DNA from: Nereocystis luetkeana
Lineage: Eukaryota; Sar; Phaeophyceae; Laminariales; Laminariaceae
Direction: 5' to 3'
Length of the DNA stretch: 64,000 nt
Assembly: GCA_031213475.1 (NCBI GenBank)
Contig: JARUPZ010000014.1
Coordinates: forward strand, 2,728,001 to 2,792,000
Positions 1 to 64,000 of the stretch are shown piece after piece (the first letter of the stretch is position 1; every line of letters begins with the position of its first letter). Under the pieces are notes generated by a model. It ran no database searches. It saw only the letters and a list, made by a program, of their open reading frames with translations, and had not been told where the DNA came from. A program made the position numbers and the translations under genes.

Positions 1-43
1 CTCGCCCAACGAATTTACACGGTGAAGAGCGTTGCCACATCGC

Positions 44-278
44 AGGGGGGGGGGGTTGGAACCGTTTTTCACTTCTCGTTTTTGCGACAACAACGGCAAG
101 GTTAAGGGTTGCCAGTAGTACCGAGCAACAACACGGGAGGCGTTTTCGGAAAGATCTGGTCGAGAGAGAGGGAGAGAGAGCCCTTCCGACAATAGAATGT
201 TCGACTTTACGTGGCACCCTTGCCACTGCCGACGAGAAAACGAGCGCCGAAAGAACGATCGCCCCCCCCGTGTCAATG
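44..278. mobile_element. C/G-tipped foldback MITE, copy 1
   Basis: This stretch begins in a G run and ends in a C run. Its two halves are imperfect inverted repeats, with GACAACAACGGCAAGG near the left and GACGAGAAAACGAGCG near the right. The same sequence in reverse orientation occurs at 36622-36829. It has no coding capacity. The family is not recognised; the terminal C/G runs are part of both copies. Confidence 0.6.
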
Positions 279-299
279 CGCTCAACTCAACACCCTTTG

Positions 300-945
300 C
301 GGTATCACCTCCCCTGACTGAGCAATGAAATGGCCGATGACGCTGTAACCGTCCCATTTTTTTTGTCAATGTTTCCCCTCGCAAGCATACGCTACTTTTG
401 GAGGACAACAATAGGAGGGCCGCCAGTAAAAAAAGGGACCAAACCGCCATATATATCCTGCTGCTGCAGTAGTATATATACTTCGAAGTATATATTACGG
501 GGGGGGGGGTGCATATTAAATACCAGGTAGGACCTACGTACGGTAGACGCGAAAAACTACCAGGTATACCGGTATATTTCGCTTATTTTTACTCACGATA
601 TTTTGTCCTATTTACTATGGTCCCCGGAAATAATAGTGTAATGGCAGGATTGCTCTCTGTGTCCTCGCGACGTGGTCATTCATCCTTGTCATCACGCACC
701 GGATAGGATTCAATATCGAGGAGAAAAACACCCGCCCGAGGAGTATATCACCTCTCCAAACTAAGCAACAAAATGGATGATGATGCTGTAACCGTCAGTT
801 TGTAACCGTCACTTTTTTTGTCGCCATGTCGCCGTTTGTTTTTCCCTCGCAAAACATGCACTGCTTTTTAGTCTAGGCGGGCGGTCAGTCAAAAAAAAAA
901 AAAGGGGTCGAACCGCTGTCTCCTGCAGCAGCATGACGGCATCTT
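300..945. repeat. Duplicated non-coding unit (300-475 and 743-945)
   Basis: Two diverged copies of one unit share a block around GATGCTGTAACCGTC, a T-run followed by GTC, CCCTCGCAA, and an A-run before GGGNCNAACCGC. Fragments of related sequence recur near 9180-9260. No gene is visible here. Confidence 0.55.
493..635. mobile_element. TA-flanked MITE family A, copy 1 (diverged)
   Basis: The ends match TATTACGGGGG and ACTATGGTCCCC..TAATA of the family described at 10381. This copy is longer than its relatives. Two of the extra pieces carry the word CCAGGTA next to TA. Confidence 0.6.
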
Positions 946-1136
946 TCGCCCTCCAGCAACCTTCCGAAGCGGTCAACTTTGTCGTCACGCACGGGCAGGA
1001 TTCTACCTTGCGGCGAAAAAAACACCCGCCCACGGCCATTACACCCGGCGGCGCAAGCAGTGGCATGACTCCGTCCCGTATTAAATTTTACGAAAACACG
1101 TATAAGCAAAACAAAAAACTCCTCGCATACTATCAC

Positions 1137-1212
1137 CGCGACCACCAACACCAACACCAACACCACCACCACCACCACCACCACCACCACCACCACCATC
1201 ACCCCCACCACC
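1137..1212. repeat. (CAC)n / (CCA)n microsatellite
   Basis: Nearly pure CAC triplets. They create a spurious poly-His frame on one strand and poly-Val on the other. Confidence 0.9.
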
Positions 1213-1674
1213 ACCTCACCACAAGGGCTGCAAGACCCCCGTGTTGCGTTTTATTTTGATGACATAATATGGTAAGGTTCCTGGTATACGCACGAGTACG
1301 GCATGTACAGCGAGGATTGGCACAGACAGTCGTAAGTAGTAGACTCAATCCGAGCGCAAACATCTACCAGGTAACACGATACCGGTATTTGTTACGCACT
1401 GAGCACTCATCACACAGGCACCAAATGGGGAAAAAAAAACAAATGTTCTCGGTTCAACAACATGCCCGTGCACAGAGAAACAAACGCGGACACATCAGCA
1501 GCAGAACTCCTATTACCAATGTACCAGGCACGCTTGCAAAGACGAGGCTCGGACACGTTTTCGATCTCGTCACAACTGGCGTGTCTTTTTATTGTTTTCA
1601 AATACTGCTGCAACAGCGAACGACCAACATGAAATGCCATACCAGGTACCAGGTATTATATACTGGTCTAACTT

Positions 1675-1925
1675 ACGTACGTATCGGATATCGTATCAAA
1701 AGTTTCGATACATCTCGACTCAACGAATATATCGTAGATATCGAACGTGTTTTGCCCTCCCTGGCATCCCCGTGTTTTTTATGCTGACACTGAACAAAAC
1801 CTGGTATCAAAATGTCGAAATCGTGTCCATCACTAAATACCAGGTACCTGGTAGTTGTTTTCTTTATCGGTATCGTATACCAGGTATATCGAACTCATTA
1901 AAATTTCTCGTTCGATATCCAAGTC
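1675..1925. repeat. Dispersed repeat family G, copy 1
   Basis: A block of about 250 bp rich in ATCG/CGAT words (TCGATATC-like), with an internal GGCATCCCCGTGTTTTTTATG segment. Related copies lie at 24535-24780 and 43570-43885. No coding capacity is seen. Confidence 0.55.
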
Positions 1926-2164
1926 TACCTATCATATGCGTCCGTCGCAGATGTCTTACGTACGTTCTATTGGAGAAGGCGAGGTCAATGTCACCGCAGT
2001 TGCAGGAGCAGAGCAGTAGCAGAGCAGTACTAACATTAATAGCAGCAACAGGTGAATGCGAGGTAGCAGCAACAGGCGGAGGAGAAGCAAAAACGAACAC
2101 AATTAAAGCCCACAGGCACTCTGCTATACTGCCGTCCTCCACCAACACCGACGTTGTGTATCCT

Positions 2165-2485
2165 AACATTCTGTCCGCAAATGTAAGGAATGTTTACATC
2201 TCCACGCCAACACCCAAACGAACCTTACAGTTCCGGACAGAACTGTATGATACATGCCTACATACAGATCATGCATATTAATATCGATGTCGTACCAGGT
2301 AGCTACTAATAGTGTATACGTACGTATCATATGTATATTCGCATGTATCCCAAGAGCGCTGCTCTTATGTCCGGAAAATCCAATATGTACGAAAATGTAA
2401 GGAACGCTTGGGTGTAAAGATTGATGAGGATTATTAATAGACGGTCCTTACATTTCCGGACGTAATAGGATGATACATGCATGCA
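2165..2485. repeat. Two copies of short palindromic family F
   Basis: Two units of about 110 bp share GTAAGGAA(T/C)G near one end and CCTTACA(G/T)TTCCGGAC near the other, followed by GATACATGC. Related units lie at 5798-5865, 6220-6320, 22430-22620 and 45750-45835. The inverted CCTTAC/GTAAGG ends suggest a MITE. Confidence 0.5.
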
Positions 2486-2535
2486 TACCAAACGTCACCC
2501 TATAATATTTCATAATCTACCAGACATCACACCTG

Positions 2536-4278
2536 TTACCCGGTAGCTTCCTCAGCTGATCGAACCGAACCCTGGCGTCCCCCCCCGGCCGCGCCGCCGC
2601 CCCCCCCCCCCCCCGCTCTCCTCTTGCCGACGCCGGACAGCCCCTTGCCCCCCCTCGACGCAACCCTCCTCCTAACACCAACGCCGTCGCTACTGCTGCC
2701 GCCGCCTCCACCACCGCCGCCACCTCTGGTTGAAGACCTCCTCGATGAGCTTGTCGTTTCCGGTGCGTCGCCGCCGCCGGGTGAGGCAGTGGAGGAAGAC
2801 GAAGAAAAATACTCGCAGTATTGTGAGTACTGCTGCGAGACGGGCGTCCCCGGACTGGGGCTAGTCGAAGCCAACGGAGGAGAATAATCCGGCGCGCCGC
2901 TTGAGTCACTCAAACCGCGCGAGCCGCTCGAGCCGCCTCCCGAGCCTTGCAAGGCTGGCGAGCGTAGATGCAAGCCTGGCGAGCCCTGCAAATCTTGCAA
3001 TCGCAGCGGTCCTTGCAAGCCTTGCAAGCCGCCGCGCGAGTCGCCGCGCAAGTCGTGCAACACGCTATTGTTGATAGGCGAAGTGGTAGGAGTAGTCGCA
3101 GTAAATATAGGTGTGCTCTCTCGCCCTGCCCTCGCCCGCGACGCCGACCACGACGACGACAAAGCCATGTCGAACTTCCGTCGCGGCTGCTGCTGCTGCT
3201 GCTGCTGCTGCGACACGGGCAACAGCGGCGAACGCTGCTGCTGCAACAGCAGCTGCTGGGAATGCGGTGGCAGCCCTCGGAGGGATGCCGCCGCCGGCGA
3301 AGGCGACGGGCAGCCGGCCCCGGGGGGGGCGCGGCTTATTCCATCGGCAAAGAAGACGGGTCGCTTTTCGTAGAACAGCGCTGACGCTGTCGATGGTCCT
3401 GAGTCCGTTAAGGGCTCGCCTCGGGGAGAGGCCACGGTAGTACCCTTGCGGGCGCGACCACCGCCGCCGCCGCCGCCACTGCCGCCGCCGCTGCCGTTGC
3501 CGCCGCCGCCGGAGTGGCGGGGACTATGCGCGCTTTGCCGAGTGTTGGTGGGAAAGACAACTTGGGGGGAAGGTGACGGACTCGAACGACGAGATGCGGG
3601 GGAAGATCCAGATTCAGGCGGCGGTGCGGCAGCAGTCGCCTGTATTCTCTGTGGCACTCCTCCTCCACCTCCTTCCTGTGCTGCTGCTGCTGCGGCTGCG
3701 GCTGCTGTTCCTGCTGCTGGCGTTCCTTCTGCTGCCGCTGCTGCTGCTGCTGCTGCTGCTGCTGTTCCTGCTATTTCTGCTGCTTCTCGTGCTTCTGCTT
3801 CTGGTGTTTTTGTTGTTGTTGCTGCTGCTCCTCCTCTTGCTGCTGCCTCTGCTGCTTCTTCTGCTGCTGCCCGGACAGTGGGTGACGGCGGGGGGATGCA
3901 AAGCAGAGCTCTGCCACCGCCGCCGCCGCAGCCGCCGCCGCAGCCGCCCCTGTAGCCATTGTTGTCGTTGACGTTGATGCTGTTGCCAATGTTGTAGTTG
4001 TTGTTGATGTGGGGGGAGAGAACGAGCTGGGGAGTGGCCCTGCGCAGGCGTCTGCCTCGGCGAGAGCTTGCCGTGGCGGCGGCCACGGCTTCTCGGCGAA
4101 GGTCGGCGGGAATGCGGGGGGGGGCGGACCGTCGAGCCTGCTCCATGATGGTAATGCTGATGAGGGTATATATATATACCTTTTTGTCGCTCCTCTCTCT
4201 CCGCTGCTCGCTTTCGCTTGCTGTTTCTTCTTCTTTTTCTCCTGCTGATGTTGCTGCTTTCGATCCGTCTGTTTGCAT
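2536..4278 (-). CDS. Low-complexity hypothetical protein, 580 aa open frame
   Basis: An uninterrupted minus-strand frame of 580 codons, by far the longest in the window that is not a simple microsatellite. The product is built from homopolymer runs: poly-Ala (around residues 165-195), Gly-rich tracts, a Gln run, Ser-rich and Pro-rich parts, and a short tandem motif around LQGLQGPLRLQDLQG. No catalytic or folded domain is recognisable, and I assign no function. The first Met is at the frame's start, but a second Met about 44 codons in (near 4147) begins the GC-rich part and may be the true start; the sequence between holds a TATATATA stretch. Low-complexity proteins of this style are common in brown algae, but GC-rich triplet repeats can also hold frames open by chance. 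The gene could be an exon of something larger. Confidence 0.4.
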   Translation of the reverse strand: MQTDGSKAATSAGEKEEETASESEQRRERSDKKVYIYTLISITIMEQARRSAPPRIPADLRREAVAAATASSRRGRRLRRATPQLVLSPHINNNYNIGNSINVNDNNGYRGGCGGGCGGGGGRALLCIPPPSPTVRAAAEEAAEAAARGGAAATTTKTPEAEAREAAEIAGTAAAAAAAAAAAEGTPAAGTAAAAAAAAAQEGGGGGVPQRIQATAAAPPPESGSSPASRRSSPSPSPQVVFPTNTRQSAHSPRHSGGGGNGSGGGSGGGGGGGRARKGTTVASPRGEPLTDSGPSTASALFYEKRPVFFADGISRAPPGAGCPSPSPAAASLRGLPPHSQQLLLQQQRSPLLPVSQQQQQQQQPRRKFDMALSSSWSASRARAGRESTPIFTATTPTTSPINNSVLHDLRGDSRGGLQGLQGPLRLQDLQGSPGLHLRSPALQGSGGGSSGSRGLSDSSGAPDYSPPLASTSPSPGTPVSQQYSQYCEYFSSSSSTASPGGGDAPETTSSSRRSSTRGGGGGGGGGSSSDGVGVRRRVASRGGKGLSGVGKRRAGGGGGGGAAGGGRQGSVRSAEEATG

Positions 4279-5400
4279 GCAATCGACGAGTGCATACGAG
4301 GATGTGCGAGGGTAAAACTCTGGTGACGGCTGTTCGTCCGGGGGATGTATGAGTGTTTACGCATACGGGTCATACGAGTACTCGTACATACGCAGAGACA
4401 AGGGTTGAGAGCGATGAATACCTGGGACATATATTGTTGAGGGTTGCTGTTGTTCATGCTGGTTGTTGTTCTGGTGGTCTGCAGGTCTGCCTCTGGCGTA
4501 TAGTTTTGAAAATGGATGAAAACTTCAAAATGGTGGCGCGTTGACTTTCTCAGTTCTCACGTGCATGCAGGATGAAGCACCATCCTTTTGTATCCTTTTA
4601 CGTATCTATGACACAGCACGGACAAACTCACAACAGCTCCAAAATGCTCGAAAAACCACCAACCACCAACAAAACATTTGTTCATGTTTCATCACATGTG
4701 TTATCATCCATCACGGATCACGCGCGCCATGACGGAGGAAGCAGAACACCTTTTAATTCGCGAAAAGAATAAGCGACGGACTGTAGTCTGACCCTCGCCT
4801 CCGGCCGGGAGGAACCCTCTCCACCGAGGTGCTGCACACGCACAGCCAAGCGGCTACGGCCGGGTACACCAGAGGCCAGAGGCAGCCCCTTGCGATGGAT
4901 TTGCACGATAGGTAAGCCGTCTGGACGCTAGAGAATCGGCCGCAAACCCATCACACACAGACGACGGACGAAAGATATTGCGTTCAGTTTTGCGAACAGT
5001 ATCATATGGCACGCTACTATGCAAGCCGCAACTGCTCTCTCTCTCCCTCAGTGCAACGGGACGGCAGCTGGCCGCATTCTGGTTTCATCACCTGGAATCT
5101 TGTGGGTCAGCGGGCTGCGTTGTTGTCGACGGGACTCCGAGCTCTCCCAGTGAACGCACGCGCTGCGCGATCGCGGCTTCTTCTTCTGTCTCATCAAACC
5201 AAAAACCAAAGCAAACTCTCAAAATGTGGAAACCCCATATCAGGAAGCCGTATTGGTTCGGGATTAGTATCATCTTGTCCCCTAGTTTGTTTCGTTTTCT
5301 TGTGTTTATCGCCGATGGCTCAGCAGGACCAGCACATAACCCTTGGACTCTTGACAAGCCTTTCTCCAGCCTCCAGAAGTACATCTTGTCATTCGATATC
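4279..5400. other. Gap upstream of the UBL gene
   Basis: No gene is supported here. It should contain the promoter and 5' leader of the gene starting at 5401. An ATG at 4729 opens a 20-codon frame (MTEEAEHLL...) that closes before any known exon. A good donor-like GATAG/GTAAGC occurs at about 4910, so an untranslated first exon with an intron is possible. No TATA box could be assigned with confidence. Confidence 0.35.
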
Positions 5401-5469
5401 ATGAGGTCCAGCGGCTTTCTTCTGTCGGCCGCGCTCCTGATCGGCAGCGCAGTGGATGTTCTTGGTGGG
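5401..5469 (+). CDS. UBL gene exon 1 (signal-peptide-like)
   Basis: ATG opens MRSSGFLLSAALLIGSAV followed by DVLGG, then a donor GTGAGT. A positive residue near the start and a 13-residue hydrophobic core fit a signal peptide. Phase 0 at the donor matches the phase-0 start of exon 2. The link to exon 2 is inference: no transcript is available, and the frame also stays open upstream of this ATG. Confidence 0.6.
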
Positions 5470-8400
5470 GTGAGTCCCTCGTAGAGCCTCAAACTACCTC
5501 TCGCACCTTCAATGAGAACCAGCTGAGACACACAGACAGCAGTGCAGCTCGTAGTCAACTCTTCAATCAACGGTCGCGCCAGCTTTGCTTGAAGAGCGTG
5601 AGCCCCACCCCCAGGGTCCTTCCGAGCGTTGGGGTAGCGTACGCGCGGCTCGATTCCTGAAGCTGGCGGGCGTCTCTCGTGTCAACTTTGGCATTTTTTT
5701 GTTGTCATATTTTATAGATAGGTCACACATGTGCGGTTCCCAACGTTCCCACGCAATGGACACGTGTTGTTCGTGCGATCGCTGTACATCGCAACTGTCC
5801 CGAAATGTAAGAACCAATTTAATATGAATATTAATACTCAAATGGTTTTTAAATTATCGGACGTCGTTGCCTACCTCAAGCAAGCACTTACAGCAGTTAC
5901 TACAGCAGTACTGCTGTTGCTGTAGTGATTTTGCCCTCTGGTTGATAAAGGCGCTTCTCGCGTACCAGGTGTATGAGAGTGGAGCTTGGGGGCATCACCA
6001 TCACTGCTCAAAAACTTCTTGTTCTGGCTCCGTCCGCCTGTGTCCCAACGCCTTCCGGTATTCTACTCCCGTCGCGTGCCGACGGCCTGGGATCTGCAGC
6101 AGACCTACGTACGACGTACCTGGTACAAAGTAGTGGCACCTCGTGTCGTACCTGGTACCTATGAATACGAGTGTAAGTACCGGGTACCTGGTACCATGTA
6201 CCTGGTACGTACCAGGTACCAGGTATGTTATTTCCAACTTCGGGCGTAAATGTAAGCACCGTTTGTTCATTATATCAAAATTTTAACGGTCCTTATATTT
6301 TCGTCCAACATGGTATGTATCATTGGGGATACAGTCTTGTACGAAATGATGCTCATTGTGGCTATCCACGTGTGTGCTCTCGTACCTCATCGTTTCGTAC
6401 CTGGTACGTTCAATAGAACCGAGGTCCCAGGAGTGCTGCCTGCCTCCACGTGTCGTTGTTGCCCGCGGATGGTTGCCGTGACTCTCCGCAGCACCGCTCT
6501 GTACCCAGCAGTGCCGCTGGGTTCTGGCTTTGCCCCGCGCTCCTTGCGGTGGGGTAACGGCTCGATGCGCCTCTTGCTCTCTCTTCGCGAAGGCGTTCAT
6601 CGAAGGCTAAGGCATGCATGCTATTTTATTGCCTATAAACGTTACAGCAGACCTGCTTTATCCCTTTGGGTGTACCAGGGTATGCGAGTACTCGTGTGAG
6701 GGCTCTACACAACCAGGTACAGTATCAGTGTACGCTTTTGTAGTAAGAACGCTGACCTCTGACCCCCCCCCCCCCGCCCTTCACCCACACCTGTTTTGGA
6801 TAGAAGGGTGCCCCGGTCTATGATGTGGTGACTGTTCGCGGTAAAAAGTACCCACTACCCAGACTGCCCTCAACCCCATGCCCCCCCCCCAACCCCCCTT
6901 TTCATCCAACCATACTATCAATGTATTAGTAGTGCTGACCTCTACTGCCCCCCCCCCCCCCCCCCCTTCACCCACGCCTCGTGTGATCGAAAGGTTTCCC
7001 CGGCAAGCGTCGCGGTGGCTCTTCGTGGTAAGATTTACCCCCCCCCCCCTTTTCCCCCCACCCCCCCAAACCGCCTCCCGACCCCATCCGCGTCCAAAAC
7101 CTCCTTTCATCAAGCTATAACATCAACGTGGTAATAGTGCTGACCTCTGTTGCCACCCCCGCCCCGTCACGCCTCCCCCACCACCCCTAACCCCTCACCC
7201 CGCCCCCAACAGATTTTCATCCCACCGTAATATCAACGTTTCTATAGTGTTGGTCTCTGCTACCCCGCCCGCCCCCTCCCTTCACCCCCGCCTTTTTTTC
7301 ATTGAAAGAGTGCCCCGGAAAGCGGTTTGGTCTCTCTTCGCGGGAAGTACCCCCCCCGCCCCCCCCCTTTACCAGCCCCCTTTCCATCCAACCATGATAC
7401 CAACGTATTAATAGTGACATAGTGATGACCCTCGCCCTTAGAAAAAGCTTTTATGTAATATATATAAAAAGGAATGGGCGCCCAAATGTTGGTGGTGTCT
7501 CTATTAGGAGTAGGAGCGGTGCTCCGTCTCGAAAGGGATGCGTGGTCAATGGTCGAAAGACACGAAGGCAAGCAACAAATGAGTTCCCCCCCCCCCCCCT
7601 TCCCCCCAAGAGGCGGTTACATAGTACCCCCATTGCTGTCTCTGGAAGTGGCTACACCGGAAATTAAATCACGAGTAACTCAATGAAGCTGTCATCCGTA
7701 TGCAAGTCCGCTTGGCAAACGGTTCTTAGTAGGATGCAGCTCACCCTTCATGCGACTCGCCGGACACCTCACGGCGCCTCGCGCTTGGTGCAAGCAATGT
7801 CTGCCTGGTCGGTGAAAACCCAACATGCTCCGTCCCGGCATTGTAGAGATGCGAGGGTCTATGGTCATACAACTACGGCCATGCATGAGGCCGAGTACAT
7901 CTCTCCTATCGAGTAAACCCCCCCCCCTCCCCCCTTCACCCCCGCCTCTTTTCATTGAAAGGGTGCCCCGGTAAGCGTTGTGGCGACTTTTCATGGGAAG
8001 TACCCCCCCCCTCTCTACCAAGCCCCTTTCATCCAACCATGATATCAGATATCAACGTATTTATAGTGCTGACCTCTGCCCCCCCTCCCCCCTTCACCCC
8101 CGCCTCTTTTACGTTGAAAGGGCGCCCCGGTAAGCGTTGTGGTGACTCTTCGCGGTAAGAAGTACGATGTGAAAGGAGCCACGAGCGTTTCGGACGTTCA
8201 GAAGTCTGTGGAGGAGCAGGCTGGCCTCGCGAAGGAACAGCAGGTGCGCACCGCTATATACGCTGTTGTCTCTGCTTTCATTTGTAGTGTTGATGAGCAG
8301 TATGGGTTATTGTATTTTCAGCACATTGTAGCACCTCTGTTGGCGCTGCTTTTGCTGCTGTTGCTGGCTACTGCTAGTGCTGCTGCTGCTCGTATGTACT

Positions 8401-11400
8401 TCTTGTAGTTCTGCTGCTATTGCTACTGCTCTTGCTTCTTCTTCTACTACTGTTACGTGTACTGCTACCATTACTGCTGTTGTCTGTACTGGTTCCACTC
8501 ATACTGTGGCTTTCTGCTGCTGCTAGTAGCATTATATTACCACTTATACGGAGTGTACAGCTACTAGTTATATACTACCAGTACTATCTATACTCTATAT
8601 TCGCGATACTTCTGCTACGAGTACGTCTATCAAACGCACTGCTGCTGTGTCGCGCCCAGGTGCTCCATCGAAAGAGGCTTTCGTGTGCGGAATGTTTCCG
8701 ATCGCGTGGGCGAAAAAAAAAACGCTTTCTACGAGGCTATGAACACTGCCGCTATTTCGCGCACCGACGATCCGTCGTGAAGACGGCAGTGTTGACGACT
8801 TGTCCCGCCTTCGACACGACGGTCGACGGCTCATACTAACAGACCGCTTGCGACTCAGCCCCTTTCGGAAACCCCTCTTGGAAACCTCTTTTTGGAAATG
8901 CCTCTTGGAATCCTCTTTTGGAAACCCCTCTTGATAGCGACCAGAGCATTCATCATTCTGATGTTTTTTAACCCTTTTAGGGCAAAACTGCAGTCCCGTT
9001 CCGGGGACAAATCACTCTAATTCCGAGTAGTTTGTCCCCAAATCTGGTCTGCAGCACTAAACGGTTGAGTGTCTACTACGAGCGGCGTGAACGCCCCGCA
9101 GTATGGGCAGAGAGGATCATGTCGCTTGCGCCCGTGCCGTGCGACCCCTGAAAGTGTCACTCGGACACAACCATTATCTTCTCCCCCGCCCAATCATCAA
9201 TCACGCAGTGACCGGTGCTGTAACCGTCATTTTTTGTCGTCGATTTCCCCCCCTCATAAGTCCCAGGAGGGTCAAGAAAAGAGGGGAACATTATCGGTTC
9301 TTTTCTTTTGGTTCGGTTCGGTTCGGTTCGGTTCGGTTTGTTCTGTTTTTGTTTTATTTTTTCTTGTTTTCTTTCCGCTTATTGTTACGTACCTTCGCCT
9401 TGTTTTCTCCCTCACTCTTTGGTGGTGACTCAGATCTGGGGTCAATGTGCCAGGCTCTCCCCCCCCCTCCCTGGTCGGTGAAAACCCGACATGCTCCATC
9501 CCGGCATTGTAGGGATGCGAGGATCTATGGTCATACGCCTACGGCCATGCATGAGGTCGAGTACATCTCTCCTGTGGAGTACCTCTCCCTCCCTCGTTCC
9601 CCACTTCGGTTCGTGCGTTTAGTTATATGGCGAGAGAAGACTTCATTCAGTCCTTCCTTCCCTCGTCCATCGACTCGCGCCGAACTAAAATGTGTCGGTT
9701 ACAGCAACAACCGCGGCGTGTGATTGGAGGATGCTTATATACTACTGGTATACTAATTGGGGTCCGAGTTACAACGGTTGAATGCAAGGATTCGTACGGC
9801 ACGAGCGGAGGCAACACGACCCTACCCGTATATACTGCTGGGCGCTCGCGCACGCTGATATTAATACCAGATGGTAGATAGCACCAAAGTTATCAACCAT
9901 TGTTTTTTTTGTCGCCATCTCGGGCCCCCCCGAGAGGGGTTAATAACTCGCTCTTCATTTTGAGAAAAAAATCTAGGATTTTTCCAGGGGGTCGGAGTAA
10001 AAGGAATAGGGTTTCAGTACATCTGAACAAGTTATACAGAATATAAATTGAGTAAATTTATGTTGGTGGAATTCGTGGGCCGCGAAACCATAGCAAGCCT
10101 TTGCCGCCCCCCCGACCACCACCCGCGTATTTTCGCCTATCTTCAGTAATATTACATTTGACGACTCGTACTCGAAGAAATTTACTGGAATCAGGTTGCC
10201 CTGTGAGTCGTTAATACCACGTTTTTTTAGTTTCAAGGGGATGTTCAAGGCGATGTACCTGGCCAAGTAAATTTCATTTTTTTGTCTCTTTCGTCGGAGC
10301 TGAACCAAGGTCTTTCATACATCCTGGGACTCTGTGGGGAAAAGGAAATAACGTTTAAAATTAACGTGTGGAAATATTCATATTACGGGGGACCATAGTG
10401 AATAGGACCAAATTTTCTTGGTGAAAATAGGGAAATAAATAGGTTTTTATATTCACCGTAGGTCTTACCGTATTTAATATGGTCCCCCGTAATGGTATGA
10501 ATCGGTGCAAGAATCGGTGCGAGTGATATACACTGTATACAGCAAGTCAAGTCATTAATTGCATAGCGGCACGTATCGTACTGTGTGAATAAATCCTTTT
10601 GTGTCTTTCTTTTGCTAGGGTAATGGTACACCATAGACAGGGGTCAAAGTTGTAGCCCTCAGCAGTGCTCACGACTTGCTCCAATTGACGCAACGGTTTT
10701 TAGCCCGTGATGGAAGATGAAACGAACGCCCACCCAGCCGAGTAACAACTCCAGGGTGATGGGGTATTTGACCAATTAGCTATAGTACTGGTATATGAAA
10801 GTCGTGTACTACTAGCCGATTTCCCGCCCGGGGTAAAAGCCTCACAACATCCCCACTCCACTTCCTCCGTTAAAGTTGTAGATCTCTCAGCTGCTCGTAT
10901 TTTGTGTAACCGATTGCCCATCGAGGGTAAGCCTGATGAAGAAAAGCCCACTCGGCTCCACTCCGCTCTGTAGAAAGGTTGTTGCAGATCCCTGAGCTAC
11001 TTGTAAAACGTTAATCGATTAACCACCCACGGCGTGCCTTGTATCAACTCAATTCCGCTCCGCTCACTCCAGGCCCATCTGTTGAAGACCGCCGAGCTAC
11101 CGGTCACCAGGTGGTTGCGCACCCGGGTAAAACTGATTCGAAGTAGCAACTTCACTCTCGCTCCACTCGGCTCCACCCTATTTCACTCCACTCCACTCGA
11201 CTTGTCTCAACTCGATTTCACTCGGCTCCACTCCTTTTCGCTTCACTCCGTGACACTCCACTAACTCTGCTCTGCTTTATTTTGCCATACTCTACGAGTC
11301 TACTCTACGACTCTGCTTTACTCTACTCTACCCTACTTTTACTCTACCCTACTCTACTCTCCTCTCCTCTCCTCTACTCTACTCTACTCCACGCTACTCT

Positions 11401-14400
11401 ACTCTACTCTACTCTACTATACTCTACTCTATTGTCATTTCTCCACTCTACTCTACTCTACTCTACTCTAATCTACTCTACTCTACTCTACTCTACTCTA
11501 CTCTACTCTACTTTACTCTACTCTACTCTACTCTACTCTACTCTACTCTACTCTACTCTACTCTACTCTACTCTACTCTACTCTACTCTACTCTACTCTA
11601 CTCTACTCTACTCTACTCTACTCTACTCTACTCTACTCTACTCTACTCTACTCTACTCTACTCTACTCTACTCTACTCCACTCCACTCCACTCCACTCCA
11701 CCCCACCACACGACTTCACTCCGCTCCACTCCATGCCTTGCCTCGCCTCGCCTCGCCACGTCCCTCGCCATCTCACGTCTCGCCATGGCATGTCACGTCA
11801 ACGTGAAGTCCCCGCGTCGCGCAGTCCCGGACAAAACTCCCGCGCTCCGACCTCGCGCCAAGCCTCTCCTCGCCTACGCCCGGCGATCTAGATTGAAGTC
11901 GGCCGTGGGAGGGGATGGCTGGTCGCGTTGTTGGTCGGCAGCTCGGTGCGGGTATGGGTCGGGGGGCGCTGTAACAGAAACACCGCCAAAAACATCACAA
12001 CCGACAACAGCAGCAACAACACCATCACAACCACCCCCACCGGCATCAACGCCATCTCCACGAATACCACCACAACCAACAACAACCTCAACACCACCAA
12101 CACAACAAACACCACCATCACCAACACCAGCAGCTTTAGCTCTTGCTTCATGGCGACTTCGGTTCCCTTCCCTGGCGTCAACGAAGAAAACACTATCGGA
12201 CCGTTCCGGTTTTCGCGTCTTTGGACCGGCGTACGCCCTTGTCGCCACTGCGCGAGGTCGCGCTCCCGTGGGCCGGGAGGAGGTTGACCCGACCGGGGAA
12301 CGATGCTATATGGCGGCGCTGATCGTGGCGACGGTGGCGGTAGTGATTGCCACAGCGTCGTTAGCGATAACGATTTGGATGATGGTGATGTTATTTGACG
12401 CTTTCGCGAGTTTGTTCAATTGGTAGTGGTCGATACCTTTGCAACGTTCTGAGGGTTAGACTGTAAAAGAACAACTTTTGGCACCAACCCCATCCCACTC
12501 CACTTTACTCCACTCCACTCCACTACTCATCTCTCCACACCAATCTACTCCACTTCACGCCTTGCAACGGCTTGCCTCGCCTCGCCGCGTCCGTCGCCAT
12601 CTCACGTCTCGCCATGGCATGTCACGTCGACGTTAAGCCCCCGCGCCGCGCAGTCCCGGAAAAAACTCCCGCGCTACGACCTCGCGCCAAGCCTCTCCTT
12701 GCCTACGCCCGGCGATCTAGGTTAAGGGCGGCTCTGGGAGGAGAAGGCTGGTCGGGCTGTAGGTTGACAGCTCGGCGCGGGTATGGATCGGGGGGCACTG
12801 TACCGCTAACGCCGCCCAACGAAACACCACTACCACCAACATCACCAACGACAACAACTCCACGAACACTCCCGCAACCAACACCACCATCACCACCAAC
12901 GACTACAACATCAACCCCAACGTCGACGCCAACATCAACACGAGCGGCCTTAGCTTTAGCTTCAAGGCGATTTCGGCTTCCTTCCCTGGCGTCAACGAAC
13001 AAACAAGTATTGGACCGTTCCGATTTTCACTTCTCCGGACCGGCATGCACCCTTGTCGCCGCCGCCCGAGGTCGCGCTCTCGTGGGCCGAGAGGGGGTTG
13101 ATCCGGCGGGAGAACGGCGATATAGGGCGGCGTTGATCGTAGCGACGGTGGCGGTAGTGATCGCCACCGCGGGGTTAGCAATAGCTATTTTGATGATGCT
13201 GGCGTTCTTTAGCTTTTTCACGGGATAATTCAGTTGGTAGTAGTCGATATTTTTGCGTCTATGGGGCTATGTTAAACCCCCTTTGGCATCCTTTTGGCAT
13301 GGAGTGGAGTTTGGTCTAACCTCTTTGGATTTGCACCCCGCGATATGTCGGACAAAGCACGTGGGTTGACGTGCTATTTCGAAGGATGAGTCTTTCTCGC
13401 CTGCTGTGATGCGATAGGAGGAGTGTACTTATTGTCATGCATGGCCGTCGTCGTATGGCATAGACCTTTGCATCCCTACAATGCCAAAGGACGGAGCATG
13501 TCGGGTCTTCACACCGACCAGGCAGTCATCGATTGCTTGCACGTAGAGCGATAAGTGCCGTGATGTGTTTGGGCGGGTCGCATGACGGGTGACCTAAGCT
13601 GCGCCCTGCTAAGAACCGCTTGTCAGGCGGAAATTCTTGCACTGGATGGCAGCGTCGAAATAATATATTTGCAACAAAAAAATTGGCCAAAATCTTCTTC
13701 TTTTTTGACGGGGGGCGCGTAAACTGATAAACCATACCCTGGTATACCCCAGTGTCATTATTTTTGAGTTTTTTTTTGTTTCGTTGTATACCCACCCAGA
13801 CCATGAAGTTGTTTGTTCGTCGGCTTCCCCCATTTTCATTTCTTCCAAGGCTGTTCACGAGTCGGGTCAAAACTCGCGGATCGGGCCGGATCGGATCACC
13901 TAGTATAACCCGACTTGACCCAACCTGTGAGCTTTCGAATGCCTCCTGACCCAACCCGACCCGACCCGTAAGGTTTGAAGAACTCCCAACCATGGAGCAG
14001 CCTTGATTTTATTCGGGTTGCTCACCACTTGTTCCAGAAAATGGTTTGACAACACGCTGTGTACGAGACGGAATAAAACTTGAACCTAACGCTAACCCTA
14101 CCCCCACTAACCCAATCAGAGCAAACCGTAATCCTGACCCCAAGCCAATCGGGCCAAATCTCGAATAAAAGTGGTACCCAACCCTACTGGATTTTTTCTC
14201 AAAGCGGGGCTCTGGGTGGGCGTAGAAAGCTCCACAGATGAGAAGAAGCGCTCAGAAAAAAGCCAGGTGTACTCCCTACCCCCGACCGTAGCCTGCGTCT
14301 TTTGCAGCGATATATATATATATATATATATGTAGTTCTATATATACATATGTAGAAGGGCTAACTTTGACCCTTTTTTTTCCAAGACTTCACAGATGGG

Positions 14401-17400
14401 AGAAATGACGGTTAAAAACGTGACGGACTTTTTTTTTTCTCATTTCTCGGGAAAAAAGTGGCCACCTGCTGCAGGATTGCGGGGGGGGGGGGTGAGATAC
14501 TTACAACAGAATTTGAACGGTGCCCCGAGTGGCAATGGTTGAAAGGAGTCGTGTGGCACGGGCGCAGGCAACATGATTCCACCCGTGCATACGGCTGGGC
14601 GCTCGCGCTGATGCTATTACGGGGAACCATAGTGAATAGGACCTACGGTACACACAAAAACTTATACATTTCCATTTTTAAGAATAATATTTGGTCCTAT
14701 TTGCTATGCCCCCCCGTGTTAGCGATGGTTGATGTCACCAAAGTTTCCAACCATTGTTCTGGTCCCCAAAAGGGGTTTGTAAGGGTAAGGCCCAGGAGTG
14801 GTAGTTCTTACCTGTGCTATAAAGCATGTTACCTACCAGTACGTACGTACCAATAGTGGGCGACTTGAAGACTTTAGTGTTTCGCCTACCAGTATCGTTC
14901 ATACCCGCAGTTGCCGCAAAGAAAAAACCGGGGTAAAACGTGAATAATCCCCGGGGGGTGGGGAAGGTATATGAACAATCACCACCGGCTAAAATGTGAA
15001 CATCAGGGGGTGGGGGCTCGAACGTTGATACTCTTGTGTAGGCATTATTTACCGGGGGATAGGGGACGCTAAATAGACCCTGTGAGATGTTTTCGTGTTG
15101 TGATGGCTTATATTATCCTCCGGGGGATTGGTAAAAGTAAAGCTTAAGCTCACCACACTTCCCCGTTCCAATTTCGTGTCGTGTGTCAATGTAACCTATA
15201 GCTCCCGTTGCAACATCAGCACAGGCTGCTGTTGCCACTGGCAATTGGGCACGTTGACCCGACATGACTGACCCCAGAGAGGGGCAGGCGCGGTGGAGAT
15301 AGCCACCCGGGAGAGTCATCTCCCCCGGACAGTGTAGAACTTGCGCGAGCTCACCCACTAACAAAAACCGAGGCTATGAGGCCTTCCCGCCGGACTTGGT
15401 CCAGCTACGGTGCGCCCTACCCGTTGGGGCGTTGGCTATCGCTTACATGTCTCGCCCCGAATTGACCGGCTGTGAAACAGCTCTTTTTTTTCTAGCCGGG
15501 GAGAAACAACCCCGCTCAACCGCGGATGGTGCCTATTGTGTGACATTCGCCGTCTCGAGATGGCGCATCACATACAGATAGATCCCACCTGGTAAACATG
15601 TGCGTGTCATACAGATAGATCCCGCCAGAAAAAAAACTCGTGTTTAAGAACCGTATCGCATAGATGCCAGCCGGCAAACACGTGTGCAAGAGCTGTGCGC
15701 TACAGATCCCGCGGGAAAAAAACTGTGTACGAGAATCGTGTCTTGCAGATCCCATCGGACGACCATGATTTACACCATGCAGATCATACAAATCAGGATT
15801 TGCCTTGCCCGAAAGAGCTAGATCATCGTTAAATGGGGATCTGATCTGTCGAATGCCCGTGGATGCCCGTGTGCAACCAAGGATAGCCGTCGGTCGGCTT
15901 TTATCGCGTCATATCCTACTGCAGATGCACACACGCCAGACCACAGGAAACTCCATGTAAACAGGGGGGCCGACTTGACGGTGGTGTTCCGACCAACGTT
16001 TCATACCTCAGACAGGTGATGATCTACAGATAGATCATGATCTAGATAATTCAGTTCCTCGCCTACTGTTGTGAGAGGATGTACAGGCAATGTGAGCGAA
16101 ATCATACAAAATCTCGAGAACAGATCTGCCGTTGAAAGAGCTAGATCATGAAGTGGGGATCGATGATGTGTCCGAGATGTGCGACGTTTTGCCGCCGTTG
16201 GAGGGCAAGTCGGTCGACAGCACTAGGGCACATACCTAAAAGTTATCGCCTTGGACAACAGGAAACCCCGCGAAAAAGAGTTTCCCACGGTGATTTTTCC
16301 GACTAAGGTTTTTGCCGCTGTTTGCAGCAAGCGCCAGTCGGGTTTATCTCCCCACGCGCTCATCATAGAATCACACGCCTTGGGCCACTGGAAAACCCTT
16401 AAAAGCAGAGTCCCGCAGTGTTTTTTTCGGCCAAGATTTTGCTGCGGTTGAACGGTATGTCGGGCTCCAGTAGTATGGTGCATGCCTGGATGCACACGCC
16501 TCACACCACAACAAACTCCTTGAAACAGAGTCCCACAGGGTGATTTTTCCGGCCAAGGTGTTGCGACGGTTGAAGAGCAAGTGAGTCTAGTGTGGTATAT
16601 GCCTAGATGCACATGCCTCCGGCCACAGGAAACCCCGTAAGACAGGGGGTCCCATGGCGATTTTCCGACAAAAGTGTTCCCGCCGCCACCGTACAAGGGC
16701 CAGTCGGTTTGTCGCGTCGTGTAGCCTGAGTTTTTCTGCGCACGTATTGCTCGTCCACGACATGAAATATTGGGTAGTGAGTGACTGCGCTGCTATGTCG
16801 TGGGTCGTGCTAAGCCAATAACTCCTTCCGGTGCCTGACACGGTATAAAACAGGCCTGCCTACAATTGGGCCTCCTCATCATACCGGTGACATAACCACA
16901 AGAGTTTTCCTGTGTACGGTCGAGGACAGAAATCAGTGGAATGGCTGCGCTCCAGGCCGTATCCACTATACAAGAAATCCGTGTGGGAAGCGTGAAGGAT
17001 GCCTGCCAATAATGTAACTCCTTCTTTTTCTGATGACATAACGCAGGAGTTTTCCTCCGCACGCCCACGGGCAGAAAAAAATGGAAGCTAGCAACTTCTC
17101 TGCAATCCCGGCCCGCAGCACCGTATCGCCCGGTGTGATAAGATAACACACCCCCTCCGACGAATTTTTGAGCTGATAACCTTTTGAAAGCGGGGAGAAG
17201 AGTGCAAACAAACGCCGCGCGGCCCGTCTCTATTGAAAGGTCTCGACGCTATCTTTCAAAAACCGCCTTTTCTGTTTTGTACACCCCCCCCCCCCCCCCC
17301 CCCTCAAGGCATGTTTTGGAGAAAATCGGTTCTGAAATCCATCCCATAGGGTGTGTTCTATTGCCACCCGTGTTTTACGGTAAGCAAGCCAGTGTTCCCT

Positions 17401-20400
17401 TGGGAAGCGTCAGCCTGTATAAACCCTCCTGACCCGAGGTGCGTATTTCGTGTTGTTCATATAGCCTATTTGCAGTGCTCCCTCGTTGCCCCCCGCGCCC
17501 GTTTCGCCGCTTTTGCGTCCCCTCCTCTCTTCCCGCCCGCACCCAGTCTGTTTTTGCTGGAGGGAAAGTTCCTGCTGACCCCCCCTCACCCCTCCGCTTT
17601 ATTACATATCCCCGCACCTGTTTCTCGCCCGTCCCGGTCTGGTTTGCTCAACGGCAACCTCCTGCTATGACCCCCCTCATCCCGCCGCTTGTTTATTATT
17701 TATTCCCGCACCTGCTCCCCGCCCGTCCCAGCCTGATTTGTTGAACGGCAACCTCCTGCTGTGACCCCCCTCATCCCGCCGCGTTATTATTTCATGCCGC
17801 CCCTGCTTCCCGCCGGTACCAGTCTGTTCTGTTCAAGGGAAACCTCCTGAAGCCGGAGTTGGACCTGGAGGAGGCGGGGATCGCGGACGGGGACACGGTG
17901 AACGTCGTCCCCAGCAAGAAGCCTAAAACGGCCGCTTCGGTGAGTTTCGCAGTGTACGTGAAGGCCCTTTTTTCCTGGTAGAGGCCCCACTTGAGACGGT
18001 GGTGGCGGTCACCCGCCGCTTACCTTACACCGAGCGCTGCAGGGTTTTTTTTCTGGTGTGACGTACGGCAGAAACAAGGAAGAGAGTCGCCCATTTTGAG
18101 GTGGAGAATATCATGTTGCTCTACTTTCAACAATGTATGTGATTGACAGTAGTTTTCCCCCCCGGAAACTGGGGGCAGACATGGAATGGGTAGCCTCCCC
18201 CCTCCCTCCCCCTACGGTGCTCCGTCTCGGAAGGGATGCGTGGTCAATTGTCAGATGACCTAAGGCGAGCAACAAATGAGGACCCCCCCCCCCCCTGCCC
18301 CCTCTACTACCCTCTAATACTGAAAGATGCTGGTATTTGTCTATGGCCAAAATGACTAAGGTGAGCAACAAACAAGTACCCCCCCCCGCCCCCCTTTGTC
18401 CCATCCCCCCCTCTACTCCCTAGTACGACTTGTAGAAATAAACTGGCATCCTCTCTTGTCTCCCTGTATTCTATGTGCGTAGTAGTAGTCTTATTAGTCG
18501 CTTGTACGGGAGAGACCGTACTCAACGGAACCGACGATGGACCCGATAAACGCCTTATCGCCTACTGCTGGATGCTGACAAACCATATTCGGCGGTGGTG
18601 TCGATGCTCGCCCGCAGTACGGTACTTGGTACTTACAGACTTGAGATTTTCCGTGAAATGTGGGTGCGGCTATGGAATAAAAAGGGGTAGTAACCTTTCC
18701 CCCCCTCACCCTATCCGCCATGGGTTTTTCTCAGGCCGAGAAGGCGTTCACAGTGGGCGCCGGCGGGGACGCGGAGGAGATTGCTGAGGGGGGGGAGGGG
18801 GGCGAGGGGGCTGTGGCTGGCGGCGCTGGCGGCGCTGATCCGTTTGGTCTTGGGGCGTTGGGTGGGCTCGGTGGGATGGGGGGGATGGGGGGCATGGGGG
18901 GGATGGGGATGCCTCCGGGAGTCTCGCCGGAGCAGTACCAGTCGATGATGAAGGTGGGTAGGGTGGAGGTTGGGGGGGTGTGGTGTGGTGCGGTGTGGTG
19001 TGGGGAGGGGTGTACTCACTATCATGCATGGGCGTAGTCGTGTGACCATAGACCCTCGCATCTCTACAATACCGGGACGGAGCACATTCTGGGGGTGGGG
19101 GCGGGGATGGCGTACTCATTTGTTGCTTGCCTTGGTCATTTGACCATTGACCACGCATCCCTCGAGACGGAGCAGGGGGGTACTCAACAAGGGGGGGAGG
19201 GGGGGGCGTATCATAAGCTGCTGGGCTTAGTCATTTGACCTTTTAACACGTGGGGGCGTACTCGATACTGTGCATGGCCGTAGTCGTATGACCATAGACC
19301 CTGGCATCCCTGACATGTTGGAAATGAGCACGTCGGGTGTTCACCGACCAGGCAGATATTGTTTGCACCAAGCACGAAACGTCGTGAGTAATGTGGTGTT
19401 CCAAGGGGGGTGGGAAGGGGGGGTAGGGCAGGGGGGGGGGGGGAGGGGGCACTTATGCCATGCATGGCCTTTGTCGTATGGCCATAGACACTCGCATCCC
19501 TACCATGTCGGTGATGGGCACGTCGAGTGTTCACCGACCAGGCAGACATTGATAGCTTGAACCAAGCGCGTAGCACCATGAGGCGTTCGGCGAAGTCGCA
19601 TGTTGAATTGCATCCTACTTTGAACCCCGCTTGTGAGGCTTGCGTATGGATGACAGCATCGGATTTATGTATTTTTCGGAGGGGGGGGGGGCGGTAGGGG
19701 GGTAGAGATTGACTATGCGATGCATGTAGAAGCCGCAGGGAGTGCGGCTTGCGTTGCGGTACCTTCCTTTCCCGCCTTGCTGCTGCCTGTACGAGTAGCT
19801 TGGAAATAAAAAACTTTATGCTGCAGTGCAAGCTGCTGTGTGCAGCAGACAACAGACGATGGAACACAACGTAATTACGACTCGCCGTTGAAGTATCAGA
19901 GGCTGGTGCTTGCAGACAGCAGGCGACGAAGCACTACGTAGGACCTACCTGCGAATTAGACACAAACTGGCCTTGCGGAAACGGTTGGTGTTGCGATGGC
20001 CTATATAGCTCCAAAGTCTGCGGTATTTTTTTCATGACGTTTGCACGCATGATCATTGATCAGACCCTTGCGCTCACTACAATGGAAACCCCCTCGAAGA
20101 AACCACTAAATAAAGCCTTTATCATCATTGAAACCCCTCAATGAAACCGCCAATTTTCATTGAAACCCTCGGGCAATGAAACCTCCGTCAGGAAGTCGTG
20201 AACTCCAACATTTTGGATCTGGAGCCACCTATTCTGTTTGGGTTTTCCGGTCCGCCGGAAGACCAAAACAAAAGGAAGAACAAAAATTAATAACAATTAT
20301 CATTGAAACTCCCTCAATGACACCGCCACCAGGAAGTGAAGAACTCCTACATGATGGATTTAAAACCCCTAATTATCGTTGAAGCCGCCTCGATAAAACT

Positions 20401-22410
20401 GCCATCAGAAAATGATGAACATGATTCTTGAGATTTTTTTTACATATCCGCCGGAGGATGGAAGAAAAAGGGGAAAACCTACCGTACTGGTAGTTACTTA
20501 TGTTTGAAACTCTCCTCCATGAAACCGCCGCCAGGAAATGATGAACTCCGACATGATGGAGGAGGTGCTGGGCAACCCGGAGAAGATGGAGCAGGCGCGC
20601 CAGGCAATCCTGCAGAACCCGACGCTCAAGCAGGCGATGACGCAGCTGCCGGGCTTCAGCGACATGGTGAGGCCACAGTAATTGACTATCGGCAAGAATG
20701 GACCCCCCCCTCCCCCCGCGGTTTGTAGGGATGCGAGGGAATATGGCCATTTTTATTCACTGATTTATTTTAACCATGACTACTCTCCAGTTCTCTGGAC
20801 AAGCCGTGGTCTTTTCCTCCCCCCCCCCCGTTGCTGTCTATGGCCATACGACTACGGCCATGCATGAGATCGAGTACATCTCTCCTATCGAGTACACCTC
20901 CCCCCCCCCCCCATTGCTTTCTCTGGAAATGGTTACGCCGGAAATTAAATTAACTCATCGAAGCTGTCATCCAGATTCAAGTCCGCCTCTAAAGCGGTCC
21001 TTAGTAGGATGCAGCTCACCCTTCATGCGACTCGCCAGACACCTCGCGGCGCTTCGCGCTTGGTGCAAGCAATGTCTGCCTGGTCGGTGAAAACCCGACA
21101 TGCTCCGTCCCGGCATTGTGGGGATGCGAGGGTCTATGGTCATATACGACTACGGCCATGCATGAGATGGAGTACATCTCTCCTATCGAGCGAATACACC
21201 CCCCCGCCCCCCCCCCCCCCCCCCCCGCCCCTTCCCCCCCCCGGTATAGAAAGGCCTTCATTTTTATCGAGCGGAGGGTTCAGCATTCCCACTGCTCGTC
21301 GATTTCCATCGTCTTTTTGCCAACTCACGCGTTCCCTCGAGCTTTCCGCGATGAAAAAGGGGTACATACATAGAGCAGTCATTCTTTTGTTTTTTTCTGG
21401 AAACCGGCCAGGATTCGAATGTCGGTCCTCTCAAGCTTTTAAATTAGTATTCGAGTTAACCACTCGACCACCGGGCGTCCGGGGCAACCGGCCATACACG
21501 ACGATGAGAACACCCCCCCTCCACCCTCCCCGTGTCTCTGTCAGGAGTAGGAACGATGCCTCGCATCGAAAGGGCTGTGTGGTCATTGGTCTAATTAATG
21601 AGTGAGGCAACACATGAGTACGCCCCCCCCCCTCCCTCGCTCCCTCAGGTTGGCCTAGTTTTTTATGGGAAACACTACGGTGGGGTGTCAGGAAATGGAG
21701 AGCAAAAAACACCCCTTACAAGCACCACCGATTTATGATCTTACACGCGGACTATATAGAGAGAACTGCTATCAATAGTTTTTGGTGGTACTGGTGTAGG
21801 GACTTCTTACGTTTTCATGTGCGTTGGTCAAGCGTCCGTTCGGAAGGTTCGATGCAGCAAGTCTTCGTTATTTTATAACCAGGTACACAGCAGTAGTGGC
21901 CCCTCTATGGTGCCGGTATATTTTCGTCAGGTAAACCATAGCGGCACTATACACTATTACGTACGGGGAGCCATAGTTAATACCATGGTAGGACCTATGG
22001 TATACATAAAAACCTACTGAAGTATATATTTAACCATTTTTACTAACAATATTTGGTCCTATTAACTATGGTCCCCCGTAATAGCGGCAACCGGCACTAC
22101 TCCGCACACCATATACCATACTGGTTAATCCCAGCTGTACCAAGCGATTTCACGGACACTGCAGCGGGCAGCCGGCACTATACCGGTATACCAGGAACAT
22201 CACAGCCCCTGACCCCCCCCTGCTCCTCCTGCTCCTCCACCTCCCCCACCCCCCACCCCGTATCCGGGCGTTCAGATCGATTCTCCGGAGAAGTGGCGGG
22301 AGAACATGGAGATGGCTTTGGAGATGTTCAAGGCCCAGAAGGCGATGCTGCAGCAGGAGGGCGGGGAGGACGCGGCGGGGGCGGACGTCGATGACCTCGA
22401 TGACGACTAA
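5401..22410 (+). CDS. Signal-peptide UBL-STI1 protein (six exons, 264 aa)
   Basis: I assemble exons 5401-5469, 8121-8243, 17823-17939, 18735-18953, 20535-20666 and 22276-22410. Every intron is GT..AG and phase 0. Residues 1-23 look like a signal peptide. Residues 27-95 align with ubiquitin along the whole fold: TLRGKKYDV, then SVSDVQKSVEEQAGL, EQQSVLFKGNLL and AGIADGDTVNVV. The Ile44 position is Leu, Lys48 is Asn, and there is no C-terminal di-Gly, so it is a domain and not a conjugated tag. A Gly/Met-rich linker follows. Then comes a helical segment with NPEKMEQARQAIL and NPTLKQAM, like the STI1 repeats of ubiquilin/Dsk2 and Sti1, and an Asp-rich end. Such proteins usually shuttle clients to chaperones or the proteasome; that role is inferred. 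If the leader is real, the protein enters the ER, or in a complex-plastid alga perhaps the periplastid space. Confidence 0.78.
6115..6235. repeat. Cluster of TACCTGGTA / TACCAGGTA words
   Basis: At least six copies of ACCTGGTA or its complement lie within 120 bp, some fused as GGTACCTGGTACC. The same word is scattered through the whole window, often next to TA (see findings). Confidence 0.75.
7440..7600 (+). mobile_element. C-tailed repeat family 2, copy 1
   Basis: The unit contains CCAAATGTTGG, GTCTCTATTAGGAG, GGTGCTCCGTCTCG, AAAGGGATGCGTGG and GCAAGCAACAAATGAG, then a run of more than ten C. Related copies lie at 18215-18390 (two, partial), 19100-19180 (minus), 21525-21625 and 28008-28185. 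Each ends in C-rich sequence after the ATGAG/GAGTAC block. No coding capacity. Confidence 0.65.
7607..7915 (+). mobile_element. C-tailed repeat family 1, copy 1
   Basis: A 300-bp non-coding repeat running from AAGAGGCGGTTACATAG through GAAGCTGTCATCC, ATGCAGCTCACCCTTCATG, CTGCCTGGTCGGTGAAAACC and ACTACGGCCATGCATGAG to a GAGTA end followed by a C run. Fourteen full or partial copies are in this window, on both strands. Its spread and constant C-rich 3' end suggest a SINE-like element, but I see no clear pol III A and B boxes. Confidence 0.7.
8121..8243 (+). CDS. UBL gene exon 2 (ubiquitin-like domain, first half)
   Basis: Acceptor GAAAG, then GAPVSVVVTLRGKKYDVKG and the stretch to AGLAKEQQ, then donor GTGCGC. 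It covers beta strands 1-2 and the central helix of the ubiquitin fold. Phase 0 at both ends. There is no in-frame ATG, so an upstream exon is required. Confidence 0.85.
8244..8967. other. Start of intron 2 of the UBL gene
   Basis: Degenerate GCT/TACTGC-type trinucleotide-rich DNA from about 8330 to 8640, then a short direct repetition of CCTCTTGGAAA/CCTCTTTTGGAAA words around 8860-8935. The long Leu- and Ala-rich frames here follow from the triplets. No gene seen. Confidence 0.6.
8968..9067. mobile_element. TTAA-flanked MITE family B, copy 1
   Basis: Begins TTAACCCTTTTAG and reads in to GCAGTCCCGTTCCGGGGACAAA; the second half is the inverted version. It is a member of the family described at 46785, and the right-hand TTAA is decayed. 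Confidence 0.65.
9471..9582 (+). mobile_element. C-tailed repeat family 1, copy 2 (partial)
   Basis: The 3' third of the element, from CTGGTCGGTGAAAACCCG to GAGTACATCTCTCCTG. A C run lies before it. Just upstream (9309-9340) are five tandem GGTTC units. Confidence 0.65.
9583..11033. other. Intron 2, mostly unique sequence
   Basis: Apart from the MITE at 10381-10494, I see no gene or repeat with more than one copy. Short frames of 60-110 codons exist on both strands, with no recognisable domain or splice-consistent context. Confidence 0.5.
10381..10494. mobile_element. TA-flanked MITE family A, copy 2
   Basis: The element is about 110 bp and starts TATTACGGGGGACCATAG, continuing (T/G)(T/A)AATAGGACC. 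It ends with the inverted form GGTCC..ACTATGGTCCCCCGTAATA. The inside is A/T-rich (ACTAACAATATTTGG in most copies). Eleven copies are in this window: 493, 10381, 14615, 21955, 24817, 39837, 41034, 41202, 49403, 49543 and 50383. The superfamily is not assigned; the conserved terminal TA suggests a TA target. Confidence 0.85.
11034..11710. repeat. (CTCTA)n pentanucleotide array with degenerate flanks
   Basis: From about 11284 to 11690 the sequence is almost pure CTCTA units (over 60). It is flanked by degenerate relatives (CTCCA, CTCGG) from about 11150 and again at 12490-12560. The 174-codon Ser-Thr-Leu-Leu-Tyr frame it creates is an artefact of the period of five. Confidence 0.92.
11785..12426 (+). 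CDS. Nested paralogue 1: small protein with C-terminal membrane segment
   Basis: A 213-codon frame starting MACHVNVKSPRRAVPDKTPA. The first 60 residues are basic. Residues 64-112 are a Pro/Thr/Ser-rich linker. A second conserved block contains GPAYALVATARGR and GERCYMAALIVATVAVVIA. The last 37 residues are strongly hydrophobic, so the protein could be tail-anchored. A tandem copy at 12614-13228 keeps the same frame. Over a 130-bp stretch of the N-terminal region I count 15 base differences, ten at third codon positions, which supports selection on this frame. The gene lies wholly inside intron 2 of the UBL gene on the same strand, just after the pentanucleotide array. No family recognised and no function proposed. 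The opposite strand also has a shorter shared frame, but the substitution pattern favours this one. Confidence 0.55.
   Translation: MACHVNVKSPRRAVPDKTPALRPRAKPLLAYARRSRLKSAVGGDGWSRCWSAARCGYGSGGAVTETPPKTSQPTTAATTPSQPPPPASTPSPRIPPQPTTTSTPPTQQTPPSPTPAALALASWRLRFPSLASTKKTLSDRSGFRVFGPAYALVATARGRAPVGREEVDPTGERCYMAALIVATVAVVIATASLAITIWMMVMLFDAFASLFNW
12614..13228 (+). CDS. Nested paralogue 2: small protein with C-terminal membrane segment
   Basis: A 204-codon frame whose start (MACHVDVKPPRRAVPEKTPA) is chosen by alignment with the copy at 11785; a non-ATG extension upstream is not needed. Order of parts: basic N-terminal block, Pro/Thr-rich linker of different length and composition from the paralogue, a conserved block ending GERRYRAALIVATVAVVIA, and a hydrophobic C-terminus (LAIAILMMLAFFSFF). 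The two copies begin 829 bp apart and share about 35 bp upstream of the ATG plus CTCCA-type repeats, so the duplicated unit included the edge of the pentanucleotide array. The linker has drifted while both ends are kept, as expected for a real protein with a flexible spacer. Confidence 0.55.
   Translation: MACHVDVKPPRRAVPEKTPALRPRAKPLLAYARRSRLRAALGGEGWSGCRLTARRGYGSGGTVPLTPPNETPLPPTSPTTTTPRTLPQPTPPSPPTTTTSTPTSTPTSTRAALALASRRFRLPSLASTNKQVLDRSDFHFSGPACTLVAAARGRALVGREGVDPAGERRYRAALIVATVAVVIATAGLAIAILMMLAFFSFFTG
13418..13660 (-). mobile_element. C-tailed repeat family 1, copy 3
   Basis: A reverse-oriented and rather diverged copy, recognisable from GTGTACTTATTGTCATGCAT through CACCGACCAGGCAG to GCGTCGAAAT. 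Its poly-C tail is reduced here. Confidence 0.6.
13661..15500. other. Intron 2, central part
   Basis: No gene supported. It contains GACCCAACCCGACCCG-type short repeats (13900-13970), a (TA)n run at about 14311-14332, a G run at 14478-14491, and the MITE at 14615-14719. The unit around 14520-14620 resembles 9780-9870 (GGCAACACGA, GGGCGCTCGCGC). Confidence 0.5.
14615..14719. mobile_element. TA-flanked MITE family A, copy 3
   Basis: Left end TATTACGGGGAACCATAG; right end TTTGCTATGCCCCCCCGTG. Slightly decayed at the right. Confidence 0.75.
15580..16200. repeat. GATC-rich repeat region
   Basis: Degenerate units of about 50 bp containing ACAGATAGATCCC / ACAGATCCC, then longer GATCTAGATC-type sequence. 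The AGATCATGAAGTGGGGATCGATGAT segment recurs in GATC-rich blocks near 28640, 56240 (inverted) and 59880. No gene seen. Confidence 0.55.
16205..16705. repeat. Four-unit tandem repeat, ~120 bp period
   Basis: Units restart near 16256, 16383, 16505 and 16620 with (G/C)(A/C)C(A)ACAGGAAACC-like sequence, then AGAGTCCCACGGTGATTTTTCC, GGCCAAGGTTTTGC and AGTCGG. A fifth, lone unit lies near 15930-16000. The repeated Gly-Thr-Leu-Phe frames on the minus strand are a by-product. Confidence 0.7.
16760..17310. other. Intron 2, 3' part
   Basis: Contains two diverged copies of a unit with TGACATAAC(C/G)CA.GAGTTTTCCT (near 16888 and 17034) and a 21-base C run at about 17283-17303. No gene seen. Confidence 0.5.
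17540..17822 (+). repeat. Echo array 2: partial copies of the exon 3 front
   Basis: Three imperfect copies of the intron end plus about 30 bases of exon 3 precede the real exon. Their exon-like parts begin at 17547, 17638 and 17732, and the real exon begins at 17823, a period of 91-94 bp. Each has CCCGCCCGTCCCAG-like acceptor sequence, then a version of TCTGTTCTGTTCAAGGGAAA with CCTCCTG, and breaks off there. In the middle copy the AG has become GG. A fainter copy may lie at 17409-17432. Confidence 0.85.
17823..17939 (+). CDS. UBL gene exon 3 (ubiquitin-like domain, second half)
   Basis: Acceptor GTACCAG, then SVLFKGNLLKPELDL, EEAGIADGDTVNVV and PSKKPKTAAS, then donor GTGAGT. It supplies strands 3-5 of the ubiquitin fold. 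Phase 0 at both ends. Confidence 0.87.
17940..18734. other. Intron 3 of the UBL gene
   Basis: Holds two partial copies of C-tailed family 2 (18215-18300 and 18335-18390, plus orientation), each followed by a C run. Nothing else recognised. Confidence 0.55.
18735..18953 (+). CDS. UBL gene exon 4 (Gly/Met-rich linker)
   Basis: Acceptor TTTTTCTCAG, then AEKAFTVGAGGDAEEIAEGG, a Gly-rich acidic stretch, four GGM repeats and PPGVSPEQYQSMMK, then donor GTGGGT. 73 codons, phase 0. Gly/Met-rich spacers are common in STI1-type co-chaperones. Confidence 0.82.
19010..19665 (-). mobile_element. Cluster of reverse C-tailed repeats in intron 4
   Basis: Three family-1 pieces (19010-19092, 19254-19395, 19460-19662) and one family-2 piece (19100-19180), all minus strand. 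Because they are reversed, their tails read as G runs at their left edges (around 18995, 19188-19207 and 19428-19455). The pieces are truncated at different points. Confidence 0.65.
20070..20534 (+). repeat. Echo array 3: partial copies of the exon 5 front
   Basis: Units read CATTGAAAC-CCCTCAATGAAACCGCC, an AG border, then a version of GAAATGATGAACTCCGACAT. Exon-like parts start at 20192, 20333 and 20409, and the real exon starts at 20535. Two still contain GATGGA/TTGGAT after the first 18 bases. Earlier fragments of the intron part lie at 20085-20150. Confidence 0.82.
20535..20666 (+). CDS. UBL gene exon 5 (STI1-like segment)
   Basis: Acceptor CGCCAG, then EMMNSDMMEEVLGNPEKMEQ, ARQAILQNPTLKQAMTQLPG and FSDM, then donor GTGAGG. 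44 codons, phase 0. The NPEKM..ARQAILQNPTLKQAM pattern is typical of STI1 domains. Confidence 0.87.
20830..21197 (+). mobile_element. C-tailed repeat family 1, copies 7 and 8
   Basis: A 3' fragment (20830-20898, ending GAGTACACC plus C run) is followed at once by a nearly full copy (20910-21197) that also ends in a C-rich tract. The tail of one abuts the head of the next, as if the second inserted into the C run of the first. Confidence 0.72.
21241..21494 (-). mobile_element. tRNA-derived SINE, copy 3
   Basis: On the minus strand it opens with a tRNA-like head: A-box TGGTCGAGTGG and B-box-like ATTCGAATCC about 45 bp further on. The body shares CGATAAAAATGAAGGC with the copies at 51535 and 53033. 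Instead of an A tail this copy ends in C/G-rich sequence. Confidence 0.65.
21525..21625 (+). mobile_element. C-tailed repeat family 2, copy 5
   Basis: Shares GTCTCTGTCAGGAGTAGGAA, CATCGAAAGGG and CAACACATGAGTAC, then a C run. Confidence 0.6.
21955..22083. mobile_element. TA-flanked MITE family A, copy 4
   Basis: Left end TATTACGTACGGGGAGCCATAG; right end ACTATGGTCCCCCGTAATA. Relative to the family it carries CCATGGTA inserted after TTAATA. Confidence 0.82.
22276..22410 (+). CDS. UBL gene exon 6 (C-terminal end)
   Basis: Acceptor GCGTTCAG, then IDSPEKWRENMEMALEMFKA, QKAMLQQEGGEDAAG and an acidic DVDDLDDD tail, then TAA. 44 codons plus stop, phase 0 at its start. The helical segment continues the STI1-like part. 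Confidence 0.85.
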   Translation: MDSPEKWRENMEMALEMFKAQKAMLQQEGGEDAAGADVDDLDDD

Positions 22411-23249
22411 ACTTGATACCCTCAGCGACGACTGCTCGTACCAAAACCGTTTCTTGTGCGGATAATGTGAGGACCGTTTCGGTATTCATTTTGATACCCC
22501 CGAAACGGTCCTTACACGTATCACATGCCGTTTTTTGGACGGAATTAGTAGGGGACCGTTTCGGTATTAACGTTGATACCTCAAACGGTGCCAATATTTT
22601 CGGACATGGTGGTGTGAAAAAACGGACGAAAACAGGCTGCACACATCGTGCCGATGTGCCGATCAGACCGCCCCGTTTGACGATCTGCTGTGCGTACAGA
22701 TCTTCTGGGGGAGAAACGTCCCTTGAGGTTTACAATTTACAGTACCTCATGTATGCCCTGTGGGTGGGAACTACATGGCACGGCTCATCTGAGCACGCGC
22801 TTTTTCAAGGGGATGGGATCTGTATGACGGTACGGCTCTTGCATGGCATCTCATAACGGGAAATATAGGGCCTATACGATCTAGATTTAGATCGTGATCT
22901 GATGATCTAATTGATCTGTGCGTGTTGTGGAAGATTGTATCCCGGTAGAATGCAGTAGTACACGTATTTTCGATCAAGATCGCAGTTGTTTTATTTTTTG
23001 TTTGGGCTGTTTTGGTCGGCACTATTTTTTTCCGGCGCTCCTTTGTAGTTTATTATTTTGGGATTATGTTGGGGTCGTTATTACCCTTTTTGTTGTGTTT
23101 GTTGTTGTTGCTGTTGTTACCCTTGTTGCTGTTGCTCTTTTAGTTGTCGTTTTTGTTCTTGGGAGGTCCGAGGACGTGGCGTGTGTGCCGCAGTGATCTT
23201 TGCGGCGCAAGCACCAAAACAACGTGTGGATATACCAAGAGAGAGAAAG
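22411..23249. other. Downstream of the UBL gene
   Basis: 22430-22620 holds three short inverted pieces of family F (AAACGGTCCTTAC / GGACCGTTTCGG). 22860-22920 is GATC-rich. 23080-23160 is TTG/CTG triplet-rich. No poly(A) signal could be fixed and no gene is seen. Confidence 0.5.
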
Positions 23250-23620
23250 GTGGCGCTGTCGCTAGCGACGGGGCTGTCGGTATCGGTGGCACCATCTTCT
23301 GCGGTGGCACCGTCGGTAGCGGCGGGGCTCTCGTTAGCGGTGGTACCGCTTGGTGACACTGTTAGTAGCAGTGGCACCGATGGTGCCGTCGGTAGCAGTA
23401 ACACTGTCGGTAGCGATGATACTGGTGGCTCCGTCGGTAGCACTGACGCCGTCGGTGGCGTTATCAGTAGCTATGCCGCTCTCGGTAGTGGCGGCACCGT
23501 CGATAGCGGCGGGGCCGTCGGTAGCGGTGGTACCAGCTGTTGCGGCGGCGGCACTATCTGCGGCAGCGGCGCCGTCAGTAGCGGTGGGGGCGGTGCTTGG
23601 GAGTCTTCTCCGATCCTTTG
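23250..23620. repeat. Gly/Ser-type minisatellite (GGTAGCGGTGGCACCGTC-like)
   Basis: Degenerate 12- to 24-base units built from GGTAGC, GGTGGC and ACCGTC. Because the unit is a multiple of three, several frames stay open (Gly/Ser/Val-rich or Ala/Val/Pro-rich). It could code, but nothing outside the repeat supports that. Confidence 0.65.
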
Positions 23621-23899
23621 ATTACGAATCCGAAGTCTTGGTTCTGCAACCGCGGTTCTGAAAAATGGAAGGAGTGGGTCGTTCGGTATGTTTTGCGCCA
23701 AGGATTGACTGCTATATCGCCTCCGAGGGGCGGGGGAGATGACTGGACACGAAACGCAACATGAATAATTTATTACACCCCTGGCGATTTTGTCGATGAT
23801 TTTATTCTTTCGGCGGTTCTTTTTCTTCCATTTTGTGTTGTTTTTGCTATTCGGTCGGTTGGAGAGGAATCGACTACAACAACCTTGAGCCTGCCACGC

Positions 23900-24310
23900 G
23901 TTGGGTTGGTGAGCACTCGGGTAAACCCTCCCTGTGATAGCCCGCTGCTGGCATTCGGTTGGTGACATGTGCATATTCGGCTATTTACTATCCTTCCTAT
24001 ATTCGGTTGGCGACCAACAATCGGCTGTACCCTTCCAAATTAGCTTGCTATTAATAGTCAGTTGGTGTCCGAGGAATCGGCTATCCTCTCTATAGCCTAC
24101 TATTAATCGGTTAGTGAGCGAGTGTTCGGCTATAATATGTACCCCTTAGCTTGCTATTCGGTTGGTGTACAAGAAATCGGCTAGCCTCTTCTATCAATAG
24201 CCTGCTACATACGTAAGAGTATTTGGTTCTGGGCGAGGGATCGGCTAACCCCTAGCCTGCTATGGTGTGATACTACACTAATCGATTGGTGAGTTAAGAA
24301 TTAGCTACTT
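23900..24310. repeat. Degenerate tandem repeat, ~60-80 bp units
   Basis: Five or six units share ATTCGGTTGGTG, A(A/G)(A/G)AATCGGCTA and TAGC(T/C)TGCTA. One unit carries an extra AATAGT after GCTATT. Confidence 0.65.
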
Positions 24311-24534
24311 ACGTACCAGTACAAGGTTCGACACCTCGTAGGCGTTCGAACGTGGGGTGACGAAAGGTGAAGTATGCGATGACGTTTGTTGTACCTGAAA
24401 AAAACGAAAGGCCACCGCTCAATTTTTCCATTTTTGACGTCTAAATGTCCAGACCGCCTATTCGTAGAATTATTCTCGGAATCAATACATACATACGTGG
24501 TACACCGCACTTTCGTATGTATATGTACCCACAG

Positions 24535-24932
24535 GTATCAAAGGATTTGTGTTGGATATCGTATAAAAAGTTTACATTAATCTCGATTTATCGAGCTTTC
24601 GATATATCGTACACATCAAACATGTTATTGTCCTCCATCATCCCCTTCCATCTCCCCGTGTTTGTTCCGTGTGCAGATACTGGACGAAAGCTTGGATGTA
24701 TCAAATATCGAAATCACATCGATTATTTTTTTGTTTATCGATATCGTATCGAACTCGATTCCGATATCGATATCCAACACTAGCAAATTGGCGGGGAGTT
24801 ACGTAGTACTACTGTGTATTACGGGGGGCCATAGTTAACAGGACCAAATATTGTTAGTAAAAATGGTTAAACATATACCTGGTAGGTTTTTATGTGTACC
24901 ATAGGTCCTGTTAACTATGGTCCCCCGTAATA
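24535..24932. repeat. Family G copy 2 followed by MITE family A copy 5
   Basis: 24535-24780 is the TCGATATC-rich repeat also found at 1675 and 43570. 24817-24932 is a good MITE A copy (TATTACGGGGGGCCATAG to TATGGTCCCCCGTAATA) with an extra CCTGGTA after ATA. Confidence 0.7.
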
Positions 24933-25768
24933 GTAATCTGGGCTAAATATCAGTCATTTATTTGCAGTTTTGATCGAAGCTGGGCCAAGTCGTGAACATT
25001 CTGGTTGTTGCGAAATCATTCTTGATAAAAGTTTGTGCCACGTGCTTACTTTTTTAATACTATCGCATCATATAACATCGTATCATATCACACCACCACC
25101 CTTCCACATATATCATACCGGTATATATATCATGTCATACAACATACATCAACATCGTTCGACGCATCGGAGACAGATCAGATGAAGACCAGATTTATTT
25201 CCATTTTTTCATCATCATTCATTCAGAAGAAAGGGCAGATATGCCCGTAATACGTCGAACATGATACACGAATAAATATGATCGGCATCATTGAGCTACA
25301 GCAAGCAGTAGATCATGTTGACGGGTGGGATCCGCATGATCTGCATGATTTAGCACATACATACCACGTATCGTGAATTCCCTGTACCATACAGACACAG
25401 ATGATCCCGGATAAGATACACTTGCACAACAACAGCAAACAAGTACAGATGATCTAGATCTGATTTAGATAATGATCTATCTGTATGTTGTTGTTTGGGC
25501 AAAATATGATAATATTTCTTGTTGCACATTTTTATTTTATTTTTCTGTATCCATGCCATCTGCAGACCGAGTCGTGTCCTCGGTCCTCGGTCTCCATGAA
25601 TTCCGTTCAAATTTTTGCTTTTTCTCTCTGCCCAAGCCGGATTATTTTCCGCGCTATCCGAAAAAGAGACAAGTCCGGACCGCACGCCAAACGCCCAACG
25701 TTCGGGTCCGAAGCGCTGCACCGCTGCGTGAGGTAGCCAGCGCAGGCAACTACTACTTACTGCTAAAG
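24933..25768. other. Intergenic
   Basis: ATATCATA-type A/T-rich sequence at 25060-25145 and a GATC-rich block at 25310-25480. No gene seen. Confidence 0.45.
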
Positions 25769-26396
25769 AGGCACGCTGCTGCAGCAGGGACAGGCCGTCG
25801 CGCTCTTCCGTCGACTGCGATCCCGAGACCTTGATTCCTGGGCAAGGGCAATTCAAAAGTATCGTAGTTTGGTTGTTGTTGCATCTTGTGGTGCTTCTTC
25901 ATAAGTTTGGCGGCCGGGGTTGATTTCTTTTTGCGTTGTTGTATCGATCGTGTTGTTTCCAAGGAGCATAGCAGTCAGAGCAACGGGAAACCTAAGGAAG
26001 GCGGTGCGGTGCGGTGCGGTGCGGTACGGTGCGAAGCGGTGCGGTGTACGACGCGCGACAAGAAAGCAGACAACTGGCAACTGTGTGGTCCTTACCCTTC
26101 TACGGGGTGGGCAGCCGCGCAGGTAAGGCGACCCTTCACCACGAGAGCTACTGCAGCTTGTTTGCCGGGGGGAGAACAGGCTTGATTGATGCTTGGAGAG
26201 CTCGCTGCCCAGCTAAAGAAACTGGGTGCTGCTTCGAGCCAGGGCACCGCAAGGCCCGCGAGCGAGGCTCTTCGCCTCCTCCAAGCCGGTCCTCGCTGCA
26301 ATGCATCAAGCAAGGGCTGCTCGCAAAGGGCAGAGATTCTCCATGACGCACGCTTCGAGGGAGACCCGCTTTGCTGCGGTCAAGGCTGCCTTGCGG
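25769..26396 (+). CDS. Two candidate exons of an unidentified gene
   Basis: The first candidate is about 25769-25866, after an acceptor-like CTAAAG. It reads GTLLQQGQAVALFRRLRSRD and then LDSWARAIQKYR, a helical, non-repetitive stretch. The second ends at 26396 before a good donor GTGAGA; its final part reads FASSKPVLAAMHQARAARKG, QRFSMTHASRETRF, AAVKAALR. An alternative frame over the first half of the second piece (LGELAAQLKKLGAASSQ...) also looks protein-like, so the borders are unsettled. The phase-0 end of the second piece would fit the phase-0 start of the exon at 44822, so these might be upstream exons of the second gene across an 18-kb intron; this is speculative. Between them lies a short (GGTGC)n run at about 26003-26045. 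Confidence 0.28.
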
Positions 26397-28007
26397 GTGA
26401 GAGAGAGAGGGCGACACATATATCAAGTTCTGGAATAACTCCTGCGTGAGATGTCTGTAAAAAAATAAAGAATCCATTCGTCTCCCCTTCCCGATACGCG
26501 TGTGCACACCACCACGGCCCAGCGCAAGAGGCTCCACCGGCCTGTCAGCCGCTAGGTCTGCCCTTCCTGACTGATTGCAACGCAATCGGCGCCCGGTGTG
26601 ACCCGCGCAACGCACCCCACCCGGTCGTTGAAACGCTGCTGTTGCTCGCATAAACCACGAAACGAACCCACATTTCCGGCGGGCCGGATGCTTGCTGTTC
26701 GGCTGCCGTTGGTTCAAATCAAAATATACTCGCAACAAAAAATATGAAGGAAAAAGAGACGAACTGCCGATTTTTTACTTGATTTTCAAGAAATTTATCG
26801 CTTTAATACTATACCCATGTTTATTCTTGCTCCGTTGGTCTTTGGGGGAGGACCTTACCTACGTATTCACTTGAATTTAGACTCGATTTTTTTTCTGCCT
26901 GCTTTAATTTCGAGTTTTTGTGAGAGTTGATTTTTTATTTTGCAAGAGTGTGAAACATATTGAAATGTTTTATGGTGCAGCCAAGATCGTCCGTAAAATC
27001 TGGTCGTAGGTGGGGATGTGATGAAGGTATCCGAATGACCTTGAAGCATCCGTGGTGTATGTTATTTAAAAACAACAGCGAGCTGTGGGGATCGAGGATT
27101 CAGTCGAAACTTATCTTTGCAAGCTGTTGAAACTTCGATCGCGCGTACTACGCGTACTCGTACGGGTTTTATGTGGCCTAACCTGTCAGGGTATAGGGCG
27201 CGGCAGAGAGAGGCAGCAATAAGCCAAGCTCCCTGAGGCGAGGCGAGAGAGAGAGAGAGAGAGAGAGGTGTCGCATCCTTTCGTCCATCCATCCTCGTTG
27301 TGTACGAGAGCGACTGACTCTGCTAGCTACAACATGTACATGGACATACGAGTATGAACATGATATCACAACTACTGCTGTACGACTACTATTAATGAAT
27401 AGAGACTGCTTTCTTTTTTTGTATTTTGCGTTGTTCTTCTTGTTATCGTCGTGTTGCTGCTGCTTGCTCACCAATTGCTTCCCGCGAGCTTGCTGCTGCT
27501 GCTTGCTGCTGTACGGACTCTCGTCTTGTTGGTATGCGGACGCTTTTCGTGGGCTCTCTTTATATTTATTATATATTTTAATACTACTGGTATATAACAC
27601 GTTGTCGCTCCGTATTTTTGTCGACCGAGTGCAACAATTCGCACACACGATACTCAGCTGTTCGTAGTTGGCGCAGCAGTCGTATGACACCTGCGTGCCT
27701 GCGAGCCTGCGTGCCTGCGTGTGCCACTCATGCTTTTGTTATCTCCTTTCTCGCAAAAAACGAATCCTCTCGTTTTCAACTTTTCAAACTTTTCAAATTT
27801 TGAATTTCAACTATTTTTCCTCGGCCTTTTGGTTTGTTTTTGTATGCGCAATATCATGATGCACATTATTGGATGGCAAGAGAAATATTAATACCGTCCG
27901 CTCCGAGGTCGTCCCCCCGAGCCCCGACCGACATACGCGTATATACGTACCTGGTTCGTGTGTTCCATTTTACTGCTGCTGTAAACGCCCCCCCCCTTCA
28001 ATATATG
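26397..28007. other. Intergenic
   Basis: No gene supported. A (GA)n run at 27244-27269 is the only clear repeat. A 196-codon minus frame (26148-26738) overlaps the candidate exons and has no recognisable domain. Confidence 0.45.
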
Positions 28008-28185
28008 GAAAAAACGAAAAAAGTGAATGAAAGCCCAAACAAATGTTGGAGGCGTCTCTATTAATACTTCGAAGTATTAAGCGTAGAAACGATGCTCCAT
28101 CTGGAAAGGGATGGCAATGCGTGGGCAATGGTGAAAAGACTAAGCGCCAGGTATAAGGCAAGCAACACACAAACACGAACGCCCC
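28008..28185 (+). mobile_element. C-tailed repeat family 2, copy 6
   Basis: The best separate copy of the family. Compared with the copy at 7440 it carries two extra pieces: an ATACTTCGAAGTAT palindrome after CTATTA, and CCAGGTATA before AGGCAAGC. Confidence 0.62.
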
Positions 28186-28639
28186 CTCTCCCACACTCTC
28201 CACTGCTCGTCACGCTCTCCATGCATGACATTGTGACCCACCACACCAAGCGAACCAAACCAAGCGATGCCGCCCCCGACTCAAATATTTGCCACCGACT
28301 CCGGCCGCAGCTGCTGAACATATAGCTACGGCATCCCTTTTCCACCCCTCATCGAAGATACTTCGTACCTGTGGTACGAGTGCCGGTATGCTTTGGATGA
28401 GGTACATACTATTAATATGAGGTCCATATATATGTAACAAGCAGCAGCACATACTCATCGTATGAACCCAGGGTTTGTGATCCCTCTTGATTGACCGCCT
28501 CCGTACACTACACCCATACGAGTAGATAGGCATGCGCATACTTATACGAGCTCACGGTGTGACCCCTCTTGACTGACCGCCTCCGTACACTACACCCATA
28601 GATAGGGTATGTATGCAGCGACCAAAACAATTGTAAACT

Positions 28640-28960
28640 TGAACAACTCGGACAGATCATTGTTACCGCTTCGTGATCTAGGTTTTCAAGGGCAGATATC
28701 GTCCTGATCTGTACGTGATTTACGGCAGTATTGATAGTAGTTACTCATGTTGCCGCCGGGCGGGAGCCCCGCATACTTTCGAAGCATATGCACATACCAC
28801 GTATATGTATTCCCTGCGCGATATACAGCAGTGAGGCGCGTTTCTTGGATTGGATGTTGTACTATTAAAATATTAATACACAGATCCTGCGCAACATATA
28901 TCATATCGGCAGATCAGGATCTAGATGATCTATCCGTTCGGCGTGGTCGTACAGTAGGAG
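28640..28960. repeat. GATC-rich dispersed repeat
   Basis: Shares GGGCAGATAT, CCTGATCTG, TGTTGCCG and GATCTAGATGATCTATCCG with 56240-56530 and, inverted, 59880-60050. Non-coding. Confidence 0.55.
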
Positions 28961-29337
28961 GCTCTGAAGCCCCACAAGGCGAGAGGCATGGTGGCTTATT
29001 ACTTGTGGCTTGTGGCGTGCTCAAAAACACCGGTCTCCCAGCAGCTTTTTTTCTTTTATCGCCCATGATACCCCGCCACTACCGTATACCAGGTGCGTAA
29101 TATTCGTGATAAAATTACCCCCTCCAGATAGGATGGGTTGGCGTCGGTTGGCAACGACACTGTAAAACATGCCGCTCACTACTTGAGCTAGACAACCAGG
29201 GTACCGCTTTTCTTTTCTTTTTTCTTGGCGGTCACCCACAGCCGGTTGTCGAGTTAGATCATTTGTGCGAGCTAAAGAACCTTTACTTCGCACAATAATT
29301 GGGAATGATCGCATCACGTAGTGTTCAAGGTAAGGCA

Positions 29338-29652
29338 CCCAAGAGGCAGTTACATAGTACTCCCATTGCTGTCTCTGGAAATGCCTACACCGGAAATTAA
29401 ATCAACTCATTGAAGCTGTCGTCCATATGCAAGTCCGCCTCAAAAGCGGTTCATAGTAGGATGCAGCTCACCCTTCATGCGACTCGCCAGACACCTCACG
29501 GCGCTTCGCGCTTGGTGCAAGAAATGTCTGCCTGGTCGGTGAAAACCCGACATGCTCCGTCCCGGCATTGTAGGGATGCGAGGGTCTATGGTCTATGGTC
29601 ATACGACTACGGCCATGCATGAGATGGAGTACATCTCTCCTATCGAGTACAC
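29338..29652 (+). mobile_element. C-tailed repeat family 1, copy 9 (near full length)
   Basis: One of the most complete copies: starts CACCCAAGAGGCAGTTACAT and ends CCTATCGAGTACA plus C run. Nothing coding inside. GTCTATG is locally duplicated near 29586. Confidence 0.75.
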
Positions 29653-29829
29653 CCCCCCCCCACCCCCCTCGCAAGAATTTCGAAGTCGATTATTCTCGAC
29701 AATTTGAGCAAGGCGCAAACGCCGAGCGATACGTCTTGTGTATGGAAAGATGCCGTGGACTCATTTTCCGAAGACATAGTTTTGGTTCTTGTGTGCTCCC
29801 CTAGCTTTGTGTTTGTGTTCTTCACATTT

Positions 29830-30060
29830 TACCGTTCTTACTACCCGTCGACATCCGGCACAACCAGTGTCCGTACCGATTCTTCAATCCTAGAGAGAGA
29901 TACACGCTCTGCGGTCACAAATCTACGCCACAGAGATACTGCATTGTTAGAGTATACAGCGGTACCCAGAGTAGACAATGCAACGTCATGTCATCGTACT
30001 GGATACGACAGGTTCAACATACACATTCTGTGAAAAAGAGAGAGCGAAAGAAACAAAAAA
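29830..30060 (+). mobile_element. A-rich-tailed repeat family I, copy 1
   Basis: Shares CCGTTCTTACTACCCGTCGA, ACAACCAGTGTCCGT, CACAGAGATACT, GCCATGTCATCGTAC-like and GGATACGACAGG with copies at 34660-34990 and 50945-51245. Each copy ends in an A/G-rich tail (GAAAGAAACAAAAAAAACGA). The tail suggests a SINE or the 3' end of a non-LTR element. Not coding. Confidence 0.6.
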
Positions 30061-31844
30061 AACGAATCAAAAGAAAGATCGAAAAATAAGAGAAGGAAGA
30101 AAAAAAGTATCGTAAGAGAAATTCGGCTCGGAAATCCGTCCCAAAGGGTGTGTTATCCTATCACCCGTGTGATATGCGGCATTTGGAATACCGCAGGGAT
30201 ACGAGACATCGCACCCCCCTCGATCGATTTTCAAAGCTCGACTGCTCCACAACCAGAGAGGCTTGCGAAAACCGGCCGGCTCGTCTAACGAACGCTCTCA
30301 CCGAGATGCTTCCAAAACCCACCCCCTTGTGCATTGGCACCGTCCTGGGTGTGGGAGCAATCGAGCTTTCAAAATCGGTCTACTAATTTAATGGGGGTGC
30401 GATGACTCGCGTCCTTACGGTACACTTGCATCCTCTCTCCACAGCCTCTGCCGTGCCTGTACTTGTGGCAGCAGCGTCCGACATTCAATACGTTGTTGCG
30501 CAGCATAGCAGCATAATAAGCTCTGGCGTCGATCACTCATCATATGACAGGTTTCAGGCAGAAAGAAGAAGAAAGAAAGCCACGGGGAAACCAGCCAAAG
30601 AAACCTGATATTGGATAAGTCTACGTACAAGTTTATAGCTACATCAATTTGATACCTATTTCAGTCGTAATATCGTTTATTATTCTGCACTAGTAGTGTT
30701 GATACATCTGTACAAGGTATATGCTATTAACAGTACGTCTCTCTATCTGTGGCGAGGATGGGTTGTTGCTTTATTTTTATTTTGACGTGTCTCGCCGGCA
30801 AGATAAGAGGTTTTATAGTTTCTGTGTATTTCTTACAGTGGTTCAAGGCCGTTGCTATCGGAGAGCTTTTTCTTCATTATTTCCATGGTTTTTGTTTCGC
30901 GTATTTTTTTTATTCTCCAGATTTTCCTGTTTTTTTCTTCCAAAATATTTCGCTCTCTGTTTAGTCTCAATAAATCGCGAAAGAACAACTCCGCAACTTT
31001 GAAACAAATTTCCAAAATTTCCAAAAGCTAGAAATTCAGAAAATCTTGATATAATGGGCTCACCGACAACCAGATTCGACATTTCCAAGGGTGCTCGTAC
31101 GCGTGTTTAGGAGAGTATACCAAGGCACCTACCCGGGTATGACCGGTACCCCTACCCCGGTATGGCCATGATAACCAGGTTTGATTCCCGGGTACGCCAA
31201 GGTAACTACTGTTGGAACTATCTAACATTTTCTGAATTTTCCAGTAATTTTGTTTTTGAATTTGAACATTGAATAATATGCCGATGAAGGAGGCAGCAAA
31301 TGAGTAACAACCAAGCAGCACGGCAACGAGTGTTGGTCTTCGATCTTTGGATTTCCCGCTGTTGTTTCGCGATTTCCGGCTGGCTGCTCATTTCGGTTCA
31401 TGACTAAATCCATAGCTTCGTTAGGCCATGGGTGATTTTCAAGGGGCCATTCTTTTCAAGCTACCAGGTACTGGTATGAAACATCGAAGTCGCGCCACGC
31501 CTGCCCACGGGGTGTGACAGACTTCAGCGAAGGCGCCTATTTGCATTTTACAACTCATGGGCTGCAGCCCACACGCCATTACGGGGGTGGTTATAGAGTC
31601 GGTGTGAAACGGGGTGCCCAATAGACCACACGCCTCCACTATAATCGGTCAACACCTTAGCCCTGACCCTACTCGGACCTGATCCCAGTAGGCACCCTAC
31701 TCCCACTCACTTGGTTTAAGTGGCCCAGAAATACAAACAGCCTTCCGCAGGAGCCGCCGAAGACCGATAACGCGCGGCGCGAATCGCACCAGCGTATGGT
31801 CTATGTGCTGCCTGCGGCCCATGGGTGGTTCCTCTTGGTGTTAT
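30061..31844. other. Intergenic
   Basis: No gene supported. 30120-30180 resembles 17320-17375 and, inverted, 40300-40370 (GAAATCCGTCCCAAAGGGTG, CACCCGTGTGAT). 31105-31205 has several CCGGGTAC words like the satellite at 54190. Confidence 0.45.
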
Positions 31845-33362
31845 TGTTTCGGGGAATGTTTCTGGGTGATCAACGTTGAAGCTCATGCTAAACATTGTCG
31901 GATGGCAAACGCAGCAACAGTAAATGTGCACAGGCCCGCCCGGCTTCAGTAGCAAGAGAGAAAGAAAAACTTACTGCCATTGCTCATAGCAGCAGCAGGC
32001 AGCACGTATTGCTCCTTGTAGTCAGCAATAACGGTGTTCAATCATCAGTTGGGCGCTGTGATGGCGTATCACGCTCCTATCTCTGCACCCTCTTCACAGC
32101 GCGTCATGGCCATTTTTTTAACCTCACTATACTAGTTTTAGTGTAGGGGGGGGGGGCAGGCAAGGGGTCAAACCGCGGTCTGCTATACCGAGGGGAAAAA
32201 GTCCTGAACCCTGATTGCGATGGAAATGCAAGGCTCGTACGGCAGTTGGGGGGGGGGGGAGGGGAGAGCCTACTGCTAATACTATGTGACTCTGGATCTG
32301 AGTTACGACTGCAATGGGGGGAGAGAAGGAGAAAGAAGGGCAAAGATGACGAATGGCATGAAAAATGGATATAAAATAGCTGGTATTAATAGCATATTTG
32401 GTCACAGGGCCTCTCTCCCCTGTTCGATGCCCACACTAACGAAACACGCCGACAGCAAGCGGGCAAGCAGCAACAGCAACGTGTATACCTCCGAGTGTAC
32501 AAAAAGGAAACAAGCAGCAACAACAACAACAGCAACACAGCCAGCAGGGCACGAGTAGTTGCACGTACGAAGAGCAAAGCGGTAAAAGCAAAGCAGTACG
32601 TGGAGAGCGAAAAGCAGTGCTACAACTCCTTTAGGCCATAAAGACTGCACTCCCGTTGCGACTACGATTTACTTGGAAGTAAAGTCAGGTTTGGGTACAT
32701 GTACAGTAGAGCAGTACTACAGTACGTACCCCTGGTATACAAAAGGGTTCAACTCCCTACTGTAGCATATGGGGCTTCAGAGGGAAAAATAGCCTAAAAA
32801 GAAGGCCGAATTTCAGCATCGGCTACACAGCGATGCAACCCGGGCTTACGGAGCAGAGTGTGCGTGTGTCCGAACTGGAACAGAACAAACTGTAAGACAC
32901 GCACGCATCGTGATGATACTTGCAATCAGTGCTGCTCGCTCTTGCAAGAGGTTTGGGTGGAGCTCACGTTACTTGTCGTGTTTTTTAGGGCGCTAGACTA
33001 CGTACACCACAGGGCTGCCAAAGGCTTCACATGATTTCCCCCCCATTTTTTTCTTTCGCCGCTTAAAACAGCAGAAGCAGCAGCACACGCTGCGACTGTA
33101 GTACTGCGTGCACCCATTTTCCTGTCTGTTCGCAACGGCAGCAGCCTGAAGTCAGCAATGGTAGGATGTAATAGTAATATTTTCTTATTGCAGATCGCGG
33201 TCAGTAGCAGTAGTAGTAATAGTAGTAGTAATAGTAGTAGTAGGAGTAGTAGTGATCATGATGCTAGGTTTAGTTACTTTTCCTCTTCTTTCGGGGGATG
33301 TTCTATGAGTGATCAACGGTAACGCTCATGCTAATTATTTTCGGAGGGCGAAGGCAATCATA
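31845..33362. repeat. Family H copies (minus) and SINE-body fragment
   Basis: 31845-31915 and 33285-33362 are reversed copies of a short repeat with core GTTGCCATCCGACAATGTGC and CTTCAACGTTGATCACTC. Others lie at 39105, 39247, 39341, 42695, 44432, 48296, 49078 (minus), 50308 and 63637. 32140-32345 resembles the SINE body of 51660-51870, with G runs. 33197-33255 is a (TAG)n microsatellite. The rest of 32346-33196 shows nothing. Confidence 0.55.
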
Positions 33363-34659
33363 ATATATGAAACATCATGGCACCAGGTGCCGCAGACCCC
33401 AGGTACCTCGTACGTAATATGTTGATAATAATTAGCTGCCGGCGTAACGTAAAGTCTGGATGTCGACGGGTAGAAATAACGGTTTCATGCGATAAACACA
33501 CATACACACAGAGCGGAAAACGTAGCATGGCAACGGAGAAGAGTACCCGTCTAAGTCATCCGTGACGACGGCTACAGGGCATCAGGAATTGGGAGCGATC
33601 CACTGCGTCTCGGCCAACTCTGGGAATAAGGCCACCCCCATAGTACATGACATATTATATGATAAATACTCGTAAAAACTTGAAGAAAAAAAATCGAGGT
33701 TGGAGGTTTAGAGTTTGCAGCCGCACGCCCGCCTGCAGTCCAAGCAACACCATTATCACCACCAAACGAGTTGCCCTAAATGCAGGACGGCCCTCCTGCT
33801 AACAAGCTTCGTGCAGGTCGTTGGTCTGACCGATGATGGTCAAGGCTGACCTTTCGGCTGCTCGAGTTTTCCAGGAAAATTGCCTCCACAAGACGCTGCG
33901 GAACCGCGCGACCGCCCCCCTCCCTGCCAACCTCGAGCACCCCAAAGGGTCGGGTTCAGGGTTAGGTTTAGAGTGAAGTCTGGGGTCGGGTTAGTCTGGG
34001 CCGATGTGCTAGATTGAAGTCGAGAAACTGGCCGCCAGCAACCTGCTCGAAGTTTTTTGCCTAGCCGTTTTGCTCTCAGGGCGAGCCCTAACAGACCACC
34101 AGATAGATACTGATCACGTCTCGAGCGGGGAGGACTGCTTATAATTCGGTGGCCGGTAGCGTACCACGAGCCGGGGGGCGTGGTGCGACTCCCTTCCTCG
34201 AGCCGGAGGCGAGGTGCCCCCCCCCCCCCCCGTTCGCCAGCCCCCCCCCCGAAGCCCCCCCGCACTTATGCCGAAGTATTACATGTGCGCCGGCGCAACA
34301 ACAATAGCAACACCCCACCACCTATTTCAAGCCCTGGTGCCGAGTAATGCCCAATACCTCTATTTATAATAGTTTTTTCCACAAACCAGAAGCAAGCAAC
34401 CCCTCGGGATATGGAACAGGTGACCCATCTCTCAGGGGTCAGCAGGAGAATGTATAGATAAGAAGGCATGTATGCTCTCCATGAAATACTACCACCAAGT
34501 CGGGTACCATGAAGAGGAAGGAGTTTCCGCTTTGCTCGGGGGGTGAGTTCGTAGTAAAACCGAGAAAAAAGAAACTCGCGCTTTATGAGACGAGTAGCGC
34601 TTCGCGCTTGCCACGATGGAGGGGTACGAGGCCCCTACTTTGTAAGAGGAGACACTTGT
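33363..34659. other. Intergenic
   Basis: No gene supported. C runs at 34217-34231 and 34242-34251. A 141-codon minus frame at 33840-34265 is basic and Gly-rich, with no recognised domain. Confidence 0.45.
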
Positions 34660-34990
34660 GTGTGTGTTCTTCACACTTACCCGTTCTTTCTACCCCTCGA
34701 GAACTCTAGCACGCACCCAGTGTCCGTGCCGACGCTTCAATCTTAGAGAGATACAAGCTCTGTGGCCACAAAACTACGACACAGAGATTCTCCTGCTGTC
34801 TATTGATTGCTATGCAGTGAAGCGAGCATAGACAACGCAATGCCATGTCATCGTACCGGATACGACAGGCACGACATAAACCTTCTTGTTTGCGTTGAAA
34901 GAGAGAAAAAATCGAAAGAAACAAAAGAAAAACAAATCGAAAAACCAAAACAAAACAAAAAACACGTGCTACTACAGTACATATACAGAG
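34660..34990 (+). mobile_element. A-rich-tailed repeat family I, copy 2
   Basis: Same order of blocks as at 29830 (CCCGTTCTTTCTACCCCTCG, CCAGTGTCCGTGCCGA, ATGCCATGTCATCGTAC), followed by an A-rich tail from about 34899. Confidence 0.6.
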
Positions 34991-35043
34991 GGGTACGTAG
35001 CACCTTTTGACCGAATTATTTCTGACTTCTGGGGCGAGCCTCC

Positions 35044-35873
35044 TTAACTCTCTTAGTACTGTACCGCTGTTCCGTTTTAGGTATAAAGCACTCAAATTCT
35101 AAGTGGTCTGTCCCCAAAATGGGACTGCGGTACTAAAGGAAAAGATTATTAGAGATCGGGAGCCGATATTATAATAATCTGTAGTTTGTTGTTGTAGAGA
35201 GAATTAGGCGTTATGGTTCACATTCTTTGGCTGAGTACGTATCAGTAGTACGTACCAGGTAGCTTACTTCGACAGCAGCAGCGGGCACTGTTTGGTTAGT
35301 AGCGCTTGTGGGACTACCAAGTGGATACCGCACGGAACGGTGCTGGCCGACTGATAGAACACGCGAACAGACAGGGCCCGTGGCTAGCACATGGACAGCA
35401 GTCGCTCGCTGGGCCAGGTATTCGTACGGCAAAACTGCAACCCCCTTTTGGGGGCGTACTACTTGGATTTGAGTGGTTTGCCCCAGAATAAGGACTGCAG
35501 CCCTGGAAGAGTCAACCAAGGAACTCTACGCCAACATCGTTGGAACACCGTTTTCTGTCGTACATGATACGCGTTGCATGCATGTGTACCTATAGACGAT
35601 TATCGTGTTTTGTACTTTTTCGTTTTTTCCCTAAAAAAAAACAGTATATGGGCGAGATATTTGTAATATAGCTGTCCAAGTGAGAAATCCCATACAAATA
35701 AATGTACTGTAGATACACCCCCAGGGATACACGAAAAAAAGGAGACAGCGAACGCACACTCGCCACCACGTCGGAATTAACCCTTTTAGAACCGCAGCCC
35801 CGTTTTGGGGAGAATCCAGTCAAATTCTAAGTAGTTTGTACCCAAAACGGGACTGCAGTCCTAAAAGAATTAA
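35044..35873. mobile_element. Three TTAA-type MITE family B copies
   Basis: 35044-35145 and 35430-35515 are diverged. 35777-35873 is good: TTAACCCTTTTAGAACCGC at the left, and CGGGACTGCAGTCCTAAAAG then AATTAA at the right. Confidence 0.65.
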
Positions 35874-36621
35874 GAGCAAGCTGGCGGGTTGGTACCTTTT
35901 TTCTCGCAGAAATAAAATACAATACCTGGTATGTTTTTTTTTTCCAGAAATTAAATAAATACATTTTTTTTTTTTCAGAAAATAAATAAAACATTATTTT
36001 TTTCAGTTTTGTTGTACCTGGTTTTAGTGTACCCCCCTGTCTGGGACTCCAAAAAAAAGTGGGGTGTCGCACGTATATACTTATTTTTACATGTATTTAT
36101 ATATTCGTGTACCCTTGGCACCTCCTATCGCAAGTATGCGTCAGGGCACCTGACCTGAGGAGCTCTCCACCTCACCCAAAGACCGACGAAACATTAAGAG
36201 CATGATAAACAAGCTCATGACCTACACAGGTATACATGAACGCGTGTACAACGATTGATATCAAATTTGCACTGAGGGGCCGCCAGGCTGCCAGGGGAAG
36301 GAGGGAAGAAGCCGGAGCGCTGCTGCCAGTGACGTGGGGGTGGAACGTTGACGAGGGGTAGGGAGGGTAAGCGAGAGTTTGGCAGGGGAGGAAGGAGTAA
36401 GCAGGAGCCCTTAACAAGGGGAAACGAGATATCTGCTGGTTCAAAGTGGCAGAAGAAGATGGACTATTAATAGTACTGCGGTAGCTGAAGGTATTCGATG
36501 CGAGTTGGAATGGAACATGTATATACGATACATTATCGGAGGGGAAAAGTCGTACATAGCGCGCGTCCACCCTCTACTCTTCGAACCCCGACTACCATAA
36601 CGGGTGTTGAGTGTATTGACA
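35874..36621. other. Intergenic
   Basis: T-rich units around 35930-36005 (TTTTTTTCAGAAATAAATAAA repeated about three times in short form). No gene seen. Confidence 0.45.
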
Positions 36622-36829
36622 CATGGGGGGAGATCGTTCTTTCAGCGCTCGTTTTCTCGACGACAACGGTCAGGGTGGTAAGACCGAAGTTTTTTTTTTT
36701 CGGAAGGGTCTCGATCAGATATTTCCGAAAACACCTTGTCGTTGTTCGGTGTTGGCAAGTCTTAACCTTTCCATTGTTGTCGCGAAGACGAGAACTCTGA
36801 GGAACGATCGCCCCCCCCCCCTCTGTGCG
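36622..36829. mobile_element. C/G-tipped foldback MITE, copy 2
   Basis: Starts GGGGGGAGATCGTTCTTTC and ends GGAACGATCGCCCCCCCCCC, so the G and C runs form part of imperfect terminal inverted repeats of roughly 45-60 bp (CTCGACGACAACGGTCAGG against CCATTGTTGTCGCGAAGACG). It is the reverse of the copy at 44-278. Confidence 0.65.
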
Positions 36830-37178
36830 AAATCAACGCTCTTCACGGTAAGCCACTGCGTTTTTGTTGTTGTTGTTGTTGTTGTTGTTATTTGACAAAA
36901 TCGTGCGTGAAAACGAAATTGAGAGCAGGGTCATCCTGCTTGTCTGCCTAAAGCGCATGACAAAACTTATGCCACGGATTAGCTTGCGCTACAAGTAGCA
37001 TGTATGTAGCAGTACAGTAGCATCATGCGGGCCTTCCCGTAGCAAAGAGCGCACACGTCGTATTAGTTGGTGTCTTGCGCCGTCTGCCTTCCATCTTCTC
37101 TCGGAAAGGGTGGAATGGCTTCCATACCCAATCTGATACAGCTCTGGCGGTGAGCATAAGGAGCGTTTATGCCTAATT

Positions 37179-38795
37179 TTGAGGACCCAGCGGTGCTTAT
37201 ATTTCCGATCAGAGTGATGCAAACATCGTCCCTCTAGTATACGCCGACGGACAGGGGAATGATAAAGAGGCCCAGACACTGTGGGCTATGCTCTATGCCG
37301 ACGATGCAGGCATAGTATCAAGATCACCCAACGGCCTGGAGAGGATGATGACGGTGATCGTGTCTGCATGTGCCGCTTTCGGCCTGACGGTCTCGGAGGC
37401 CAAGACGGAGATAATGTGTCTGCAAACGAAAGATGGGGGGAACGTGCCGTTCACCGTCACCGCCGCCGGCCAAGTGTACAAACAAACGACCGAGTTTGTG
37501 TATCTGGGCGGGGCTATCAGCGCAGATTGGACGGGCAGAAGTGTCGAGGTAACGCGTCGACTCCAGAGGGCATGGGCATGCTTCGGACGGTATAAGATGG
37601 AAATTTATGACCGCCCGTGTGTGCGCCTACGCCTGAAGGTGCGAATGCTGAGAGCCGAGGTGATCGAAACGTTGCTCTACGGTTGCGTTACTTGGAGCCC
37701 GAGCAAGACTGATTACGGTAGGCTACGGGAGGTCCACCACAAGATGCTCCTCCGATGCATCGGGTGGCGAAAACGAAAGCGCGAAGACCACATTCTATCC
37801 TATGCTAGCGCGCTTCTCAGGACAACATCTGAAAGCGTTGAGACGACGGTACGCAGACGTAGGCTCTTGTTTGCGGGCTTTGTGACACGAATGGGAGAGG
37901 AGCGTCTGCCGAAGAGGGTGATGTTTGGGGAGATGGTTGGGGGTAAGGGTTACTCCGGAGGACAGGAGTGGGACTGGATGAGGTACCTTGAGGAGGACCT
38001 CAAGGAGTTCGGCATCAAGCTCGAAGGGTGGCGCGAGGCAGCACAGAAAGCCGGCAGATGGTTCCGACGGGTTGAGGAAGGGGCGGAGGCCTTCATGCGG
38101 AAATGGCATACAGATGAGAAGGAGGCATCGGCAGAACGGCATAGAATAGCTGCAACCACGACCACAGCCGTTGACGCCAACGCGAGTGTGCAGAATGGCA
38201 GGGAAGAGGGGGGGGGCGAAAGGGGGACGAGGGGGAATGGCGGGGGGGGGGAGGGGAGGCGGTCTGCCCAACAGACTGAAGCCTGGTTATGGCCATCATC
38301 GTCATGATGCACTCCTTTCTTTGGGACCCAAGTAACTAGCATGGTGCCATCTGGGCAACTTTGCGTGTCTGTATGCTCCAGTGCCTGCCTTTGGTATTTT
38401 CTTTCCCCCCCGCCCGTGATTATCGCTTTTTTGTCCCTTTCATTTTTCTTTCATTCCCGTTTGTACCTCTTTGTGTCTTTGTTAGTATGGTCCGTTTTGC
38501 CTTTTTTTTTTTTTTTTTTGCGTTTTGCTATCTGCTTCTGTTTTAGTTTAGTTTTTGTTTTTCTTTTGCTTAGCTTCATCTTCTTTTTTTTTAGGTTTTT
38601 GTCTGCTATTAATAGTCTCCTTTTTGCTTCCCTGGTGTCCGCAGTGGTGGAGTGCGTATGCTTGTTTTTTGTTTTTTGCCTCTGTTTTTACTTGAGGTAT
38701 TTCTTCCACTCCAGAGTTATTGGAGCCTGTCCTGCGACCACGGACTGCATTGAATTGTGAGTTAATGTGAGAACAACAACAAACAACAATATATA
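37179..38795 (+). mobile_element. 5'-truncated LINE with reverse transcriptase C-terminal half
   Basis: The frame is open from about 37179 to 38307. It enters the reverse transcriptase just before the catalytic MLYADDAGIVSRS, then has GLTVSEAKTEIMCLQT, FVYLGGAISADW, LLYGCVTWSPSK and HHKMLLRCIGWRKRKREDHI, the usual order in the C-terminal half of non-LTR retrotransposon polymerases. No stop interrupts 370 codons, so the fragment looks fairly young. The finger and N-terminal palm motifs and any endonuclease are missing. That is 5' truncation, as expected of target-primed insertion. A T-rich 3' untranslated part follows and ends in (AAC)n and AAAAAA near 38795. The clade is not assigned. Confidence 0.88.
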
Positions 38796-38819
38796 AAAAA
38801 ACTGAAAGTCAGATGGCAG

Positions 38820-38915
38820 GTCAACCCTGGTAGGATTGTAGCCCCATTTTGAGGACAAACCACTCAAATTCTAAGTAATTTGCCCCCTAAACAGGACTGC
38901 AGTCCCAACATGGTT
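38820..38915. mobile_element. TTAA-type MITE family B, copy 5 (diverged)
   Basis: CAACCCTGGTAGGATTGTAG to GACTGCAGTCCCAACATGGTTG. The centre AAACCACTCAAATTCTAAGT is close to the other copies. Confidence 0.6.
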
Positions 38916-39104
38916 GGCGTCATTTTTCTGCCGGAGCGAGACGGGGGTAGGGTTCTTACAATTTTCCTCCAATAGACGGTGAGTGCCTATATAGGCTACA
39001 TCATTTCTTGTGTTTGTACCTGGTACTTGTTTTCAAGGCTAGATTTCTTTAAAATATTTTTCATACGAGTTGGGGTCGATGCTGTACTGCATCATTGTTG
39101 GGTA

Positions 39105-39435
39105 CGATTGCCATCCGACCGACATCGTGCAGCAGCATGGGCTCAAACTTTGATCGCTCGTAAAACATTCCCAGCAGACAGACGAGAAAGAGCCAAGGGG
39201 AAACAATAAAAGGAACCCTACGTACGATGCACGAAGTATCTTACTAGGTTTGTTGCCATCCGACAATGCGCAGCGTGTGTCAATCGCAAGAAAAGACAAA
39301 AATAAAGACTTTTATTCCAGGTATTTTTTCTATTGCGTTTGCCATCCGACAATATTTAGCGCGAGCTTCAACGCTGATCGGTCAGAAACACCCCCCCCCC
39401 CGCCTCCGGAAAAAGAACAAAACAAAGGGAACCCG
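39105..39435 (+). repeat. Three consecutive family H units
   Basis: Units at 39105-39210, 39247-39330 and 39341-39435 each start with GCCATCCGACA. They carry a CAGCGTG/GAGCTTCAACGTTGATC-like middle and end AAA-GGGAAAC/GGGAACC. The third has a C run in place of part of the middle. Confidence 0.6.
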
Positions 39436-39836
39436 AAACCAAGAGCAACCCTATTGGGCTACAGTAGCCTATTGGACTACAGTAGCTTCAACGCTGATCC
39501 CCCATAAGTATAGCCCGGAAGAAGGAAACCAAGAGAAACCGAACCAGAAAGAAAACCTACGCACCACGTCTAAGCCACTTCTGTACAGACGCTTCCGGCT
39601 TAAAACCTATATGCGATGCTCCCGTCTGTACCTACTGTACGTCGGGCGCACAATCGATCTACCCCACTTGCTGTCCTTGCTCCTTCCCTTCCTTATATTC
39701 CGTTGTACAGGGGCAGTCCCTCTATGGTGCCGGTTGAGCAATGTCGGCTGCCCGCTGTAGTGCTTGTGAAATCGCTTGGCACAGATGGGATTCGCCAGGG
39801 CGGTATATGGTATGCGGAGTAGTGCCGACAGTAACT

Positions 39837-39943
39837 ATTACGGGGGACCATAGTTAATAGGACCTGTCGTGTACATAAAAACCTATATATTTAACCATTC
39901 CTACTAACAATATTTGGTCCTATTAACTATGGTCCCGCGTAGT
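39837..39943. mobile_element. TA-flanked MITE family A, copy 6
   Basis: TATTACGGGGGACCATAGTT to TAACTATGGTCCCGCGTAGTA; right tip slightly changed. Confidence 0.85.
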
Positions 39944-40633
39944 AGTGTATAGTGCCGCTATGGTTTACCTGGCGCATATCTACTGGCACTATGGAGGGAC
40001 CACTATTGTATTGCATTGTATATCGCGAGGGTTGAAAACCACGGTGAAGGCTCGTACGGCGGGGGACGTGGGATGGATCAACCCGCTCCTCCCATGCATG
40101 CTCCTTCTTTTGTCCCGCTTCTCGGGTCGGATCGACTGTTGATTGGCGGGATAATGGCCCATGATCATGACACGACTGATTTGTAGCCCATGATAAGAAG
40201 TAGTGTTTTTTCGGTCGTGGGTTGTTGTGCCCAGTATACTGCACTAAGAAGGACTTATTTATTAATAGGATATATATTCCGGGGGTGGATTGTACGTGGT
40301 ACAGTAGTATGTTATCACACGGGTGATAACATATTACACCCCCTTGGGACGAATTTCCGGGCCGAGTTTATCAAAACCCGGGGAGGCGCGCACAACCAAA
40401 ATGGTGGCTTTGGCATGATCTCGACGAGATGTTTGCTTATGGACGCATCGCTCGGCGTTTGAATCTTCCCCCTTACCCAGAAGAGCAGCTTCGAAATTCG
40501 TTCCGAGGGGGGGTGGTATCATGCGTTTTGTGATGTAGTAGTTGCAGGAGTAGTACTATATTAGTTGTAGTAGGAGTAGTAGTTGTTGTATCATAGTAGT
40601 AGTTGTAGTAGTTGTAGTAGTAATTGTAGTTGT

Positions 40634-40634
40634 A

Positions 40635-40706
<72 letters not shown>

Positions 40707-40830
40707 CAGTAGTAGTAGTAGTAGTAGTAGTGGTAGTAGTGGTAGTAGTAGTAGTAGTAGCAGTAGTAGTAGTAGTAGTAGTGGCAGTGGTAGTAGTGGC
40801 ATTAATAGCTGTAGCAGTGGCATGAAATAG
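40634..40830. repeat. (TAG)n microsatellite
   Basis: Almost pure TAG/AGT triplets with a degenerate edge from about 40540. Long poly-Ser, poly-Val and poly-Leu frames here are artefacts. Confidence 0.93.
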
Positions 40831-41033
40831 TAGTGGTACCTACTGTAGTATAACAGTAGCTGTGGGTTGGCTGTTAATAGTCGGCTGGCGCCACTTGGCT
40901 CTGTGTGTACAAATAAAAAATATGATAGGACAAAAATAAACGACAACGGCGTTCAGCTCTATCATGGGCATCGGTATCGTCGATGGCGATGGGTTGTTTC
41001 ATGCGCGATGAGTCGCAGTACCAGTGTTGATAG

Positions 41034-41310
41034 TATTGCGGGGGGGCGTATTAAATAGGACCTACGGTACACACAAAAACCTATATATTTCGCTATTTAT
41101 ACTACCATTATTTGGTCCTCTTTACTATGGTCCCACGCAATAGTAGTCACGGAGATAGTGTTAATATACTGCGATTCGCCTCGTATAAGTGGTAGTGATG
41201 GTATTACGGGGGATCTTATTAAAGGGGACCTACGGTACACAGTAAAACCAATATAAATCGCTATTTTTACTAACAATATTTGATCCTATTTACTATGGTC
41301 TCCCATAATA
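41034..41310. mobile_element. TA-flanked MITE family A, copies 7 and 8
   Basis: Two copies, 41034-41142 and 41202-41310, in the same orientation and 59 bp apart, both decayed at the left tip (TATTGCGGGGGGGCGTATTAAATAGG; TATTACGGGGGATCTTATTA). Confidence 0.8.
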
Positions 41311-41564
41311 ACTTTGTGGAGAGTATAAATAGACCCACTAATAATAGATAAGAACATTGAGTTGGAATAAGAAATCGTGCTTAGCGGCGAGCGCTACACA
41401 AAACCCTACATAATAGCCTATAGTCAAGGCTGTTCAAGGATGTTGCCCCAGCATGATTTTAAGCCTACGCACAGTAGTAGCTCAGATTAGGCGTTTCGCA
41501 TCGACGGGCCCACACTGTAGTGCGACTGTTGTAGGAGTCGTAGTGGCGGTGGTAGCAGCAATAG

Positions 41565-42210
41565 GTGTCATATAATGGGAGTTGTGAAATAGTAAATATG
41601 GGGACTTGGAGTAGAATTGTAGGCGTGTTGTTTGTCTTGCTGCCCCTGGACGCTCCTTTTACTCCCTCTTCGACTATATACCAGGCTCAATGTGTCCGCT
41701 CGTCTGCCAGCTGTCCGCAGGGTTCCGTATGTCGACTCGTCTATTTGATGTGCTTGCGTGTGCAACTTCTCGTCGAACCAGTTATTTTTGTACCCAACGA
41801 CGTCCCAGAATTTTTCATTGGTGTCTTTGGGAATCTCTCAGTGGTGGATACCGGCTTCGAACACAGGACGGTCAGTATTTAGATTAATACCGTCGCTCAA
41901 AACCATTGTGCCCTCTTTCCGGTAGTTTCCGGCGTTCCCAGATATCAAACTCCCGGTGGTTTGTTTCGGTAGTTCTCGGTATTCCAGACTGTCGAAAATC
42001 GGTACAAGCACCGGAATTGTTTCGGGGTTAATTCGGTATATTCCGGACAAATCGCGCCGGATGTATGTACCGCTCGCTGGACCTGATGCCGAGAATGGTG
42101 CAACATTGTATAGGGTTGAGGAATACACGCAGCACACTTACAAAGCAGTGTGTATCGCGTATTGGATTAGACCAGGTTGTCCCTGTAGTGTGTGTGGGGG
42201 GGTAGCATGA
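41565..42210 (+). other. Two adjoining open frames of unknown status
   Basis: 41565-41882 contains the non-repetitive stretch VEPVIFVPNDVPEFFIGVFG; 41956-42210 contains YVPLAGPDAENGATLYRVEE. They are in different frames and I cannot link them by convincing splice sites. They could be upstream exons of the second gene, relics, or chance. Confidence 0.2.
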
Positions 42211-43359
42211 TTACATTATCACACCACCACCAGGGTCCAAATAACAATCGGGGCCCCGTTAGATGCTGGCTCCTGTTGTAAGTTGTGGTGGGCTGTAGGC
42301 TATACGTAGGTCTTAGATCGTCCATGTCAAATGAAGGCTTGCTTACAAGGGGGGGGATAAAATACCGTACCAGGCACTACAGAGTATCGGCATTTCGGTA
42401 CCGGTAAAATTCTGATACGTCGTGAATTGTGGTCCGTGGTTGTTAGGCCGTGCCAGGTAGGTGTTTTTGTTCACCGTATGGAGGCTTTTTTACAGAGGGG
42501 TGACAAATACCGGACTACCATATTACTGTACGTGTATTCGGTGTTGGTTGTGTAGCACCGACACCGCACCCAGTCTATTGTTACGACAATAGACTACTGC
42601 TACCAAACTTCCAAATAGATTATCGCTGGCAATATCCATCGACAGACACATTCCACAGTCTTTGGTGGTCGACAGTAGCTATCGACACATTGTTGTCTTT
42701 GGCTCCAGACAATGCTTCGCGTGAGCTTCAACGTGAATCACTCATTAACACTCCGAGAGAAGAAAACCACGAAAGCAAAAGAGCTCTACGCACAACGTCT
42801 AACTCCCTTCTGTACCTATTTCCCGCTCGAGCTCTATCTACTCCATTTGATGTCTTTGCCCCTTCCTTCTTGTTAAGTACTCTTATGTTCTATTTGAGAT
42901 CTCGTGTCGCATCTGAGCTCCATCCCCACGGTGTGGTTCTGTCCCCCCCCCCCCTGCCCCTTATCAGTTTCTGGCGGTCCCTACGCTGGAGCTTGTCGAC
43001 CGAGCAATAGACTATTGCTGATCTACTAAACTGTGCAGGGCGTGAAAAAAAATATGTTCTCACGGGCCACGAAAGAGGACAAACAAAAACAAACTCCGGC
43101 TGCCTGGTTGTGTGTAGCATATATTTGGACATCGTGACGAAAGTGTCGATGTATCGACATGTGAAAAATATTCGAACGGGGGGTTTAGTGCCTGACGGGG
43201 TATCCTCGATCTCACAGCTGTTGTTTTTTAATTTTACACGAAATGAATGTATCCACGTACCCGTGTACCTACCTGCCTACCCGAGTATGTAATCCAAACA
43301 ACAAGGTTTGGTATCTGGGTACGACCCATTATTTTTTGTTTCTTGCTTTTTTCTATCCC
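42211..43359. other. Intergenic
   Basis: No gene supported. A family H unit lies at about 42695-42790. C run at 42943-42955. Confidence 0.45.
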
Positions 43360-43885
43360 ACAATGATATTCGCTCTTCTTTGGTGCTCCCTCCCATTCAT
43401 ACAGTAGTGGGCGTAACTCAGACCCGGGGTCACATAGCGTGCTCTCCCCCCCCCCCCCCCCCCCCTTGCTACGGTACGTGACTTGCATTTTTATCGCAAG
43501 AAGGGTCCAACCCTTTCTCCCCTCGCCAGCTCGCGTCTAATTGCGCTGTACTAGCCCCTACTAAACACGCCCAAATGTCGAACGTTCGTCTATCGCATCG
43601 AATGCGTTGTGCCCCTCCATCCCCTGGTATCCCCGCCTTTTTTATGCTGATAGTCAACGAAACGTTTGGACGGACTACACACAGTAAATCAGATATCGAC
43701 TACCGAAATCGTATGATCGATTCGATTTTTCCTGATGGGGATCGTAACATACCGTATATACCACTCTGGCCGGGAATATAGTACCTTTTTATGCTGTTAC
43801 TAGTCGTAAATAGGTGTTTATATTTACGGCCACAGTAGTGGCATCGAATTCGATACTCGTTCGATATGTATCGCTGTTACATGTA
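43360..43885. repeat. SINE-body fragment (minus) and family G copy 3
   Basis: 43360-43560 shares GTAACTCAGACCCGGGGTCA, GCTACGGTACGTGAC and CATTTTTATCGC with the SINE body, with a 20-base C run in the middle. 43570-43885 matches the family G repeat (CCCCTGGTATCCCCGCCTTT, ATGCTGATAG). Confidence 0.55.
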
Positions 43886-44316
43886 CCTGTCGTAATGGCA
43901 GTAACTCCTTCGCATTGGCGTCGACGGCGGGACATGGCTTCGAATCTTGAACTACTTACCAGGTATTGTTTGTGAGTTTAACTATTCAGTCTACGGTACG
44001 CATGGTATTGCATTCCATTTCTACCTCTGGTACTATCTGCATACGTTGTAAACTTGTCGGGCGTTCTGTCAAAACCCCTCTGCCTTGCGTCTGGGAGACC
44101 CCGCTTCCTTCCCTCCCTCCCTCCATCTCCCCCCCTCCTGGAGATCTAGGTTTACATCGTTTGTTGCTGCTAGACGGATATCATATATGGAAACTTAACC
44201 ACTGATTTTTATGCCGTGTCGCGCTAACCGTATGGATGGTTTATTGTGGAACGTCACCCCTCTCTCCCGCGGGCCCTCCCTCCCTTCCTCGCGATCTATA
44301 ATCCACTATCCAGACT

Positions 44317-44412
44317 CAACCCTTCTAGAACCACAGTCCCGTTTTGGGTACAAACCAGTCAAATTCTACGTAGTTCGTCCCCCAAAAGGGACTGCGATAC
44401 TAAGAGGGTTAA
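44317..44412. mobile_element. TTAA-type MITE family B, copy 6
   Basis: CAACCCTTCTAGAACCACAG at left; GGGACTGCGATACTAAGAGG then GTTAA at right. Left TTAA is altered to TCAA. Confidence 0.72.
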
Positions 44413-44520
44413 ATACGTTTTGCTGTCGCGTTTGCTATCCGACTCTGAGCTTCATGCACGTAAATGTTGGTTACTCACGCCCGTCCCCTCTCTCTCGCTC
44501 TCCCAACTCTTTGCTGTTTT

Positions 44521-44675
44521 ATGTCTGTCTGTCTGTCTGTCTGCCTGTCTGCCTGTCCGTCTGTTTCTTTGTTTCTGTCGGTCTGCCTGCATGCCTGCCT
44601 GCCTGTGTGTCTGTTTGTCTGTCTTGTCTGTCTCGTCTGTCTGCCTGCGTGTATGTCTGTCCGTGTGTATGTCTG
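44521..44675. repeat. (CTGT/CTGC)n tetranucleotide repeat
   Basis: Degenerate GTCT units, followed by a C/T-rich tract to about 44770 that could serve as a polypyrimidine tract for the exon ending at 44857. A close relative is at 62987-63140. Confidence 0.88.
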
Positions 44676-44797
44676 TATATTTCTTCCCCCTCCCCCCCCC
44701 CGCTCTCTCCGTCGCCCCCTCCCTTCCTCTCTTGTTCCCCCCTTCCTTACTCTCAATTTCTCTCCCCATCTCTCCGGTATTCGAAAAACATCGCGCT

Positions 44798-44857
44798 ATG
44801 CACCATGTCGCTGGCGAGCAGAAGCAGAGCCTGACGTTCGAACCCTATTCCGAAGAG
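44798..44857 (+). CDS. Gene 2, first recognised exon
   Basis: MHHVAGEQKQSLTFEPYSEE then donor GTGAGC, phase 0. It may instead be an internal exon starting at 44822 after GAGCAG, given the long pyrimidine tract just upstream. Confidence 0.45.
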
Positions 44858-47800
44858 GTGAGCGAGAGAACTAAAAGTCTGCCCATCTGGTCGTTTTGTC
44901 TGCCATGTGAAATGTGCATGTATGCGCTCTGTGCATATGGTCGGATCGGATGCCAAAACGAATGTTGGCCCCTGCATTAATTCCTGGAGGAGTTGCTTGC
45001 CGTGTACCGGGGTCTGGAGTTGTTTGGTTTTGGCGGATAATCGGCTGTAAAAACTTGTTGGTGTTCGAAACAAGTGGGCAACGCGACTTTTCCCCCGACA
45101 ATAGAATCCACAAACAGAGCACAGCACAACCAGAGCAATACATGGTCGTGTTTGGGCAGTTGCCTCTGATGCTGCTTGTGCGTAATCAATAGGCCTGTGT
45201 ACTGGCAGCCCCAATTGAAAAACATATTTCTGCCTTCGTCAGCAACATATTTCTGCCTTCGTCAGCAATCAGTACCAGTATGCTGGATAGCATCAGTTCA
45301 CTGGTCGAGCGTTCCATACAATCACACGGCGTGTTTCTTGGACGTGGTTAATCTGAAATCTACTGGAAGCATTTACTGGCGGGCTCAATCAGTAGATAGC
45401 TACTGCCAGTAGATTTGTACTGCCAGTACATGCTGTGCCAGTGCGCAGCCAAAAATAGTTGCCTTTACGTCGGCGGCTGCTGTTATTAATAGTCTTGTGT
45501 AAAAATAAAAACATTACCTCGGGTAATATACGTACGTGGCGGTTTGTTTTCCTGTCATTTAGTCTGTTTCCTGTATCACAGACGTTAATACATGTTGTGC
45601 TGTACTTGAAACGCACATCTATCTGACTCTTAATCCATGTAATATGTCCTCAAAACGGAAGTGCAGTCGTCAAAGGGTTATTGAGGTTACTGTGCACCTT
45701 GCCGGATGGCAAACATGATGTTCATACGTAGTCATAACTATATCCTACCATTTTCGGGCGGAAACATAAGCAACGTTTAGTTAGTAATACGATGACGAAA
45801 CGGTCCTTACTATTACGTCCAAAGCGGTACGTGCGTACCCTCATCGTACCCCATACGACCGACCCCCTGTAGCCGTAGGAAAGTTACGAGGAAAAAAAAC
45901 GCCTGAAAAAAAGTTATGTACGTGCGCGACAGCATTTGAGAGTTTGGGAACTAAGAATTTGAGGCTTCGAGTTTTGGACGAAGATTGAGAATGCCCCCTA
46001 CCCTACCCCCTTGTTCTGATATACGCCTCCGAAGGTGATCCACGCTCTGTGGGAGGAGTTACAGGAGAGGCACGGCCAAGGTGTGTACTGCATGCTCAGA
46101 AAGGGGCTGCAGAACGCGCTGCTGGCTCGCCTGTCGCGACCTCTGGACGACGGCCGCATGAGCAAGAACAAGGTCAACAAGATTTTTCAGGTGCAGCACC
46201 CCCCCCCCCCCCCCCCCCCCCCCCCTTTGTCGGGATGCGAAGGTCTATGGCTATATATATATATATATACGACGACGGCCATGCAGGGCGTGAAGGCACC
46301 CCCCCCCCCCCCCCCCCCGCCCCCGCCTGCCCTTGAGTTTTCCGCCTCCCCCGATCGGTATGAACACCCCTTTGAGACTTGAATGGGAAAAACAGATCGA
46401 AAACACTGGACGATTGCGGCGTCGGCCACGCAAAATAGGTCGAGGTGCTGACTCATGTTACGTACGATGGGGGTATCACTTTTTTTTTGCTGGAGCCTTT
46501 TTGGCTGACGGCCTCCTTAACCCTTTTTGAACCGCAGCCCCGTTTCGGGGAAAAAATGCTTTGAATTTGAGGTTGTTTGTCCCCACAATGGGACTGCAGT
46601 TTTGCCCTAAAAGGGTTAAATGAGGAACTACCCAATTTTCGTTGGAAGGGCATTTTTGTTTTTTTACAAAAAAACGGTTCCGTCGTGCGCCTTTACTTGA
46701 GCCATGGGGCTATTTGGTCGGGTTGTTGCACTTTCAGTTTGTTCTCATTAAACTCGGTGCTTTGGGTTGCGGGTATAATTCTCCTTAACCCCTTTAGAAC
46801 CGCAGTCCCGTTTGGGGACAAAAATACTTGAAATTTGACTGGTTTGCCTCCAGAACGGGACTGCGGTTCTAAAAGGGTTAAGCGAGGAACGAACCTAATA
46901 GAGCTATAAGTTTGTTTTGTTAAACTCGGTGCTTTGGGTTGTGGGTATAAATCTCCTTAAGGGAGGAAGGAACCCAAGAAAGCTGTAGGTGGCATGTGCT
47001 ACCGTAGCATGCCTCGCAATGTGTAAGGGGTGTGTTCGAAGTGGAACTCAGGGAGATAGATACGCGACATGCGCGAAGCATGATTATACTTGTACTGCTG
47101 CACCACGACGCCCCCGTCCCCCCCCCCCCTCCCCGACACAGCAGCCCTCGGTGTCCCTGGCGAAAGAGGGGACGCCGCGACCGACCTCGGCGAGCAGGGT
47201 GTGTGTCGAAAAGGTGGCCTCCCGGGGTGTGTGACAAAATGGTCACTCACTATCCTCGGCTTGGGGTCAGCGTTTACGTAAAGCGCTAGACTCTGGAGGG
47301 CAGAATGGAAGCGTGCGTTTTCAAAGCCCACCTTCTCTGCTTTAACCTTGTTTGTTTTGTTTTGCTTTGCTTTTTTTAGGTGGGGTGGGTAGGCTCCAGG
47401 CTTATTCCTAAACAATGATATAAGCAGACATTATTATCATTAAGGCAGCATTTCTCGCTTTTCTAAGTCGCCACACCTGGGTCCCCAAAGGGCTGATATT
47501 ATACGGGGGAACACGGAAATCAGAACTAAACGTGGCGTGTAAACACAGGGGGATACATGATTTTCGGGTCCACCGTGGGTTCTGATAACGATGCCCCCCT
47601 TCCCCCCCTCCCCGCAATTTGTGTAAGGTCTCTGAGGCATGCTTGGTTTGACACGCCGGCGGCTTGGCTTGGTTGGCGGGTTGGTTGGTTCGTTGATTTG
47701 TTGGTGGATTGGTTGGTTACTTGGTCGATTGGTTGGTTACTTGCTCGATTGGTTGGTTGGTTTGTTCGGTATGTTAGCTTGTCGATTGATCGGTTGCCTC

Positions 47801-49006
47801 CCTCTTTCCCTCGCTCTCTCCTTCCCTCCCTCCCTCGCTGCCTCCTTCCCTTCCTCGCTCGCTCCCTCCCTCCCTCCCTCCCTCCCTATCTTCCAATCCG
47901 TGTATTTCCAGGTTTTGATTCGCTCTTGCTTCGTTCTTCACTCGAGAGGTGGTCACGGGGATGACGACATGGATGATGACGACCTCAGCGCGCACGGGCC
48001 AGGTGCGGGAAAAGGGGCGCGTAGATTGTTCTTGTTGATGTTCCTGTTATTTTGCCAACTCTTGTCCCTGCAATCATTCTTGTTTTCGATATCGTTTGCC
48101 GCCCGAAAAATTGTGCAGCACTAAGGTTAAGGTTTGACGTCGATTACTTATAAAAAGCTGGAGTAGCAAATACAAGAAAACCCAGGAAAGCCAAAACATG
48201 GAAACCTGTTGGACAAAACTACCTACCTGGTACAGTACTGTAGCTCCCCTCCATACACGCACCTCGTTCGACGTATTTGCTATTATTGTATCGTTTGCCA
48301 TCCTCAACGATGTGCTGCATGAGCTTCAAAGTTGATCACTCCTAAAAAAGTCCCGAAAGAAGAAAACTCAGGGAAAGTTTGGTGTTGTTATTGTTGTTGT
48401 CGCCTTCTCTATCTATTTATGATGTGGCTGAGCCTTACCTATGCGCGAGAAAATTGAAGGCAAGTGTCCTCCCCGGGGGGAGGAAGGCAGACACTGCTGT
48501 GACCACGGCTTTTCTTGTCCAGAATAACGCCGAAGGTAAAGCCTCCAACGAGTTGAGCTGGAAGAAAGTAAAAATGGTACGAGTACGAAGTGTATTTTGT
48601 ATTTTTAAGTGCGTTGAGTTCTACTACTCTGTACTTTAGTCTACTACTAGTAATACTGCTATAGTATTAATAGTACGATTACTAATTCTCGTACTACTAC
48701 TACTACTACTACTACTACTATTCCTCCTCCTCTTACTACTACCACTAATCCTACTACTACAATAACTACTGCTGCTGCTACTACTGTTGCTCCTACTACT
48801 ACTACCAACATTACAACTACTGCGACTGCTACTACTATTAATAGTACTACTCCTATTAATACTACTTAAAAAAATATTGTACTACTACTAGTACTATTAC
48901 TACTCCTACTACAGTAGTACTACTACTCCTACCACCACTACTACAATTATTACGACTACTACTGCTACTGCTACTACTACCACTATTAATACTACTGCTA
49001 CTACTA

Positions 49007-49037
<31 letters not shown>

Positions 49038-49176
49038 AATAGTATATAGTTGTGCCCAAGGTTTTCTTCTATCAGGAAAGTGATGAGTGATCAATGTTGA
49101 AGATCATGCTGCACATTGTCGGATGGCACGGGAAGTAATAATAGTATTAATAGTAGTACTATTAATACTACTACTG

Positions 49177-49212
<36 letters not shown>

Positions 49213-49509
49213 TTAATGCTACCATTAATACTACTACTACTGCTACCATTAATACTACTACTACTGCTACTACTAGTACTACTATTACTACTACTACTAC
49301 TAGCACTATTACTACTACTACTACTACTACTATTAATACTACTACTACTACTACCACTACTACTACTACTACTACTTCTTCTACTACTACCACTACTACT
49401 ACTATTACGGGAGACCATAGTTAACAGGACCTATGGTATACATAAAAACCTATATGTTTAACCATTTTTACTAACAATATTTGGTCCTGTTAACTATGGC
49501 CCCCCGTAA

Positions 49510-49544
<35 letters not shown>

Positions 49545-49656
49545 TTACGGGAGACCATAGTTAATAGGACCTATGGTATGGATAAAATCCTATATGTTTA
49601 ACCATTCTACTAACAATATTTGGTCCTATTAACTATGGTCCCCCGTAATACTACTT

Positions 49657-49710
<54 letters not shown>

Positions 49711-51866
49711 TTAATACTACCACCACCACTACTATTAACACTGCTGCGGTGTGCTGTCGACGGAAGGTTGAGTTTTCTGACGTCAATTTTGAAAAAACTG
49801 ATGAATGAAATGTGCAGAAGTACGTTCGTCGCGAAGACTGATTGATTTCTGGAGGCCCAGCTTCGATACAACAATTGAAATATACTGCTACAAATATACT
49901 TGATTCCAACACCTTTAGCCCAAAGCCTGACCCCTTTTTTACCCTAACCCCGACCGGCTGGAATAGTTATCGGAAAATTCTCGAGATACGCATCAACGGT
50001 ATGTGCGTTTGCGCGTACGTGCCGTAACTACTGCAATATAAATTTTTGTGTAGTTATTTAGTGGGAACTACTATTAATACTGCTGTAACCATTTTTGTCG
50101 AAGCTGGGCCAAGTCGTGTGCTGTTAGGACCGCATCCACTCCCGTTTCGGGGCAGAGTACTTGGAACTATTAATAGACCAAAGTATACGGTATCGTCTAC
50201 GTGCAGTGCCGTTTTACAGGGGTTAATTTAAGACGACGGGAGTGGGGTAACCCTATGACAAGCCAATGAACGCGGTCTTATCTCTACAGCAGTAGTATTA
50301 TTACTATTTCTCTTGCCATCCGACAATGTGCAGCATGATCTTCAACATTGATCACTCATACCTTTCCCGAAAAAAGATAACCTATTACGGGGGACCATAG
50401 TTAATAGGACCAAATATTGTTAGTAAAAATGGTCAAATATATAGGTTTTTATGTACACCACAGGTCCTATTAACTATGGTCCCCCGTAATAGTAGTATCG
50501 TCTTATCTTTTGCTACAGGCCACACCAATTCCAAGTGTTTTTTTTGTGACAAGCCGATTTTTACCTTCCGGTCTTGGCTCCCGCAAAAGTCTTGAAACGG
50601 ATGGTCTTTTTCCCTTTGAGGCCTGCAGTCCCGTTTTGGGAACAGACGACTTGGAATCTGAATGCTTTGTCCCCAAAATGGGACTGCATTCCTGAAAGGG
50701 TAAACAGAGTATTCGTACTCCACTGCTGCGTTACCGGATTTCTTCAGGCCTGAAAACGAAATCATGAAAAGCACCTGAGAGGACGAGAAGGTCGTACGAG
50801 TCGTTGGACTGTTTTTTTTTTCCCCCGTCAGATTTTATTTGCGGAGACGGAGTTATTTTTCACGGTTGGGAGAGGGAGAATAAGTTGGTTTGTTCTGTCT
50901 TTTACCATTTTGCACGAGAAAATGGTTGGTGCACACCACATGTGTGTGTGTGTGTTCTTCACATTAAACCGTTCTTTCTACCCGTCGACATCCAGCACAA
51001 CCAGTGTCCGTGCCGATTCTTCCATCCTAGAAGAGATACAAGTTCTGTGGTCACAAAGCTACGCCACAGAGATACTACGTTGCCACGTGTGCAGTGTGAA
51101 CTGCAGTGGGCAATGCAAAGCCATGTCATCATACTAGATACGACAGGCACGACATACGCAATCTATGAAATAGTGAAACGAAAAGAAACAATCAAAGAGA
51201 AAACAAAACAAGGTAGACAAGTCGAAAAAGAAAAAGAAGAAAAATGAAAGCAAAATCTAAGAGAAACAATCTGTCGTGCCCCCCCCCCCGCAGGCGAGGT
51301 GGCCTACACTTGAAAAAGAACGAGCTGGAAAAAAGAAGAAATAACAAAAGACACCACTGCTTGTGAACAGAGTAAGACAAAGAACCAAGGAGAAAGTAAC
51401 AAGGAAAAATAACAAAGGGGAAATAACAGGCAGACCAAAGCCCAAAGCACCTTCTAGGTGGCGGCAGCAGCTTGTGGTACGAGTAGTATAGCCAGGTTAT
51501 ATGTATATATGTATACGAGACGAAGATGACTATATAGCCGGTCGCCCCGGTGGTCCAAGTGGTTAACCTCGAATTCTACTTGTGCTTGAGTCCTGGGTTC
51601 GAGCCCCAGGTGGGTCGGACTTCGACTTTATTTGAAAAAAAAAAAAAAAAAAAAGGATTCAATTGTTGAGAGCGCCTTGCAGCGTGGGTAGGCACAATTC
51701 GATGCGAGTCGACGAGGGAAGAAAATGCTGAAATCTTCTCGCGATAAAAATGAAGGCACGTACCGTAGCGGGAAGGGGGTAGAAGAGCCTGCTATGTGAC
51801 CCCGGATCTGAGTTACGAGTTGGAAGGAGAGAGAGAAGAAGATGTGCGAAGATAATAAATGGGATG

Positions 51867-51908
<42 letters not shown>

Positions 51909-54900
51909 TCCGCTCGTACACAAGCATTATTAAAATACCTGGTAGTAACATGGAGGAACGGCCAACGCCGTAGCCTTAACCCCTTTAGAACCGCAGTGCC
52001 GTTTTGGGGACGAAGTACTTGAAATTTGAATGGTTTGTCCCCACAACGGGACTGCGGTTCTAAAGACGCATACACTGCAGGCAGAAGTTTGACCACTTCA
52101 ATGCGCCTGACACACTCCTCGTTCCCATGGTTCTTGTAATAAGCAGTCGTCAAGTCTAGGGAAGGGAATGCCTTACGCACGCCCCTTCCTGTACCCCTAT
52201 ACATTGGTTGAATGGGTTGGGGGGGTCAGGGTTGGGGGTTTGGAGTAAACTTTCAACTAAAATCAGTGGAAAGTTGTGATACTTTTATGTGGTATTCTTT
52301 CCTCCTTCTACAAGCTATCGGCGTTTTTTCTTCCCCGATCGGACTTATTTTTGCGGAGACGGAATTATTTGACTAACGACTGTCCTCAGACTGTAGTAAT
52401 TCACTTTGAAGCACTTCATTTTGAGACTGATTTGCATTATTAATAGTATTAATAGTTTGAAACACGGCTGCGGAGACGGATGTTGTTTGAAACACAATTG
52501 CTGGGGAGATTATGTGTACCAGGTTTTTTTAAGTCGCAGGGATATTTCTAAGTAGATTATTATACTATTAATATTCATGTTAAAAGTAGTGTAATTCGAA
52601 GGAATATATAATACAAGGCGCTTCGCTCCGCGGGCGGCCTACGCCGCCCGCTGCGCTCGCTCAGGAAGGAAAAAAGTACATCAAATTATGCGAATTGGCA
52701 GAGGCCCACGATTGAGTTTAATTCGTAATTGCAAACCGGCGACTTGATAAGGCCAAGAGTCCTGCCGCCATGCTTCAGGAAAAACTGCTCCGACGCCAGC
52801 TCGGATGCCACACACGCTTCGCGTCGCGAATGTCGTACGTACGTACATACCCCAGATAGGATACTTCTGTCTGTACTTCTCTTCTTCTTTCGATATGCTC
52901 TTATGTCTGTACTCGTATGTACGAAGAAGCCGAAAGCACAGCACGGCACAGCAGCAAAAGCTATGAAAATGAAACCGAAAACTCGGAAAGGAAAAAAAAT
53001 CCCCGTCCCCTCTCGTGTAATAATTTTCTGCCTGTTTTTTTTTTTGTTTTTGCTCATCCCGTTCATTATCTTCGCACATCTTCTTCTCTCTCTTCTTCCA
53101 ACTCGTAACTCAGATCCCGGGTCATATAGCAGGCTTTTCTACCCCCTTCCCGCTACGGTACGTGCCTTCATTTTTATCGCGAGAAGATTTCAGCCTTTTC
53201 TTCCCTCGTCGACTCGCATCGAATTGTGCCTACCCACGCTGCAAGGCGCTCTCAACAATTGAATCCTTTTTATTTTTATTTTTGCAAATAAAGTCAAATG
53301 TCTGACCCACCTGGGGCTCGAACCCAGGACTCAAACAATTAGAATTCGAGGTTAACCACTTGAACCACCGGGGCGACCGGCTATCATTGGAACACCTTAC
53401 ACCCGGTCAAAAAGAAGAAAGGAAAAAAAAACGCACAGAAGAGCTGCTCTCTCAGCTTCGTACGTCGCCCGCCCCTCTCGCGACCACCTCGCTACCGATT
53501 CGGTCCGGGTAAAGCTTTTATCACTCTCTGCCACAATCAGTCCCGGCGCCCGCCTCGCGTGAAGCCCGGTGCTCACCGTGGCCGTCGTTCGCCAGCTCGA
53601 CAGCGTTGGTGTTCAAACTGCACATCTCCCTCTTTCAACTTCAGCGTGGTCGCAAAAATAAGCACCGCTTGAACATTATCTTGCCGTCCCGAACGACCCT
53701 TATAACTCGTACATACTCTATCAAAATTCATAAATGGAGGGGCAGACAAAACCCGTTCATGCATCCCTCGTGTCTCGAGGCACACGCGACGCCTAGGCAC
53801 GAAAGCGGCGACCGCGCCCCTTGCAATCCCCCCTCTACCCGCAAGCACCCGCTGACACCCGCGACGGTGCCGGGCTATCCCGCGGTGCCGTACTCGGAGT
53901 ACACACACGAAATGAAAGAAGAAAAAAGGAAGAAAGGACCGAGAGTGCCAAGAGAAATGGAGAAAACAAAGAACTGCTGGAAAGGTCCGGCAAGTAATGA
54001 AATGAGGCGGTTTGGAAGTGGGAGCTCTGAGAGGCCAGGGATGTACCAACCGAGCACGCTCAGGGGTTGTGATCTAAGTATGTAGTTCTATGTCTCAGGT
54101 AAGAGAGTATCTTGGTACTACAGTTGTAAACCTGGTATGTATGAAAAACGTTCCGTGTGTATTTAATATTAGTTGTACGCGTATCCCTCAGTACCAATCG
54201 CTTCCGACTGGGTACATACTCGTTAGATACCCGGGTACATACGAGTATGACCCAAACAAACCAGGTTTGGTACCCGGGTACCCCAGAGTTTATACATGCC
54301 CTACTGAACACACCGTCGCTACCCGGGTATCTACCCGAGCATGACCTGAACCACCAGGCTTGGTACCTGGGTACCCCAGAGTGTATGCATACCCTACTAC
54401 TCGCACCCTCGTTACCCGGGTACCCACCCGACTATGACCCAAACAACCAGGTAACAACCAGGTGTGGTACCCGCGTACCCCAGAGTATATGTATGCCCTA
54501 CTAAACACACCCTCGCTACCCAGGCACCTACCCGAGTATGACCCAAACAACAGGTTTGGTACCCGTGGACCCCGGAGTATATACATACCCTACGAAATAC
54601 ACCCTCGTTGCGCGGGTACGTGCCCGAGTATGGCCCAAACAACCAGATTTGGTACTACCCAGGGTAACCCAGAGTATATAGAATAAATAGAACTACATAC
54701 TTAGATCACAACCCCTGAGCGTGCTCGGTTGGTGCATCCCTGGCCTCTCAGAGCTCCCACTTCCAAACCGCCTCCTTTCATTACTTGCCGGAACTTTCCA
54801 GCAGTTCTTTGTTTTCTCGGTCATTTCTTCCTTTTTTCTTCTTTCGTTTCGTGTGCGTGCGTGTTCTCCGAGCACGGCATCGCGGGATAGCCCGGCACCG

Positions 54901-57900
54901 TCGCGGGTGCCAGCGGGTGCTGGCGGGTAGAGGGGGGGTTGCAAGGAGCGCGGTCGCCGCTTTCGTGCCTAGGCGTCGCGTGTGCCTCGAGACACGAGGG
55001 ATACATGAACGGGCTTTGTCTGGCTTCGATTTATGATTGTTGATAGAGTATGTACGAGTTTATAAAGGTCGTTCGGGAGGGCAAGATAATATTCAAGCGG
55101 TGCTTATTTTTGCGACCACGCTGAAGTTGATAGAGGGAGGTGTGCAGTTTGAACACCAACGTTATCGAGCTGGCGAACGACGGCCACGGTGAGCACCAGG
55201 CTTCACGCGGGGCGGGCGACGGGGCTGATTGTGGCAGAGAGTGATAAAAGCTTTACCCGGACCGAATCGGTAGCGAGGTGGTCGCGAGAGGGGCGGGCGA
55301 CGTACGAGGCTGAGAGAGGAGTTCTTCTGTGCGATTTGTTTCTTTTCTTTTTTTCGACCCGGGTGTAAGGTGTTCCAATCAGGCAGAAAAATATTACACG
55401 AGAGGGGACGGGGATTTTTTTTCCTTTCCGAGTTTTCGGTTTCATTTTCATTGTTTTTGCTGCTGTGCCGTGCTGTGCTTTCACTTTCTTCGTACATACA
55501 GTACAGACATAAAGCATATCGAAAGAAGAAAATAAGTAAAGACAGTAGTACCCTACCTGGGGTGTACGTACGTACGTACGACATCCGCGACGCGAAGCGT
55601 ATATGTGGCATCCAAGCTGACGTCGGAGCTGTTTTTTCCTGAAGCATGGCGGCGGGACTCTTGGCATTATCAAGTCGCCGGTTTGCAATTACGATCCTTG
55701 AAAACACTAAACTCAATTGTGGACCTCTGTTCGCTTCGCATAAGTTGTTGTACTTTTTTCCTTCCTGAGCGAGCGTAGCGGGCGGCGTAGGCCGCCCGCG
55801 GAGCGAAGCGCCTTGAATGCCCTACTAAACACACCCTCGCTACCCAGGTACCTACCCGAGTATGACCTAAAGAACCAGGCTTGGTACCCGGGTACCCCAG
55901 AGTATATACTGAGTATACCCTACTAAACACACCTTTACCCGGGCACCTATCCGAGTATGACCCAAATGACCAGGTTCGGTACCCGGGTACCGCAGAGTGG
56001 ATATATACTGAGTGTGCCCTACTAAACACACCCTTGAAACGTTTGGGCCCTCATGTGCCTTTTCTACCGAGGCATAGCTCATATCTACACCCGCAGCCAC
56101 AACAACGCCCACGCATCTCAGGAGCCGCCCGCAATACGCTGGGAGTGCCCGGGTACTTACCTCAGTATGACTTAAACAACCAGGTTTGGGATTACCCGGG
56201 TACCCCACAGTAAACACACCCTTGAAATGTTTCACGCCCCGGACAGATCATCGATTCCCACTCCATGATCTAGACCCTTCAGGGCAGGTATATTCCTGAT
56301 CTGCATGATCTGCAGCAGTAGCTCGTGTTGCCGCTGCGTGAGAGCCGTAGCGTCTGCGGTATCTACTGTAGGACAGTCTTCCCGGGTTAGATCTGTACTA
56401 TTAATAGTACACGGATATTTGGGCAACATTTCGGTAACTACTACGCAGATATTTGGGCAACATCTCGGGAACGGCAGGTTAGGGTTTCAGATGATCTAGA
56501 TAATCCGTCTGATCTATCTGATCCGTCTGACGTGTGAAAAGGGTAGGCTCAGAAGTAGCCCCTCAATGCTGCCAGGGCTCATAACCGCACCCACCCCCCA
56601 CCCTCCCACACATGTACCCACCCCCACCCCTACACGGCAGGAGCTGCCCGCAGTCTCAGCTCAATGGGCTCCTTCGTCGGCCCGTCTCCGGAATGGCGCC
56701 CCATCGCACCCACCTCGGCGTCCATGGGAGGAGGAGTAGGAGGCGTAGTGGGAGGGGGGGGGCAGGGCATGAGCACGAACGTTTGTGGCAGCCACCGGGT
56801 CACCCCCAGCCCCCCCCCCGACCACCCGCGTCCCGGAAGTACCACAAGTATGACCAGCATGGGAACCATGGAGGTCCCGGGTCCCACCCGCCCTTTTTCG
56901 CTGGACGTTGATTGGGCCGCTAGTGGCGAGCTGGTACCGAGGCATATGCTGGAGGGGGGAGGAGGCGGAAGCGCGGGGGGGGGGGCGGGAGCGGGCAGTG
57001 CTGGGATGGCTGATAAGGTGTGTTTGGTAGTGGGGGGGGGGGTAGTTTTTCTTTACTCTTGTTTGGCGGCTGGGGGGTGTTGGGGTTGGGGGATCAAAAC
57101 TGGGTTGATGTGTTGTGTTAGCTCAGAAATGGTTTTGTTTGTGGTGTTGGTGTTGTTGGTGGTGGCGTAGTTTTTTGCTGTTTTTTGCTGCTGCTGTCGT
57201 TGTTGCCTTTGCGCGCGTGCCGCGTAGTGATGTGTAGCGATGCCTCGTCGGAAACCAGTCGCGCCGTGCATTTGTAGCCGCTTGGTTATTCTGCGCGGAG
57301 GTATCACGTCCTCCGAGTAGGTTTCCCTTCCTCTCCAGAGGCACCCCTCCTCCCGGCATTGTAGGGATGCGAGGGTCTGTGCCCATATGACTGCGGCCAT
57401 GCATGACATTGAGTACACCCCCCTTCCCCCGGACCCCGACTGTGACCCCGTCCCGCCTCCGTATTTTCGTTCAACATCAACAATATCTCATAGGCTCTCC
57501 CGGACAGCCCCTTCCTATACAGCAGTAGTGTAACACCCCTTGAGTACCTCCCCCCCGCCCGATTTTTCGTTTTTGGCAGTCAACATGGATGGTGGGCGAG
57601 TTAGGTCATTTTCGTGCGGGGTGGGTAACAATAAGTTAGCACAAGGAGGATGACGGCCTCACGTAGTGTGTACATGGGGCAGGCACCAACGAGGCAGTTA
57701 CATGGTATACCCCTTACTGCCTCTGGAAGTGACCACACCGGAAAACAAAAACAAACAAGTAATTCGATGCTGTCATCCGTTCAAGAAAGTGCGTACAGGG
57801 TGCCGTAGTCCGCTTCAGAAGCGGCTGATGGTAGGATGCAGCTCTTCGTTGATTTGACTCGCCGAACACTTCACGGCGTTTCGCGCTTGGGGCAAGCAAT

Positions 57901-60900
57901 GTCTGCCCGGTCGGTGAAAACCCGATGTGCGCGCTCCTTCCCGGCATTGTAGGGGTGCGAGGGTCTATGGTCATACGACTACGGCCATGCATAACAGTTA
58001 GTACACCCCCCCCCCTTTGGGAATTCGAATTATCTCATTGAAGCTGTCATCCGTTTTGCAAGTCCGCTTCACCAGTAGTTCTTAGTAGGATGCAGCTCAC
58101 CCTTCATGCGACTCGCCGGACACCCCACGGCGCTTCGCGCCTGGTGCAAGCAATATCTGCCTGGTCGGTGAAAACCCGACATGCTCCGTCCCGGCATTGT
58201 AGGGATGCGAGGGTCTAAGGTCATACGACTACGGCCATGCATAAGATCGAGTACATCTCTCCTATCGTGCACACACCCCTCTAGTCCCTCCCGACCCTCG
58301 ATTAGCCTCCGAGCATTATCACCTCCAACCCTCCCGCCGCCGCCCGCGTCCCCAACAAGCTCCCATACGCTCAGCACGAAACGAAAAACTCCCTGCCCCC
58401 CACCCCCGCCCCCGACACGCCTTCACGTGCTCAGTACAACCCCCCCCCCCTCCCTCGCCCTATCCCTCATCTGCTCCATAATTTCCGTTTGGTAACAGTC
58501 CTTCAATAACACAGCATCAGCAGCAGTATCGCGTTGCCTCTCCTGGGCAGACCTCTCCACCCTGCGCAGCACCCGCGCCCCCTTAGCCCCCTACCCACCC
58601 TCCCCCCTCCCCCGATATGCGTCCATATGATCAGCATAAGGACCTCCATGCCCCCCCCCCCCCGCCAGCGCCCCTGCCCCCGACATGCCTCCATATGCCT
58701 GACGACGCCATTCCCCCCCCCCCATTCCCCTTCATCCGCCACCAGAATTTCCGTTCGGAACAGCAGCAGCAGCAGCAGCAGTATCGTGTTGCTTCTCCCG
58801 GACAGACCCCTCCACCCTGCACAGCTTCTGCGTCGGCGTGGAGTGGCTACGCCTGGGCCCGTGCCAAGCCTGGTCAGGAGCACGACGAGAGAGGAGGAGG
58901 CGGTGGTGGGGGTGGGGGTGGTGGGGGTGGGGGTGGTGACGGTGGCGGTGGCTGTGGCGATTCAGACCTCAGCCTTACTCCCGAGGAAACCAGGGTGTTC
59001 AGTCGGACTGGCATTCTTCCCGCCCCCTCTGCGCTCCCTTCCTCGTCGGCGTATGATGGTGGAGGCGGTGGGGGTGGGGGGGGCGATGGGGTAGGAGGAG
59101 GAGGCTTTAGCTTTTCTACCCTCGGCGCCGACAGGTATTGTTAGTGCTGATGTTCGGGGGGGGGTGGGAGGGGAATTTTACATTGGGTGTGGCTGTGGTT
59201 GTGGTGGTGGTAGTGATGGTGGTACTAAGAGTGAAGGGTGAGGGGAGGATGGGGGGGGGCTTTCACATTGGTGTTGTTAGCGTTGGTGTTGATGGTTTGG
59301 TGGTCGTCTTGATGGTGGTGTGGTTACGGTGTTTGTGGTGTTGGTGGTATTGCTGGTGCTGTACTCCGACGGTGCTTCGCCCGTGTATCGTGACAGTTTT
59401 GTCTTTTTCTTGTTTTCTTGTTCAGTAAGTACGAAGCGTACGCACGTATGAATAGTCTATTTGCCTTTTTCATGTTTTCTTCGTACTTCTTCCACATGCT
59501 GTACACACGTTTCTTCTGTCAATTTCGTGTACATGCGTACTTCTTTGTGTTCGTTTCGTGTCGTGGCTGCTGGCGATTTTAATATTGCGAATGCCTATTC
59601 TTGCGATTGCCCATGCTCCCGAGAGCCGTGTACATTGTGTAACATGCTTTCGATTCCCGTTGTTTCGATTGGTTTCCATTCCGACATCTCGGTTGCACCT
59701 CCGATTTGATTGCCCACGCCTCGGGCTTTCGGTTACCTATCTATGACTCTGTTCTTGATCGCCCGTGCGTCCGTTCATTCGTTCGACAGCCTTGGTACAT
59801 TATTCCACACGACCTCGGACACTTCACGATTTAGAATATGTAGGTCTTCAACCTCACGTTAAGAGACGTTGTGCAGGATTCGCACAGTACAGATTCAGCC
59901 CTTGAAATCGATGGTAGGCCATGCAGGTGATTCGGCTCCCACCCGGCAACATGAGTTAGATTGTTCAGATCATACAGATCATACAGACCTGAAATATATC
60001 TGCCCTGGAGGATATAGATCATGAATCAAGGAGTGGGAATCGACAATATTTCCGATGTGTGCGCTTTGCAAAGGGACATCCTGAGGAGGTTGAGCTTGTC
60101 TCCCAAAAGCGCAAAAAAAGACCTTCGGAGGAGCGTTTCCAGCGAAGATTTACTGGCCGGGCTAAGGATCAGGGTGAGTCGATTTGTCGGATGCCTTTTG
60201 CTGTTCTTGTCAACCTTTTTCTTCATTTATTTTTTGTTTAACGGGTGTCTTATCGGGCGCGTCTTGTTATTGAGAGGGGCGAATATACTGGTCAACTGTC
60301 TGTTATTATTTCAATCGTTAACCGTTTCTTATCCTTATGTCACCAGTCGTTTCTTGTTCTCGTGCGTCGATCGTATCTTATTCGTCAACCACTTCTTGTT
60401 TTATATTTCTCAACCATTTCTTGTCCTCACATTTATCAATATTATTATTCGTCAACCGTCTCTCGTTCTTGCATTAGTCTATCGCTTCTTCTTCATCAAC
60501 TGTTTGTTGATATTACGTTGTCAATAGTTTCTTGTTCTTATTTTTGTCAACCGTTTCTTGGTATAATATTTTTCATCCGTTTCTTCTTATTTTGTCAACC
60601 GTCTCTTGATACCATATTTTTCAACCGTTTCTTGTGCTTGTTTTCGTCAACGTTTTTTTTTTTTTTGCGAAACGGCGCGGTGGCTGGCGCTACTCCTTTT
60701 TACGAGTGGCGCGTACGAATGCGTTACGCCACTTCCCCGGCGACCAAGTTAGATAGTGTGTACGGAGTGGGGGACGTTAACTCCGCGCAAGGATAATGAT
60801 CGTGTCACGTAGTTTGTACCAGGTATATTATAAGGCACCCACGAGGCAGCTACATGTTATACCCATTGATGTCTCTGGAAGTGGCCAAATCAGAAAAACA

Positions 60901-63572
60901 TCAATTCGACGTTGTCGTTCACATGCAAAAAAGTCCGACTCACAAGCCGCTCTTAGTAGAATGCAGTTCACCTTTCATTCGACTCGCCGAATACCTCGAG
61001 ATGCTTCGCGCTTGGTGCAAGCAATATCTGCCTGGTCTGCGGCAACCCGACGTGCTCCGAATTGGCGTTGTAGGGATGTGAGGGTCTGTGCTCAAGCGGC
61101 TACGTACGGCCATGCATGGCATGAATACTCACACCCCCCGTCCCCCCCCCTCGGGTCTGTTCCAACTTGTGATAATGATTAACATATCCCACTGGGTAGA
61201 GGTCAATGTTTCGTCCATATTGATTGTATGAGTAGCATGAACTACTTCGTGACGGTGGGACTGCCGGCTATTCTTCTATGACTCACGCTTACAAGAAATT
61301 TAAATTTGTCAGGAGATTTCAGTTTAAGCTTGAGATGGACGCCGGTCTAGACTTGATATACTAATTTTAGTGCGGGAGCTCTTAAAATTGCGACTGGCAA
61401 TGTCCAAAGAGCCGTTTCCTCACGTATTGGCTTAATAATTCCTTACCCCGTTGCGCCCCCACCCCCCCTGCCGCAATTTATTAACGCTGTCATCCATATG
61501 CAAGAAAATCCGCCTCACACACGGTTCTTAGTAGGACGATGCAGCTCACCCTTCATGCGACCCGCCGAACACCTCACGGCGCTTCACACTTGGAGCAAGC
61601 AAAGTTTGCCTGGTCGGTGAATACCCGATGTGCTCCGTCCTGGCATTGTAGGGATGCGAGTGTCTATGGCCATACGACTACGGTCATGCATGATATCGAG
61701 TACGCCCCCCCCCCCCCCCCCCCCCGCTGCTGCCGCCGCCGCTACCGCCGCCGCCGTACAATGTGTGATTTTAGACCGATCGTGACGGTGTTGGAGAGGG
61801 GGACGGCGTCGACTCACCTTTCTACACACAGAGCTTTGGAGAGGAACCAGGGAGTTCCATCAACGAAAGGGTAAGCGTGTTTGTTTGTTTGTATGTTCGT
61901 CTGAGTGTTTGTTTTGAGTACACCCCTATTTGCAGCATCGTCCTGCACCAAAATTCGTGCAGGACCACCATAATGCTGCTGATGTCAATTTCTGTTTTGC
62001 ACGTCGGCCCAGACCCAACCCTCACGCTGACCCTAGTGCTACAACAGTGGTCCCTCTGTAGTGTCGGTATATATGCCCCTACCAATCATACCGGCACTAT
62101 GGCGGCAACCAGCACCACTCCGCCCACAGCCACACCGGGTAATCCCATCTGTGCCAAGCGATTTCGCAGGCACTATATAGGGCAGCCAGCACTATTCAAC
62201 CGGCACTATAGCGGGGTCACTGCCTGAGACCCTGACGCTAGCTCTAGATGTATGCTACGGCGGAAGTGAGCCTGACGTTTTCTGCGTCTCTAAATCCCAC
62301 CGAACACCTGACCTTAACAATGAAGTGCAGCCCGATGGACTACGCCATAGCAGCCTATGAAGGTATAATATAGGTATACATGTAAAACAATGTAAAGCGT
62401 GAAAGCACAAGTGGAAATTTCCACCGATACTGGGTATACATATCGTAGTTTTTTTATCCAAAAAAGGAGCTACTGTACCTCTGTATCCCTCACGCTAACG
62501 GTAACCCTAACCCCAACCTTTCGGAGGGCTCAAGGTCTGTAGGGGCGGTGGCGCGGTTGCTCTGCCTCGTGTTTCGGCGACGTTCCCCGAAAAGCCGTCT
62601 GTCGGCCTTATCCCTTTTTACGACCGCACTCCCGTTTTGGGGACGAAACACTCGGAATCAGACCCAGCTCTAGGTTTCTGCACAGCAGTGCAGTGGTAAA
62701 AGGGGTTTGTAGGCTCGCCTCGACCAATCAGAACAATCGTCTCGCACGAGTTTATGTTGCAAGTTGGTGCATTATTTGTCTGGCCTTTCTTGTTTGTTTG
62801 GGGTTTTGTTTGTTTTTTTCGGAGGGTTTTGTTTGTATAATTTTTGCAGGGTTTGCCGAATCGCTGTGGTTGAGTTGATTGTTTGACTGAGAGATTGATT
62901 TGTTTGATTCGTTGATTGGTTGATTGGTTGATTGGATGCTCTGATGTGGGTTTGCTTGAAGATAGCTGTGTGTCCTCTTACTGTCTGCCAGTCTGTCTGC
63001 CTGTCTGTCTGCCTATCTGTCTGTCTGTTTGTCTGCCTGCCTATCTGTCTGTCCGTTTGTCTGCCTGCCTATCTGTCTGTCTGTCTGTCTGCCTGCATGT
63101 ATGTCTGTTTGTCTGTCTGTCTGTCTGCCTGTCTGTCATTTACATATCTCTCTATTTTTTTTTCTGACTCTCTCTAGTATGTTGTCCCACGTTCTCTCTC
63201 CCTCCCTCCGTCCCTCCCTCCGCCCTTCCCTCCCTCCGTCCCTCCCTCCCTCCCTCCCTCCCTCCTCCCCTCCGTTTATAGATGTGTCGCGGCCCAGCTG
63301 CAAGGATGGTGGCCGACGCGCCCCAAAGCGCTGTCAATATCGGCCCTGGTCACGGCCAAGCTGCTTCGGCCGCTGGAAACGTTGGTAGTGTTGGCGTTGG
63401 TGGTGTTGGTGGTGGCGGGGGTGGTGCGAGCGGTTTCGGGGGGTTGCTCGAGGACGATGAGTCGGCGGGGGCTGTGTGCGAGCTGCGGGAGGACGTGGGA
63501 TCCCTGGATGAGGTGATCCTGACTCACAACGCCTTTATCCGGAAGGTTGCTTCGGAGGCCGGGATACGGTGA
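44798..63572 (+). CDS. Second gene: Gly/Gln-rich hypothetical protein, 8-9 exons
   Basis: Proposed exons: 44798-44857, 46035-46190, 47912-48002, optional 48491-48535, 56641-57017, 58746-59134, 60074-60173, 61775-61870 and 63282-63572. Reading phases agree at each junction: 0, 0, 1, (1), 0, 2, 0, 0. The product would have a short helical N-terminal domain (VIHALWEELQERHGQG, YCMLRKGLQNALLARLSRPL) and an Asp-rich patch. After these come Gly-rich disordered regions, a Gln run, a basic Ser-rich segment (LRRLSLSPKSAKKDLRRSV) that looks phosphorylatable, and a C-terminal helix (CELREDVGSLDEVILTHNAF). I do not recognise the family. The mix of short helical and long disordered parts would suit a nuclear or cytoskeletal regulator, but this is only inference. 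The true start may lie further upstream. Confidence 0.5.
46035..46190 (+). CDS. Gene 2, conserved-looking helical exon
   Basis: Acceptor CTCCGAAG, 52 codons of non-repetitive sequence (VIHALWEELQERHGQGVYCM ... DDGRMSKNKVNKIFQ), donor GTGCAG. Phase 0 at both ends. A run of about 26 C begins eight bases into the intron. This is the best-supported exon of gene 2. Confidence 0.7.
46517..46619. mobile_element. TTAA-type MITE family B, copy 8
   Basis: TTAACCCTTTTTGAACCGCA at left, AAGGGTTAA at right. TTAA sits at both ends. Confidence 0.82.
46785..46881. mobile_element. TTAA-type MITE family B, copy 9 (reference copy)
   Basis: Left TTAACCCCTTTAGAACCGCA, right GGTTCTAAAAGGGTTAA, centre about GGGACAAAAATACTTGAAAT. 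TTAA target duplication and CCC(T/C)TT tips fit a non-autonomous piggyBac-like element. An unoccupied version of the flanking sequence lies at 46920-46975. Confidence 0.85.
47657..47888. repeat. (GGTT)n and (CCCT)n microsatellites
   Basis: TTGG-rich from 47657 to about 47790, then CCCTCCCT-type to 47888. The second forms the pyrimidine tract of the proposed exon at 47912. 63180-63270 has the same CCCT-type tract in front of the last exon. Confidence 0.85.
47912..48002 (+). CDS. Gene 2, Asp-rich exon (tentative)
   Basis: Acceptor TATTTCCAG, then VLIRSCFVLHSRGG, HGDDDMDDDDLSAHGP, donor GTGCGG, phase 0 in and phase 1 out. Accepted mainly because phases fit. Confidence 0.4.
48491..48535 (+). CDS. 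Gene 2, possible micro-exon
   Basis: 45 bases, phase 1 in and out, DTAVTTAFLVQNNAE, between GGAAGGCAG and GTAAAG. The phase chain works with or without it. Confidence 0.25.
48640..49402. repeat. (CTA)n arrays
   Basis: CTA/ACT triplets with degenerate patches at 48683-49050 and 49139-49402. A reversed family H unit sits between them at 49078-49130. All long Leu/Val/Thr/Ser frames here are artefacts. Confidence 0.9.
49403..49711. mobile_element. Two MITE A copies inside the (CTA)n array
   Basis: 49403-49511 and 49543-49650 each lie between ACTACTAC on the left and ACTACT on the right. The array continues between them (32 bp) and after the second one to about 49711. Confidence 0.9.
49712..50382. 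other. Gene 2 intron
   Basis: Holds a very diverged family B relative at about 50126-50226 and a family H unit at 50308-50382. Nothing coding. Confidence 0.5.
50383..50703. mobile_element. MITE A copy 11 and MITE B copy 10
   Basis: 50383-50491 is a clean MITE A (TATTACGGGGGACCATAGTT to AACTATGGTCCCCCGTAATA). About 50608-50703 is a family B copy with altered tips (CCTTTGAGGCCTGCAG to CATTCCTGAAAGGG). Confidence 0.78.
50945..51245 (+). mobile_element. A-rich-tailed repeat family I, copy 3
   Basis: CCGTTCTTTCTACCCGTCGA through GCCATGTCATCATACTAG to an A-rich end (GAAAAAGAAAAAGAAGAAAA). Same layout as 29830 and 34660. Confidence 0.62.
51535..51905 (+). mobile_element. tRNA-derived SINE, copy 1
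   Basis: The tRNA-like head carries A-box TGGTCCAAGTGG and B-box GGTTCGAGCCC about 45 bp apart. It is followed by an A-rich link (51634-51654), a unique 200-bp body and a terminal A run of about 33. The head resembles a tRNA but lacks a foldable acceptor stem match at its 3' side and runs straight into the body, so it is a pol III retroposon and not a tRNA gene. Confidence 0.85.
51976..52066. mobile_element. TTAA-type MITE family B, copy 11
   Basis: TTAACCCCTTTAGAACCGCA at left; the right end stops at GCGGTTCTAAAG, short of the TTAA. Confidence 0.75.
52614..54091 (+). repeat. Left arm of a 1.1-kb inverted repeat pair
   Basis: Begins CAAGGCGCTTCGCTCCGCGG with a GC-rich hairpin (GCGGGCGGC-CTAC-GCCGCCCGC) and ends GATCTAAGTATGTAGTTCTA. 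The reverse complement is at 54687-55815. The left arm is 349 bp longer, which is accounted for by the SINE at 53033-53385. Short frames are partly shared by both arms (such as MKMKPKTRKGKKIPVPSRVI) but shift apart, so I do not call a gene. It may be a non-autonomous element copied in opposite orientation. Confidence 0.8.
53033..53385 (-). mobile_element. tRNA-derived SINE, copy 2
   Basis: The reverse of the copy at 51535: the head reads GCCCCGGTGGTTCAAGTGG on the minus strand, with B-box GGTTCGAGCCCC and the same body. A T run at 53033-53049 marks the A tail. The insertion point falls between CTGCCTG and ATTGGAAC, which are adjacent in the other arm. Confidence 0.87.
54190..54686. repeat. 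~95-bp tandem repeat, array 1
   Basis: About five units, each with TACCCGGGTACCCCAGAGT, ATACATGCCCTACTAAACAC-like and ACCCGAGTATGACCCAAAC. CCAGAGT recurs at about 54283, 54376, 54480, 54571 and 54668 (spacing 91-104 bp). Confidence 0.82.
54687..55815 (-). repeat. Right arm of the 1.1-kb inverted repeat pair
   Basis: Reverse of the left arm without the SINE. It ends in the same GC-rich hairpin (GCGGGCGGCGTAGGCCGCCC) and GCGCCTTG. Confidence 0.8.
55816..56215. repeat. ~95-bp tandem repeat, array 2
   Basis: The same unit as array 1 resumes immediately after the right arm (CCCTACTAAACACACC, TACCCGGGTACCCCAGAGTA). The last unit is split by about 110 bp of other sequence. Confidence 0.75.
56216..56640. 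repeat. GATC-rich dispersed repeat before exon 56641
   Basis: 56240-56530 is the GATC-rich family seen at 28640 and, inverted, at 59880. ATATTTGGGCAACAT is repeated twice at 56425-56462. The remainder to 56640 is the C/T-rich intron end of the next exon. Confidence 0.55.
56641..57017 (+). CDS. Gene 2, Gly/Met/Ser-rich exon
   Basis: Acceptor CACGGCAG, then (G)AARSLSSMGSFVGPSPEW, RPIAPTSASMGGGVGG, GSTTSMTSMGTMEVPGPTRP, FSLDVDWAASGELVPRHMLE and a Gly/Ala-rich end AGMADK, donor GTGTGT. Phase 1 in, phase 0 out. Non-repetitive parts such as FSLDVDWAASGELVP argue for real coding. Confidence 0.58.
57350..58272 (+). mobile_element. C-tailed repeat family 1, copies 10-12
   Basis: A 3' fragment at 57350-57420, a near full copy at 57676-58004 and a copy lacking its head at 58026-58272. 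All are in plus orientation, each ending in a C-rich stretch, and the last two almost abut. Confidence 0.7.
57459..58745 (+). repeat. Echo array 4: partial copies of the Gln-rich exon front
   Basis: The real exon starts AATTTCCGTTCGGAACAGCA at 58746. Echoes lie at 57459-57515 (TATTTTCGTTCAACATCAAC, then TCCCGGACAGCCCC) and 58480-58570 (AATTTCCGTTTGGTAACAGT, CAGCAGTATCGCGTTGCC). The nearer echo keeps about 90 bases of exon-like sequence and part of the CAG run. The intron sequence before it also repeats (CCCCGACACGCC / CCCCGACATGCC; CTCAGTAC / ATCAGCAT), so the unit is about 265 bp. C-tailed elements lie between the two echoes. Confidence 0.78.
58746..59134 (+). CDS. Gene 2, Gln- and Gly-rich exon
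   Basis: Acceptor CGCCACCAG, then NFRSEQQQQQQQYRVASPGQ, TPPPC, SAWSGYAWARAKPGQEHDER, a poly-Gly stretch, SDLSLTPEETRVFSRTGILP and a second Gly stretch ending FSTLGADR. Donor GTATTG. Phase 0 in, phase 2 out. Confidence 0.6.
59135..60073. other. Gene 2 intron
   Basis: GTGGTG-rich to about 59350, then unremarkable sequence. 59880-60050 is a reversed GATC-rich repeat whose end reaches to within a few bases of the next exon. Confidence 0.55.
60074..60173 (+). CDS. Gene 2, basic Ser-rich exon
   Basis: Acceptor TTTGCAAAG, then (R)DILRRLSLSPKSAKKDLRRS, VSSEDLLAGLRIR, donor GTGAGT. Phase 2 in, phase 0 out; the split Arg codon joins exactly to the previous exon. RRLSLSP and LRRSVSS resemble basophilic-kinase sites. 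Confidence 0.6.
60290..60655. repeat. Degenerate ~30-bp tandem repeat (GTCAACCGTTTCTTGTTCTT-like)
   Basis: About eleven units with TCAACCGTTTCTTG at their core, T-rich between, just inside the intron after the exon at 60173. Confidence 0.72.
60834..61702 (+). mobile_element. C-tailed repeat family 1, copies 13 and 14
   Basis: 60834-61130 (diverged, ends ACTCACA plus C-rich) and 61484-61702 (head lacking, ends GAGTACG plus a run of about 20 C). The second tail runs into the acceptor region of the exon at 61775. Between them, 61131-61483 shows nothing. Confidence 0.68.
61775..61870 (+). CDS. Gene 2, small exon
   Basis: Acceptor GTGTGATTTTAG, then TDRDGVGEGDGVDSPFYTQS, FGEEPGSSINER, donor GTAAGC. 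32 codons, phase 0 at both ends. Confidence 0.55.
61871..63281. other. Last intron of gene 2
   Basis: Contains a decayed family B MITE at about 62607-62710 (CCCTTTTTACGACCGCACTC), a CTGT-type microsatellite at 62987-63140 and a CCCT-type tract at 63180-63270. No gene seen. Confidence 0.55.
63282..63572 (+). CDS. Gene 2, last recognised exon
   Basis: Acceptor CGTTTATAG, then MCRGPAARMVADAPQSAVNI, GPGHGQAASAAG, a Gly/Val-rich stretch, GGLLEDDESAGAVCELREDV and GSLDEVILTHNAFIRKVASE, AGIR, TGA. The C-terminal 35 residues look helical. The stop overlaps a donor-like ACG/GTGAGG at 63569, so the protein may end here or splice on beyond the window. Confidence 0.58.
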   Translation: MCRGPAARMVADAPQSAVNIGPGHGQAASAAGNVGSVGVGGVGGGGGGASGFGGLLEDDESAGAVCELREDVGSLDEVILTHNAFIRKVASEAGIR

Positions 63573-64000
63573 GGCAAATTATTTTTGGTGGATTGCTTTT
63601 TTCCATGTTTTTTTTTTTACCATTGTTGTTGTGTGCGCCATCTGACAATGTGCAGCGTGAACTTCCACGTTGATCACTCAAGAACATACCCAAAAGAGGA
63701 GTAAAACCAAGGAAAACGTGAAAAGAAGAAGTGCATGGTCTCGTTTTATTTTTTTGTGTGCCCCTCGTAGTGTGTTTAGTGTTCTACTTAGTGTTGGTGT
63801 GCTTTTCTTTTTTCGCGAGATCTTTTTATAGTTTTTTAGACCAATTCATAGTATTAATGTACTGTAGTTATTTTTCTTGTGTATTTTGGTCAGGTTCCTT
63901 CTTTTTTTCGGTTCGTTTTTTCAGCCCTTGCGGTGTGTTCGGTCGTCTGTGTTTCTGTGTGGCTGTCTCTGTGTCTTTCCTGCGTCGAACCTACCCTGCC
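63573..64000. other. Right edge of the window
   Basis: A family H unit at about 63637-63725, then T-rich sequence. No gene seen. Confidence 0.5.

Follow-up and report, generated by a model that had tools for sequence, protein, structure and literature searches.

Partial copies of exon starts in two genes of the kelp Nereocystis luetkeana probably result from ordinary local tandem duplication

We analyzed a stretch of 64,000 nucleotides from the genome of Nereocystis luetkeana (hereafter the window), which contains exons of two genes, A and B (Table 1). Both genes are conserved in Ectocarpus, as found by homology comparison, and their exons can thus be considered ancestral. The spliced model of gene A has a frame that is open through to its own stop. 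Exon 3 of this gene matched the Pfam ubiquitin domain with an E-value of 4.4e-5, below the curated cut-off, and a Pfam search with exon 2 alone returned no match. In gene B, the exon start previously placed at 58746 is probably wrong: the Ectocarpus homologues run on as ...MDK-TLTPSP..., fitting an in-frame CAG before 58806, and the alignment sets Ectocarpus ...DK-TLTPSP against kelp ...DK-(NFRSEQ...PGQ)TPPPC.

Table 1 Exons and echo arrays in the window, and donor-side echoes elsewhere in the genome.
Feature	Position	Strand	Basis or remark
Gene A exon 1: start codon, signal-peptide-like	5401..5469	+	N-terminus matches P0001-P0003; spliced model
Array with partial copies 1-3 of the acceptor region at 8121 (exon parts begin at 6807, 6994 and 7309)	6739..7416	+	Self-alignment, multiple alignment
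Partial copy 4 of the acceptor region at 8121 (exon part begins at 7962)	7917..8011	+	Self-alignment, multiple alignment
Gene A exon 2: ubiquitin-like domain part 1; copied part is the first 45 bases	8121..8243	+	Homology, spliced model
Three tandem units, each 91-94 bp long, that copy the exon 3 acceptor and the first 27 exon bases	17489..17822	+	TRF, alignments
Gene A exon 3: ubiquitin-like domain part 2	17823..17939	+	Pfam, homology
Gene A exon 4	18735..18953	+	Homology, spliced model
Acceptor region of exon 5, copied in part three times (exon parts begin at 20192, 20333 and 20409)	20144..20534	+	Self-alignment, multiple alignment
Gene A exon 5 (EMMNSDMMEEVLGNPEKMEQARQ...)	20535..20666	+	Homology, spliced model
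Gene A exon 6 with stop codon	22276..22410	+	Homology, spliced model
Gene B exon	56641..57017	+	Homology to Ectocarpus P0051-P0053
Gene B tandem array, offset about 254 bp	57807..58805	+	Self-alignment, multiple alignment
Gene B exon, probable true start 58806	58806..59134	+	Ectocarpus alignment
Kinesin donor echo	C27:7383054		Spanning match 82.7% identical, GTGAG kept
Kinesin donor echo	C12:2432666		Junction-spanning test
Myosin donor echo, L064	C11:11262401		Junction-spanning test
Myosin donor echo, L070, two serial copies	C22:3573695		Junction-spanning test

Self-comparison of the window confirmed that, in front of four exons, the end of the intron and the start of the exon itself are present as partial copies, which we term echoes. 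They are degenerate, roughly 60-90% identical to their source, and include about 45 exon bases at exon 2 (8121-8165), 27 at exon 3 (17823-17849), 26 at exon 5 (20535-20560) and 87 in gene B when counted from 58746; as that exon probably begins at 58806, only ~27 coding bases would be copied there. For all ten copies at exons 2, 3 and 5 of gene A, the starts given in the preliminary description are exact to the base after the AG or its counterpart. Of the copies it listed, that at 20409 is moderate (42/83 columns) and that at 57459 weak (79/167 columns identical, outside any significant self-match). The AG is retained in all three of the copies at 6807, 6994 and 7309, and the fourth copy of this acceptor region is 90% identical to its source (7921-8000 versus 8079-8159). 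The exon 3 units have their exon parts from 17547, 17638 and 17732, with TRF calling the array at 17580-17849. In gene B, one copy of the acceptor region is clear, with its exon part from 58551; a doubtful one, with its exon part from 57508, sits before the array.

The intron sequence that was said to resume after each echo belongs to the repeated unit as well (TRF, self-alignment and multiple alignment), and the echo sets are therefore tandem arrays. Their copies lie head to tail, the exceptions being copy 57459, which is outside its array, and the 8121 array, which is broken by unrelated sequence at about 7440-7915. Within this gap, positions 7801-7940 are 86% identical to 9467-9602, a dispersed repeat in these introns. 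With arrays in both gene A and gene B, recurrent local duplication in two unrelated genes is borne out. No echo was found before gene A exon 4 by self-comparison and the junction-spanning test described below, nor by the latter test at gene A exon 6 or the gene B exon at 56641.

Echoes were initially sought by scoring exon sequence only against neighbouring flanks. On the acceptor side, seven of 92 exons ranked first (three from the window); on the donor side it was three, and in the wrong-way controls (exon 3' end upstream, 5' end downstream) one each. No wrong-way control exceeded a robust z of 4 among 86 exons, and a single exon, in one control, outscored each of its 50 comparisons. This scoring missed a kinesin case (C25) and the 58746 exon, and, being too noisy, was replaced by a test for matches that span the junction. 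Acceptor candidates at C33:4746691, C18:5814707, C16:1570829 and window exon B3 failed the latter, as did donor candidates at C1:20186431 and C17:8595830. An apparent donor echo at gene A exon 4 was rejected as a dispersed repeat after the donor, the junction itself aligning poorly.

In the junction-spanning test, the four window acceptors had self-matches of 99.7 (8121), 136 (17823), 65.4 (20535) and 98.3 bits (58746). Of the other 88 exons, one kinesin exon reached 72.5 bits and another exon 24.0, with the remainder at zero. For exons 17823 and 58746, one of 91 non-self comparisons scored above self; its 316 bits are what a complete match would score, and it presumably reflects overlap with the flank of a nearby exon. 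Without a filter, non-self matches among the 92 exons equalled or outnumbered self-matches at low scores; we take these to be mostly shared neighbouring-exon flanks and repeats, the two not being separated. At 45 bits, 0.66 acceptor and 1.02 donor non-self matches were expected per 92 exons, and signals below 45 bits, such as an acceptor at L081 (36.8 bits) and a donor at L077 (25.4 bits), were left uncounted. The final version combined a complexity filter with a background of intron positions. It was applied outside the window to 107 kinesin and myosin exons of the same 465-Mb genome, where profile-match ends, not RNA, defined the junctions and the flanks of myosin exons were limited to 600 bases; Cpn60 exons (70 equal-score rows, on small contigs) were not in the sample.

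Within the window, junction-spanning copies were found at 4/11 acceptors and 0/12 donors, compared with 1/107 acceptors and 4/107 donors outside it (window versus outside acceptors, Fisher p 0.0002). The donor copies, observed directly, are mirror images in which an exon end and its GT are copied downstream, and the pattern is thus not confined to acceptors. In kinesin genes, copies at junctions were no commoner than at random intron positions: acceptors had upstream copies in 1/79 cases versus 11/370 random positions, and donors had downstream copies in 2/79 versus 15/370. The proposed focus of duplication on acceptor regions was therefore not supported. Intron positions within the window lay in local duplications far more often than those of kinesin genes (28/183 versus 11/370, p 4e-7), which fits the window being a local outlier, a duplication-rich region. 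Set against this background, the window acceptors gave p 0.087 (4/11 versus 28/183) or p 0.075 (versus 24/166), with few junctions compared. Gene A alone, with 3/5 acceptors copied, stays unusual. Since the numbers are small, there may still be a moderate acceptor bias, and a mutational excess at junctions could be hidden by purifying selection there.

Our combined findings suggest that the echoes very probably stem from ordinary, recurrent local tandem duplications of intronic DNA, the right breakpoint of which fell by chance a few dozen bases into an exon. We found no support for a process aimed at exon starts; the same copying occurs at exon ends and inside introns, and looks like ordinary tandem duplication. 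Such a duplication would place an intron end and exon start upstream of the unchanged intron end and whole exon, and the protein would be intact only if splicing stayed with the downstream acceptor, which is still joined to the remainder of the exon and its donor. Surviving alleles would thus have the echo ahead of the exon, with a duplication across a donor giving the mirror image, and the echoes would afterwards decay as intron sequence. The order of echoes before exon is real in the window, but it is no special sign, because any duplication across an acceptor necessarily yields it, and it is reversed at donors. Decoys would be tolerated under exon definition, which pairs an acceptor with a donor, as an echo carries only one of the pair; this tolerance is most likely because short exons between long introns are recognised as acceptor-donor pairs. 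We infer exon definition, this mutational route and the neutrality of the echoes.

A duplication process focused on acceptors, acting by slippage or repair in C-rich tracts, appears improbable. The acceptor excess in the window speaks for it, as do C-rich tracts in 3/4 units, but donor copies outside, at least as frequent as acceptor copies there, and the kinesin acceptor rate, not above that of random intron positions, speak against it. Runs of at least eight C or G are somewhat denser in the arrays than outside them, at 1.55 versus 0.87 per kb in the window and 1.38 versus 0.87 in kinesin regions (uncorrected for base composition), which lends the slippage idea weak support, yet no long C tract occurs within the 72 bp over which the kinesin acceptor echo aligns. 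Could the echo splice sites instead be functional, as decoy, poison or alternative sites selected to tune expression? As the preliminary description held, the AG of the copied acceptors is mostly intact: AG or GT was retained in 17/18 copies, where flanking dinucleotides predict 11.0 (naive P 0.0014) and other AG/GT pairs were retained in 68/119 (Fisher p 0.0013), although copies within one array are not independent in these statistics. Because the real site is itself fixed, divergence at the splice site comes from one branch only, and a rough single-branch value of 0.77 per copy raises the expectation to 13.9 (P 0.058). With 58746 as the start, 15/18 were retained (p 0.028 versus the 119 pairs; P 0.38 on the single-branch value). 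Simple decay explains this retention only in part. Reading on from the echo, a stop codon intervenes before the exon in 12/12 window echoes, an argument against novel protein isoforms, though not against poison sites. Exon-echo identity by codon position (98, 111 and 97 of 132 for positions 1, 2 and 3, with some starts slightly inexact) is too flat to serve as an argument. Overall, we regard selected function as quite unlikely. We would give scarcely better odds than this to a broader speculation, that duplications across exon edges provide kelps with a lasting store of intact splice sites that have only one side, unpurged and maybe kept by selection, some of them recruited as poison or alternative sites, with hot spots like gene A; these sites would test naturally how strictly exon definition disregards a site that has no partner.

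Dispersed repeats such as that in the gap of the 8121 array do occur in these introns, and a mobile or dispersed repeat might have delivered acceptor-like sequence upstream of exons. This is very improbable, as every echo resembles its own exon, and genome DNA searches with the arrays, two whole (17489-17870, 20144-20600) and two in part (7945-8240, 58440-58850), matched only their own loci, finding each unit private to its locus and none at many loci as in introner-like elements, within the limits of searches of which 3/4 also missed their own weaker copies and which diverged relatives could escape. Decay of duplicated, mutually exclusive exons, a reading we consider equally improbable, would account for the copying of exon starts, but only about 26-45 clear coding bases are copied from exons of at least 117 bases, no upstream match of an exon 3' end stood out, and each window echo is followed by a stop; a whole exon with both splice sites and its frame kept was not copied. 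An assembly artefact is the least credible possibility of all, given that the copies differ by about 10-40% with indels, where false duplications would be near-identical, and lie in an 11.3 Mb contig.

As products of ordinary tandem duplication, the kelp arrays resemble minisatellite-like intronic repeats, which consist of degenerate tandem units; their units span about 90-250 bp and the sole difference is that their edge overlaps an exon. Internal gene duplication, reportedly treated by Gao and Lynch in PNAS in 2009, is likewise local, within-gene and inclusive of intron and exon sequence. Unlike there, no new intron was seen in the kelp, where the copies lie inside an existing intron with one splice site each. 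NAGNAG-type tandem splice sites also set several similar acceptors before one exon, but 2-12 bases apart, whereas the putative echo acceptors are 91 to about 1,300 bases away. Intron gain by tandem genomic duplication, as described in two accounts (PMC3443670, PMC2891723), duplicates an exonic AGGT to create a new intron. It shares with the echoes the copying of a splice-motif segment and the preservation of the original coding sequence, but in the kelp an existing junction was duplicated, not an exonic AGGT, and the partial exon starts and ends are intronic, the exons on either side following on without a break in the Ectocarpus proteins (compared at protein level).

The kelp echoes are thus ordinary biology. 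They illustrate that a striking serial pattern can come from plain tandem duplication filtered by protein preservation, and such a pattern may mislead gene prediction. Echoes before and after exons are also natural decoys for the splicing machinery that can be dated, and are of use for probing how the spliceosome of a long-intron alga chooses its sites.

Self-comparison and alignment bear out the partial copies, or echoes, reported before four exons of the window, which lies on contig C14 (11.3 Mb) of a 465-Mb assembly. Every echo copy consists of the intron end and the exon start followed by intron sequence and, since this intron sequence is itself repeated, the echo sets are tandem arrays. 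The copy lying nearest to the exon at 8121 is 90% identical over 81 bp by self-comparison, and pairwise identity of whole units in multiple alignments runs from about 47% (the doubtful copy starting at 57459) up to 82%. The array before 8121 is interrupted by unrelated sequence that includes a dispersed repeat. The gene B exon that the preliminary description started at 58746 probably begins at 58806, because the 20 residues between these positions are missing from Ectocarpus models and an in-frame CAG precedes the proposed start.

When spliced, the six exons of gene A form a single open frame with GT-AG borders. Judged by sequence, its product is ubiquitin-like and begins with a signal-peptide-like stretch; a second domain, PF23195, comes from precomputed annotation on the best homologues. 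Three proteins, two of which carry the name Ectocarpus, share 73-78% identity with it, and a Laminaria digitata model aligns to its exon 2 segment at 98%, covering 16% of the query. These matches suggest a kelp near Laminaria as the source. Gene B is likewise conserved in Ectocarpus. The signal-peptide-like start and ubiquitin-like domain together suggest predicted targeting of the gene A protein to the ER or plastid. Introns of both genes are long (796-9,579 bases in A and 940-8,639 in B, by our exon borders); PMC4421812 gives a Saccharina average of 1,057 bp. The translation of the large tandem duplication within gene A resembles, by eye, the tail of the public L. digitata model P0031 beyond exon 2, and this model may thus read into intronic repeat sequence.

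Features in the window and at exons elsewhere in the source assembly (G000; C-numbers are its contigs)
Position	Feature	Detail
5401-22410 (+)	Gene A	Signal-peptide-like start joined to ubiquitin-like domain
11665-12442, 12497-13256	Large tandem duplication in 9.6-kb intron of gene A	79% over 781 bases
17489-17870, 20144-20600	Arrays searched whole	
7945-8240, 58440-58850	Searched parts of the other two arrays	
7801-7940, 9467-9602, 57347-57423, 57934-58011, 58184-58255, 60931-61166, 61484-61725	Mutually matching repeats in at least two groups	Reported pairs 75-87% identical
11299-11733, 40535-40797, 48641-49737	Very long simple-sequence tracts	Units TCTAC/CTCCA, GTA and CTA/TAC
37183-38307 (+)	374-aa open frame, probably a retroelement fragment	Reverse transcriptase match PF00078, E 2.6e-7
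C27:7383054	Kinesin donor echo	Copy of exon end plus GTGAG lies 124 bases downstream
C12:2432666	Kinesin donor echo	42 bases spanning donor, three differences
C25:6961930	Sole kinesin acceptor case	72-bp copy about 416 bases upstream, CAG intact
C11:11262401	Myosin (L064)	Single donor copy
C22:3573695	Myosin (L070)	At least two serial copies of own exon end and GT
C22:3570745-3572148	Myosin exon (L081)	Weak acceptor-side self-match, 36.8 bits, below threshold

The echoes are unlikely to stem from dispersed or mobile copies elsewhere: genome-wide DNA searches with all four arrays, whole or in part, matched only their own loci, although three of the four did not return even the weaker copies adjoining the query, and diverged relatives could thus escape. 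Assembly error predicts near-identical copies, unlike those seen here. That the echoes are whole alternative exons is disfavoured, as exon ends are missing from the copies.

The proposed focus of duplication on acceptors was examined using exons of the same genome known by homology: 79 of 132 kinesin-domain matches, limited to loci for which 300 bases or more of flank had been retrieved, and, among myosin-head matches, 28 of 79 that were chosen blind to sequence. Borders were profile-match ends, and thus approximate; a few matches contain stops, and positives were inspected by eye. Acceptors scored when a border-spanning region (at least 15 bases each side) had a second copy upstream, and donors when the copy lay downstream, at 45 bits or more with low complexity filtered out. 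Echoes were found at 1/79 acceptors and 2/79 donors for kinesins, and at 0/28 and 2/28 for myosins, where 600-base flanks made the test less sensitive. Combined, acceptors (1/107) and donors (4/107) outside the window did not differ (Fisher p 0.37), nor did they with window exons added (5/118 versus 4/119, p 0.75), and acceptor focus was not borne out. In the same assembly, Cpn60 gave seventy identical-score rows of one gene on small contigs (C53, C62, C63 to C481), probably plastid or bacterial genome pieces.

Random intron positions in the kinesin genes scored 11/370 upstream and 15/370 downstream in the same test, and kinesin junctions are therefore not enriched, acceptors included. In the window genes this background was 28/183 and 24/183 (24/166 and 20/166 without the four arrays). 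Window acceptors (4/11, in a window selected because the pattern had been noticed there) lie weakly above it (p 0.087 against 28/183, p 0.075 against 24/166). They are a clear outlier against acceptors elsewhere (p 0.0002), as is the window's intron background against kinesin genes (p 4e-7). Local arrays make up 17.1% of the window, against 5.0% of kinesin regions.

The order of echoes first and full exon last requires no special process, being expected from any acceptor-spanning tandem duplication: the downstream acceptor would stay joined to the full exon. In 12/12 window echoes, translation continued past the echo acceptor runs into a stop codon ahead of the exon, so only alleles using the last acceptor would keep the protein. 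By the same logic, duplication across a donor would place the real site first and copies after.

Echo sites do persist as decoys: AG/GT is kept in 17/18 copies, acceptor and donor (15/18 with 58746 as exon start), where flanking dinucleotides predict 11.0 (naive P 0.0014); other AG/GT pairs were retained in 68/119. As the real site cannot change, divergence falls in one branch, and this correction (roughly 0.77 per copy) raises the expectation to 13.9 (P 0.058). The excess is no proof of selection, yet it is not fully explained. We infer that this alga uses exon definition, under which a lone splice site without a partner would be ignored, compatible with persistence of intact decoys. PMC3488318 attributes exon definition efficiency to exon length, not intron length.

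In a limited check of the open-access literature we recognised no description of partial exon-edge copies; the work found treats the neighbouring topics of intron gain through tandem duplication and of tandem splice sites lying close together. The nearest known concept is internal gene duplication, reportedly treated by Gao and Lynch in 2009. Overall, the copies are real and significant, and the best reading of them is that ordinary tandem duplication within introns overlaps exon edges, at both exon ends.
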